Positions 1 through 64,000 of a DNA stretch of 64,000 nucleotides are shown here, in pieces. The first letter of the stretch is position 1. The number at the start of each line of letters is the position of its first letter. Position numbers and translations under genes: made by a program. Under the pieces are notes generated by a model, which saw nothing but the letters and a program-made list of their open reading frames with translations, did no database searches and had not been told where the DNA came from. Source of the stretch: Tupaia tana (taxonomy: Eukaryota > Chordata > Mammalia > Scandentia > Tupaiidae); assembly GCA_026018925.1 (NCBI GenBank), contig JAKSZU010000009.1, positions 71,592,041-71,656,040 of the forward strand. The letters run 5' to 3'.

Positions 1-496
1 TGGTGTGGATGAACTGAGGGTGTTCCTGGCTGAAAGGGGGGTTCTGGCTGGGGTCCTGGGGCTGGGACAACTGGGGGGCATTCCTCCCTCGAAGATCCTG
101 GCCCAGGGGTCGAAAGATGTGAGTGTGTTGTGGATGAACTGAGGGCGTTCCTGGCTGAAAAAGGGGGGTCTGACCTGGGGGCCCGGGGCTGGAACTACTG
201 GGGGGCTGTCCTCCCTCGAAGATCCTGGCCCAGGGGTCGAAAGATGGGAGTGTAGTGTGGGTGAACTGAGGGCATTCCTGGCTGAAAGAGGGGGGTCAGT
301 CCAGGAGTCCTGGGCCTGGAATTACTGGGGGGCAGTCCTCCCTCGAAGATCCTGGCCCAAGGGTCGAATAATGGGAGTGTGATATGGATGAACTGAGGGC
401 ATTCCTGTGTGTTGCTCAGAAGAGAGAAATTTACAAATGAAAGATGTGGGTAACAGTACAGAGAAAAAAGAAAAGGAAAAAAAAATGTACCATGCT

Positions 497-776
497 GGGA
501 ACCAGCAGTTAGCATAATGGCTATGTCCCTGGACTCCCACGTAATCGACAGTGGTTCGCGTCTCGGACCCGGTGGCTTACAACTCACGCCGGGCGCGTGT
601 GCGTGCCCAAGATCCCGAGAGGAGAATGGAGGAGAAGGGATTGCGGCGTTACCATCCCCCCTGGGGGGTGATTTCTCGCTTTCTGTCTCTATGTCTCTCT
701 CTGTCTGTCTGGCGAGCGCATGCGCTCTATAGCGAAAAACCTCTCCAAAAAAAAAAAACAAAACAAAACAAAAAAA
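497..776 (+). mobile_element. tRNA-derived SINE, long type, inserted in the array
   Basis: The element starts GGGAACCAGCAGTTAGCATAATGG, so it carries a tRNA-like A box and, downstream, a B box in GGTTCGCGTCTC. It ends CCTATAGCGAAAAACCTCTCC plus an A-rich tail. A direct repeat GTACCATGCT flanks it at 487-496 and 777-786. It sits at the A-rich linker and is the only SINE I see in the 30-kb array. Confidence 0.92.
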
Positions 777-3700
777 GTACCATGCTGAAAGAGGGGGGTC
801 TGGCCTGGGGTCCTGGGGCTGGAACTACTGGGGGGCAGTCCTCCCTCGAATATACTGGCCCAGGGGTCGAAAGATGGGAATGTAGTGTGGATGAACTAAG
901 GGCATTCCTGGCTGAAAGAGGGGGGTCTGGCCTGGGGTCCCGGGGCTGGAACTACTGGATGGCAGTCCTCCTTCGAAGATCCTGGCCCAGGCGTCGAAAA
1001 ATGGGAGTGTGGTGTGGATGAACTGAGGGCGTTCCTGGCTGAAAAAGGGGGGTCTGGTCTGGGGGCCAGGGGCTGGAACTACTGGGGTGCAGTCCTCCCT
1101 CGAAGATCCTGGAGAAGGTGTCGAAAGATGGAAGTGTGGTTTGGATGAACTGAGGGCGTTCCTGGCTGAAAGAGGGGGTCTGGCCTGGGGTCCAAGGGCT
1201 GGAATTACTGGGGGGCAGTCCTCCCTCGAAGATCCTGGCCCAGGGGTCGAAAAATGGGATTGTGGTGTGGATGAACTGAGTGCGTTCCTGTGTGTTGATC
1301 AAAAGAGAGAAATTTACAAATGAAAGATGTGGGTAACAGGACAGAGTAAAAAAAAGGAAAAAAAATGTACCTGGCTGAAAGAGGGGGGTCTGGCCTGGGG
1401 TCCTGGGGCTGGAACTACTGGGGAGCCGTCCTCCCTCAAAGATCCTGTCCCAGGGGTCGAAAGATGGGAGTGTGGTGTGGATGAACTGAGGGCGTTCCTG
1501 GCTGAAAGAGGGAGGTCTGGCCTAGGGTCCCGGGGCTTGAACTACTGGAGGGCAGTCCTCCCACGAAGATCCTGGCCCAGGGGCCAAAAGATGGGAGTGT
1601 GGTGTGGATGAACTGAGGGCGTTCCGGGCTGAAAGAGGGAGGTCTGGCCTGGGTTCCCGGGTCAGGAAGTACTGGGGTGTAGTCCTCCCTTGAAGATCCT
1701 GGCCCAGGTTTCGAAAGATGGGATTGTGGTGTGGATGATCTGCGGGCGTTCCTGTGTGTTGATCAGAAGAGTGAAATTTACAAATGAAAGATTTGGGTAA
1801 CAGGACAGGGGGGAAAAAAAGGAAAAAAAATGTACATGGCTGAAAGAGGGGGGACAGGCCTGGGTTCCCAGGGCTGGAACTACTGGGGGCAGTCCTCCCT
1901 CGAAGATCCTGGCCCACGAGTCGTAAGATGGGAGTGTGGTGTGGATGAACAGAGGGCGTTCCTGGGTGAAAGAGGGGGATCAGGCCTGGTGTCCCGGGTC
2001 AGGAACTACTGGGGGGCAGTCCTCCCTCGAAGATCGTGGCCCAGGGGTGGAATAATGGGAGTGTGGTGTGGATGAACTGAGGGCGTTCCTGTGTGTTGAT
2101 CAGAAGAGAGAAATTTACAAATGAAAAATGGGGTAAGAGGACAGAGAAAAAAATAAGGAAAAAAAATGTACCTGGCTTAAAGAGGGGTGTCTGACCTGGG
2201 GTCCCGGGGCTGGAAAGACTGGGGGGCAATCCTCCCTCGAAGATCCCTTCCCAGGGGTTGAACGATGGGAGTGTGGTGTGGATGAACTGAGGGCATTCCT
2301 GGCTGAAAGAGGGTGGTCTGGCCTGGGGTCCTGGGGCAGGAATTACTGGGGGGCAGTCCTCCCTCGAAGGTCCTGGCCCAGGGGTCGAAAGATGGGAGAG
2401 TGGTGTGGATGAAATGAGGGCGTTACTGGCTGAAAGGGGGGTTCTGGCTGGGGTCCCGGGGCTGGGACAACTGGGGGGCATTCTTCCCTCGAAGATCCTG
2501 GCCCAGGGGTCGAAAGATGTGAGTGTGTTGTGGATGAACTGAGGGCATTCCTGGCTGAAAGAAGGGGGTCTGGCTTGGGGTCCCGGTGCTGGAACTACTG
2601 GGGGGAAGTCATCCCTCGAAGATTCTGGCCCAGGGGTCTAAAGATGGGAGTGTTGTGTGGATGAGCTGAGGGCGTTCCTGGCTGAAAGAGGAGGGTCAGG
2701 ACTAGGGTCCCGGGGCTGGAACTACTGGGGGGCAGTCCTCCCTCGAAGATCCTGGACCAGGGGTCGAAAGATGGGAGTGTGCTGTGGATGATCTGAGGGT
2801 GTTCCTGGCTGAAAGAGGGGAGTCTGGCCTGCGGTCCGGGGGCTGGAACTACTGGGGGCCAGTCCTCCCTCGAAGATCCTGGCCCAGGGGTCGAACGTTG
2901 GGAGTGTGGTGTTGATGAACTGAGGGCGTTCCTGTGTATTGATCAGAAGAGGGAAATTTACAAATCAACGATGTGGGTTACAGGACAGAGACAAAAAATA
3001 GGAAAAAAATGTACCTGGCTGAAAGAGAGGGGTCTGGCTTGGGGTCCCGGGGCTGGAAAGACTGGGGGCCAGTCCTCCCTCAAAGGTCCTGGCCCAAGTG
3101 TTGAACGATGGGAGTGTGGTGTGGATTAACTGAGAGCGTTCCTGGCTGAAAGAGGGGGGTCTGGCCTGGGGTTCCAGGGCTGAAACTACTGGAGGGCAGT
3201 CATCCCTCGAAGATACTGACCCAGGGGTCGAAAAATGGCAGTGTGGTGTGGATGAACTGAGGGTGTTCCTGGCTGATAGAGGGGGGTCTGGCCTGGGGTC
3301 CCGGGGCTGGAACTACTGGGGGGCAGTCCTCCCTCGAAGATCATGGCCTAGGTGTCGAATGATGGGAGTGTGGTGTGGATGAACTGAGGGCGTTGCTGGC
3401 TGAAAGAGGGGGGTGTGGCCTGAGGTCGCAGGGCTGGACCTACTGGGGGGCAGTCCTCCCTCGAAGATCCTGGCCCAGTGGTCAAAAGATGGGAGTGTGG
3501 TGTGGATGAACTGAGGGGGTTCCTGGCTGAAAGAGGGGGGTCTTGCCAGGGGTCCCGGAGCTGGAACTACTGGGGGGCAGCCCTCCCTCGAAGATCCTAT
3601 CACAGGGATCGAAAGATGGGAGTGTGGTGTGGATGAACTGAGGGCATTCCAGGCTGAAAGAGGGGAGTCTGGGCTGGGGTCCCAGAGCTTTAACTACTGG

Positions 3701-5343
3701 GGGGAAGTCCTCCATGGAAGATCCTGGACCAGGGGTCGAAAGATGGGAGTGTGTTGTGGATGAAAGGAGGGAGTTTCTGGCTGAAAGAGGGGAGTCTGGC
3801 CTGGGGTCCTGGGACTTGAACTACTGGGGAGCAGTCCTCCCTCGAAGATCCTAGCCCAGGGGTCGAAAGATGGGAGTGTGCTGTGGATGAACTGAGGGTG
3901 AACCTGGCTGAAAGGGGGGGGGGGTCTGGACTGGGGTCCCGGGGCTGGAACTACTGGGGGGCATTCCTCCATCGAAGATCCTTGCCCAGGGGTTGAAAAA
4001 AGTGACTGTGTTGTGGATGAACTGAGGGCGTTCCTGGCTGAAGGAGGGGGGTCTGGCCTGGGGTCCCGGGGCATGAACTACTGGGGGCAGTCCTCCCGCG
4101 AAGATCCTGGCCCAGGGGTCGAAAGATTGAAGTTTGGTGTGGATGAACTGAGGGCGTTCCTGGCTGAAAGAGGGGGGCCTGGCCTTGAGTCCCGTGCCTG
4201 GAACTACTGGGGGGCAGTCCTCCCTCGAAGATCCTAGCCCAGGGGTCGAATAATGGGAGTGTGATGTGGATGAACTGAGGGCATTCCTGTGTGTTGATCA
4301 GAAGAGAGAAATTTACAAATGAACGATGTGGGTAACAGGAGAGAGAAAAAAGAAAAGGAAAAAAAATATAGCATGGTGAAAGAGGGGGGTTTGGCCTGGG
4401 GTCCTGGGGCTGGAACTACTGGGGGTCCGTCCTCCCTCGAAGATCCTGTCCCAGGGGTCGAAAGATGGGAGTGTGGTGTGGATGAACTGAGGGCGGTCCT
4501 GGCTGAAAGAGGGAGGTCTGCCCAGGGGTCCCGGGGCTGGAACTACTGGAGGGAAGTCCTCCCTCGAAGATTCTGGCCCAGGGGTCGAAAGATGGGAGTG
4601 TGGTGTGGATGAACAGAGGGTGTTCCTGGCTGAAAGAAGGGGGTCTGTCCTGGGGTCCCGGGGATGGAACAACTGGGGGTAGTCCTCCCTCGAAGATCCT
4701 GGCCCAGGGGTTGAAAGATGGGAGTGTGGTGTGGATGAACTGAAGGCGTTCCTGGCTGAAAGAGGGGGGTCTGGCCTGGGGCCCCGGGGCTGGAACTACT
4801 GGGGGGCAGTCCTCCCACGAAGATCCTGGCCCAGGGGTCGAAAGATGTGAGTGTGGTGTGGATGAAGTGAGGGCGTTCCTGTGTGTTGATCAGAAGAGAC
4901 AAAAATACAAATGAAAGATGTGGGTCACAGGACAGAGAAAAAAAAAGGAAAAAAAAATGTACCTGGCTGAAAGAGGGGTGCCTGGCCTGGGATCCCGGGG
5001 CTGGAACTACTGGGGGGCATTCCTCCCTCGAAGATCCTGGCCCAGGGGTCGAATGATGGGAGTGTGGTGTGGATGAACTGAGGGCATTCCTGGCTGAAAA
5101 AGGGGGGTGTGGCCTGGTGTCGTGGGGCTGGAACTACTGGGGGCAGTCCTCCCTCGAAGATCCTGGCCCAGGGGTCGAAAGGTGGGAGTGTGGTGTGGAT
5201 GAACTGAGGGCGTTCCTGGCTAAGGAGGGGGGTCTGGCCTGGGGTGCCGGGGCTGGAACTACTGGGGGGACGTCCTCCCTTGAAGATCCTGGCCCAGTGG
5301 TCGAAAGATGGGAGTGTGGTGTGGATGAACTGAGGGCGTTCCT

Positions 5344-5427
5344 GTGTGTTGATCAGAAGAGAGAAATTTACAAATGAAAGATGTGGGTAACAGGACAGAG
5401 AAAAAAAAAAGGAAAAAAAATGTACCT
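5344..5427. repeat. A-rich linker of the composite array unit (representative copy)
   Basis: About one third of monomers have this ~85-bp segment between GGGCGTTCCT and the next GGCTGAAAG. It reads GTGTGTTGATCAGAAGAGAG, then AAATTTACAAATGAA, then GTGGGTAACAGGACAGAG, an A tract broken by GG, and ATGTACCT. The A tract varies in length between copies. Monomer plus linker gives units of about 212 bp. Other examples begin near 1,287, 10,212 and 26,797. I see no counterpart in the short monomer array of the L1 at 46,391-46,613. Confidence 0.85.
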
Positions 5428-6220
5428 GGCTGAAAGAGGGGTGTCTAGCCTGGGATCCCGGGGCTGGAACTACTGGGGGGCACTCCTCCCTCGAAGATCC
5501 TAGCCCAGGTGTCGAAAGATGGGAGTGTGGTGTGGATGAACTGAGGGCGTTGCTGGCTGAAAAGGGGGGGTGTGGCCTGGGGTCGTGGGGCTGGAACTAC
5601 TGGGGGGCAGTCCTCCCTCAAAGATCCTGGCCCAGGGTTTGAAAGATGGGAGTGTGGTATGGATGAACTGAGGGCATTCCTGTGTGTTGATCAGAAGAGG
5701 GAAATTTACCAATGAGAGATGTGGGTAACAGGACAGAGAAAAAGAAAAAGGAAAAACAATGTACCTGGCTGAAAGAGGGGGGTCAGGCCTGGGGTCCCGG
5801 GGCTGGAACTACTGGGGGGCAGTCCTCCCTTGAAGATCCTGGCCCAGTGGTCTAAAGATGGGAGTGTGGTGTGGATGAATTGAGGGCGTTCCTGTGTGTT
5901 GATCAGAAGAGAGAAATTTACAAATGAACGATGTGGGTAACAGGAAAGAGAAAAAAAAAAAGGAAAAAAACATGTACCTGGCTGAAAGACGGGGGTCTTA
6001 CCTGGGGGCCCCGGGGCTGGAACTACGGGGGCTCAGTCCTCTCTCGAAGATCCTGGCCCAGGGGTCGAAAGATGGGAGTGTGGTGTGGATGAACTGCGGG
6101 CGTTCCTTTGTGTTGATCAGAAGAGTGAAATGTACAAATGAACGATGTGGGTAACAGGACAGAGAAAAAAAAAGGAAAAAAATGTACCTGTCTGAAAGAG
6201 GGTGGTCTGGCATGGGGTCC

Positions 6221-8380
6221 CGGGGCTGGTACTCCTGGGGGGCAGTCCTCCCTCTAAGATCCTGGCCCAGGTGTCGAAAGATGGGAGTGTGGTGTGGATG
6301 AACTGAGGGCGTTCCGGGCTGAAAGAGGGGGGTCTAGCCTGGGGTCCTGTGACTGGAAATACTGGGGGGCAGTCCTCCCTCGAAGATCCTGGCCCAGGTG
6401 TCGAAAGATGGGAGTGTGGTCTGGATGAACTGAGGGCGTTCCTGGCTGAAAAAGGGGGGTGTGGCCTGGGGTCACGGGGCTGGAACTGCTGGGGGGCAGT
6501 CCTCCCTCGAAGATCCTGGCCCAGGGGTCGAAAGATGGGAGTGTGGTGTGGATGAACTGAGGGCGTTCCTGGCTGAAGGAGGGTGGTCTGGCCTGTGGTG
6601 ATGGGGCTGGAACTACTGGGGGGCAGTCCTCCCTCGAAGATCCTGGCCCAGGGGTCGAAAGATGGGAGTGTGGTGTGGATGAACTGAGGGCATTCCTGGC
6701 TGAAACAGGGGGGTCTAGCCTGGGGTCCTGGGGCTGGAAATACTGAGGGGAAGTCCTCCCTCGAAAATTCTGGCCCAGATGTCGAAAGATGTGAGTGTGG
6801 TGTGGATGAACTGAGGGTGTTCCTTTGTGTTGATCAGAAGAGAGAAATTTACAAATAAAAGATGTGCGTAACAGGACAGAGAAAAAGAAAAAGGAAAAAA
6901 AATGTACCTGGCTCAAAGAGGGGTGTCTATCCTGGGGTGCTGGGGCTGGAACTATTGGGGGGCAGTCCACCCTCGAAGATCCTGGCCCAGGGGTCGAAAT
7001 ATGGGAGTGTGCTGTGGATGAACAGAGGGTGTTCCTGGCTGAAAGAGGGGGGTCTGTCCTGGTGTCCAGGGGCTGGAACTACTAGGGGGCGGTCCTCCCT
7101 CCAAGATCCTGGCCCAGGGGTCAAAAGATGGGAGTGTGTTTTGGATGAACTGAGGGCGTTCCTGGCTGAAAGAGTGGGGTCTGGCCAGGGTTGCCGGGCC
7201 TGTAATTACTGGGGGGCAGACCTCCCATGAAGATCCTGGCCCAGGGTTTGAAAGATGGGAGTGTGGTGTGGATGAACTGAGGGCGCACCTGTGTGTTGAT
7301 CAGAAGAGAGAAATTTACCAATAAGAGGTGTGGGTAACAGGACAGAGAGAAAGAAAAAGGAAAAAAAATGTACCTGGCTGAAAGAGGGGGGTCTGGCCTG
7401 GGGTCCCGGGGCTGGTACTACTGGGGGGCAGTCCTCCCTTGAAGATCGTGGTCCAGTGGTCGAAAGATGGGAGTGTGCTGTGGATGAACTGAAGGCGTTC
7501 CTGTGTGTTGATCAGAAGAGAGAAATTTACAAATGAACGATGTGGGTAACAGGAAGGAGAAAAAAAAAAGGAAAAAAAAATGTACCTGACTGAAAGAGGG
7601 GGGTCTGGCCTGGGGTCCCGGGGCTGGAACTACTGGGGAGCAGTCCTCCCTTGAAGATCCTGGCCCAGTGGTCGAAATATGGGAGTGTGGTGTGGATGAA
7701 CTGAGGGCATTCCTGTGTGTTGATCAGAAGAGAGAAATTTACAAATGAACGATGTGGGTAACAGGAGAGAGAAAAAAGAAAAGGAAATAAAATATACCAT
7801 GGTGAAAGAGGGGGTTTGGCCTGGGGTCCTGGGGCTGGAACTACTGGGGGTCCGTCCTCCCTCGAAGATCCTGTCCCAGGGGTCGAAAGATGGGAGTGTG
7901 GTGTGGATGAACTGAGGGTGTTCCTGGCTGAAAGAGGGAGGTCTGCCCAGGGGTCCCAGGGCTGGAACTACTGGGGGGAAGTCCTCCCTCGAAGATCCTG
8001 GCCCAGGGGTCGAAAGATGTGAGTGTGGTGTGGATGAAGTGAGGGCGTTCCTGTGTGTTGATCAGAAGAGAGAAATTTACCAATAAGAGGTGTGGTAACA
8101 GGAAAGAGAAAAAGAAAAAGGAAAAAAAATGTACCTGGCTGAAAGAGGGGGGTCAGGCCTGGGGTCCCTGGGCTGGAACTACTGGGGGGCAGTCCTCCCT
8201 TGAAGATCGTGGTCCAGTGGTCGAAAGATGGGAGTGTGGTGTGGATGAACTGAAGGCGTTCCTGTGTGTTGATCAGAAGAGAGAAATTTACAAATGAACG
8301 ATGTGGGTAAGAGGAAAGAGAAAAAAAAAAAAGGAAAAAAAATATACCTGACTGAAAGAGGGGGGTCTGGCCTGGGGACC
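6221..8380. repeat. 2.16-kb nested repeat, copy 1
   Basis: A block marked by GGCTGGTACTCCTGG, then GTTCCGGGCTGAAAG (6,313) and CCTGTGACTGGAAATACTGG, recurs 2,160 bp later (8,473) and again in the second 8-kb block. It contains about a dozen monomers, both plain and linker-bearing. It is a higher-order unit nested inside the 8-kb one. Confidence 0.85.
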
Positions 8381-10240
8381 CCGGGGCTGGTACTCCTGGG
8401 GGGCAGTCCTCCCTCTAAGATCCTGGCCCAGGTGTCGAAAGATGGGAGTGTGGTGTGGATGAACTGAGGGCGTTCCGGGCTGAAAGAGGGGGGTCTAGCC
8501 TGGGGTCCTGTGACTGGAAATACTGGGGGGCAGTCCTCCCTCGAAGATCCTGGCCCAGGTGTCGAAAGATGGGAGTGTGGTCTGGATGAACTGAGGGCGT
8601 TCCTGGCTGAAAAAGGGGGGTGTGGACTGAGGTCACGGGGCTGGAACTACTGGGGGGCAGTCCTCCCTCGAAGATCCTGGCCCAGGAGTCGAAAGATGGG
8701 AGTGTGGTGTGGATGAACTGAGGGCGTTCCTGGCTGAAGGAGGGTGGTCTGGCCTGTGGTGATGGGGCTGGAACTACTGGGGGGCAGTCCTCCCTCGAAG
8801 ATCCTGGCCCAGGGGTCGAAAGATGGGAGTGTGGTGTGGATGAACTGAGGGCATTCCTGGCTGAAACAGGGGGGTCTAGCCTGGGGTCCTGGGGCTGGAA
8901 ATACTGAGGGGAAGTCCTCCCTCGAAAATTCTGGCCCAGATGTCGAAAGATGTGAGTGTGGTGTGGATGAACTGAGGGTGTTCCTTTGTGTTGATCAGAA
9001 GAGAGAAATTTACAAATAAAAGATGTGCGTAACAGGACAGAGAAAAAGAAAAAGGAAAAAAAATGTACCTGGCTCAAAGAGGGGTGTCTGTCCTGGGGTG
9101 CTGGGGCTGGAACTATTGGGGGGCAGTCCTCCCTCGAAGATCCTGGCCCAGGGGTCGAAATATGGTAGTGTGCTGTGGATGAACAGAGGGTGTTCCTGGC
9201 TGAAAGAGGGGGGTCTGTCCTGGTGTCCAGGGGCTGGAACTACTGGGGGGCGGTCCTCCCTCCAAGATCCTGGCCCAGGGGTCAAAAGATGGGAGTGTGT
9301 TTTGGATGAACTGAGGGCGTTCCTGGCTGAAAGAGTGGGGTCTGGCCAGGGTTGCCGGGCCTGTAATTACTGGGGGGCAGTCCTCCCATGAAGATCCTGG
9401 CCCAGGGTTTGAAAGATGGGAGTGTGGTGTGGATGAACTGAGGGCGCACCTGTGTGTTGATCAGAAGAGAGAAATTTACCAATAAGAGGTGTGGGTAACA
9501 GGACAGAGAAAAAGAAAAAGGAAAAAAAAATGTACCTGGCTGAAAGAGGGGGGTCTGGCCTGGGGTCCCAGGGCTGGTACTACTGGGGGGCAGTCCTCCC
9601 TTGAAGATCGTGGTCCAGTGGTCGAAAGATGGGAGTGTGCTGTGGATGAACTGAAGGCGTTCCTGTGTGTTGATCAGAAGAGAGAAATTTACAAATGAAC
9701 GATGTGGGTAACAGGAAAGAGAAAAAAAAAAGGAAAAAAAAAATGTACCTGACTGAAAGAGGGGGGTCTGGCCTGGGGTCCCGGGGCTGGAACTACTGGG
9801 GAGCAGTCCTCCCTTGAAGATCCTGGCCCAGTGGTCGAAATATGGGAGTGTGGTGTGGATGAACTGAGGGCATTCCTGTGTGTTGATCAGAAGAGAGAAA
9901 TTTACAGATGAACGATGTGGGTAACAGGAGAGAGAAAAAAGAAAAGGAAATAAAATATACCATGGTGAAAGAGGGGGTTTGGCCTGGGGTCCTGGGGCTG
10001 GAACTACTGGGGGTCCGTCCTCCCTCGAAGATCCTGTCCCAGGGGTCGAAAGATGGGAGTGTGGTGTGGATGAACTGAGGGCGTTCCTGGCTGAAAGAGG
10101 GAGGTCTGCCCAGGGGTCCCAGGGCTGGAACTACTGGAGGGAAGTCCTCCCTCGAAGATCCTGGCCCAGGGGTCGAAAGATGTGAGTGTGGTGTGGATGA
10201 AGTGAGGGCGTTCCTGTGTGTTGATCAGAAGAGAGAAATT
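8381..10240. repeat. 2.16-kb nested repeat, copy 2 (shorter right end)
   Basis: This matches 6,221-8,078 with a constant 2,160-bp offset. Divergence begins near 10,240, where this copy reads TTTACAAATGAATGATG and copy 1 reads TTTACCAATAAGAGG. The match includes the rare AAATAAAAGATGTGCGTAAC linker variant (6,852 and 9,014). Confidence 0.83.
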
Positions 10241-13200
10241 TACAAATGAATGATGTGGGTAACAGGAAAGAGAAAAAAAAAAAAGGAAAAAAAATGTACC
10301 AGACTGAAAGAGGTAGGTCTGGCCTGGGGTCCCCGGGCTGGAACTACTGGGGGGCAGTCCTCCCTTGAAGATCCTGGCCCAGTGGTCGAAAGATGGGAGT
10401 GTGGTGTGGATAAACTGAGGGCGTTCCTGTGTGTTGATCAGAAGAGAGAAATTTACAAATGAACGATGTGGGTATCAGGAAAGAGAAAAAAAAAAAGGAA
10501 AAAAATGTACCTGACTGAAAGAGGGGGGTCTGGCCTGGGGTCCCAGGGCTGGAACTACTGGGGGGCAGTCCTCCCTTGAAGATCCTGACCCAGTGGTCGA
10601 AAGATGGGAGTATGGTGGGGATGAACTGAGGGTGTTCCTGTGTGTTGATCAGAAGAGAGAATTTTACAAATGAACGATGTGGGTAACAGGAAAGAGAAAA
10701 AAAAAAAGGAAAAAAAATGTACCTGACTGAAAGAGGGGGGTCTGGCCGGGGGCCCCGGGGCTGGTACTACTGGGGGGCAGGCCTCCCTCTAAGATCCTGG
10801 CCCAGGGGTCGAAAGATTGAAGTTTGGTGTGGATGAACTGAGGGTCTTCCTGGCTGAAAGAGGGGGCTCTGGTCTGGAGTCCCATGCCTGGAACTACTGG
10901 GGGGCAGTCCTCCCTCGAAGATCCTGGCCCAGGGGTCGAATAATGGGAGTGTGATGTGGATGAACTGAGGGCATTCCTGTGTGTTGATCAGAAGAGAGAA
11001 ATTTACGAATGAACGATGTGGGTAACAGGAGAGAGAAAAAAGAAAAGGAAAAAAAAATGTACTATGGTGAAAGAGGGGGGTTTGGCCTGGGGTCCTGGGG
11101 CTGGAACTACTGGGGGGCCTTCCTCCCTCGAAGATCCTGTCCCAGGGGTCGAAAGATGGGAGTGTGGTGTGGATGAACTGAGGGCGTTCCTGGCTTCAAG
11201 GGGGAGGTCTGGCCAGGGGTCCCAGGGCTGTAACTACTGGAGGGCAGTCCTCCCTCGAAGATCCTGGCCCAGGGGCCGAAAGATGGGAGTGTGGTGTGGA
11301 TGAACTGAGGGCGTTCCTGGCTGAAAGAGGGGGGGTCTGGCCTAGGGTCCCGGGATGGAACAACTGGGGGTAGTCCTCCCTTGAAGATCCTGGCCCAGGG
11401 GTCGAAAGATGGGAGTGTGGTGTGGATTAACTGAGAGCGTTCCTGGCTGAAAGAGGGGGGTCTGGCCTGGGGTTCCAGGGCTGAAACTACTGGAGGGCAG
11501 TCATCCCTCGAAGATACTGACCCAGGGGTCGAAAAATGGCAGTGTGGTGTGGATGAACTGAGGGTGTTCCTGGCTGATAGAGGGGGGTCTGGCCTGGGGT
11601 CCCGGGGCTGGAACTACTGGGGGGCAGTCCTCCCTCGAAGATCATGGCCTAGGTGTCGAATGATGGGAGTGTGGTGTGGATGAACTGAGGGCGTTGCTGG
11701 CTGAAAGAGGGGGGTGTGGCCTGAGGTCGCAGGGCTGGACCTACTGGGGGGCAGTCCTCCCTCGAAGATCCTGGCCCAGTGGTCAAAAGATGGGAGTGTG
11801 GTGTGGATGAACTGAGGGGGTTCCTGGCTGAAAGAGGGGGGTCTTGCCAGGGGTCCCGGTGCTGGAACTACTGGGGGGCAGCCCTCCCTCGAAGATCCTA
11901 TCACAGGGATCGAAAGATGGGAGTGTGGTGTGGATGAACTGAGGGCATTCCAGGCTGAAAGAGGGGAGTCTGGGCTGGGGTCCCAGAGCTTTAACTACTG
12001 GGGGGAAGTCCTCCATGGAAGATCCTGGACCAGGGGTCGAAAGATGGGAGTGTGTTGTGGATGAAAGGAGGGAGTTTCTGGCTGAAAGATGGGAGTCTGG
12101 CCTGGGGTCCTGGGACTTGAACTACTGGGGAGCAGTCCTCCCTCGAAGATCCTGGCCCAGGGGTCGAAAGATGGGAGTGTGCTGTGGATGAACTGAGGGT
12201 GAACCTGGCTGAAAGGGGGGGGGGTCTGGACTGGGGTCCCGGGGCTGGAACTACTGGGGGGCATTCCTCCATCGAAGATCCTTGCCCAGGGGTTGAAAAA
12301 AGTGACTGTGTTGTGGATGAACTGAGGGCGTTCCTGGCTGAAGGAGGGGGGTCTGGCCTGGGGTCCCGGGGCAGGAACTACTGGGGGCAGTCCTCCCGCG
12401 AAGATCCTGGCCCAGGGGTCGAAAGATTGAAGTTTGGTGTGGATGAACTGAGGGCGTTCCTGGCTGAAAGAGGGGGGCCTGGCCTTGAGTCCCGTGCCTG
12501 GAACTACTGGGGGGCAGTCCTCCCTCGAAGATCCTAGCCCAGGGGTCGAATAATGGGAGTGTGATGTGGATGAACTGAGGGCATTCCTGTGTGTTGATCA
12601 GAAGAGAGAAATTTACAAATGAACGATGTGGGTAACAGGAGAGAGAAAAAAGAAAAGGAAAAAAAATATAGCATGGTGAAAGAGGGGGGTTTGGCCTGGG
12701 ATCCTGGGGCTGGAACTACTGGGGGTCCGTCCTCCCTCGAAGATCCTGTCCCAGGGGTCGAAAGATGGGAGTGTGGTGTGGATGAACTGAGGGCGGTCCT
12801 GGCTGAAAGAGGGAGGTCTGCCCAGGGGTCCCGGGGCTGGAACTACTGGAGGGAAGTCCTCCCTCGAAGATTCTGGCCCAGGGGTCGAAAGATGGGAGTG
12901 TGGTGTGGATGAACAGAGGGTGTTCCTGGCTGAAAGAAGGGGGTCTGTCCTGGGGTCCCGGGGATGGAACAACTGGGGGTAGTCCTCCCTCGAAGATCCT
13001 GGCCCAGGGGTTGAAAGATGGGAGTGTGGTGTGGATGAACTGAAGGCGTTCCTGGCTGAAAGAGGGGGGTCTGGCCTGGGGCCCCGGGGCTGGAACTACT
13101 GGGGGGCAGTCCTCCCACGAAGATCCTGGCCCAGGGGTCGAAAGATGTGAGTGTGGTGTGGATGAAGTGAGGGCGTTCCTGTGTGTTGATCAGAAGAGAC

Positions 13201-14311
13201 AAAAATACAAATGAAAGATGTGGGTCACAGGACAGAGAAAAAAAAAGGAAAAAAAAATGTACCTGGCTGAAAGAGGGGTGCCTGGCCTGGGATCCCGGGG
13301 CTGGAACTACTGGGGGGCATTCCTCCCTCGAAGATCCTGGCCCAGGGGTCGAATGATGGGAGTGTGGTGTGGATGAACTGAGGGCATTCCTGGCTGAAAA
13401 AGGGGGGTGTGGCCTGGTGTCGTGGGGCTGGAACTACTGGGGCAGTCCTCCCTCGAAGATCCTGGCCCAGGGGTCGAAAGGTGGGAGTGTGGTGTGGATG
13501 AACTGAGGGCGTTCCTGGCTAAGGAGGGGGGTCTGGCCTGGGGTGCCGGGGCTGGAACTACTGGGGGGACGTCCTCCCTTGAAGATCCTGGCCCAGTGGT
13601 CGAAAGATGGGAGTGTGGTGTGGATGAACTGAGGGCGTTCCTGTGTGTTGATCAGAAGAGAGAAATTTACAAATGAAAGATGTGGGTAACAGGACAGAGA
13701 AAAAAAAAAGGAAAAAAAATGTACCTGGCTGAAAGAGGGGTGTCTAGCCTGGGATCCCGGGGCTGGAACTACTGGGGGGCACTCCTCCCTCGAAGATCCT
13801 AGCCCAGGTGTCGAAAGATGGGAGTGTGGTGTGGATGACCTGAGGGCGTTGCTGGCTGAAAAAGGGGGGTGTGGCCTGGGGTCGTGGGGCTGGAACTACT
13901 GGGGGGCAGTCCTCCCTCAAAGATCCTGGCCCAGGGTTTGAAAGATGGGAGTGTGGTGTGGATGAACTGAGGGCATTCCTGTGTGTTGATCAGAAGAGGG
14001 AAATTTACCAATGAGAGATGTGGGTAACAGGACAGAGAAAAAGAAAAAGGAAAAACAATGTACCTGGCTGAAAGAGGGGGGTCAGGCCTGGGGTCCCGGG
14101 GCTGGAACTACTGGGGGGCAGTCCTCCCTTGAAGATCCTGGCCCAGTGGTCTAAAGATGGGAGTGTGGTGTGGATGAATTGAGAGCGTTCCTGTGTGTTG
14201 ATCAGAAGAGAGAAATTTACAAATGAACGATGTGGGTAACAGGAAAGAGAAAAAAAAAAAGGAAAAAAAAATATACCTGACTGAAAGAGGGGGGTCTGGC
14301 CTGGGGGCCCC

Positions 14312-16479
14312 GGGGCTGGTACTCCTGGGGGGCAGTCCTCCCTCTAAGATCCTGGCCCAGGTGTCGAAAGATGGGAGTGTGGTGTGGATGAACAGAGGGC
14401 GTTCCGGGCTGAAAGAGGGGGGTCTAGCCTGGGGTCCTGTGACTGGAAATACTGGGGGGCAGTCCTCCCTCGAAGATCCTGGCCCAGGTGTCGAAAGATG
14501 GGAGTGTGGTCTGGATGAACTGAGGGCGTTCCTGGCTGAAAAAGGGGGGTGTGGCCTGGGGTCACGGGGCTGGAACTGCTGGGGGGCAGTCCTCCCTCGA
14601 AGATCCTGGCCCAGGGCTCGAAAGATGGGAGTGTGGTGTGGATGAACTGAGGGCGTTCCTGGCTGAAGGAGGGTGGTCTGGCCTGTGGTGATGGGGCTGG
14701 AACTACTGGGGGGCAGTCCTCCCTCGAAGATCCTGGCCCAGGGGTCGAAAGATGGGAGTGTGGTGTGGATGAACTGAGGGCATTCCTGGCTGAAACAGGG
14801 GGGTCTAGCCTGGGGGTCCTGGGGCTGGAAATACTGAGGGGAAGTCCTCCCTCGAAAATTCTGGCCCAGATGTCGAAAGATGTGAGTGTGGTGTGGATGA
14901 ACTGAGGGTGTTCCTTTGTGTTGATCAGAAGAGAGAAATTTACAAATAAAAGATGTGCGTAACAGGACAGAGAAAAAGAAAAAGGAAAAAAAATGTACCT
15001 GGCTCAAAGAGGGGTGTCTATCCTGGGGTGCTGGGGCTGGAACTATTGGGGGGCAGTCCACCCTCGAAGATCCTGGCCCAGGGGTCGAAATATGGGAGTG
15101 TGCTGTGGATGAACAGAGGGTGTTCCTGGCTGAAAGAGGGGGGTCTGTCCTGGTGTCCAGGGGCTGGAACTACTAGGGGGCGGTCCTCCCTCCAAGATCC
15201 TGGCCCAGGGGTCAAAAGATGGGAGTGTGTTTTTGGATGAACTGAGGGCGTTCCTGGCTGAAAGAGTGGGGTCTGGCCAGGGTTGCCGGGCCTGTAATTA
15301 CTGGGGGGCAGTCCTCCCATGAAGATCCTGGCCCAGGGTTTGAAAGATGGGAGTGTGGTGTGGATGAACTGAGGGCGCACCTGTGTGTTGATCAGAAGAG
15401 AGAAATTTACCAATAAGAGGTGTGGGTAACAGGACAGAGAGAAAGAAAAAGGAAAAAAAATGTACCTGGCTGAAAGAGGGGAGTCTGGCCTGGGGTCCCG
15501 GGGCTGGTACTACTGGGGGGGCAGTCCTCCCTTGAAGATCGTGGTCCAGTTGTCGAAAGATGGGAGTGTGCTGTGGATAAACTGAAGGCGTTCCTGTGTG
15601 TTGATCAGAAGAGAGAAATTTACAAATGAACGATGTGTGTAACAGGAAGGAGAAAAAAAAAAGGAAAAAAAAAATGTACCTGACTGAAAGAGGGGGGTCT
15701 GGCCTGGGGTCCCGGGGCTGGAACTACTGGGGAGCAGTCCTCCCTTGAAGATCCTGGCCCAGTGGTCGAAATATGGGAGTGTGGTGTGGATGAACTGAGG
15801 GCATTCCTGTGTGTTGATCAGAAGAGAGAAATTTACAAATGAACGATGTGGGAAACAGGAGAGAGAAAAAAGAAAAGGAAATAAAAATATACCATGGTGA
15901 AAGAGGGGGTTTGGCCTGGGGTCCTGGGGCTGGAACTACTGGGGGTCCGTCCTCCCTCGAAGATCCTGTCCCAGGGGTCGAAAGATGGGAGTGTGGTGTG
16001 GATGAACTGAGGGCGTTCCTGGCTGAAAGAGGGAGGTCTGCCCAGGGGTCCCAGGGCTGGAACTACTGGGGGGAAGTCCTCCCTCGAAGATCCTGGCCCA
16101 GGGGTCGAAAGATGTGAGTGTGGTGTGGATGAAGTGAGGGCGTTCCTGTGTGTTGATCAGAAGAGAGAAATTTACCAATAAGAGGTGTGGTAACAGGAAA
16201 GAGAAAAAGAAAAAGGAAAAAAAATGTACCTGGCTGAAAGAGGGGGGTCAGGCCTGGGGTCCCTGGGCTGAAACTACTGGGGGGCAGTCCTCCCTTGAAG
16301 ATCGTGGTCCAGTGGTCGAAAGATGGGAGTGTGGTGTGGATGAACTGAAGGCGTTCCTGTGTGTTGATCAGAAGAGAGAAATTTACAAATGAACGATGTG
16401 GGTAAGAGGAAAGAGAAAAAAAAAAAAAGGAAAAAAAATATACCTGACTGAAAGAGGGGGGTCTGGCCTGGGGGCCCCG
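14312..16479. repeat. 2.16-kb nested repeat, copy 3
   Basis: This is the counterpart of copy 1 within the second 8-kb block, with marker GTTCCGGGCTGAAAG at 14,400. Offset to copy 1 is about 8,087 bp and to copy 4 about 2,167 bp. Small single-base indels distinguish it, for example an extra T in GTGTTTTTGGATG near 15,230. Confidence 0.83.
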
Positions 16480-18345
16480 GGGGCTGGTACTCCTGGGGGG
16501 CAGTCCTCCCTCTAAGATCCTGGCCCAGGTGTCGAAAGATGGGAGTGTGGTGTGGATGAACTGAGGGCGTTCCGGGCTGAAAGAGGGGGGTCTAGCCTGG
16601 GGTCCTGTGACTGGAAATACTGGGGGGCAGTCCTCCCTCGAAGATCCTGGCCCAGGTGTCGAAAGATGGGAGTGTGGTCTGGATGAACTGAGGGCGTTCC
16701 TGCCTGAAAAAGGGGGGTGTGGCCTGGGGTCACGGGGCTGGAACTACTGGGGGGCAGTCCTCCCTCGAAGATCCTGGCCCAGGGGTCGAAAGATGGGAGT
16801 GTGGTGTGGATGAACTGAGGGCGTTCCTGGCTGAAGGAGGGTGGTCTGGCCTGTGGTGATGGGGCTGGAACTACTGGGGGGCAGTCCTCCCTCGAAGATC
16901 CTGGCCCAGGGGTCGAAAGATGGGAGTGTGGTGTGGATGAACTGAGGGCATTCCTGGCTGAAACAGGGGGGTCTAGCCTGGGGTCCTGGGGCTGGAAATA
17001 CTGAGGGGAAGTCCTCCCTCGAAAATTCTGGCCCAGATGTCGAAAGATGTGAGTGTGGTGTGGATGAACTGAGGGTGTTCCTTTGTGTTGATCAGAAGAG
17101 AGAAATTTACAAATAAAAGATGTGCGTAACAGGACAGAGAAAAAGAAAAAGGAAAAAAAATGTACCTGGCTCAAAGAGGGGTGTCTGTCCTGGGGTGCTG
17201 GGGCTGGAACTATTGGGGGGCAGTCCTCCCTCGAAGATCCTGGCCCAGGGGTCGAAATATGGGAGTGTGCTGTGGATGAACAGAGGGTGTTCCTGGCTGA
17301 AAGAGGGGGGTCTGTCCTGGTGTCCAGGGGCTGGAACTACTGGGGGGCGGTCCTCCCTCCAAGATCCTGGCCCAGGGGGTCAAAAGATGGGAGTGTGTTT
17401 TGGATGAACTGAGGGCGTTCCTGGCTGAAAGAGTGGGGTCTGGCCAGGGTTGCCGGGCCTGTAATTACTGGGGGGCAGTCCTCCCATGAAGATCCTGGCC
17501 CAGGGTTTGAAAGATGGGAGTGTGGTGTGGATGAACTGAGGGCGCACCTGTGTGTTGATCAGAAGAGAGAAATTTACCAATAAGAGGTGTGGGTAACAGG
17601 ACAGAGAAAAAGAAAAAGGAAAAAAAATGTACCTGGCTGAAAGAGGGGGGTCTGGCCTGGGGTCCCAGGGCTGGGTACTACTGGGGGGCAGTCCTCCCTT
17701 GAAGATCGTGGTCCAGTGGTCGAAAGATGGGAGTGTGCTGTGGATGAACTGAAGGCGTTCCTGTGTGTTGATCAGAAGAGAGAAATTTACAAATGAACGA
17801 TGTGGGTAACAGGAAAGAGAAAAAAAAAAGGAAAAAAAAAATGTACCTGACTGAAAGAGGGTGGTCTGGCCTGGGGTCCCGGGGCTGGAATTACTGGGGA
17901 GCAGTCCTCCCTTGAAGATCCTGGCCCAGTGGTCGAAATATGGGAGTGTGGTGTGGATGAACTGAGGGCATTCCTGTGTGTTGATCAGAAGAGAGAAATT
18001 TACAGATGAACGATGTGGGTAACAGGAGAGAGAAAAAAGAAAAGGAAATAAAATATACCATGGTGAAAGAGGGGGTTTGGCCTGGGGTCCTGGGGCTGGA
18101 ACTACTGGGGGTCCGTCCTCCCCTCGAAGATCCTGTCCCAGGGGTCGAAAGATGGGAGTGTGGTGTGGATGAACTGAGGGCGTTCCTGGCTGAAAGAGGG
18201 AGGTCTGCCCAGGGGTCCCAGGGCTGGAACTACTGGAGGGAAGTCCTCCCTCGAAGATCCTGGCCCAGGGGTCGAAAGATGTGAGTGTGGTGTGGATGAA
18301 GTGAGGGCGTTCCTGTGTGTTGATCAGAAGAGAGAAAATTTACAA
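16480..18345. repeat. 2.16-kb nested repeat, copy 4
   Basis: This is the counterpart of copy 2 within the second 8-kb block, with marker GTTCCGGGCTGAAAG at about 16,569. It diverges from copy 3 at the ACAAATGAATGATG linker near 18,345, exactly as copy 2 diverges from copy 1. The 2.16-kb duplication therefore happened before the 8-kb duplication. Confidence 0.82.
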
Positions 18346-21300
18346 ATGAATGATGTGGGTAACAGGAAAGAGAAAAAAAAAAAAGGAAAAAAAATGTACC
18401 AGACTGAAAGAGGTAGGTCTGGCCTGGGGTCCCCGGGCTGGAACTACTGGGGGGCAGTCCTCCCTTGAAGATCCTGGCCCAGTGGTCGAAAGATGGGAGT
18501 GTGGTGTGGATAAACTGAGGGCGTTCCTGTGTGTTGATCAGAAGAGAGAAATTTACAAATGAACGATGTGGGTATCAGGAAAGAGAAAAAAAAAAGGAAA
18601 AAAATGTACCTGACTGAAAGAGGGGGGTCTGGCCTGGGGTCCCAGGGCTGGAACTACTGGGGGGCAGTCCTCCCTTGAAGATCCTGACCCAGTGGTCGAA
18701 AGATGGGAGTATGGTGGGGATGAACTGAGGGTGTTCCTGTGTGTTGATCAGAAGAGAGAATTTTACAAATGAACGATGTGGGTAACAGGAAAGAGAAAAA
18801 AAAAGGAAAAAAAATGTACCTGACTGAAAGAGGGGGGTCTGGCCGGGGGCCCCGGGGCTGGTACTACTGGGGGGCAGGCCTCCCTCTAAGATCCTGGCCC
18901 AGGGGTCGAAAGATTGAAGTTTGGTGTGGATGAACTGAGGGTCTTCCTGGCTGAAAGAGGGGGCTCTGGTCTGGAGTCCCATGCCTGGAACTACTGGGGG
19001 GCAGTCCTCCCTCGAAGATCCTGGCCCAGGGGTGGAATAATGGGAGTGTGATGTGGATGAACTGAGGGCATTCCTGTGTGTTGATCAGAAGAGAGAAATT
19101 TACGAATGAACGATGTGGGTAACAGGAGAGAGAAAAAAGAAAAGGAAAAAAAATGTACTATGGTGAAAGAGGGGGGTTTGGCCTGGGGTCCTGGGGCTGG
19201 AACTACTGGGGGGCCTTCCTCCCTCGAAGATCCTGTCCCAGGGGTCGAAAGATGGGAGTGTGGTGTGGATGAACTGAGGGCGTTCCTGGCTTCAAGAGGG
19301 AGGTCTGGCCAGGGGTCCCAGGGCTGTAACTACTGGAGGGCAGTCCTCCCTCGAAGATCCTGGCCCAGGGGCCGAAAGATGGGAGTGTGGTGTGGATGAA
19401 CTGAGGGCGTTCCTGGCTGAAAGAGGGGGGGTCTGGCCTAGGGTCCCGGGATGGAACAACTGGGGGTAGTCCTCCCTTGAAGATCCTGGCCCAGGGGTCG
19501 AAAGATGGGAGTGTGGTGTGGATGAACTGAGGCCGTTCCGGTCTGAAAGAGGGGGGTCTGGCCTGGGGCCCCGGGGTTGGAACTACTGGGGGGCAGTCCT
19601 CCCACGAAGATCCTGGCCCAGGGGGTCGAAAGATGTGAGTGTGGTGTGGATGAAGTGAGGGCATTCCTGTGTGTTGATCAGAAGAGAGAAATTTACAAAT
19701 GAAAGATGTGGGTCACAGGACAGAGAAAAAAAAAGGAAAAAAAATGTACCTGGACGAAAGAGGGGTGTCTGTCCTGGGATCCCGGGGCTGGAACTACTGG
19801 GGGGCATTCCTCCCTTGAAGATTCTGGCCCAGGGGTTGAATGATGGGAGTGTGCTGTGGATGAACTGAGGGCATTCCTGGCTGAAAGAGGGGGGTTTGGC
19901 CTGGGGTCCCGAGGCTGGAACTACTGGGGGGCACTCCTCCCTCGAAGATCCTAGCCCAGGTGTCGAAAGATGGGAGTGTGGTGTGGATGAACTGAGGGCG
20001 TTCCTGTCTGAAAGAGGGGGGACTAGCCTGGGGTCCCGGGGATGGAACAACTGGGGGGAAGTCCTCCCTTGAAGATCCTGGCCCAGTGGTCGAAAAATGG
20101 GAGTGTGGTGTGGATGAACTGACGCCGTTCCTGTGTGTTGATCAGAAGAGAGAAATTTACAAATGAAAGATGTGGGTAACAGGACAGAGAAAAAAAAAAG
20201 TAAAAAAAATGTACCAGGCTGAAAGAGGGGGGGTCTGGCCTGGGATCCTGGGGCTGGAACTACTGGGGGGCAGTCTTCCCTCGAAGATCCTGGCCCAGGT
20301 GTCGAAAGATGGGAGTGCGGTGTGGATAAACTGAGGGCGTTCCTGGCGGAAAAAGGGTGATGTGGCCTGGGGTCACGGGGCTGGAACTACTGGGGGGCAG
20401 TCCTCCCAGGAAGATCCTGGCCCAGGGGTCGAAAGATGCGAGTGTGGTGTGGATGAACTGAGGGCGTTCCTGGCTGAAGGAGGGGGGTCTGGCCTGGGGT
20501 CCCGGGGCTGGAACTACTGGGGGGCAATCCTCCCTCGAAAAACCTGGCCCAGGGGTCGAAAGATGGGAGTGTGGTGTGGATGAACTGAGGGCGTATCTGT
20601 GTGTTGATCAGAGAGAGAAATTTACCAATAAGAGGTGTGGGTAACAGGACAGAGAAAAAGAAAAAGGAAAAAAAATGTACCTGGCTGAAAGAGGGGGGTC
20701 TGGCCTGGGGTCCCGGGGCTGGAACTACTGGTGGGCAGTCCTCCCTTGAAGATCATGGTCTAGTGGTCGAAAGATGGGAGTGTGGTGTGGATGAACTGAA
20801 GGCGTTCCTGTGTGTTGATCAGAAGAGAGAAATTTACAAATGAACGATGTGGGTAACAGGAAACATAAAAAAAAAAAGGAAAAAAAATGTACCTGACTGA
20901 AAGTGGGAGGTCTGGCCTGGGGTCCCGGGGCTGGAACTACTGGGGGGCAGTCCTCCCTTGAAGATCCTGGCCCAGTGGTCGAAAGATGGGAGTGTGGTGT
21001 GGATAAACTGAGGGCGTTCCTGTGTGTTGATCAGAAGAGAGAAATTTACAAATGAACGATGTGGGTAACAGGAAAGAGAAAAATAAAGGAAAAATAATGT
21101 ACCTGGCAGAAAGAGGGGGGTCTGGCCTGGGGTACCGGGGCTGGAACTACTGGGGGGCAGTCCTCCCTTGAAGATCCTGGCCCAGTGGTCGAAAGATGGG
21201 AGTGTGGTGGCGATGAACTGAGGGCGTTCCTGGCTGAAAGAGGGGGGTCTAGCCTGGGGTCCTGGGGCTGGAAATACTGGGGGGCAGTCCTCCCTCGAAG

Positions 21301-24300
21301 TTTCTGGCCCAGGTGTCGAAGGATGGGAGTGTGGTGTGGATGAACTGAGGGTGTTCCTTTGTGTTGATCAGAAGAGAGAAATTTAGAAATAAAAGATGTG
21401 CGTAACAGGATAGAGAAAAAAAAAGGAAAAAAATGTACCTGGCTGAAAGAGGGGGTCTGGCCGGGGGTCCCGGGGCTGGAACTACTGGGGGGCAGTCCTC
21501 CCTCGAAGATCCTGGCCCCAGGGACGAAAGCTGGGAGTGTGGTGTGGAAGAACTGAGGGCGACCCTGGCTGAAAGAGGGGGGTCTGGATTGGGATCCCGG
21601 AGCTGGAAATACTGGGGGGCAGTCCTCCGTCGAAGATCCTGGCCCAGGCGTCGAAAGATGGGAGTGTGGTGTGGATGAACTGAGGGCGTTCCTGGCTGAA
21701 AGAGTGGGGTCTGGCCTGGGGGTACGGGGCTGGATCTACTGGGGGGCAGTCCTCCCTCGAAGATCCTGGCCCAGGGGTCGAAAGATAGGAGTGTGGTGTG
21801 GATGAACTGAGGCCGTTCCTGTGTGTTGATCAGAAGAGGGAAATTTACAAATGAAAGATGTGGGTATCAGGACAGAGAAAAAAAAAAGGAAATAAAAATG
21901 TACATGGCTGAAAGAGGGGGATCTGGCCTGGGATCCCAGGGCTGGAACTACAGGGGGGCCGTCCTCCCTCGAAGATCCTGGCCCAGGGGTCGAAAGATGG
22001 GAGTGTCGTGTGGATGAACTGAGGGCGTCCTGGCTGAAAGAGGGGGGTCTCCCCTGGGGTCCCGGGACTGGAACTACTTGGGGGCAGTCCTCCCTTGAAG
22101 ATCCTCGCCCAGGGGTCGAAAGATGGGAGTGTGGTGTGGATGAACTGAGGGCGTTCCTGGCTGAAAGAGGGGGGTCTAGCCTGAGGTCCTGGGGCTGGAA
22201 ATACTGGGGGGCAGTCCTCCCTTCAAGATCCTGGCCTAGTTGTCGAAATCTGGGAGTGTGGTGTGGATGAACTGAGGGTGTTCCTGGCTGAAAGAGGGGG
22301 GTCTGGCCTGGGGTCCAGGGGCTGGAACTACTGGGGTCAGTCCTCCTTCGAAGATCCTGGCCTAGGTGTCGAAAGATGGGAGTGTGGTGTGGATGAACTG
22401 AGGGCTTTGATGGCTGAAAGGGGGGTGTGGCCTGGTGTCGCGGGGCTGGAACTACTGGGGGGCAGTCCTCCCTCGAAGATCCTGGCCCAGGGGTCGAAAG
22501 ATGGGAGTGTGGTGTGGATGAACTGAGGTCGTTCCTGTAAGAAAGAGGGGTGTCTAGCCTGGGGTCCCGGGAATGGAACTACTGGGGGGAAGTCCTCCCT
22601 TGAATCCTGGCCCAGTGGTCGAAAGATGGGCGTGTGGTGTGGATGAAATGAGGCCGTTCCTGTGTGTTGATCAGAAGAGAGAAATTTACAAATGAAAGAT
22701 GTGGGTAACAGGACAGAGAAAAAAAAAAAAGGAAAAAAAAATGTACCTGGCTGAAAGAGGGGGATCTGGCCTGGGATCCCGGGGCTGGAACTACTGGGGG
22801 GCAGTCCTCCATCGAAGATCCTGGCCCAGAGGTCGAAAGATGGGAGTGTGGTGTGGCTGAACTGAGGGAGTACCTGGCTGAAAGAGGGGGGTCTAGCCTG
22901 GGATCCTGGGGCTAGAAATACTGGGGGGCTGTCCTCCATCAAAGATCCTGGCCCAGGTTTCGAAAGATGGGAGTGTGGTGTGGATGAATTGAGGGCGTTC
23001 CTGGCTGAAAAAGGGGGGTCTGGCCTGGGGTCACGGGGCTGGAACTTCTGGGGGGCATTCCTCCCTCGAAGATCCTGGCCCAGGGGTCGAAAGATGGGAG
23101 TGGGGTGTGGATGAACTGAGGGCGTTCCTCGCTGAAGGAGGGGGGTCTGGCCTGGGGTGCCGGGGCTGGAACTACTGGAGGGCAGTCCTCCCTCGAAGAT
23201 CCTCGCCCAGGGGTCGAAAGATGGGAGTGTGGTGTGGATGAACTTAGGGCGTTCCTGGCTGAAAGAGTGGGGTCTGGCCTGGGGTGCCGGGCCTGGAACT
23301 ACTGGTGGGCAGTCCTCCCTCGAAGATCCTGGCCCAGGTGTTGAAAGATGGGAGTGTGGTGTGGATGAACTGAGGGCGTTCCTGTTTGTTGATCAGAAGA
23401 GAGAAATTTACCAATGAAAGATGTGGGTAACAGGACAGAGAAAAAAACAAAAAGGAAAAAAAAATGTACCTGGCTGACAGAGGGGGGTCTGGCCTGGGGT
23501 CCCGGGGCTAGAACTACTGGGGGGCAGTCCTCCCTTGAAGATCCTGGCCCAGTGGTCGAAAAATGGGAGTGTGGTGGGGATGAACTGAGGGCTTTCCTGT
23601 GTGTTGATCAGAAGATAGAAATTTACAAATCAACGATGTGGGTAACAGGAAAGCGAAAAAAAAAAGGAAAAAAAATGTACCTGACTCAAAGAGGGGGGTT
23701 TGACCAGGGGCCCCGGGGCTGGTACTACTGGGGGGCAGTCCTCCCTCTAAGATCCTGGCCCAGGGGTCGAAAGATTGAAGTTTGGTGTGGATGAACTGAG
23801 GGCGATCCTGGCTGAAAGAGGGGGGTCTTGCCTGGAGTCCAGTGTCTGGAACTACTGGGGGGCAGTCCTCCCTCGAAGATCCTGGCCCAGGGGTGGAATA
23901 ATGGGAGTGTGATGTGGATGAACTGAGGGCATTCCTGTGTGTTGATCAGAAGAGAGAAATTTACAAATGAACGATGTGGGTAACAGGACAGAGAAAAAAG
24001 AAAAGGAAAAAAAATGTACCATGGTGAAAGAGGGGGGTTTGGCCTGGGGTCCTGGGGCTGGAACTACTGGGGGGCCGTCCTCCCTCGAAGATCCTGTCCC
24101 AGTGGTCGAAAGATGGGAGTGTGGTGTGGATGAACTGAGGGCATTCCTGGCTGAAAGAGGGGGGTCTGGCCTGGGGTCCCGGGGCTGTAACTACTGGAGG
24201 GCAGTCCTCCCTCGAAGATCCTGGCCCAGGGGCCGAAAGATGGGAGTGTTGTGTGGATGAACTGAGGGCGTTCCTGGCTGAAAGAGGGTTTCTGGCCTGG

Positions 24301-27300
24301 GGTCCCGGGGATGGAACAACTGGGGTTAGTCCTCCCTCGAAGATCCTGGCCCACGGGTCGAAAGATGGGAGTGTGGTGTGGATGAAGTGAGGGCGTTCCT
24401 GTGTGTTGATCAGAAGAGAGAATTTTACAAATGAAAGATGTGGGTACCAGGACAGAGAAAGAAAAAAGGAAAAAAATGTCCTGGCAGAAACAGGGGGGTC
24501 TGGCCTGGGGTCTCGGGGCTGGATCTACTGGGGGGCAGTCCTCCCTCGAAGATCCTGGCCCAGGGGACGAATGATGGGAGTGTGGTGTGGATGAACTGAG
24601 GGCGTTCCGGGCTGAAAGAGGGGGTCTGGCCTGGGGTCCCGGGGCTGGAACTACTGGAGGGCAGTCCTCCTTCGAACATCCTGGCCAGGGGTCGAAAAAT
24701 GGTAGTGTGGTGTGCATGAACTGAGGGCATTCCTGGCTGAAAGAGGGGGGTCTGACCTGTGGTCCCGGGTCTGGAACTACTGTGGGGCAGTCCTCCCTCG
24801 AAGATCCTGGCCCAGGGGTCAAAAGATGGGAGTGTGGTGTGGATGAACTGAGGGCGTTTTTGCCTCAAAGAGGGGGTCTGGCCTGTGGTCCCGGTGCTGG
24901 AACTACTGGGGGGTAGTCCTTCCTCAAAGACCCTGGCCCAGTGTTCGAAAGATGGGAGTGTGGTGTGGATGAACTGAGGGCATTCCTGGCTGAAAGAGGG
25001 AGGTCTGTCCTGGGGTGCCGGTGCTGGAACTCCTGGGGGGCAGTCCTCCCTCGAAGATCCTGGCCCAGGGGTCAAATGTGGGAGTGTGGTGTGGATGAAC
25101 TGTGGGCGTTCCTGTGTGTTTATCAGAAGAGAGAATTTTGCAAAAGAAAGATGTGGGTAACAGGACAGAGGGAAAAAAAAAGGAAAAAAAAATGTACATG
25201 GCTGAAAGAGGGGGGACTGGCCTGTGTACCCGGGGCTGGAACTATTAGGGGGCAGTCCTCCCTCAAAGATCTTGGCCCAGGGGTCGAATAATGGGAGTGT
25301 GATGTGGATGAACTGAGGGCATTCCTGTGTGTTGATCAGAAGAGAGAAATTTACAAATGAAAGATGTGGGTAACAGGAAAGAGAAAAAAGAAAAGGAAAA
25401 AAAAATGTACCATGCTGAAAGAGGGGGGTCTGGCCTGGGGTCCTGGTGCTGGAACTACTGGGGAGCAGTCCTCCCTCGAATATCCTGGCCCAGGGGTCAA
25501 AAGATGGGAGTGTGGTGTGGATGAAGTGAGGGCGTTCCTGTGTGTTGATAAGAAGAGTGAAATTTACAAATGAAAAATGGGGTAAGAGGACAGAGAAAAT
25601 GAAAAAAGGAAAAAAAATGTACCTGGCTGAAAGAGGGGTGTCTGGCCTGGGGTCCCAGGGCTGTAAAGACTGGGGGGCAGTCCTCCCTCGAAGATCATTT
25701 CCCAGGGGTTGAACGATGGGAGTGTGGTGTGAATGAACTGAGGGCATTCCTGGCTGAAAGAGGGTGGTCTGGCCTGGGGTCCTGGGGCAGGAATTATTGG
25801 GGGGCAGTCCTCCCTCGAAGGTCCTGGCCCAGGGGTCGAAAGATGGGAGTATGGTGTGGATGAACTGAGGGTGTTCCTGGCTGAAAGAGGGGGGTCTGGC
25901 CTGGGGTCCCGGGGCTGGAACTACTGGGGGGCAGTCCTCCCTCGAAGATCCTGGCCTAGGTGTCGAAAGATGGGAGTGTGGTGTGGATGAACTGAGGGCG
26001 TTGCTGGCTGAAAAACGGGGGTCTGACTGGGGTCCTGGGGCTGGATCTACTGGCGGGCAGTCCTCCCTCGAAGATTCTGGCACAGGACGAAAGATGGGAA
26101 TGAGTTGTGGATGAACTGAGGGCGTTCCTGTGTGTTGATCAGAAGAGAGAAATTTACAAATGAACGTTGTGGGTAACAGGACAGAGAAAAAAAAAAAGGA
26201 AAAAAATGTAACTAGCTTAAAGAGGTGGGTCTGGCCTGGGGCCCGGGGACTGGAACTACTGGGGGGCAGTCCTCCCTCGAAGATCCTGGCCCAGGGGTCA
26301 AAAGATGGGAGTGTGGTGTGGATGAACATAAGGTGTTCCTGGCTGAAAGAGGGGGGTCTGGCCTGGGGTCCCGGGCTGGAACTACTGGGGGGCAGGCCTC
26401 CCTCGAAGATCCTGGCCCATGGGTCGAAAGATGGGATTGTGATATGGATGAACTGAGGGCGTTCCTGGCTGTAAGAGCGGGGTCTGGCCTGGGGTCCCAT
26501 GGCTGGAACTACTAGGGGTAGTCCTCCCTCGAAGATCGTGGTCCAGAGGTCGAAAGATGGAAGTGTGGTGTGGATGAACTGAGGGCGTTCCTGTGTGTTG
26601 ATCAGAACAGAGAAATTTACAAATGAACGTTGTGGGTAACAGGACAGAGAAATAAAAAAAGAAAAAAAATGTACCTGGCTGAGAGAGGGGAGTCTGACCT
26701 CGGGGCCCGGGGCTGGAACTACTGGGGGGAAGTCCTCCCTTGAAGATCCTGGCCCAGGGGTCGAAAGATGGGAGTGTGGTGTGGATGAACTGAGGGCGTT
26801 CCTGTGTGTTGATCAGAAGAGAGAAATTTACAAATGAAAGATGTGGGTAACAGGACAGAGAAAAAAGAAAAGGAAAAAAAATGTACCATGCTGAAAGAGG
26901 GGGGTCTGGCCTGGGTTCCTCGGGCTGGAACTACTGAGGAGCAGTCCTCTCTCAAATATCCTGGCCCAGGGATCGAAATATGGGAGTGTGGTGTGGATGA
27001 ACTGAGGGCATTCCTGGCTGAAAGAGGGGAGTCTGGGCTGCGGTCCCAGAGCTTTAACTACTGGGGGGCAGTCCTCCCTCGAAGATCCTTGCCCAGGTGT
27101 CGAAAGATGGGAGTGTGCTCTGGATGAACTGAGGGCGTACCTGGGTGAAAGGGGGGGGTCTGGACTGGGGTCCTGGGACTGGAACTACTGGGGGGCATTC
27201 CTCCATCGAAGATCCTTGCCCAGGTGTCGAAAAATGCGTGTTGTGGATGAACTGAGGGCGTTCCTGGCTGAAAGAGGGGGTTCTGGCCTGGCTTCCCGGG

Positions 27301-28537
27301 GCTGGAACTACTGGGAGGCAGTCCTCCCTCGAAGATCCTGGCCCAGGGGTTGAAAGATGGGAGTGTGGTGTGCATGAACTGAGGGCGTTCCTGTGTATTG
27401 ATCAGAAGAGGGAAATTTACAAATCAAAGATGTGGGTTACAGGACAGAAACAAAAAAAAAAAAGGTAAAAAATATGTACCTGGCTGAAAGAGGGGGGTCT
27501 GTCCTGGGGTCCCGGGGCTGGAACTACTGGGGGGCAGTCCTCCCTCGAAGATCCTTGCCCAGGGGTCTAAAGATGGGAGTGTGGTGTGGATGAACTGAGG
27601 GCGTTCCTGGCTGAAAGAGGGGTGTATAGCCTGGGGTCCTGGGGTTGGAAATACTGGGGGGCAGTCCTCCCTCGAAGATCCTGGCCCAGGTATCGAAAGA
27701 TGGGAGTGTGGTGTGGATGAACTGAGGATGTTCCTGGCTGAAAGAGGGGGGTCTGGCCTGGGGTCCCGGGGCTGGAACTACTCTGGGGCAGTCCTCCCTC
27801 GAAGATCCTGGCCTAGGTGTCGAAAGATGGGAGTGTGGTGTGGATGAACTGAGGGCGTTGCTGTCTGAAAAAGGGGGGTGTGGCCTGGGGTCGCGGGTCT
27901 GGAACTACTGGGGGGCAGTCCTCCCTCGAAGATCCTGGCCCAGGGGTCGAAAGATGGGAGTGTGGTGTGGATGAACTGAGGGAGTTCCGGTATGTTGATC
28001 AGAAGAGAGAAATTTAGAAATGAAAGATGTGGGTAACAGGACAGAGAAAAAAAAAAAAGGAAAAAAATTACCTGGCTGAAAGAGGGAGGTCTGGCCTGGG
28101 GTCCCGGTGCTGGAACTACTGGGGGACAGTCCTCCCTCAATGATCGTGGCCCAGTGGTCGAAAGATGGGAGTGTGGTGTGGATGAACTGAGGGCGTTCCT
28201 GGCTGAATGAGGGGGGCCTGGCCTGGGGTCCTGGGGCTAGAACTACTGGGGGGCAGTCCTCCCTCGAAGATCCTGGCCCAGGGGTCGAAAAATGGGAGTG
28301 TTGTGTTGATGAACTGAGTGCGTTCCTGGCTGAAAGAGGGAGGTCTGGCCTGGGGTCCCGGGGCTGGAACTACTGGGGGCTAGTCCTCCCTCTAAGATCC
28401 TGCCCCAGGGGTCAAATATGGGAGTGTGGTATGGATGAACTGAGGGCGTTCCTGTGTGTTGATCAGAAGAGAGAAATTTACAAATGAAAGATGTGCGTAA
28501 CAGGACAGAGAAAAAAAATTGGAAAAAAAATGTACAT

Positions 28538-30288
28538 GGCTGAATGAGGGGGGTCTGGCTTGGGATCCCGGGGCTGTATCTACTGGGGGGCTGTCCTCCC
28601 TCGATGATCCTGGCCCAGGGGTCTAAAAATGGGAGTGTGGTGTGGATGAACTGAGGGGGTTCCTGGCTGAAAGAGGGGGGTCTGGCCTGGGGTCCTGGGG
28701 CTATAACTACTGGGGTCAGTCCTCCTTCGAAGATCCTGGCCCAGGGGTCGAAATATGTGACTGTGGTGTGGATGAACTGAGGGCGTTCCTGGCTGAAAGA
28801 GGGGGGGTCTGGCCTGGTGTCGCGGGGCTGGAACTACTGGGGGGCAGTCCTCCCTCGAAGATCCTGGCCCAGGGGTCGAAATATGGGAGTGTGGTGTGGA
28901 TGAGCTGAGGGCGTTCCTGGCTGAAATGGGGGTGTCTGGCCTGGGGTCCCGGGGCTGGAACTACTGGGGGGCAGTCCTCCCTCGAAAGTCCTGGCGGAGG
29001 GGTCGAAAGATGGGAGTGTGGTGTGGATGAACTGAGGGCGTTCCTGGCTGAAAGAGGGGGGGTCTGGCTTGGGGTCCTGGGGCTGGAACTACTGGGGGTC
29101 AGTCCTCCCTCGAAGATCCTGGCCCAGGGGTCGAAAGATGTGAGTGTGGTGTGGATGAACTGAGGGCGTTCCTGGCTGAAAGAGGGGGGTCTGGCCTGGG
29201 GTCCTGGGGCTGGAACTACTGGGGGCAGTCCTCCCTCGAAGATCCTGGCCCAGGGGTCGAAAGATGGGAGTGTGGTATGGATGAACTGAAGGCGTTCCTG
29301 GCTGACAGAGGGGGGTCTAGCCTGGGTTCCCGGGGCTGTAAGTACTGGGGGGCAATCCTCCCTCGAAGATCCAGGCCCAGGGTTCTAAAGATGGGAGTGT
29401 GGTGTGTATGAGCTGAGGGCGTTCCTGGGTGAAAGAGGGGGGTCTGGCCTGGGGTCCCGGGGCTGGATCTACTGGGGGGCAGTCCTCCCTCGATGATCCT
29501 GGCCCAGGGGTCGAAAGATGGGAGTGTGTTGTGATTGAACTGAGGGCATCCTGGCTGAAACTGGGGGGTTTGGCCTGGGGTCCCGGGTCTGGAACTACTG
29601 GGGGGCAGTCCTCCCTCGAAGGTTCTTGCCCAGCGGTCAAATGATGGGAGTGTGGTGTGGATGAACTGAGGGCGTTCCTGGCTGAAAGAGGGGGGTTTGG
29701 CCTGGGGTCCCGGGGCTGGAACTACTGGGGGGTAGTCCTCCCTCGAAGATCCTGGCCCAGGGGTCGAAAGATGGGAGTGTGGTGTGGATGAACTGAGGGT
29801 GTTCCTGGCTGAAAGAGGGGGGTCTGGCCTCGGGTCCCGGGGCTGCAACTACTGGGGGGCACTCCTCCCTCGAAGATCCTGGCCCAGTGGTCGTAAGATT
29901 GGAGTGTGGTTTGGATGAACTGAGGGCGTTCCTGGCTGAACGAGGGGGGTCTGTCTTGGGGTCCCGGGCCTGAAACTACTGGGGGGCATTCCTCCCTCGA
30001 AGATCCTGGCCCAGGGGTCGAAAGATGGGAGTGTGGTATGTATGAGCTGAGGGCGTTCCTGGCTGAAAGAGGGGAGTCTGTCTTGGGGTCCCGGGGCTCG
30101 AACTTCTGGTGGGCAGTCCTCCCTCCAAGATCCTGGCCCAGGGGTCGAAAGATGGGAGTTTGGTGTGGATGAGCTGAGGGCGTTCCTGGCTGAAAGAGGG
30201 GGGTCTGTCTTGGGGTCCCGGGACTGGAACAACTCGGGGGCAGTCCTCCGTCGAAGATCCTGGCCCCTGTGTCGAAAGACTGGAGTGT
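28538..30288 (-). repeat. Linker-free distal segment of the array
   Basis: The last A-rich linker ends at about 28,537. The final ~1.75 kb before the array edge consists only of plain ~127-bp monomers, roughly 14 of them. Elsewhere linkers occur every 200-600 bp. This edge therefore differs in composition from the interior. Confidence 0.8.
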
Positions 30289-31545
30289 CCCATTTAGTAC
30301 TTTTTAAAAAGCTATTCTAATATTGATTAATTCTTTCACTTTTTAAATATCTGACAATGATTTTATTCATTCGTCCCATGTGAAGGATAATCTTGCTGGA
30401 TATAGTATTCTTGGTTGAAATTGTTTTTCTTTTACTATTTTAAATATGTCGACACATTCTTTTCTTGCCTGCATTGTTTTGTTTGAGAGGTCTGATGATA
30501 ACCTTTGTAAGTGACTTGACATTACTTTCTTGCCTTTTTTTAGAATCTTGTCTTTGTCTGTAATTTTGATAAATCTGTCTATGATGTACTGTGGAGAGTA
30601 TCTTCTTATGTTGATTCTGATTGGGGTCCTTTGTATTTCTTGGTTCTGCATATCTGAGTGCCTGTCTAGATTTGGGAAATATTTTGCAAGTATTTCATGG
30701 AATAGATGTTCTATCTCTTTGTCTGATTCTTCACCTTCTGGACCACTATTATTCAGATATTTGGGCATTCAATATTGTCTAGTGTTTCCCATATGTTGTC
30801 CTCATTTTCTTCTTATTTTTCATTATTTTTGGTGGTTTTATCTAAGTCAGAGGTTTTGTTTTCGAGATCAGAGATTCTGTCTCCTGTATGGTCCAATCTT
30901 CTATTAGTACTTTTGAGAGAGGTCTTGATTTCCTGTATTACTGTCTTCATCATTAGAAGTTCTGATTACTTCTTTTCTATGTTGTCTCTCTCTCTCCCTT
31001 TAAATCCTGAAAAGACTTCCTCTTCTCTGTCACCATGAATATTCTGAATTCTTTTTCTGGCATTCCTGTAAATTCTTTTGTGCTATCTGTGGTTGAAGAA
31101 GAACTGTGCTGTTCCATTGGAAGAGAGGTGTTTCCTTGTTTTCCCATATTTCTTGTGCCTCTGGGCTGGTTTCTAACTATCTGATGATTTTTACACTTCT
31201 TTCCACTTTTCTGGTGTTTACCCTTTTGTGTTAGGGGAGAAGAAGAGCTCTATTTCTCAGACATGTTTATGTTAGAGGGCCTTATCTTCCAATCAGAGAA
31301 GTATGTATATAGCCAACTTTAGGTGTTGCTTCCTTTCCCAGTCGCTCAGTACCAGGTGCACCTGGGGCTGAACTGGAGCGATTTAACTGAAAGAGGATGT
31401 AAGAGTTGCAAACTATGAAATCTCAAAATAATCTTGGGCAGTCCAAAGGCAGCATGAAGTCTGATGCAGTCTTCCATCCTCAATTTGTCTCCCTCACTGC
31501 TGCCTCTCCCTGCTCCATGACTGCAGGCTTGAGGAATTAATGGCG
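30289..31545 (-). mobile_element. L1-type fragment (ORF1 and probable 5' UTR)
   Basis: Minus-strand translation of 30,768-30,367 reads as the C-terminal half of L1 ORF1p: ENLFHEIL-like, NQEIQRTPIRIN, TMQARKE and KEKQFQPRILYPARLSF. N-terminal ORF1 remnants extend to about 31,140. The remaining ~400 bp to 31,545 is probably its 5' UTR and does not resemble the satellite monomer. ORF1 is cut at 30,289, short of its expected C-terminus, exactly where the satellite array begins. Several frameshifts make it a dead copy. Confidence 0.85.
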
Positions 31546-32130
31546 ACAAAGGGTTTTGTGTTCTCTTATTTCTATTTACCTCCCTTTAGTTTTCCGTGTG
31601 TTGTATTTCCCAAAAAAGATGGTTAAATTGTGGTAAATTCTTTCAGCATTTGTTTATCTGGGAATTATTTTATTTCTCCTCCCCATTTGAAGGATAATTC
31701 TTCTGGATATAGCACTCTTGGCTCAAATTGTTTTTCTCTCAGGGCTTTACATATGTCTTCCCATTCTTTCTTTGCCTGCATTGTTTCATTGTTGAGAGGT
31801 TCAGTATTAGTCTAATGGGGTAAACTTTGTAGGTAACTTGGTATTTATCTTTTACTATTTTCAGAATATTGTCTTTGTCTTTAATTTTTACCAATTTGAC
31901 TATGATAGGTTTTGGAGAGGATCTTCTTATGTTATATCTATTTGGTGTCCTTTGTATTTCCTGGATTTGGATGTCTGCATGCTTCTCTAAATTTGGAAAG
32001 TGTTCAGCTAATATATCATGAAAGAGATTTTCTGTGCTTTTCTCTGTCTCTTTGCCTCCTAGAATACCTACTATGTGGATATTTGGCCATTTACTGGTGT
32101 CTAGGATTTTGGAATGTTGTCCCAATTTTT

Positions 32131-32308
32131 TTAAATAATTATTTTTATTTAACTTTATTTATTTTTCTATCTTTAACTTGACCAGAGAGGGACATAGTGA
32201 AAGAGAGAGAAGAAGTAAGAAAGCAAGCCGCCAGGTCTGGGACTCGAAACACGGTCGGCCATGTGGGAGTCCAGCACCTTTAACCACCATGTCACCTGAC
32301 AGCCCCTG
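32131..32308 (-). mobile_element. tRNA-derived SINE, short type
   Basis: On the minus strand the tRNA-like head (GACATGGTGGTTAAAGGTGC, B box region GTTTCGAGTCCC) is followed by GGCTTGCTTTC, a CT-rich stretch, TCTGGTCAAGTTAAAG and an AT-rich tail. An exact 14-bp direct repeat TTGTCCCAATTTTT flanks it at 32,117-32,130 and 32,309-32,322. It lacks the middle domain of the long type. Confidence 0.88.
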
Positions 32309-32494
32309 TTGTCCCAATTTTTGATGGTTATTCTTTTATTCTTTTCAGTTGTTTGGACTAAATTGGAGCTTCTGTCTTCAAGGTAAGAGATTCTTTCTTC
32401 TCTATAGTCTAATCTACTGTGGATACTCATGAGGGAGATTTTGATCTCCTGCGTTGTATTCTTTACCTCCAGAAATTCTGTCTGAATTTTTTTT

Positions 32495-32743
32495 TTCCTT
32501 GGAGAGGTTTTCGCTATAGGGCACATGCGCTCGCCAGACAGACAGAGAGACAGAAAGCGAGAAATCACTCCCCAGGGGGGATGGTCACGCCGCAATCCCT
32601 TTTCCTCCATTCTCCTCTTGGGATCTTGGGCACGCACGCACACGCTCCTGGCGTGAGTTTTAAGCCACCAGGTCCGGGATGCGAACCGCGGTCGACTACG
32701 TGGGAGTCCAGCGACATAGCCATTACACTAACTGCTGGTTCCC
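32495..32743 (-). mobile_element. tRNA-derived SINE, long type
   Basis: Reverse complement starts GGGAACCAGCAGTTAGTG and ends CCTATAGCGAAAACCTCTCC plus A tail. The flanks share TGTCTGAAT/TTTTTT (left) and TGTCTGATTATTTTTT (right), an imperfect TSD. It lies inside an L1 ORF1 fragment and is fairly well preserved. Confidence 0.9.
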
Positions 32744-32990
32744 TGTCTGATTATTTTTTCAGGTTTTTTTTAATGGATTCCCTCCTTCAAGTCATGAAAA
32801 AATTTTCTCATTTCTTGGAATTGGTTGTCTGTTTTCTCTTGCATCTTGTTGTGTTTTGTTACAATAAAAATTTAGTATTCTTTTTCTGACATTTCTATGA
32901 TCTCTTGTGTTTTATCCATTAATGTTGAGGAGTTATGTTTCTTTGGTGGGATGTTTCCTGATTTTCTCCTATTTTTTGGAACTCTGATTT

Positions 32991-35635
32991 GATTTTTTAA
33001 ATTTTATATTTATTTATTTGCATTCATTCACTGTACATCAATACAGTATACAAAATGAGACTTTCCATCCAGAATACACTGTATATTGGCTCAATCAAGT
33101 ATATTATCATGAATGCTATCATTAACAAATAATTTTCCATTTCTCATTTCTTATATATTTTGGTTATTTTCCTCCCTTTATTCCTAACTCTCACCCTCTG
33201 CCATTTCCCACCCTCCTCCCACACTGTCTCTGGTATCTACAGTTGCTTTCATGCTTTTTTTCACATTTTAGTGATTCACAAAAGATCTTCATCTAAATAC
33301 TTTCAATAGCAGCTGTGGCTGATATATACATATCTATGAACATGTGTCTGACTTTAAGCATAAACTTCAGTGAGTAGAAAGAACATACTATAAAGAAGCA
33401 CCTAGCTGGGGTAGTAGGTAAAGAAAGAAAAGCAGTTTTAGCTTTAAAAGTTCAAAATTTTAAAATGTTAAGAGAAATTTGCTTAAGACTTAAAAGCCAA
33501 GAAAAATATTACGATTCAGTTCAAATAATAGGAAGATGAACCTATCAATAGCTCAAGAGGAGACAAAAATCCTTAAATCTGGAAAACACAGCATAGAAGA
33601 AAATCTGTAATATTTTAGTCAAAAGTCATAAAATTCTATTTCACCAGTTCAGTCTCATGTAATTAATCTATCTTTTGTTGAATTTTCAGTGTTACTGCAT
33701 CCAATTTTTCCATTTAAATTCTGGAAGTTAACACTCAACATTATTATTGATCTTTCCAGACTTGTCCCTGCAATTAAGTTGGCCATTCTCATGGATGTTT
33801 TTTAAACTCTTATTTCTGTGTGTCTGACTTTAGTTTTCCTGGTATAGCACCCCCTTCAGAACATCTTAGAGTTGATCTGGTGTTGATAAATTCTGTTAGG
33901 TTTTGTTTATCTGGAAATGCTTTTTATCTTTTCTTCCCATTTGAAGTATAATCTTGCCAGATATATTATCCTTGGTTGAAATTGTTTTTTAACACTTTAA
34001 GTATATTTTCCATTCTTTTCTTGCTTGCATTGTTTCTGATAAGAGGTCCAATGTTAGCGTGATGGCATATCCTTTGAAAGTAACTTTACATTTCTGTATT
34101 GCCAGCTTTAATATCTTGTCTCTGTCTGTGGTTTTGGACAATCTGGCTATGATGTGCCTTGGAGAAGATCTTCTTGGGTTGATTCTATGTGGGGTCCTTT
34201 GTATTTCTTAGGTCTGGATATTTGAATGACTCTCTAGGTTTGGAAAGTGCTCTTCCAGGATTTCATGTATCCATGCCCTTATTAGTTTCTTCACCTCCTG
34301 GGATACTGGTTATCTCAATATTTGGGCATTTAATGGTATCTAGTATTACTTGTATATTATTCTCATTTTAGGGGATTTTCTTAGTCTTTTTGGTAAATTT
34401 TTCTAGGTCAGAGGTTCTGTCTTCTACATCTGAGATTTGATCTTCTGCATGATCCAATCTGCTTTTAATACTTTCAAGGGATGTTTTGATTTCTTGTATT
34501 ACAGCCTTTATCTCTAACAGTTCTGTTTGATTCGTTTTTATGGTACATATTTTTTCTTTCACCTCTCATAGAACTTCCTCACTTCCTGGAACTCATCTCT
34601 TTTCTCCTGCATCTTCTGGAGTTTGTTATGTCTCTGTTCTCTTGCATGTCTGTTAGCTTTGTCACTATAAATATTCTAAATTCTTTATCTGACATTTCCA
34701 TGAGTCCCATTGTACTGTCTGTGGATGATGAGTTTTTCTTTTCCTTTTGGGGAGTGATATTTTCTTGGTTTCTCATATTTCTTGTGCCTTTCTGGTGGTT
34801 TCTAGTCATTGGATGGATTATACATTTTTTTTCTTAATTTTGGAGTTAAATCTGAATGTTCAGAGGCATGTAGGAAAACGTGATCTTAAAACTCTCTGCA
34901 GTTTTGTCCCTTTGTGCAGCAGATTCAGTGGGCATTTGGGATTACTCTGACCCAGGCTAGATCTTTGGGTCAAGAGCATGAAGTCTGAGCAGAAAAACTT
35001 AAGCTTTCCTAGTCCCTTAAAGGAGTCATTCATAGCTCAAATGTAGATGGCTTGTGATTGGCCTGACCTGGCTATATCTTGGGGTCAGGAGAAGTATGCT
35101 TTGATTTTTAGTAATCTAGTGATATATAATCACTTCTTAATTCTTTGCTATATGTTTCTATGTGCTTGTGTGCTTCCTTATGGTGTGAGTTAGCTCTATG
35201 TAAGTTTCTGTCCTCTACTGTGAGTGGGACTGTGGAAACCACAGTGAGAGATTTGGGTTTAGGTTGTCAGAGGGGAGTTCCTCTCCTTTTGCTGCTAGGG
35301 GAGGGACTTTGTGGAGAAAATTCCTCCAAAAACTGTCTTATATGTTTGACTACAGTGTACCCAAATTTCTCTGCTCCCAGTGTGACTGGATGTTGAGCTG
35401 GGCAGATAGAATATAAGATGGTCAGGATATGTGAGCTAGAGCAGCCTCTCCTCCAGCACTTCAGGCTGGGTGGTGGTTCCTGCTGATGAGTTAAGGCTGG
35501 ATAACTTGTGTTTCTCTGTTGCTCCTGGATGAATGAAAGGTAGAATGGTGTCAGCATAGGTAAGGCAGCAACTCTTACCTCTCTCTGGGACTGCAGGAAC
35601 TCCCTTAAAGTAATGTTTCTGAAATAAATGCAACT
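32991..35635 (-). mobile_element. ORF1-only L1-derived element (HAL1-like), copy A
   Basis: Read on the minus strand, a ~0.8-kb 5' UTR-like segment (35,635-34,810) is followed by ORF1 (34,809-33,830). Then, after only a stub resembling the L1 inter-ORF sequence, about 830 bp of non-ORF2 sequence ends in an A/T-rich tail near 32,991. The terminal part resembles L1 3' ends (TTTTGTATACTGTATTGATG, then AGTGAATGAATG). The segment 33,480-33,690 matches the post-ORF1 region of the element at 58,436-61,085 (60,140-60,245 and 60,545-60,660), so the missing ORF2 is a shared feature, not a private deletion. Half-L1 (HAL1) elements of this layout are known in mammals; assignment here is inference. The 5' boundary is approximate. 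Confidence 0.7.
33830..34809 (-). pseudogene. L1 ORF1p-like pseudogene of copy A
   Basis: The N-terminus reads MTRNHQKGTRNMRNQENI, followed by MEMSDKEFRIFIVTKLTDMQ, the usual start of this family's ORF1p. A coiled-coil-like stretch follows in another frame (TELLEIKAVIQEIKTSLESI, then KSRLDHAEDQISDVEDRTSD). ORF1p binds RNA as a trimer in the L1 ribonucleoprotein. At least two frameshifts separate the segments. The stop TAA lies at 33,830-33,832 after the family-typical C-terminal QEN-like end. Not functional. Confidence 0.8.
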
Positions 35636-35649
35636 TTTCCTATTTTTCA

Positions 35650-35790
35650 GGTTAGGAATTATAGTTTAGAGAGATTAAGTAACTTTTCCTAGGTCACACA
35701 ATTAACAAATGAGGTTACCTGTGACTCCAGCATAACTCTCTTCCTCCAAAGATTCTATCACTACGTTACATTTCCTTTTTTGACCAAATA
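35650..35790 (+). repeat. MIR-type ancient SINE fragment
   Basis: AGAGAGATTAAGTAACTT followed by CCTAGGTCACACAATTAACAA matches the well-known conserved part of MIR (AGAGGTTAAGTAACTTGCCC, AAGGTCACACAGCTAGTAAG). Divergence is high, as expected for a repeat older than the placental radiation. Named from memory of the MIR consensus. Confidence 0.7.
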
Positions 35791-35844
35791 TATCTAGAGT
35801 AGGATTATTTACACTGAGACCAAAAAGGTAAGAAAAAAAAACTA

Positions 35845-36060
35845 GGTACTTTATATATGTTTTATATTGATCATCTTATTTCATCCACACAACCATCCTA
35901 TGAAGAAGTTAGTTTTATTAATACTATTGCATAGATAATGGATTTGAGGCTCACAATTGTTAAGTGAATTAACTGATACCTCATGTTTGGTAAGTGGCAG
36001 AGCCAGGATTCACATATAAAATCTGTTTTATTTCAGAGTCTATTTATTTGCACTATATCA
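35845..36060 (+). repeat. MIR-type ancient SINE fragment
   Basis: CATCTTATTTCATCCACACAACC, the gapped ATTATTGCATAGATAATGG region, and GGTAAGTGGCAGAGCCAGGATTCA match the 3' two thirds of the MIR consensus. Confidence 0.75.
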
Positions 36061-36094
36061 TACAAAGAAACAAAGTCATTAATAAAAATAGATA

Positions 36095-36482
36095 ACTTTT
36101 GCTAAGGTATATCCCCCCAAATTCATATATTGAGGCCCTTCTCCCCAGTATGATGGTATTTGGGAGACAAGGGGCCATTGGGAGATAACTAAGGTAAAAT
36201 GAGCTCATGAGGGTAGTGCCTTTATATATAATAGGGTTAGTGCCCTTATAAAATGAAATGCCAGCGCTCGCTCGCTCGCTCTCTCTCTCTCTCTTTACAT
36301 CAAGTGAGCACACACTAAGAAGATGGTGTTATACAAACTGGAAAGAGAGACTTTGCCAAAAACCAACCATACCATCACCTTGACCTTAACATTCCCAGAT
36401 TCCATAACTGAGAAAATAAATTTCTGTTGTTTAACCACCTAGTAAATGGTATTATATTTTATAACAGACTGAACTGACAAGG
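36095..36482 (+). mobile_element. MaLR/MLT1-type solo LTR
   Basis: The sequence follows the mammalian MLT1 LTR consensus as I remember it: CCCCCCAAATTCATATATTGA, CCCCAGTATGATGGTATTTGG, GTGCCCTTATAAAATG, a GCTC/CT-rich middle, AATAAATTTCTGTTGTTTAA and TTATAACAGACTGAACTGAC. The AATAAA is the LTR polyadenylation signal. No internal retroviral coding sequence is seen on either side, so this is a solo, non-coding, ancient LTR. Confidence 0.75.
36264..36294. repeat. (GCTC)n/(CT)n simple repeat
   Basis: GCTCGCTCGCTCGCT passes into a CT dinucleotide run. It is an expansion of the GCTC-rich motif normally present in this part of the LTR. Confidence 0.9.
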
Positions 36483-36484
36483 AC

Positions 36485-36735
36485 ATATTTATCTAATATT
36501 CATTATAAACCAAGTAGTATACTAAATTTTTTACATATATTATCTCATTGAGCCCTCACAGCTATAATCTTATGAGCAATAGTCAATAACTTTTGTTATT
36601 CTCATTATATAAATGATAAATTTGAAGCTAAAGAATATTAAGTGGTAAGGTGTGTCTAAGGTTATATCAACAATCAAGTGGTAGAGCCAGAAGTCAAGCT
36701 CTAGTCTTTTTTATTCCAAAGTCAGAAATATAAGA
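36485..36735 (+). repeat. MIR-type ancient SINE fragment
   Basis: TATTATCTCATTGAGCCCTCA, a TTATTCTCATTATATAAATGA block, AAGTGGTAAGGTGTGTCTAAGG and GTGGTAGAGCCAGAAGTCAAG align in order with the MIR 3' half. Confidence 0.7.
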
Positions 36736-36739
36736 TTTT

Positions 36740-36990
36740 TAGGCAGTGATTAAGAGAACAGATTCTGGAATCAGATCATGGCATTGAATATTTGTTCTGC
36801 ACTTTCTAGGTGTATCATCTTGGGCAAGTTGTTTATCATTTCTGAGCCTCAATCCTCTTTTACGAGATTGGAAATAACAGTGGAACTTAAATAATAGGTT
36901 AACCTATGAAAAGTACTTAACAATAGTTCTTGACAATAGTAAGTACTGTATTACATGCTAGATAATATTATTTAAAAAATATGCCACTTT
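36740..36990 (+). repeat. Near-complete MIR element
   Basis: GCAGTGATTAAGAGAACAGAT is the MIR tRNA-like head. TCTTGGGCAAGTTGTTTA, CTGAGCCTCAATCCTC, TTTTACGAGATTGGAAATAA and TGACAATAGTAAGTACT follow in consensus order. This is the best preserved of the four MIRs here and supports a mammalian origin. Confidence 0.82.
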
Positions 36991-37044
36991 TAAAAATAGA
37001 GGAGATTATATGTAATAAAATAAAAAAAAATATTCTTATACCTT

Positions 37045-37326
37045 GGAACCAGAAGATTGCATAATTGTTATGTTGCTAGACTACCACATGGTCAATCGAC
37101 CACGGTTTGAGTCCCAGACCTGGTGGCTTAAACCTCATGGTGGACATGTGTGTATGTATGTGTGTGTGTGTGCCCAAGATCCTGAAAGGAGAATAGAGGA
37201 GAAGGGATTGTGGCATGGTCATCTCCCCTGGGGGGGAAAGAGGGTGGATGATATCTCGCTTTCTGTCTCTCTGTCTCTCCAGCAAGTGCATGTGCCCTAT
37301 AGCAAAAATTTCTCTCTCAAAAAATT
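37045..37326 (+). mobile_element. tRNA-derived SINE, long type, diverged
   Basis: It starts GGAACCAGAAGATTGCATAATTG and has B box GGTTTGAGTCCC, the middle domain GGAGAATAGAGGAGAAGGG and the end CCCTATAGCAAAAATTTCTC. The flanks share TTCTTATACCT (left) and TTCCTATACCT (right). Its divergence marks an older copy. Confidence 0.85.
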
Positions 37327-37748
37327 TCCTATACCTAACAAACATTGAACATACACTCTATGTCTATCTTATCAGCTAAGTAAGCACCAGAAGGAGGAAC
37401 AAGAAGTGCTGAACTTCCTTTCCAACACCTGTAGGGACAAATTTGGGTGACCTATTTCATGCACACTGTGAGATAGTCTTATTAAACCATCCCCATTTTC
37501 CAGCTGAGAGTACATATATAGAGAAAAGGACATTGGTTTACAATTAGAGAAACAAAGAAAGTAAAATAATTTATTCAAATATATGTGAGGAATTACTTAA
37601 CAGGAACAAAATCTAGTTTGCAAAGTGTATAACAAGCTTTCTGAATATACCTAAATATAAATAAGAAAATAAAAGAGTTCTATGATATTTAATTTATGTA
37701 CATACTTTATCCTCAAAATAACACTTTTGAGATAATACAATTATTCCT

Positions 37749-37914
37749 TTTTTAAAAGAGATTTTTGCTATAGGCCGCATGCACTTGCTAGAGAGACAGA
37801 GAGTCATAAGTGAGAAAATCACCCCCGGGGTGGGAGGTGATTCCTGCCACAATCCATTCTCCTCCATTCTCCTCTTGGTATTTTGGACATGCACATACAT
37901 GCACCTAGCGTGAG

Positions 37915-37950
<36 letters not shown>

Positions 37951-38129
37951 TTTTTAAAAAATATATGTTATTTTATTTTAATTTCTTTTATACATTCAAT
38001 CACTATACATCACTTACCTTGTAAAGTGAATTTTCTAACATGAGTTTTAAGCCGCTGGGGCCATGACTCAGACCACAGGAAACTACATGGGAATCCAGTG
38101 ACATAATCATTACTCCATCTACTGGTCCC
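37749..38129 (-). mobile_element. tRNA-derived SINE, long type, itself interrupted
   Basis: Reverse complement starts GGGACCAGTAGATGGAGTAATG and ends CTATAGCAAAAATCTCTTTT. The direct repeat AATTATTCCT flanks it at 37,739-37,748 and 38,130-38,139. A GT repeat plus an L1 3'-end stub (37,917-38,042) interrupts it. Confidence 0.83.
37917..38042 (-). mobile_element. (GT)n and ~90-bp L1 3'-end stub inside a SINE
   Basis: A GT run (37,917-37,949) is followed by sequence whose reverse complement, TTTACAAGGTAAGTGATGTA then TAGTGATTGAATGTATAAAAG and an A-rich tail, matches the extreme 3' ends of the other L1s here (compare 51,100-51,130). The SINE words GTGAGTT (left) and ATGAGTT (right) flank the insert, consistent with a short TSD. 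Confidence 0.65.
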
Positions 38130-38213
38130 AATTATTCCTATTTTTGAGGTTTGTAATTGTGACCTAGAAAGGTTACCTTACTTGACAAATAAAATAAGAA
38201 AGAAGTAAATTAT

Positions 38214-38453
38214 GGGCCAGTCCATGGGGTGGTGGTTAAGGCCACTGAACCCCACATGAAAACAAGCAGTTCAAGTCCCAGACTCAGTAACTTGAGAAAC
38301 ATGCCAAGTATGTGCATTTGCATGCCTGAAATCCCCAAAAAAGGGAGTAATAGAGGAGATGGGATTGCAGCATGACCATCCCCCATGGGGAATGCTTTAT
38401 CACTTTCCCTCTCTCAGTCTCTCTCCAGTGAGCACTTGTACCCTCTGGCAAAT
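38214..38453 (+). mobile_element. tRNA-derived SINE, diverged
   Basis: It starts GGGCCAGTCCATGGGGTGGTGGTTAAGG and has B box AGTTCAAGTCCC, middle domain AGAGGAGATGGGATTGCAGCATG and end TGTACCCTCTGGCAAATTAG. An old copy with an A-rich end. Confidence 0.75.
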
Positions 38454-38663
38454 TAGAAAGAAAACAAATAACAGAATTAATGCATAAAATAAACATAGAA
38501 TGAAACTTTTTAAAATTAAAATTAAAAATAAATGTGATAACATCAAAAGTTCTGGTGAGAGATCTATAGCCTTAAATGATAATATATTCTTCCTCAAAGA
38601 TTAATAGAATTCACAAGCAAAAAGTACTAATAGATAAAAATATGGTAATAGGAACGTAGTAGT

Positions 38664-38836
38664 GGGGGTCAGCAGGTGGTATGGTGGTTGAGGTGCTGGA
38701 TTCCTACATGATCAACTACAACTTGATTCCTGAATCTGGTGGGTTGCTTTTTCATTTCCCACTTCCTCTCTGTCTCTCCCTGGTGATAACATGTACCCTA
38801 TAGCAAACTTAATAATAATAACAATAAAATAAATAA
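38664..38836 (+). mobile_element. tRNA-derived SINE, short head with long-type end
   Basis: GGGGGTCAGCAGGTGGTATGG opens the tRNA-like head. GGGTTGCTTTTTCATTTCCCA resembles the short type, but TGTACCCTATAGCAAACTTA is the long-type 3' end. It lacks the long-type middle domain, so it is either a deletion or an intermediate form. Confidence 0.65.
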
Positions 38837-38993
38837 ACCTTACACAGTTTTATATTTGTCAAGCCCTTCTCCTGAGAGTTTGAAGAGCTTCCAGATCTAC
38901 TTTCTTCCTCCCCACACTGCAACCTGAGAAGAAAGAAAGTTACATGTATAAGAAGTAGTAAATAAAAAGAAGAAAATTTAAAAATATAAAGCT

Positions 38994-39798
38994 GGCAATC
39001 CAGAGACCGGTTCAAGCAGGCAGCACTGCCAGACTCCAGGCTGCCTGTGGCTGCAGGCGCTAAAAGCAGGACCCATTGCTCATTACCACCCCTATTCGTC
39101 TCTGGACTTCAGGTTTGTTTCTTGGAAAATTTTTTTTTTTTTTTTGAGAGGTTTTTACTATAGGGCGTGTGCACTCACCAGGAAGACAGAGAGAAAGTGA
39201 AAAATCACCCCAAGGGGGGATGGCCACACCATGATCTCTTCTCCTCCATTCTCTTCTCAGGATCTTGGGCACATACATACATGCACACGGCATGAGTTTA
39301 AACCACTGGGTCCGAGACTCAATCCATGGTAGAACTACATGGGAGTCCAGCGACATAAACATTACTCCAACTGCTGGTCCTTGATTCTTGGGACTTTAAG
39401 ATGAATTTACATCCCTCCCTACCCCATCTGAAGACCGGTTCAAGCCAGTGGCATTGTCTGACACCAGGCTGCCTATAGCTGCAGGCCCTAATGGCCTGGA
39501 CTCATTGCTCATCTTCTGCCCCTTCCCCACTTGCCTTTGGACTCTCAGAACTTCAGTGTTTTGAATAGCATATGACATACACCATGGGATCTTTTCTTTG
39601 CTCCTGGGATAAAGCTTATTAGCTCAGTTGGAGGCTCACCACTCCTTAGAAATAGGGAAGACTTTGGGTCACCTAAGACCAGTGGCAACATTTCACGGTA
39701 ATGGTGAGCAACAGGGAGGCAGATCAGAAGAGAGATCACCAATTTTCTAATCCTGCATAGCTTTTAACACTCAAAGATACCTTGACTAAGTTAGAAAG
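38994..39798 (+). promoter_or_regulatory. 5' UTR of plus-strand L1 with ~170-bp monomers
   Basis: A block beginning AGACCGGTTCAAGC, continuing CCAGGCTGCC, GGCTGCAGGC and CATTGCTCAT and ending in a GGACT...CTTCAG segment occurs at about 39,007-39,120 and again at 39,431-39,560. After removing the SINE at 39,130-39,380 the spacing is about 170 bp. Tandem monomers at L1 5' ends serve as RNA polymerase II promoters in other mammals, notably mouse. These monomers show no resemblance to the ~127-bp satellite monomer. Promoter activity is inferred. Confidence 0.7.
39130..39380 (-). mobile_element. tRNA-derived SINE, long type
   Basis: Reverse complement starts GGACCAGCAGTTGGAGTAATG and ends CTATAGTAAAAACCTCTC plus a T-rich left end (A tail). 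Flanks TTTCTTGGAAAA (left) and GATTCTTGGGAC (right) suggest a short imperfect TSD. It separates the two 5' monomers of the plus-strand L1. Confidence 0.87.
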
Positions 39799-39804
39799 GA
39801 ATGT

Positions 39805-40710
39805 ATGGATCACCAGATGACTAGGAACAATTGCAGAGGCTCAAGAAATATGAGCAACCAACAAAATGTCTCTCTCCCAAGGGAAATCATCAAGCCTACA
39901 TTACCCACAGTCAATACAATGAACATCATGGACATGTCTGATAAGGAATTCAGAATATTTGTAGTGACCAAACTAACTGAGATGGAAGAGAAAAGAGACA
40001 AGGAGCTCCAGGAGATGAGGAAGTCTTTTCATAATTTGAAAGAATAGACACCTTAAAAAAGAACCAGATGGAACTTCTAGGGTTGAAGAATGTGATACAG
40101 GAAATCAAAATCTCCCTTGAAAGCATTAAAAGTAGATTAGATCAAGCAGAACATTGAATCTCGAATGTAGAAGACAAAACATCTGACCTAGAAAAAAGTA
40201 TGAAGAAGATTGAGAAAACAACCAAGAAAAATGAGGATAATATACGAGGAATACTGGATACCATCAAGTGCCCCAACATCCGGATAATTAGTATCCCAGA
40301 AGTGGAAGAAAATAATAAGAACATTGATAATTTATTCCATAAAATCCTGAAAGAAAACTTTCCAAGCCTAGAGAGGCATTCAAATATCCAGACCCAAGAA
40401 ATACATAGGAACCCAAGTAGAATTAACCAAAGAAGATCCTCTCTGAGGCACATCATAGCCAGACTGGCAAAAACAACAAAGACAAGATACTAAAGTTGGC
40501 AAGAGGGAAACATCAAGTTACTTACAAAGGTCACCCCATCGGGCTAACATCGGACCTCTCAGTGGAAACGATGCAAGCAAGGTTAGAATGGGGAAATATA
40601 GTCAAAGTGATGAATGAAAAACAATTTCAACCAAGAATACTATACCCAGCAAGATTATCTTGCATATGGGGAAAAAAAAAGATGAAAACATTCTCAGATA
40701 AACAAAATCT
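39805..40710 (+). pseudogene. L1 ORF1 (5' part) of the plus-strand element
   Basis: The start MDHQMTRNNCRGSRNMSNQQ is followed by MDMSDKEFRIFVVTKLTEME and KELQEMRKSFHNLKE. A stop and frameshift follow near 40,046. Later segments read NIRGILDTIKCPNIRIISIP, then NLFHKILKENFPSLERHSNI, and RGKHQVTYKGHPIGLTSDLS. The RNA-recognition and C-terminal domains of ORF1p are thus recognisable but broken. Coding stops at SDKQNL at 40,710, where the nested L1 begins. The remaining codons resume at 46,614. Confidence 0.88.
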
Positions 40711-40850
40711 TTTTTTATTCTTTTTTTTCTTTTTTTTACTTTTATTATTATTTTTTCATTCCATTTTCTTCCATACAATCAATCACATTAGTATTTGTCT
40801 TACAAAATGGATAAACAGGTGAATATTTCTCCCTAGTACTGTTGATGAAA

Positions 40851-43800
40851 CTACAAAATATCTTCAACAGATAATATCACACCTCTTTGTGCCATTAATG
40901 CTTTGCCTCCCTGTCCCTCCCCCAATTGTCCTTCCTCAGACCCTCCTCTTTCACACACACTATATCTGGTATTTACATCTATATACAGCGTTTCTATATC
41001 CTTTAGACAATTAGTTTCAGTCATAGAGTGCAGACAGTATATATTAAGTGGGGACATACAATGCCTCTCCTTCATAGCATGGCTTGCTTCACTCAGCAGT
41101 GAGTCTTCCATATTCATCCATTTCCTTTCAAAAGCCAGGGTTTTGTTGTTTTTTATGGATGAACAGTATTCCATTGAGTATATGTGCCACAGTTTTTCTA
41201 ACCATCAGTTCATGGGCATTTGGGTTGTTTCCATGACTTAGCAATCGTGAAAAGTGCCACAATAAACATCGATGTGCAAGCACTTTTTCGATTAAGTATT
41301 CCTCTGTCCTTTGGGTAGATAACAAGGAGTGGGATTGCTGGATCATATGGTAGTTCTATTTGCACATTTTTGAGGAATCTCCAAATTGTTCTCCACAGTG
41401 GTTGGACCAATTTACATTCCCAACAGCAGTGTAAGAGAGTTCCCTTTTCACCACACTCCTGCAAGCACTTATCATTTTTTGTTTTTTTAATCTTAGACAT
41501 TCTGACTGGAGTTAGGTGATATCTCATTGTTGTTTTGATCTGCATTTCTCTTACAATGAGGGATCTTGAGCATTTTTTTCATATGCCTTTTAGCTATTCG
41601 TATGTCATCTTTAGAGAGTGGTTTTTTCAACTCATTCTCCCATCTTTTAATAGGATTGATCGTCTTTTTCAGGAACAGCTGCTTGAGTTCCTTGTGGATT
41701 CTGGTTATGAGTCCCTTATCTGATGCATAGTTTACAAAAATATTTTCCCATTCTGAGGGCTGTCTGTTCACACTTATCACTGTGTCTTTTGCCATGCAGA
41801 AACTTCTTAGTCTGATGTAATCCCAATTGTCTATTTTGGGGATTATCAACTGTGCATTGGGAGTCTTATTTAAGAAGTCTTTCCCTCCCCCAATGTCTCT
41901 CAGATTTTCCCCAGTGTTTTCCAGGAGCAGTTTTATAGTTTGAGTTCTTAGGGTTAGATCTTTGATCCAACTTGACTTTATTTTTGTCAGAGGTGAGAGG
42001 TAGGGATTCAGATTCATCTTTCTGCAAGTGGAGAACCAGTTTTGCCAGCACAATTTGCTGAAGAGGTTTTCCTTTTCCGACTGGATTGACTGGTACCCCT
42101 TGTCAAAAATCAGTTGGCTGTATGTTTGAACATTCATGTCTGGGGACTCTATTCTGTTCCATTGGTCCACCTGTCTGTTTCTGTGCCACTACCATGCTGT
42201 TTTGATTACCACAGCTTTGTAGTATATTTTTGGGTCAGGTAGTGAGATGCCACCCACTCCATTCTTCTTGTGCAGAACTGCTTTGGCAATACAGGGTCTC
42301 TTATGATTCCAGACAAACTTTATGATTGTCTTTCCTAGATCTGTGAAGAATGTGTCTGGTACTTTGATTGGCATTGCATTAAATAGGTAGATTAATTTGG
42401 GTAGAATTGCCATTTTGATTATATTAATTCTTCCAATCCAGGAACATGGGATGTCCTTCCACTTTTTTGTGTCATTTTCAATTTCTTTTTTTATCTTCTC
42501 ATAGTTTTCCTTGTGGAGGTTTTTAACTTCTTTGGTTAGATTTATCCCTAAGTATCTTATACTTTTTGTGGCTATGGTAAATGGAACAACTTTTTTCACT
42601 TCTATCTCAGTCTGCCTGTTGTTCGTATACAGAAATGCTATAGATTTCTGGATATTAATTTTGTATCCTGCAACGTAACTCTATTCATGCATTACTTCCA
42701 GAAATATTTTTATGGAAACCATTGGCTCTTCTATGTATACAATCATGTCATCTACAAATAGAGAGTTTCACCTCTTCTTTTCCTATTGGAATGCCTTTTA
42801 TTTTTTCCTCTTTTTTTTTTTTTTTTTTGGAGAGGTTTTTTTCGCTATAGGGCGCGTGCGCTCGCCAGACAGACAGAGAGAGACATAGAGACAGAAAGCG
42901 AGAAATCACCCCCCAGGGGGGATGGTCACGCCGCAATCCCTTCTCCTCCATTCTCCTCTCAGGATCTTGGGCACGCACGCACACGCGCCCGGCGTGAGTT
43001 GTAAGCCACCGGGTCCGAGACGCGAACCGCGGTCGACTACGTGGGAGTCCAGCGACATAGCCATTACGCTAACTGCTGGTTCCCTTTTTTCCTCTTTTCT
43101 GATAGCAGTGCCCAGGACTTCCAGTACTATATTGAAAAGGAGTGGAGAAAGTGGACATTGTTGTCTTGTACCCGTTTTTAGTGGAAAAGCTTTCAGCTTT
43201 TCTCCATTGAGGATGATGTTCGATATGGGGTTTTCATAGATACCTTTTATTGTGTTGAGAAATGACCCTTCTATGCCGATTTTGCGGAGAGTCTTGATCA
43301 TGAAGGGGTGTTGTATCTTATCAAATGCTTTTTCTGCATCAATCGATATGACCATATGGTTTTTATCTTTCTTCCTATTAATATGGTGTATTACATTTAT
43401 GGTTTTGCGTATGTTGATCCAACCTTGCATTCCTGGGATAAAGCCTACCTGATCATGATGTATAATCTTTTTTATAAGTTGTTGTATACGATTTGCTAGT
43501 ATCTTGTTGAGAATCTTTGCGTCTATATTCATCAGGGATATTGGTCTATAGTTTTCCTTCCTTTTCCTGTCCTTATCTGTTTTAAGGATAAGTATGACAG
43601 AGGCTTCATAGAATGAATTAGGGAGAGATTCACCCTTCTGGATCTTTAGAAATAACTTGAGCAGAATGGGGGTTAACTCTTCTTTGAAAGTTTTGTAGAA
43701 TTCAGAGGTGAATCCATCAGGGCCAGGGCTTTTCTTTGTTGGGAGGTTATTTATAACCGATTTGATCTCCTGGTTTGTTATGGACCTATTCAGGCTTTCT

Positions 43801-43896
43801 GTATCCTCCTGGCTCAATCTAGGTAGATTATATGTGTCCAGGAATTTGTCCATCTCATCCGGATTATCTTGTTTTTTTGTGTGTTTTTTGTTTTTT

Positions 43897-43927
<31 letters not shown>

Positions 43928-45202
43928 TTTTGCATACAGATGTTCATAGTATCCTCTAATAATGTTTTGTATTTCTACTTTGTCTGTTGTTATTTTGCCT
44001 GCTTCATTGCAGATCTGATTCACCTGGTTCTTTTCTCTCTTCTTCTTAATAAGTCTCGCTAGTGGTGCATCCATTTTGTTTATCTTTTCAAAGAACCAGC
44101 TTTTACTTTTATTTATTTTCTGTATAGTTCGTTTATTTTCTATTTCATTTATTTCTGCTCGTATCTTTATTATTTCCTTTCTCCTGGAGTTTTTTGGATC
44201 TTTTTGCTGTTGCTTTTCCAATTCTGTGAGGCATGATGTTAGGTGATCCATTTGCCTTCTTTCCATGCTCCTCTTATGTGCACTAATTGCTATTAACTTC
44301 CCTCTTATGACTTCTTTAGCAGTGTCCCAAAGATTATGGAAACTCGTGTCCTCAATGTCATTGGCTTCCATGAACCTTTTGATTTCAGTCTTTATTTCTT
44401 CAGTAGTTGTGGAGTCATTCAGGAGTAGGTTATTAAGTTTCCATGTATTAGAGTATTTTTGAGGATTTCTCTTGAAATTAAACTCAAGTTTAATTCCATC
44501 ATGGTCGGTGAAGATGCTGGGTAAAGTTTCTATGCTTTTGAATCTGTAGAGGCTTGCTTTGTGCCCAATGATGTGGTCAATCTTCGAGAATGTTCCATGT
44601 CGCAGCAAGAAAAAAGTGTATCTCGAGGTTTTGGGATGGAAAATTCGTTAGATGTCTGTTAAGTCCATTTGATTTATGATATCGTTTAGATCTTTTATCT
44701 CTTTACCTATTTTTTGTCTAGATGATCTATCCAGAGGGGATAGTGCAGTGTTGAGGTCTCCAACAATTAGTGTGTTGCAGTCTATCTCCCTTTTTAGATC
44801 TAGCAGTCTTTCCTTCACATATTTGGGTGCTCCTGTGTTAGGCACATAGATATTAATAAGCGTTATATCTTCTTGATCAATTGACCTTTTTACTACAATA
44901 TAGTGCCCTTCTTTGTCTCTTCAAACAGTTTTTGTTTTAAAGCCTATTTTGTCAGAGATTAGTATTGCAACTCCAGCTCTTTTTTGGTTCCCATTTGCAT
45001 GGAAAATCTTTTTCCAGCCCTTCACTTTCAGTCTATGTATATCTTTATCCATGAAGTAGGTTTCCTGTAGGCAGCAGATAGAGGGTTTTTGTTTTTCAAT
45101 CCATTCAGCCAGTCTGTGTCTCTTGATTGGAGAATTTAATCCATTATCATTCAATGTTATTATCGATGTTAATGGATCTGTCCTGACGTTTAAGTTGGCC
45201 AT
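40851..45202 (-). pseudogene. L1 ORF2 (endonuclease/reverse transcriptase) of the nested element
   Basis: The start MANLNVRTDPLTSIITLNDN leads into the endonuclease domain (NSPIKRHRLAEWIEKQ, SICCLQETYF, IVGDLNTALSPLDRSS, then [13 protein letters not shown] in another frame). The reverse transcriptase follows: [32 protein letters not shown] with the motif A aspartate intact, and [18 protein letters not shown] (usual [11 protein letters not shown]). The motif C region reads LFVDDMIVYIEEP, so the usual FADD is FVDD. A SINE (42,815-43,084) sits between them. The C-terminal part holds [14 protein letters not shown] and a cysteine-rich [20 protein letters not shown] segment. There are several frameshifts and an extra AAAAC-rich stretch near 43,865-43,932. 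Not functional. Confidence 0.92.
42815..43084 (-). mobile_element. tRNA-derived SINE, long type, inserted in ORF2
   Basis: Near-consensus copy: reverse complement starts GGGAACCAGCAGTTAGCG, has B box GGTTCGCGTCTC, and ends CCTATAGCGAAAAAAACC plus A tail. The TSD TTTTTTCCTCTTTT lies at 42,801-42,814 and 43,085-43,098. It interrupts ORF2 just upstream of the FVDD motif and is younger than the nested L1. Confidence 0.94.
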
Positions 45203-45246
45203 TGTCTTAGTTGCCTTTTACTCCTTTGTTTCTGGCTGTTACTTCT

Positions 45247-46213
45247 TTAGTTTTCCTGGAACAGTACTTTCTTCAAGGTTTCTTGGAGAGCTGGCCTGGT
45301 GCTGGCAAATTCTTTCAGGTTTTATTTGTCTGTGAAGATTTTAATCTTTTTTTTCCCATATGAAGGATAATCTTGCAGGATACAACAGTCTTGGTTGAAA
45401 TTGTTTCTCTCTTAACACTTTCAATACATCTTCCCATTCTTTCCTTGCTTGCATTGTTTCCGTTGACAAGTCCAGTGTCAGCCTGATGTGGTGTCCTTTG
45501 TAAGTCACTTGTCGTTTCTCTCTTGCCAGTTTTAGTATCTTATCTTTATCTGTGGTCTTAGCCAGTCTGGCTATGATATGCCTTGGGGAAGATTTTCTTG
45601 GGTTAATTCTATTTGGGGTCCTTTTTATTTCTTGGATCTCGATGCTTGAGTGTCTCTCTATACTTGAGAAATTTTCTTCCAAGATTTCATGGAATAGGTT
45701 TTCCATGCCCTTATTAGTTTCTTCATCTTCTGAGATACCAATTATTCGGATATTAGGACGTCTAATGGAATCTAGTATTTCTTGTATGTTATCTTCATTT
45801 TTTTTTGTTATTTTATCTATCTTTTTGGTGGTTTTCTCTAGGTCAGAAGTTTCATCTTCTACATCAGAGATTCGACCTTCAGAATGGTCTAATTGACTTT
45901 TAATACTTTCGAGAGAGTTTTTGATTTCCTGTATTACAGACTTCACCTCTAATAGTTCTGTCTTATTCTTCCTTAGCATGTCCTTTTCTTCCTTCATATG
46001 GTGGAAGGACTTTCTCATCTCCTGTAGTTCATTGTCTCTTTTCTGTTACAACTCATAGTATTTATTCAACATGAATGTTCTAAACTCTGTCTTGGACATT
46101 TTGGTAACGTCCTCTATTTTTTCAAGAAAAGGAAGGGAGTTACTGTGTTCTTTAGATGGAGACATATTTCCTTCTTTATTCAGACCTGAGGTTCTTCTTC
46201 TACTTCTAACCAT
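45247..46213 (-). pseudogene. L1 ORF1 of the nested element
   Basis: The start MVRSRRRTSGLNKEGNMSPS lies at 46,213. Codon 56 is TAA (46,048-46,046), after which the same frame is open to 45,341, giving KSFHHMKEEKDML, a coiled-coil-like LESIKSQLDHSEGRISDVED stretch, RPNIRIIGISEDEETNKG, IARLAKTTDKDKILKLAREK and KQFQPRLLYPARLSFIWEKK. A frameshift in the A run at 45,345-45,355 ends that frame early. In the shifted frame the usual C-terminus (LKEFASTRPALQETLKKVLF, then QEN and stop at 45,249-45,247) follows after one further stop. With one nonsense codon and one frameshift before the last domain it is only lightly damaged. Confidence 0.9.
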
Positions 46214-46613
46214 TGGGAGATGTGTTCCCTTTGGAAAACCTTTTATGAGAATGTTTCCTTGAATAGGAGCAAGTGTGTTTCCTTTTTGCTGTGGAATAAG
46301 GCAGCCAAAGTCTCTCTTCTATTGTTTAGCAATGTGATCCAAGAACAAGTATTCTCTTCAGGTGTACAAAGAAAAGTATCTACTTCTTCACTGGCTGAAA
46401 GAGGTGTCTCTGGCTTGGAGGTCCCGGGACTGAAGTTACAGGGGGCAGTCCTCCCTCGAAGTTCCTGGCCCAGGGGTCGAAAGATGGGAGTGGGGTGTTT
46501 GTAGGACTAAGGGTGTTCCTGGCTGAAAGAGGGGTCTCTGGCTTGGGGGTCCTGGGGCTGAAGTTACGGGGGGCAGTCCTCCCTCAAAGTTCCTGCCCCA
46601 GGGGTCAAAAGAT
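46214..46613 (-). promoter_or_regulatory. 5' UTR of nested L1 with satellite-type monomers
   Basis: On the plus strand CTGGCTGAAAG begins at 46,391 and again at 46,519, a 128-bp period. The blocks GGGGGCAGTCCTCCCTCGAAG, CCTGGCCCAGGGGTCGAAAG and ATGGGAGTG are those of the 30-kb array at 1-30,288. The second unit is cut at 46,613, which is the 5' end of the element. About 175 bp of non-monomeric leader separates the monomers from the ORF1 start. Monomers at L1 5' ends act as promoters in other mammals; activity here is inferred. Confidence 0.85.
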
Positions 46614-46690
46614 AAAATCTGAAGGAATTTACTAACTCCAGACCAGCTCTTCAGGAGGTTCTGAAGAGCGTACTATCCCAGGAAAACTAA
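46614..46690 (+). pseudogene. L1 ORF1 (3' end) of the plus-strand element
   Basis: After the nested insertion the host frame resumes as NLKEFTNSRPALQEVLKSVL, SQEN and TAA at 46,688-46,690. This is the standard C-terminus of this family's ORF1p and proves that 40,710 and 46,614 were once adjacent. Confidence 0.9.
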
Positions 46691-46827
46691 AAAGTCAGAT
46701 GGACTGTTATAAGTGAACTAAAAGCAACCAAGAAAACAGCTCACTTAATGATAAGAACAGGTCTGGAAATATTGATAATAACATTGAATGTCAATGGGTT
46801 ATATTCTCCAATTAAGAGACACAGACT

Positions 46828-47091
46828 GGGACCAGCAGTTAGCATAATGGCTTTGTCGCTGGACTCCCATGTATGTGGTTTGAGTCCTGGACCCAGTGGC
46901 TTGAACTCAGGCCAGGTGCATGCGCATGCATGCCCAAGATCCTGAGAGGAGAATGGAGGAGAAGGGATTGCGGCATGGCCATCCGCCCCCCCCCCCCCAA
47001 TGGGGGAGTGATTTCTCTCTTTATTTCTCTTTCTCTCTCTGTCTTTCTGGCAAGCACATGCACCCTATAGCAAAAACCTCTCAAAAAAAAA
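46828..47091 (+). mobile_element. tRNA-derived SINE, long type
   Basis: It starts GGGACCAGCAGTTAGCATAATGG and ends CCCTATAGCAAAAACCTCTC plus a short A run. The flanks AGAGACACAGACT (46,815-46,827) and AGAGACATGGACT (47,093-47,105) are a 13-bp TSD with two mismatches. It splits the endonuclease domain of ORF2. Confidence 0.92.
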
Positions 47092-49147
47092 TAGAGACAT
47101 GGACTAGCTGAATGGATAAAAATACAGAAATTCTCTATCTGTTGCCTACAAGAAATGCACCTATGGATAAATGCACATACATAGACTAAAAGTGAAGGGC
47201 TGGAAAATGATATTCCATGCAAATGGAAATCAAAAATAGGCTGGAGTAGTGATATTGATTTCAGACAAAATAGACTTCAAGACAAAGACTATAAGAAGAG
47301 ACAAAGAAAGGCATTATATTATAGTAAATGGGATAATCCAGCAAGAAGACATAACACTTATAAATATCTATGCATCCAAATCAGGAGCACCTAAATATAT
47401 GAAGGAAAGACTGCTGGAGCTAAAAGGAGAGATAGGGAGCAACACTGTAATTGTTGAGGATCACCCCATTATCTCCATTAGACAGATCTTCTCTGCAAAA
47501 ACTACAGATACAGGACCTAAGTGATACTATAAATCAAATGGACTTGATAGATATTCATAGAACTTTTCACCCTAAGACCACAAAATATACATTTTTCTCA
47601 CCCCAACATGGAACCTTTTCAAAGACTGACCATATGATAGGACACAAATCAAGCCTTTACCGATTTAAAGGCATAGAAACTATATCCAGCATCTTTTGAA
47701 CTTGATGGAATTAAACTCAGTATTAATTTTAAGAAACACCCTCGAAAATACACAAACACATGGAAACTGAACAACCTACTTCTGAATGACTTCTAAACTG
47801 CTGAAGAAATTAAGTCTGAAATCAAAAAAATTATGGAAACAAATGATAATTAGTACACAATTTTTCATAATCTATGGGACACAGCAAAAGCAGTCATAAG
47901 AAGGAAATTCATAGCAATTAGTGCACATAAAAATATGGAAAGGTGGCAAATAGACAACCTAACATCATGCCTCAAGGAATTGGAAAAACAACAACAACAA
48001 AAATACCCAAAAATGCCAAGTGAAAATAAATAATAAAGATTTGAGCAGAAATAAATAAAATAGAAAATAAATGAACCATACAGAAAATAAATGAAAGCAA
48101 AAGCTTATTCTTTGAAAAGACTAACAAGATCGACACACCATTGGCTAGCTGATAAAGAAAAAGAAAGGAGGAAACCAGATAAATCAAATATGTGATGAAA
48201 CAGGCAATATTACAACAGACATAATAGAAATACAAAATATCATTAGAGGATAGTATGAGCGACTATATGCCAACAAACAAGATAACTTGGAGGATATGGA
48301 CAAATTCCTAGATGCATATAATCTACCAAGATTGAATCAGGAGGACATAGAAAACATGAATAGAACCATAACAGGCCAGGAGATTGAATCAGTAATAACC
48401 TTCCGACAATGAAAAGCCCAGGTCAGATGGCTTCACTTCTGAAATCTACACAACTTTTAAGGAAGAGTTAGTCCCTATCCTACTCAAATTATTTCTTAAG
48501 ATTCAAAAGGAAGAAAACCTTCCAAATTCATTTTATGAAACCACCATCATCCTCATTCCCAAAACAGATAAGGACATGACAAGAAAGGAAAACTACAGAT
48601 CAATATTATTGATGAATATAGATGCAAAAATTCTCAACAAGATACAAATCATATCCAACAACATAAAACAAAGATTATTCATCATGACCAGGTAGGCTTT
48701 ATTCCAGGGATGCAAAGGTGGTTCAACATATGCAAGACCATAAATGTAATACACCATTTTAACAGAAAGAAAGATTAAAAACCTATGATCATTTCAATTG
48801 GTGCAGAAAAAGCATTTGATAAAATACAACATCCTTTCATGATTAAGATCCTCAGTAAGATTGGTATAGAAGAGCCATTTCTCAACACAAAAAAAGCCAT
48901 CTATGAAAAACCTACAGCTAACATTATGCTGAATGGGGAAAAGCTGCAAGCTTTTCCACTAAAAACTGGTACTAGGCAAGGCTGCCCACTTTCTCCACTG
49001 CTTTTTAATATAGTGCTGGAAGTCTTAGCTAATGCAATCAGAGAAGAGAAAAATATAAAAGGCCATCAAATAGGCAAAGTAGGGTTGAAAATATCTTTAT
49101 GTGCAGATGATATAATGGTATACTTAGAAAACCCAAAGGTTTCCATG

Positions 49148-49176
<29 letters not shown>
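49148..49176. repeat. A29 homopolymer inside ORF2
   Basis: A run of 29 A replaces what should be a few lysine codons between NPKVSM and [15 protein letters not shown]. It resembles either microsatellite growth or an assembly-sensitive homopolymer. Confidence 0.9.
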
Positions 49177-49178
<2 letters not shown>

Positions 49179-50909
49179 TCTCAAAGTAGTAAGTGAATAC
49201 AATAAAGTGGCAGGATACAAAATCAACATTCAAAAATCTATAGCACTTTTATATATGAACAACAAGTTTAATGAGGTAGAGCTGAGGAAAGGAATCCTTT
49301 TTTACCATAGCCACAAAATGTATAAGATACCTAGGGATAAACCTAACTAAGGAAGCCAAAGACCTTCACAAAGAAAACAATGAAAATTTTTAAAAAGATA
49401 TTGATAAGCACATTAAAAAAGTGGAAGGACATCCCATGTTCCTGGATTGGAAGAATTAACATAACCCAAATGGCAATTCTACCCAAATTAATCTACATAT
49501 TTAATGCAATTCCTATCAAAATACCAGAGATATTCTTCACAGATCTAGAAAAGACAATCATATAATTTATCTGGAATCATAAAAGACCTTGTATTGCCAA
49601 AGCAATCCTCTGTAATAAGAGTGGAGTGGGAGGCATATCACTCCCTTATCCCAAGATATATTATAAAGCTGTGATCATCAAAACAGCATGGTATTGGCAC
49701 AAAAACACACATGTGGACCAAAGGAATAGGAAAGAGATCCCAGAAATAAATCCCAAAGCTTATATCCAACTGATTTCTGACAAAGGGTACCAGTCAATCC
49801 AGTGGGAAAAGGAAAACGTCTTTAGTAAATGGCGCTGGAAAAACTGGGTATCCACCTGCAGAAAAATGAAACTGAACCCCCATCTTTCACCATTAAAAAA
49901 AGTCAACTCATAATGGATCAAAGATCTGAACCTAAGACCTCAAACTATAAAACTACTGGTGGGAAATACTGGGGAAACTCTGGGAGACATTGGAGTAGGT
50001 AAAGTCTTTGTAACACTCCTGAAGCACAGGCAATAATCCTTAAAATAGACAAGTGGGGCTATATCAGACTAAGAAGTTTCTGCACAGCAAAGAACACAGT
50101 AACAAATATGAACTGACAACCCTCAGAATGGGAGAATATTTTTGTAAAATATGCCTCAGACAAGGGACTGATAACCAGAATACATAAGGAACTCAAGCAT
50201 CTTACATGAAAAAAAAAAAAAGATTAACCCAATTAAAAGATGGGAAAATGAGCTGAACGAAACTCTCTCTAAGGAAGACATGTAAACAGCCAAAAAGCAT
50301 ATGAGGAAATGTTCGACATACCTCATCATAAGGGAGATGCAGATTAAAACCACATTGAGATACCACCTAACCCCTGTCAGAATGGCAAAGTTTAAAAATA
50401 TAAAAAATGATAAGTGTTGGCGAGATGTCGTGAGGAGGGAACTCTCCTACACTATGGGTGGGAATGTAAACTGGTTCAGCCACTGTGGAGAACAATATGA
50501 AAGTTCCATAAAGATCTACAAATAGAACTACCATTTGATCCAACCATCCCACTTCTGGGTTTCTACCCAAAAGACAGGAGACTGCTCAGTCAGAAAAGCA
50601 CTTGCACATCAATATTTATTGCAACATTATTCATGATCACTAAGACATGGAGCCAACCCAATTGTCCACAAACTGATGAATGGATTGAAAAAGTGTGGCA
50701 CATATATTCTATGGAATATTACTCAGTCATAAAAAAAGACCCTGGCATTTGATAGAAAGTGGTCAGATATGGAGGACCTATTGCTGAGTGAAGCAAGCCA
50801 GGATATGAAAGAAAGATATTGTATGTATCCACTTAATATATACCGACTATCCACACTTTATGGTAGAAATAGAAATATTGGAAGGCATAAAAACAGTGAA
50901 CATAGTTAG

Positions 50910-51345
50910 CGATGATGAAGACAGTTTGGAACAGGACGGGAGAAGAGAAGAGTATGGAGAAAGATAGCAAGAGAACAAATAGAGTCATGACATTAGTGGG
51001 GCACAGAAATGGTTTATTACCTGTTGATGATGACATGTATAGTATTCTCAACTCGACTTGTCTGAGAAGTATTGCATGTTGGGTAAAGTCTTTTTACAAG
51101 TAAAATGATAAACAGTGATTGAATGTTTAAAAATAATTGGAATAATAATAATAATAATAGTAATCTGGAAAAAACAATGAAAAGCTATTAGATGATGATG
51201 CTGGGGATTTTAATGTGTTTGTATTGACTGATATGCATAGGATTCCTTCTGGAAAAAGAAATGTAATATACTGTAAATGTATATGTGATTCAATGCAATA
51301 TAAACAAGATTATGATAGTAATAAATAAAATAAAATAAAGTAAAA
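50910..51345 (+). other. 3' UTR of the plus-strand L1
   Basis: About 436 bp from the ORF2 stop to the TSD. Landmarks are GGTTTATTACCTGTTGATGA, TCTGAGAAGTATTGCATG, GTATTGACTGATATGCATAGG and ACAGTGATTGAATG, followed by an A-rich tail of AAATAAA-like units. The same 3' UTR type occurs, reversed, at 61,559-61,924. It also holds an AAT-type simple repeat near 51,142-51,160. Confidence 0.82.
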
Positions 51346-51826
51346 AAAATATAAAGCTAACAGTGAAAGTAGTTAAATTCCTCCTTCTGACAAGAGTTAA
51401 GTAGCACTGTGGTCTCATTTCAAACTTAAGAAGGCTATTTTGAATTTATACTAGAAACTTTGCCAAACAGAAATAACTGACTTCAAACAAATCACCCTTA
51501 ACTATATCCATAATCACAACTTGTCAGCTAAAAGATTTGTAAGATAACAGCTTTTGCCTGATCCTCTTAACTTAAGGAAAATGAATGTTTAAGCTACTAT
51601 ATTCTGTAGTGTTATATATTAATGAAAAAACATAGTGTCAAAAATTATTGGAACTTTTCATTCATTCATTCACTTGTTCATCTGGTGTGAATCTGAAACT
51701 AACCACACTTACCCTTAATTATGTATATCAAGGCATACTCTGATTCTGTGCTATACTCCACCTTCCTCACACACTAAAGTCCTCTTTAGGCTTCTTAGTT
51801 GTTCTACAGTGATTTAAGTTGAGTTT

Positions 51827-52094
51827 TTTTTTTTTTTTTTTTAGAGGTTTCCGCTATAGGGTGTGTGCGCTCGCCAGACAGACAGAGAGAGACATAGAGA
51901 CAGAAAGCGAGAAATCACCCCCCAGGGGGAATGGTCACGCCGCAATCCCTTCTCCTCCATTCTCCTCTCGGGATCTTGGGCACGTACGCACACGCGCCCG
52001 GCATGAGTTGTAAGCCACCGGGTCCGGGACACGAACCGCAGTCGACTACGTGGGAGTCCAGCGACATAGCCATTACGCTAACTGCTGGTTCCCA
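51827..52094 (-). mobile_element. tRNA-derived SINE, long type, young
   Basis: Near-consensus copy with T-rich left end (A tail) and GGGAACCAGCAGTTAGCG at the right end (reverse complement). An exact 21-bp TSD beginning ACAGTGATTTAAGTT flanks it at 51,806-51,826 and 52,095-52,115, so the insertion is recent. Confidence 0.95.
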
Positions 52095-52115
52095 ACAGTG
52101 ATTTAAGTTGAGTTT

Positions 52116-53983
52116 AACCTACCGTAATTTCTATTCTTTCCAAGGACTGTTGAAAGACTGTATCTCCCCTCTTCACTCTCCCTGACTTCAGCCTTTGCTT
52201 GTAACTAGTGGCTAACCCAACACAAACTCCTTACAATCAATCTAAGGTACCCTGTGGTTTGAGGTAGGAAAAATAGAGGTGTAAGATGGCATTACAAAGG
52301 TTTTAGTACTTTGACTTTATGACAAAAGGGGCCCCTACCTCAGGATGAATATTGTTTTGATAAAGTTCTATATATACAAATGTTCAAGATGGTGGAGAGA
52401 CCATTCTCATAGACTGCAGTACATAACAAATGTAGTTAAACTGGAGCTGCACACAACGTGGTAGTTTCTAGACCTTTCTCTGGGTTCAAATACACTTCAG
52501 TGAGCTGCACAATCAGTGATTGCAGAAAAGTCCAGAGAGAGGTATAAGGTATGTAGAGCCATGCAAATGAGTATGTGAGTGATTGTTCTAAGCACATCAA
52601 ATGGAAGGCTTCAAAGGTTATTATGGGTTTTGAGAGGGCATCTAGTTCACCTTTCTTTCTTTAGCCAGGATTAAAGCATAAAACAATCTCACAAAGCAAT
52701 TGTTCTTTTTTAAAAATCTACAAAGAAATGTCACACACACTTGGTGATACATTCCATTCTCATACTTCTCATGCAAATGATTTAACCCTAATAGAGACAC
52801 TATTACCATAGTAAATAATTTTCATTTTCATCACTTGTGCAGTGAGAAGGGCAAACAAAGCCACCAAAAAGAGGCCTTGCACATGGTATGCACAGCTGCT
52901 AACCAGAGAACAGATTAAATACATAGTTAGCACAGAAAAGATTTAAAAGCATGGAACAATACACACACACACACCCCAATGTAATCAGTTAATAATACAG
53001 AATCTAATTGTGAGCGTTATGTGAGAACTGTTTGCATTTAGAATGCTTTACGAAGTAACATTTGTCTCTGGAAATGTTCCTTGTTTAAAAAATGGGACTG
53101 AATCCTTACTCATTCTTCAACAAAATCCAAATCTCACCAGAAGAACAGCCTCAGTTAACTCAGTTCTTCCTGAAGGGAGTTTGAAAGCTCCTCCTCCCAA
53201 TGCACCTGCAAATATTGAAATCTGTCTTAACACATCCGGAAAAAAAAAAAAAATCTTGCTCAGGAACAGCCATAGCCAAAGGCAGCAAGGCTACTCAACT
53301 TATAGTCAACACTGTCAGTACATAGTACATTGTATGACATTAGGATTGCCATTTCTTTACTTCTCCAGATGCTAGGGCTACTACCACTTTCTCCACTAGC
53401 CAGGTTTCCTCTAACTACTGTAGTTTAAAAGCCTTAACACCATCACAACTGTGCATCTTGTATTCTGATCTTGGGTACTATTGAGTTAGAATTCCCCAAG
53501 TAGTATTTTCGGTCTTTACTAGCATGTTTTAGTTGGCCTTAAACTGCTAGTACAAGCAATTTCTTCTCAGAACTGCTTTACACACATCAGTCCAAGGAAG
53601 ATTAGTTCCTAAACTGACACAATCTCTGCAAGATAGCCTACTGAATCATAAATAGTTTCTTCTATTGAGGTCATAGACTTCACATATTCACACAAGTTCT
53701 GGAAGAGATTTCTGAAAGGGTATATCATGGGTGCTTGTTTAAATGCTCTCCTCTTCATAATATCCCTAGATTGAGGCCTGTGTCCTCTAATTCCAGCTAG
53801 ACCTAGAGGTGCCATTTTGTCTTGAAACTTCTTTGTACTTTTCTAAAGAAGTTTGTTCTCTATGACAGAACCTTCTAAGCTAGTTACATATTGGAAACTC
53901 CTAGGAAATGTGAAGTGCATATTTCCAGGTCTCAATTCAATTATACTGATCAGAATAGGCATTTAAAAAAAAAAAAACCTACT
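52116..53983. other. Unrecognised sequence, no clear gene or repeat
   Basis: About 1.9 kb of AT-rich sequence with a short CA run near 52,962 and a short A run near 53,239. I recognise no repeat family and no protein. The only item of note is the small minus-strand ORF at 53,609-53,815. Confidence 0.5.
53609..53815 (-). CDS. Unidentified 68-codon ORF, doubtful
   Basis: The ORF begins MAPLGLAGIRGHRPQSRDIM and ends SVGYLAEIVSV. The start context AGACAAAATGG has A at -3 and G at +4, a favourable Kozak context. The middle holds YPFRNLFQNLCEYVKS. It sits in otherwise unrecognised, repeat-free sequence. I do not recognise the protein; there is no visible transmembrane segment, signal peptide or known motif. 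An ORF of this length is expected by chance, so it could be an exon, a pseudogene piece or noise. Confidence 0.15.
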   Translation of the reverse strand: MAPLGLAGIRGHRPQSRDIMKRRAFKQAPMIYPFRNLFQNLCEYVKSMTSIEETIYDSVGYLAEIVSV

Positions 53984-54206
53984 GGGTCCAGCAAGTGGCA
54001 TAGTGATTAAAGTGCTGGACTCCCATGTCATTGACCATGGTTTGAGTCCCAGGCCCAGCAGCGTAAAATTCACGTCAAGCTTATGGAGGAGAAGGGATTG
54101 CATCATGGCCATCCCCCCTGGGGGGGTGATTTTTATTTTCTGTCTCTTCTGTCTCTTTAGCAAGTACATGCACCCTATAACAAAAACCTCTTTAAATAAA
54201 TAAATA
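53984..54206 (+). mobile_element. tRNA-derived SINE, diverged, internally deleted
   Basis: GGGTCCAGCAAGTGGCATAGTG opens the tRNA-like head. B box GGTTTGAGTCCC, GGAGGAGAAGGGATTGCATC and CCCTATAACAAAAACCTC follow. Part of the segment before the middle domain is missing compared with 57,457-57,722. It is preceded by an A run and ends in AAATAAATAAATA. Confidence 0.8.
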
Positions 54207-54207
54207 C

Positions 54208-54455
54208 CGGGGGATGGGTAATAGAAGGACAGACAGTGGTACAGTAGTAATGCAACTAGACCAATATGAGAAGGTCCTGGGTTCACCTCCCAGGACCACT
54301 TCATACACTCAACATGCATGAGTACCCATGATCCAGACTGGCTGAGGTTAGTGGTGGGTGATAGCATCTAGATTCAAAATGGGTGTGCCCCTCTCTCTCT
54401 TTTCCTGTCTCTCTCTTTCTTCCACTTTCATGAAAAAATAAATAAAATATACAAA
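54208..54455 (+). mobile_element. Different tRNA-like SINE, single copy in the window
   Basis: GGACAGACAGTGGTACAGTAG resembles a tRNA head and GGGTTCACCTCCCAGGACCA resembles a B box region. A CT-rich stretch (CCCCTCTCTCTCTTTTCC) and an A-rich AAATAAATAAAATAT tail follow. The body between head and tail is unlike the two SINE types seen elsewhere here. I cannot name the family. Confidence 0.55.
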
Positions 54456-54525
54456 AAAATGAACACCCCAAAACAAATTAAAAATAATTAAAAACCTATG
54501 TGTACTAGAATTTGGAGTGACTTTT

Positions 54526-54797
54526 TTTTTTTTTTTTTTTTTTGGAGAGGTTTTTCGCTATAGGGCGCGTGCGCTCGCCAGACAGACAGAGAGAGACATA
54601 GAGACAGAAAGCGAGAAATCACCCCCCAGGGGGGATGGTCACGCCGCAATCCCTTCTCCTCCATCCTCCTCTCGGGATCTTGGGCACGCACGCACACGCG
54701 CCCGGCGTGAGTTGTAAGCCACCGGGTCCGAGACGCGAACCGCAGTCGACCACGTGGGAGTCCAGCGACATAGCCATTACGCTAACTGCTGGTTCCC
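54526..54797 (-). mobile_element. tRNA-derived SINE, long type, young
   Basis: Near-consensus copy with a long T run at its left end (A tail). The TSD TGGAGTGACTTTT lies at 54,513-54,525 and 54,798-54,810 and is exact. Confidence 0.95.
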
Positions 54798-54810
54798 TGG
54801 AGTGACTTTT

Positions 54811-55995
54811 GACAAAATGATGAAAGAAACACTAAGCTCTCATTTTCCTACATAAATATTAAAAAAAAAAACACCTAGAAATGAACTGAACCTACTTTAC
54901 AGGTGTTCTTAAAAATCAAAGATCTACTGTAATGAAACAAATGACCAGCAAAGAAAAAGATACATTTAAAACACTAGGGAAAATAAAGAGAAAATAGATG
55001 TATTATACAAATGAGTATAAAAAATACATGTGTATTAGGTCAATAAAGCTTTACTTAAAACAGTAAGAAAATTTATTGGTTTTACCTACCCTTTCTCTAT
55101 CCACTCCCTGACATAACATGGTTTGGGGTAAGCAACTTATTTTTTCCCTTGTCTCCTTTCAAGAACTAGAGAGAACAGAACAAACCAAATTAAACTTGCT
55201 TACCTATCTTCAGACTGCTAGAGAGTCCCTCTCTTTTTTATTCATGCATTAGTGCTGCTTTATTAAGTAGATGTTCCCAGGGGAAACCAGGAAGGGAAGG
55301 GGAATAAGTCAGGGAAGTGTGTGACCTCAGTAAAAATGCCTTGGGGGGCAGCTTCAGCCTTATCCCACAGGGGAATAGATATAGATATACATATATAAAT
55401 ATATACATATGTATATATGTACATAGGTGTGCATATGCACATATACACACATATATTTAAACCTTTTACTACTATAGTTTTACTTTAGATTTTATGTTAG
55501 CTTTTATTTCAGGCTGCTTCTGTCTAAAGGCAACAAACTGACCACATGTATTTTTATCCTTTTCCTCTCAAGACCCCACCTACCTGGGTACAAAGGCACA
55601 GATCAGGTATAAATCCACGAAGTGAACTGAAGAGAGACTATCAACAAACAAAATATTTTAACACATTATTTTGAACTGGACTGTGGAATCCCAGGAATAC
55701 AGGCCTAGTAAAGGATGGAATGGACAAATATCTGGAAGAAGGGGAATTTCTGAACCAGAGAGATTGATCTCTATGTAATCTAACTCAGGACAGGAAAACT
55801 ATCAGAAGTAGCAGGCATAGCCCCTGTAAATCATAAAGGACTACAAAACTGTAGATGCCCAGGAGCAAGAGATTATGGGAAGAAAAATATAATTGAAGAG
55901 TTAAGACTTAAAAGGAAGTAGGGGCAAAACTTTCAGGGAAATGAAGACATTTAAAAGAAACCGTGTGTACTAGGGAGTTGGGTAAAAGCACACAT

Positions 55996-56034
<39 letters not shown>

Positions 56035-56049
56035 TCCAGAAAAAAAAAA
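54811..56049. other. Unrecognised sequence with simple repeats
   Basis: About 1.2 kb without recognised genes. It includes an AT/ATAC-rich low-complexity stretch at about 55,376-55,460, a CA run at 55,996-56,028 and an A run just after it. On the minus strand AATAAAGCAGCACTAATG near 55,260 has a polyadenylation-signal-like hexamer but no gene to go with it. The last part may belong to the 5' region of the L1M-type element that follows. Confidence 0.5.
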
Positions 56050-56402
56050 AAAAAACATTAAAAGAGTTTAAGGCCTTGCACAGTGTTAATTAGTTAAGAT
56101 GTTCTCTGCATGGCATGGAGCCAATCTCAAAGACCAGGAAAAGTAACTTTTTTGTTTCAAATACCCAATTTCAGCAAAATATCACAAGGCATACAAAGAA
56201 ATAGGAAACTATGATGCATTGAAAAAAAGAAAATAAACCTTCAGAAAATATCCCTGAAGAAGTCTAGGCTTTGGAGTTACTAGATAAGTACTTTAAGGCC
56301 ATTACCTTAAATATGCTAAAAAGTGTTAAAAGAAAACATAGGCAAATGATTTTAAAAATCATGATGTATGAACAAAATCTGAATATCAACACTGGAATAT
56401 TA

Positions 56403-56656
56403 ATTATTATTATTATTAGTATTGCCATAGAACATGCATATGCACTTGCCACAGAAGGACAGAGAGAGGGAATGTGAGAAATCATCCTCCAGAGATGATG
56501 GTCACATTGCAATCCCTTCTCCTCAATTCTCCTCTTGGGATTTTGGCCACACACGAACATGCACCCTATGTGATTTTCAAGCTACTGGGTACAGGACTTG
56601 AGCCACTGTCGGCCATGTAGAAATTCAGCATCTTAACCATGACACCTGCTTGTTCC
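56403..56656 (-). mobile_element. tRNA-derived SINE, old copy
   Basis: Reverse complement opens near AACAAGCAGGTGTCATGGTTAAG. ATTGCAATGTGACCATCATC marks the middle domain. The tail end is an ATT-type repeat. Diverged and lacking a clear TSD. Confidence 0.72.
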
Positions 56657-57244
56657 TAGAAGTTAATTTTAAGAAAAGAAACATAGGTTCTAGCGGATGA
56701 AAAAAATACAATCATAGAATTGTACAATTTACTTGAGGGGTTTAACAGCCAAAGTAAATAGAAGAAAAGAATCAGACAAGAACATGAAGACAGACTATTT
56801 GAAATTATGTCTGTGTTGCAAAATGAAAAGGAACGAAGAAAAGTAAACAGAGCCTAAGGGACTTACAGCACACCATTAATCAGACAAAACATTCATAGGA
56901 GTCAAAGAAAGGGAAGAAAAAAAGCCAAAAGCTATTTGAAGACACAGTGGAAGAAAATGTCCTAAATTTAAAGAAAGAGATAGATACACAAATGCAAGAA
57001 TCTCAACAAACTCTAAATAGGGTAAAATTGAAGTGACATACACTGAGACACATTGTAATAAAAGTGTTGAAATCTGATGACAAAAAGAGAATTTTGAAAA
57101 CAGCAAGAAAAAAGTGACTCATCATGTATAACAGATCCTTGATAAGATTATTAGTAGATTTCTCAACAGAAGCCAAAGCCTTTCCAGTCAGAAGACAGTG
57201 AAATTACATATTTAAAGTGCTGGAATAAAAATACACTTAATAAA

Positions 57245-57400
57245 CACAAAAATGGAAACTATGTGCTGATGATAATGTATATGGTAATATCTTTGACTGG
57301 ACTAATATACAATGTATTCATGCTGGGAAAATCCATTTTGTATGTTGTAAAGATGACCAGTGATTGAATGCAAAAGAAAGAGAGAAAAAAAAGAAAAAAT
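57245..57400 (+). mobile_element. L1-type 3'-end stub
   Basis: TGATGATAATGTATATGG, ATATACAATGTATTCATGC, CCATTTTGTATGTTGTAAAG and CCAGTGATTGAATGCAAAAG followed by an A-rich tail resemble the 3' end of the element at 32,991-35,635. It interrupts L1M ORF1. Only the terminal ~150 bp is present, a typical 5' truncation. Confidence 0.68.
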
Positions 57401-57456
57401 AACTCTCAAATGAGAATTATAAATCCATAACTCTGTCCTTCAAAAATGAAAGAGAT

Positions 57457-57722
57457 TGGGAACCAGCAGTTAGCGTAATGGCTATGTCGCTGGACTCTCA
57501 CGTAGTCGACCGCGGTTCGCGTCTCGGACCCGGTGGCTTACAACTCACGCCGGGCGCGTGTGCGTGCGTGCCCAAGATCCCGAGAGGAGAATGGAGGAGA
57601 AGGGATTGCGGCGTGACCATCCCCCCTGGGGGGTGATTTCTCGCTTTCTATCTCTCTGTCTCTCTCTGTCTGTCTGGCGAGCGCACGCGCCCTATAGCGA
57701 AAAACCTCTCCAAAAAAAAAAA
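57457..57722 (+). mobile_element. tRNA-derived SINE, long type, young
   Basis: This is the best consensus-like plus-strand copy. GGGAACCAGCAGTTAGCGTAATGG carries the A box, GGTTCGCGTCTC the B box, CATCCCCCCTGGGGGGTGAT an inverted repeat, and CCTATAGCGAAAAACCTCTC the end. An exact 15-bp TSD AAAAATGAAAGAGAT lies at 57,442-57,456 and 57,723-57,737. Confidence 0.95.
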
Positions 57723-59043
57723 AAAAATGAAAGAGATAAAGATATAGCTAGATAAATAAAAGCTGAAGAGTTTATTATAACTATATCTACCCTACAAACA
57801 TTTCTAAAGGTTGTCCTTCGAGTTAAAATGAAATGATGATAGTAACTTAAAGCCATGTGAAAATATGTATAAGTTCTCTAGTAATGGCTATGGCTATGGA
57901 TAAATATGAAAACATGAATTATCACCATTTGATTCACAGCTTTACTTTTTATTCTTCAAACTAGATTTAAAAAATAAAAATAAAAAGTTATAAATATATG
58001 CTAATGAATACACAATATATAAAGACCTGATATGTGACATCAATAATATAAAATGGAAGGTGGAAGCAGAGCCATAAAGATAGGTGTAGAATTTTTACAT
58101 GTGTTCAAAATTAGTATCATGTTAAAATAGATTGTTATAATTTTAGGTTGTGATATGTAATTTCCATGGTAACTACACAAAAACAATCTCTATAGAGCAT
58201 ACACAAAAAGATATGAGAAGGGAATCAAAATATGCCACTACTAAAAAATCAGTTAAACATAAAAGAAGACAGTAAAGAAAGAAATGGGAGACAAATATTA
58301 AACATGCAGAAAAACATAGCAAAATGGCAATAGTAATTCCTCTCTGTAAGTAATTACTTTAAATGTAAATAGATTAAACTCTCCAATAAAAATACATGGA
58401 TTACCAAAATGAATAAAAAATGCAAGATCTGGAGTCCTTAATGAGAGCTGAGAACTAGTGATTTCAGGGAATAAGAGAAATGAAGATTTTCTGCTGAGAA
58501 TTCACCCTGGTAGAGCCCCCTCTATCCTTCTTTCTGTTTCTTTCAGTCTCTCTGTGTCTTTTCATTTTTAAATTTTTATTTTCTTCTAATTTTTCAAAGT
58601 AAACTATTTTTTTGGCTCTCAAATCCTCCTTTATCTTGCTAATAACCTCCTTTCCTCCCTCCCATTTAAGAGAGGCAAAAAGGGCAGGCCTTCAGAAGAA
58701 GACAGTCCTCCATTAGAGCTGAGAACTAGTGCTTTAGTGCACCAAATAGTTTTCATTTTTTTTAAATAAATAAATACATATATATATTTTCTCTCTCTCT
58801 CTCTGTTTTCTTATTCTTTATGTTTTACCTCATCACTTTGCTGCTAAGTGCTCCATGCACTGAGCATCTAGACAGGTCTAAGTGAAATGTAGTCAAACAT
58901 CTGAATACTATTAGGGTCAAAATATTCCTCAATTCCCACTGAATCTGAGAAAAATGGAATGGAAAAAATTACAGATCACTTCCACCTGCATACCTCAGAT
59001 TGCTCAAATTGAGCTAGAAATTAAGAAACAAATAACCCATCAG

Positions 59044-60039
59044 AAGACTAGAAATCATCACAGAAGAACAAGATATATGACACCAAGAAAATACCTCTCC
59101 CTCAAGGGAAAAAAAATAATTCTTCTTCATCCACAGACAGTACAATAGAACTCATGGAAGGTCTGATAAAGAATTTAGAATATTCATAGTGACAAAGCTA
59201 ACAGAGATGGAAGAAAAGAGAAGCAATTAACCCCAGAAGATGTAGGAGAAAAGAGTTGATGAGTTCTAGGAGGTGAGGAAGTTTTTGTGACAGCTGAAAG
59301 AGGAAATACACACTATAAAAACAGAATCAAATGGAACTGTTAGAGATGAAGGCTATAATATAGGAAGTCAAAACTTTCCTTGAAAGTATTAAAAGCAGAC
59401 TAGATCATGCAGAAAATCAAATATTAGATGTAGAAGAGAGAATTGCTGAACTAGTAAAATCCACCACAAAGACTGAGAAAATAATACAAGACAATGAGAA
59501 TAATATATGGAAATAGTAGATACCATTTAATGTCCAAATATACAGATAATTGGTATCCCAGAAGGTGAAGAGACTAAGGGCATTGATAATATATTCTGTG
59601 AAATCCTGGAAGAAAACTTTCCAAACCTAGAGAGGCACTCAAAGATCCAGACCTAAGAAATACAAAGGACCCCAAATAGGATCAACCCAAGATGACCTTC
59701 TCCAAGACATGTTATAGCCAGATTTACCAAAACCGCAGACAAAGACAAGATCGTAAGATTGGCAAGAGAGAAATGTCAAGTTACCTACAAAGGATATCCC
59801 ATCAGGCTAACAGCAGACCTCTCATTGGAAAAAACGTGAGTAAAGAAAGAATGGGAAATATACTCAAAGTGTTGAGTGAAAAACAATTTCAACCAAGAAT
59901 ACTATATCTGGCAAGATTATCCTTCATATGGGAAGAGAAGACAAGAACATTCTGAGATAAACAAATCTTGAAAGAATTTACCAACACCAGACCAGTTTTC
60001 CATGAAATTCTGAAAGGAGTGCTATATCAGGAAAACAAA
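59044..60039 (+). pseudogene. L1 ORF1p-like pseudogene of copy B
   Basis: The first codon of the expected MTRNH start is AAG, so the start is lost. Recognisable pieces are KEFRIFIVTKLTEME, LDHAENQILDVEERIAE, NIFCEILEENFPNLERHSKI, SEKQFQPRILYLARLSFIWE and KEFTNTRPVFHEILKGVLYQ. The expected stop after QEN is AAA, so the frame runs on to 60,171. Several frameshifts and internal stops make it non-functional. Confidence 0.8.
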
Positions 60040-60269
60040 AGACAGACACAAAGAAATAAGGGTTCAAAAACAACTATGAAAATGGCCAGCTTAATGGTAG
60101 GGACACGTCCAGAGTTGAAGGTCATCTTCCAGAATTTAAACAGAAAGATCACACAACAGAAGATAGATTAAGTACATGAGTCTGAACTGGTGAAATAGAA
60201 TTGTATGAATTTTGACTAAAACATTACTGATCTTCTTCTAGGCTTTGTTTTCCAGAGTTAAGGATTTTT

Positions 60270-60529
60270 TTTTCTTTTCTTTGGGAGAGGATTTTGCTAT
60301 AGAGTGGTCACCAGACAGACAGAGAGACACAGAGAGACAGAAAGTGAGAAATCACCCCCTAGGGGGGATGGCCACGCCACAATCCCTTCTCCTCCATTCT
60401 CTTCTCGGAATCTTGGGCACGCACACACACACGCCTGGCATGAGTTTTAAGCCATCGGGTTTGGGACTCAAACCGCAGTCGACTACATGGGAGTCCAGTA
60501 ACATAGCCATTACGCTAACTGCTGGTCCC
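60270..60529 (-). mobile_element. tRNA-derived SINE, long type
   Basis: Reverse complement starts GGGACCAGCAGTTAGCGTAATGG. The TSD CCAGAGTTAAGGATTTTT lies at 60,252-60,269 and 60,528-60,545, overlapping the first SINE bases. It lies inside the 3' region of the ORF1-only element. Confidence 0.93.
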
Positions 60530-61558
60530 AGAGTTAAGGATTTTTGTCTTCTCTTAAGTCGTTGACAGGTCCATGTACCTACTATTTGAACAAAATCCTA
60601 ACCTGTGTCCTGGCTTTAGGACTTAAGTAAAGTTCTTTTAACATTTTTCGATTTTTATTCATTAAAGCTAAAACTGTCTTTCTTGAAATAAAAAAAATTC
60701 AAAAATAAAAAGAAGCAGTTTGAAGAGAAAGTTAGTTCTATTTGCTTTAAATTTTAACTCGTACTTCAATGACAGTAAGCTAGTTAAAATTCTAGTTTGT
60801 ATCATTTTAATATCATATTGTATTATATTATAAAACATAAAATGTTCATTTTTTGAGATAGATGAGTTTAAAAATTAAATCTATAAAAACAACTGCAACT
60901 GCATTAAGGTTATATAGTATGTCTAAGTAAAATTAAAGTATCATATTATTTTTTAAAAAATATCTGAGTCCCTGTTTGTGTGGAAAAATGCTCTGCAGCA
61001 TTTTAATTCTAAACTGTACATTGGTTCTTTGCAAGGAAAAATATTACATTGGAAATCAAAAAATAAATTACTTTGTTTCTTTGTCTTAAAAAATACAAGA
61101 CCCAACTGTTTATTATCTATGAGAGATTCACTTCATATCTAAGAATATACACAGGTTAAAAGTGAAAGTACATAAAAGATATTTTGTGCAAATAATAACC
61201 AAAAAATAACAGGGGTGGCTACATGAATATCAAATAAAATAGATTTTTTGACAAAAAAATTTTGTTTCAGAGACAAAGAAGAGCATAATGATAAATTCAC
61301 CAAGAAGATATAAAAATGTAAACTTATCTGTACGAATGAGGAGAATTCCTAAGTGTATCAGGAAAACATTCACATAATTGAGAGAAAAACAGTTCTTTGA
61401 TATAGTTGGAGACGTCAATATTCCACTTTCAATGGAGAGAACTAGACAGAAGATCAATAAGGAAACAGAACTAGACAGAAGATCAATAACAACAGTATAG
61501 ACCAATCAGACCAAACATACATTTATGGAACACTCCTTCCAACAAGAGGAGAGTGCAC

Positions 61559-61924
61559 GTTTTTTTTAATTTTTTTTATTATCATCATAATCTTCTTTAT
61601 ATTACATTGGATTACATATAACTTTACAGTGTATTACATTGCTTTTTCAAAAGGGAATGCCATGCATGTCAGTCAATACAGAGACATTAGTCTTCCCACT
61701 TCATCATTCAATATCTTTGCTATGTTTTTCCCAATCATTATTATGATTATTCTAATTATTTTTTAAAACAGTCAATCACTATTTCTCATTTTGCTTGTAA
61801 AAAGCCTTTGCCCATCATGAAATACTTCTCAGACCAATCCAGTTGAGAATACTATACATGTCATCATCAACAGGTAATAAGCCATATCTGTTTCTCACTA
61901 ACGTCCTGCCTCTCTATTTGTTCT
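61559..61924 (-). mobile_element. 5'-truncated L1 (3' UTR only)
   Basis: Reverse complement matches the 3' UTR of the plus-strand L1 (50,910-51,345): GCTTATTACCTGTTGATGAT, TCTGAGAAGTATTTCATG and GTATTGACTGACATGCATGG, ending in an A-rich tail. An exact 16-bp TSD CAAGAGGAGAGTGCAC lies at 61,543-61,558 and 61,925-61,940. Confidence 0.92.
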
Positions 61925-62150
61925 CAAGAGGAGAGTGCACATTTTTTTCAAGTGTACCTAGAATATTCATGTTACGCCACAAAACAATTCTTAGTAAACG
62001 TTAAAAGCTTGAAATAAAATGAGGAATTTTTGTTGGCCACAATGGAATGAAATTGGAAATCAGTAGCAGAAGGAAAACTGGAAAATCTACACATATGTAG
62101 AAATTAACACATTCAAACAACTGATGTATCAAAGAAGAAACCACAAAGAA

Positions 62151-62324
62151 GGCTGGCAGGTGACATGGCAGCTAAGGGCATTGGACTCCCACATGACTGA
62201 CCATGGTTTGAATCCCAAACATGGTGGCTTGCTTTCTTACTTTTCCTCTCTCACTGTCTTACTCTCTCTGGTCAAATTAAAATAACGAATAAATAAAGTT
62301 AAATAAAATAATTATTTTTTTAAA
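62151..62324 (+). mobile_element. tRNA-derived SINE, short type
   Basis: GGCTGGCAGGTGACATGGCAG is followed by B box GGTTTGAATCCC, GGTGGCTTGCTTTCTTAC, a CT-rich stretch, CTCTGGTCAAATTAAAATAA and an AT-rich tail. A 20-bp TSD with one mismatch flanks it (62,131-62,150 and 62,325-62,344). Confidence 0.9.
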
Positions 62325-62613
62325 AAAGAAGAAAACACAAAGAAAATTACAAAATAGAAACAAACAAAATTAAAAATACCATATACCAAAATTAAGGAGA
62401 CATAATGAAACAGTGCTAAGAGGGAAATTTATAGCTGTGAATGCTAACATTATAAAAGAAGAAAGCTCTCAAATCAACTACTTAACTTTACATCTTAAAG
62501 ACTATAAAAAGAAAAACAAATTGAACCCAAAGCTAGAAGAAAGAAGGGAATAATAGATTACAGGAGAGATAAAGAAAATAAAGTAGAGAAAAAGTATAGT
62601 GAAAAATAAAAAA

Positions 62614-62890
62614 GGGTTCAGCAGGAGGCATGGAGGTTAAGGCAGCTGGATCTGAACTGGCTGACTGTACAATTTGAGTCCTCAACCTGGCAGCTTAAAA
62701 CATCAGGCACATGTGTGTACATGCCTACAATCTAAAGAGAAGAATGGAGGAGAAGTGATTGTGGTGTGGCCATAGTCCCTTGGAATGCTTTCTCACTTTC
62801 CCCATTTTGCCCTCTGTCTCTGTCTCCAGAAAGCACACATTCCCTATCTCTCTCTCTCACACACACACACAAATAAATAATAAAATAAAA
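62614..62890 (+). mobile_element. tRNA-derived SINE, long type, diverged
   Basis: GGGTTCAGCAGGAGGCATGG opens the element. AGAATGGAGGAGAAGTGATTG is the middle domain and TCTCTCTCTCACACACACAC precedes the AAATAAATAA tail. Old copy within the L1M ORF2. Confidence 0.78.
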
Positions 62891-63145
62891 TAATGTAAAA
62901 AAATCATGAGTTGGTTCTTTGTGAAGACAAACAAAATTAACATGCTTTAGGTAGATTGACAAAAAAGAAGAAGACTCAAATAATTAAAATGAGAAAAAAA
63001 GTAGGACATATTTACTGACTTTACAGAAATTAAAAAAAATTATAAGAGAATACTATGAACAACTACACATTAACAAATTGGATCACCTAAATGGAACAGA
63101 CAGATTTCTAAAAACACACAACCGATTAAGATTGAATCATGGGAA

Positions 63146-63313
63146 GCCAGCAGGTGGCATGGTGGTTAAGTGAGTTGGACTTCCACATGACAGACCGCAG
63201 TTCGAGTCTAGACCTGGTGGCTTGCTTTCTCACGTCTCCTCTCTCACTCACTCTGTCTCTCTCTGGTCAAATTAAAGTAAATAACTAACTAAATAAATAA
63301 AAATAAAGAAAGT
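63146..63313 (+). mobile_element. tRNA-derived SINE, short type
   Basis: GCCAGCAGGTGGCATGGTGG opens the head, followed by B box AGTTCGAGTCTA, GGTGGCTTGCTTTCTCAC, TCTCTGGTCAAATTAAAGTA and an AAATAAATAA tail. A long-type SINE follows with no gap. Confidence 0.88.
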
Positions 63314-63583
63314 AGGGACCAGCAGTTAGTGTAATGCCTATGTTGCTGGACTCCCACATGGTCGACCACTGTTCGAATCCCGGACCCAGTGGCTTCAACT
63401 CACGCTGGGCACATGTGCGTGTGTGCCCAAGATTCTAAGGAAGAGAATGGAGGGGAAGGGATTGTGATGTGGACATCTACCCAGGGGGTGATTTCTCTCT
63501 TTCTGTCTCTGTCTCTCTCTGTCTTTCTGGCAAGCACACGTGCCCTATAGCAAAAAATTCCTTCAAAAAAAAAAAAAAAAAAC
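63314..63583 (+). mobile_element. tRNA-derived SINE, long type
   Basis: GGGACCAGCAGTTAGTGTAATG is followed by B box TGTTCGAATCCC, middle domain AGAATGGAGGGGAAGGGATTG, CCCTATAGCAAAAAATTCC and an A-rich tail. It inserted at the tail of the preceding short SINE. Confidence 0.9.
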
Positions 63584-64000
63584 AAAAACCAAACAAAAGC
63601 AAAAAAACTCACAAGAGAGAAAACCCCAGTACCAGGTAGCTTTACTGATAAATCGTATCAACTATTAAAAGAATAAATACCAATTCTCCTCCAATTCTCC
63701 CAAAGCATAAAGAGGTAATACTTTCAAACTCATTTTATGAGGCCAGCTTTACCATAACAAAGTGAGACAAAAACACTGTAAGAAAAGAAAACTGCAGACC
63801 AATATTATGTATGAATATTGAAGCAAAAATCCTCAACAAAACACTAACAAATCATATTAAGCAACATATTAAAAGGATTATGCACCATAGCCAAGTGAAA
63901 TTTATTACTGGAATGCTACATTCAGTATATAAAACTCAATCAATGTAATACATTAACAGAATATTTAAAAAAAAACACACCTAATTATCTCAATTGATTC

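What the first reader, a model, noticed from the sequence alone, without database searches (positions are those of the whole stretch)
1..46613. 30-kb satellite shares its monomer with an L1 5' UTR promoter
The array monomer (period ~127 bp) and the 5' UTR monomers of the L1 at 40,711-46,613 (period 128 bp, 46,391-46,613) align over their whole length in the same orientation, including CAGTCCTCCCTCGAAG and CCCAGGGGTCGAAAGATGGG. By eye they look about 85% alike. Mammalian L1s often carry tandem 5' monomers (well known in mouse), but usually a handful, not ~190. Either an L1 promoter was amplified into a satellite, or an L1 recruited a satellite as promoter.
Basis: partly seen in the sequence, partly recalled or inferred. 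Interest (0 to 1): 0.88.

Follow-up and report, generated by a model that had tools for sequence, protein, structure and literature searches.

The report
Giant promoter array of one L1
The supposed 30-kb satellite is part of a 50-kb stretch of promoter repeats belonging to a single L1 jumping gene whose coding part lies just outside the window, which shows how a mobile element's promoter can grow into satellite-like DNA on the spot.

Summary
In detail: the array monomer and the 5' monomers of the L1 at 40,711-46,613 are 193/226 (85%) identical, same orientation. But the array is not a separate satellite. Left of the window it runs on to 50.0 kb (319 A units of ~127 bp, 110 B units of ~84 bp, one SINE) and ends at the tether and ORF1 of a second, minus-strand L1. 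That L1 and its array, 55.5 kb together, are bracketed by a perfect 17-bp target-site duplication inside an older L1: one L1 insertion with a giant 5' UTR. Blocks up to 5.8 kb recur inside at 96-98.5% identity, and 281 of 295 A units have their nearest relative within the array; six young relatives read to their far end have 3-7 units. Best reading: expansion in place after insertion. More exist: 67.9 and 51.6 kb (sampled, not read through), ~23, >=21.7 and >=11.9 kb, each joined to an L1. The carrier contig has XIST, so is taken as the X. The longest mouse case seen in print has 50 monomers (~11 kb). Promoter-to-satellite is supported; capture is not. Promoter activity is untested, the genome census is incomplete, and the species is unknown.

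The parts
1..30288 (-). In-window part of the giant L1 5' UTR array: 194 A units (~127 bp) and 65 B units (~84 bp). The whole array is C1197:71,572,355-71,622,328 (49,974 bp, 319 A + 110 B); tether C1197:71,572,140-71,572,354 and L1 body C1197:71,566,814-71,572,139 lie left of the window.
484..783 (.). Single SINE insertion, the only large interruption of the array
   Evidence: 300 bp not covered by A/B units; 94% match to the SINE inside the window L1
30185..30288 (-). Outermost unit, ending at A position 104 (...GGAGTGT|): the L1's 5' end
   Evidence: same register in the three other arrays of >=20 kb whose far end was read
30289..30305 (.). Right copy of the 17-bp target-site duplication CCCATTTAGTACTTTTT; left copy at C1197:71,566,797-71,566,813, directly before the poly-T of the L1 3' end
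   Evidence: shuffles of the left flank gave at most 12 bp in 300 trials
30306..31027 (-). Right part of the older L1 that was the target; joined to the left flank it aligns to another L1 with no gap at the junction
40711..46613 (-). The second L1 (the one in the finding), of an older lineage, without B unit and with little or no tether, itself inserted in another L1
46391..46613 (-). Its two 5' monomers (A positions 2-109 and 1-96)

Best explanation
A young L1 with an ordinary tandem-monomer promoter (3-7 units, partial ones included, in six young relatives read to the far end) inserted by target-primed reverse transcription into an older L1 on what is taken to be the X chromosome. Its 5' UTR then grew in place, by unequal exchange and/or break-repair copying of multi-kilobase blocks, to 429 units (319 A + 110 B; 50.0 kb). 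The same happened separately in other members of this L1 subfamily. Each A unit probably carries its own transcription start near A position 104. SHOWN: linkage to the L1 body, target-site duplication, continuous empty site, shared 5' register in the largest arrays, block duplications, locus-specific variants, short-array relatives in the same clade. INFERRED: growth after rather than before insertion, independent growth in the relatives, the exchange mechanism, and promoter function.
For: The array abuts tether and L1 body (92-95% to the window L1). A 318-aa ORF1 frame has both L1 ORF1p Pfam domains, and one ORF2 piece has RVT_1. Perfect 17-bp TSD round the 55.5-kb unit; joined flanks align across the junction. 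The outermost unit ends at A104, as in the three other arrays of >=20 kb whose far end was read: C297, C1197:109.4, C419; in all, 17 of 26 loci with a readable far end (those three included) end at A96-107, a span of 12 of 127 positions. Internal duplications of 5.8, 5.1 and 3.1 kb at 98.1-98.5%; 26,577 of 49,974 bp lie in self matches of >=500 bp at >=96%. Nearest relative inside the array for 281 of 295 A units (65% expected from group sizes), median distance 1.6% inside against 7.1% outside. A marked two-unit block is at 100% only here; best elsewhere 92%, among the 40 of 1966 candidates scored. In the body tree giant and short arrays mix in one clade (100/97). All 33 array loci whose proximal end I examined are joined to L1 sequence (C364: tether only; 8 of the 33 were picked with a tether query).
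Against: No reads were available, so the assembly of the array is unverified. Monomers are ~8% from the young consensus while the body near the tether has only 1.4-1.6% private changes, so age and drift alone do not explain the array; faster mutation or inherited diversity is needed. Clean TSDs were found for 2 of 4 large arrays (17/17 and 14/14); C297 has 14/17 by eye and C419 is unresolved. The two 7-9-kb arrays end at A91 and A89, not A104. Two of the eight young controls, L088 (in the same small group as the giant) and L090, were not read to their far end; an exact 35-bp monomer match, found 43 times in the giant, occurs 0 and 2 times there, so they are probably short. The genome searches scored only the best 40, 40, 13 and 40 of 2831, 2295, 1612 and 1966 candidates.
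Confidence: 0.88

Rival explanations
1. The L1 inserted with its giant array already present: a ~55-kb RNA was copied whole from a giant source element.
For: The array ends at the same start register as short L1s, and it is more diverged than the body, as an inherited old array would be.
Against: No other scored locus shares the marked block variant (best elsewhere 92%, 40 of 1966 candidates scored). The nearest rows in the body tree have a short array (L092), an array not read to its end (L088) or a different large array (C839, whose 9 sampled units are all nearest to each other). Reverse transcription of 55 kb is far beyond known L1 products (recalled, not tested).
Confidence: 0.06
2. Capture: an L1 recruited an existing satellite as promoter.
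For: L1s are known to recruit unrelated 5' UTRs (PMC5872511, passages seen).
Against: No free-standing array among the 25 examined loci not chosen by a tether query; an older L1 lineage already has the monomer; the giant array's units are mostly nearest to one another. It stays possible for the deep origin of the first monomer, and unexamined array loci exist.
Confidence: 0.04
3. Assembly artefact: the array was inflated by false tandem joins.
For: 5 kb of N (gap or withheld) start just right of the window; no reads could be examined.
Against: The long internal copies differ by 1.5-4%, not 0%; TSD and flanks close on both sides; two more arrays of this size class, sampled at many points, stand elsewhere.
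Confidence: 0.05

Closest known systems
Mouse L1Md tandem-monomer promoters (A, Gf, Tf); longest in mm10 has 50 A monomers, chr3:6,296,898-6,308,206 (PMC6454616, passages seen)
   Same: Monomers, then non-monomeric tether, then ORF1; variable copy number; the extreme case was attributed there to unequal crossing-over.
   Different: Here 429 units in 50.0 kb, and 67.9 and 51.6 kb elsewhere; two unit types of 127 and 84 bp instead of ~200-bp monomers; multi-kb block duplications. That paper says tandem repeats near the L1 5' end were seen only in mouse. Homology to mouse monomers was not tested.
L1-derived satellites: common cetacean satellite (L1 3' end) and Phodopus PROsat (ORF2) (PMC9659126, PMC6947457, passages seen)
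   Same: L1 sequence as the source of tandem repeats.
   Different: There the source is the 3' end or ORF2; here it is the promoter, and the array is still the 5' UTR of a TSD-bracketed L1.
Satellites from internal tandem repeats of other elements (Tetris TIR-220 of Drosophila, PMC5857280; PisTR-A from the Ogre 3' UTR, PMC9659126; passages seen)
   Same: Short internal tandem repeats seed long arrays.
   Different: Not L1; here the intermediate stage, still inside the element, is seen, with a size series from a few units to 68 kb.
X-linked macrosatellite DXZ4 (PMC3081327, PMC3491370; title and start of abstract only)
   Same: Large tandem array on the X.
   Different: No sequence relation tested; CTCF binding not tested.

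Membership tests
LINE-1 (L1) insertion | ORF1p and reverse transcriptase domains in the body | tested here: met
   Transposase_22 (5.8e-30) and Tnp_22_dsRBD (5.8e-23) on the ORF1 frame, RVT_1 (2.2e-10) on an ORF2 piece; two of the four frames scanned had no match; the ORF list shows no single long ORF2 frame, so this copy is broken there
LINE-1 (L1) insertion | Target-site duplication and oligo(A) tail | tested here: met
   17/17 bp TSD next to a short poly-T on the + strand; empty site continuous
L1 with tandem-monomer 5' UTR (mouse type) | Monomers - tether - ORF1 order and variable monomer number | tested here: met
L1 with tandem-monomer 5' UTR (mouse type) | Promoter activity of the monomers | not testable with these tools
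   Only indirect: the 38-bp block round A104, with a YY1-like CCATCTT on the sense strand, is the longest identical block between old and young monomer consensus; inside the array that heptamer is not unusually conserved (rank 42 of 121)
L1 with tandem-monomer 5' UTR (mouse type) | Sequence homology to mouse A/G/T monomers | not tested
   No mouse monomer was compared
Satellite DNA | Long head-to-tail array with local homogenisation | tested here: met
Satellite DNA | Exists free of the source element | tested here: not met
   The 25 examined array loci not chosen by a tether query are all joined to L1 sequence; other array loci were not examined

The most novel reading that the evidence does not exclude
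One young L1 subfamily of this mammal repeatedly turns its own promoter into satellite in place, by copy-based repair that is itself mutagenic: arrays of >=20 kb are far more diverged than their L1 bodies and raise substitution in the unique tether beside them (a mutational halo), and the large X-linked arrays might act as new chromatin landmarks on the X.
Probability: 0.22. Interest if true: 0.82.

Novelty: new variant of a known kind. Interest (0 to 1): 0.66.

Why it matters
It catches satellite birth midway: the tandem array is still inside a TSD-bracketed L1, and the genome holds a size series from a few units to 68 kb. That makes it possible to ask how arrays start, how fast they grow, whether growth mutates neighbouring DNA, and whether 400 promoter copies are silenced or used. 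The shared 5' register also points to the L1 start site from sequence alone.

Tried and rejected
Satellite capture, a retrotransposed giant RNA, and false assembly are weighed under rivals. A conserved YY1-like motif as the reason for amplification: it lies in the most conserved block between subfamilies but is not specially conserved inside the array, so it is only a hint at promoter function. Array length as an inherited subfamily trait: a first tree put all seven large-array L1s in one clade (100/100), but its short-array rows came from other, mostly older L1s; with eight young controls picked by tether and first-unit similarity (seven entered the tree; L087 had too little body) large and short arrays mix. 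Species: an ORF1p search gave no close named mammal (best hit 68% identity, labelled Streptomyces narbonensis, probably contamination); a colugo was considered from recalled SINE features only, two paper searches gave nothing useful, and it is not claimed. Papers: ten searches (one search found none). In their listings, and in passages of six papers, I saw no L1 promoter array above the mouse 50-mer; the library is open-access only and the rest was not read, so this is weak evidence of absence.

The halo test went through several versions; tether against body private changes, arrays of >=20 kb (C1197:71.6, C297, C1197:109.4, C839, C419) p = 0.0015, 0.11, 0.028, 0.0029, 0.0006; without CpG sites 0.0055, 0.38, 0.068, 0.0011, 0.0007; none of 8 short controls under 0.05, but those were picked by tether similarity. 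One search showed that the tether also looks more variable in older L1s, against the idea. One search, polarised with seven older short-array L1s not picked by tether (L021, which lacks most of the tether, was left out, as were C442, C364 and the oldest lineage): tether/body ratio 2.9 for the five >=20-kb arrays (55/915 against 62/3036), 0.8 for two 7-9-kb arrays, 1.4 for short young, 1.1 for short old; row by row p = 0.013, 0.096, 0.095, 0.0013, 0.0007., singletons only: 2.6 (30/915 against 39/3036), 0.8, 0.4, 0.9. It is post hoc and from five arrays.
Full report
WHAT WAS CHECKED. The window is C1197:71,592,041-71,656,040 of a 2.95-Gb genome with 1198 contigs. The array and the monomers at 46.4-46.6 kb are as described: 193 of 226 aligned columns identical, same strand, both quoted strings present. 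Within the window the array has 194 A units (~127 bp) and 65 B units (~84 bp). Coordinates below are window coordinates; negative numbers lie left of the window.

THE ARRAY BELONGS TO AN L1. Reading 80 kb to the left shows that the array begins at -19,685 and is 49,974 bp long: 319 A and 110 B units, never two B units in a row, with one large interruption, a SINE at 484-783. At its left end follow a 215-bp tether and an L1 body on the minus strand, 92-95% identical to the window L1. The body has a 318-aa ORF1 frame with both L1 ORF1p domains and a piece of ORF2 with RVT_1; no single long ORF2 frame is listed, so this copy is broken there. A perfect 17-bp repeat stands directly beside the L1 poly-T at -25,243 and directly after the last monomer at 30,289; shuffled flanks reached at most 12 bp in 300 trials. 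The flanks joined at the TSD align to another L1 (76% identity, 47 gap columns elsewhere) with no gap at the junction. So 55.5 kb is one L1 insertion into an older L1, of which 50 kb is 5' UTR array.

THE 5' END IS SHARED. In the array the outermost unit stops at A position 104. The same stop was found in the three other arrays of >=20 kb whose far end was read: C297, C1197:109.4 and C419. Among 26 loci with a readable far end (28 entries, two being repeats of a locus; those three included, the window's giant not), 17 stop at A96-107 and 9 elsewhere: A53, 78 (two), 89 (three), 91, 113 and 127. The 9 include the two arrays of 7-9 kb (A89 and A91). These are ends of local alignments, so a few bases of slack must be allowed. 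I read the register as the transcription start lying in each A unit; that is inference. The stretch round it is the longest identical block (38 bp) between the monomer consensus of old and young L1s and holds a YY1-like CCATCTT on the L1 sense strand. YY1 sites matter in human and mouse Tf L1 promoters (PMC11602158, passages seen); the motif label here is by eye.

THE ARRAY GREW IN PLACE. Blocks of 5.8, 5.1 and 3.1 kb recur at 98.1-98.5%, six shorter ones at 96.0-96.7%; 26,577 of 49,974 bp lie in self matches of >=500 bp. Of 295 near-complete A units, 281 have their nearest relative inside the array, against about 65% expected from group sizes; the other 14 are nearest to other loci. A marked two-unit block is found at 100% only here, 8.1 kb apart; the best match elsewhere is 92%, among the 40 of 1966 candidates scored. 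Monomers of young short-array L1s differ least among themselves (0.063) and are the nearest other group for each of the ten other groups, tied for C364, as expected if they resemble the founder; they were picked with a query from this element's tether and first units. In a tree of 626 bp of body (29 rows) the large-array L1s and seven young controls share one clade (100/97) and mix within it; L092 (partial A, B, and an outer A cut at A89) and L088 (not read to its far end) fall in the same small group as the 50-kb element (94/90), many forks being open. Six of the eight young controls were read to the far end and have 3-7 units, partial ones included. Length therefore seems to change quickly and separately.

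MORE OF THEM. C297:70,784,490-70,852,389 is a 67.9-kb array on an L1 body, with a ~7.86-kb period visible in exact matches; C1197:109,393,195-109,444,811 is 51.6 kb with a 14-bp TSD. These two were read at both ends and sampled inside (7 and 10 points, all monomers), not read through. Others, also not read through: C419 ~22.8 kb, C839 >=21.7 kb running off its contig, C442:4.33 Mb >=11.9 kb, C1197:105.0 Mb 9.0 kb, C531:129.3 Mb 7.1 kb. Thirty-three array loci, the giant included, were examined at the proximal end and all are joined to L1 sequence, C364 by tether only; eight of them were chosen with a query that includes the tether, so 25 are free of that bias. Other array loci listed were not examined, and the exact-match list shows the first 100 of 661 places. 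XIST maps to C1197:89.45 Mb, so I take C1197 as the X; two of the three arrays of >=50 kb would then be X-linked, too few for a claim of enrichment.

A SECOND PUZZLE. A units average ~8% from the young consensus, fairly evenly along the array (6-9% per block of 25 units), while the body near the tether has 1.4-1.6% private changes. Measured from the giant's own consensus, its units diverge by 14% at CpG sites and 6% elsewhere, short young units by 9.6% and 3.3%; the CpG excess suits germline methylation. ti/tv in the giant is low (0.69), though inherited and duplicated changes are counted many times there. The unique tether beside arrays of >=20 kb also has more private changes than the body (55/915 against 62/3036; singletons 30/915 against 39/3036), unlike older short-array L1s (33/1179 against 106/4261; singletons 14/1179 against 54/4261) or 7-9-kb arrays (6/363 against 24/1216). 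Two short controls show no gap against the giant's 215 tether columns, so long-read indel noise is an unlikely cause there. cuts the other way by showing a more variable tether in older L1s too. I hold this as a lead for mutagenic, copy-based expansion.

AGAINST WHAT IS KNOWN. Tandem-monomer L1 promoters are well known in mouse; the longest reported in mm10 has 50 monomers in 11.3 kb and was put down to unequal crossing-over (PMC6454616, passages seen). L1-derived satellites are known from the 3' end (cetaceans) and ORF2 (Phodopus) (PMC9659126, PMC6947457, passages seen). What looks new here is the size (4-6 times the mouse record), the recurrence in one subfamily, the block structure, and the intact link between array, L1 body and TSD. 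I call it a new variant of a known kind. The species is not identified.

Noticed in passing
tether, C1197:71,572,140-71,572,354, and the tethers of C297, C1197:109.4, C839 and C419: Unique sequence beside arrays of >=20 kb has, pooled, about 2.5-3 times the private substitution rate of the adjacent L1 body; not seen beside 7-9-kb arrays or in older short-array L1s. Post hoc, and one search is partly against it.
   Followed up: partly
array, -19,685 to 30,288: A units are ~8% from the young consensus with ti/tv 0.69 and many G>T changes, far more than the adjacent L1 body.
   Followed up: partly
B units (110 in the array): B units never stand next to each other, and a partial A plus one B sits beside the tether in 8 of 8 young controls, as if B+A(n) blocks were copied as wholes.
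   Followed up: partly
L017 1-5000 (C1197:71,656,041-71,661,040): 5,000 N (gap or withheld) begin exactly at the right end of the window.
   Followed up: no
C442:3.0-6.3 Mb: A 14-Mb contig with seven separate places carrying these monomers in the lists.
   Followed up: no
P0001: A protein labelled Streptomyces narbonensis is the closest hit to this L1's ORF1p (68%), probably mammalian contamination of a bacterial record.
   Followed up: no
window 42,812-43,084 and many other places: A ~270-bp SINE, probably tRNA-derived (by eye), is very frequent here and also interrupts the window L1 and the array.
   Followed up: no
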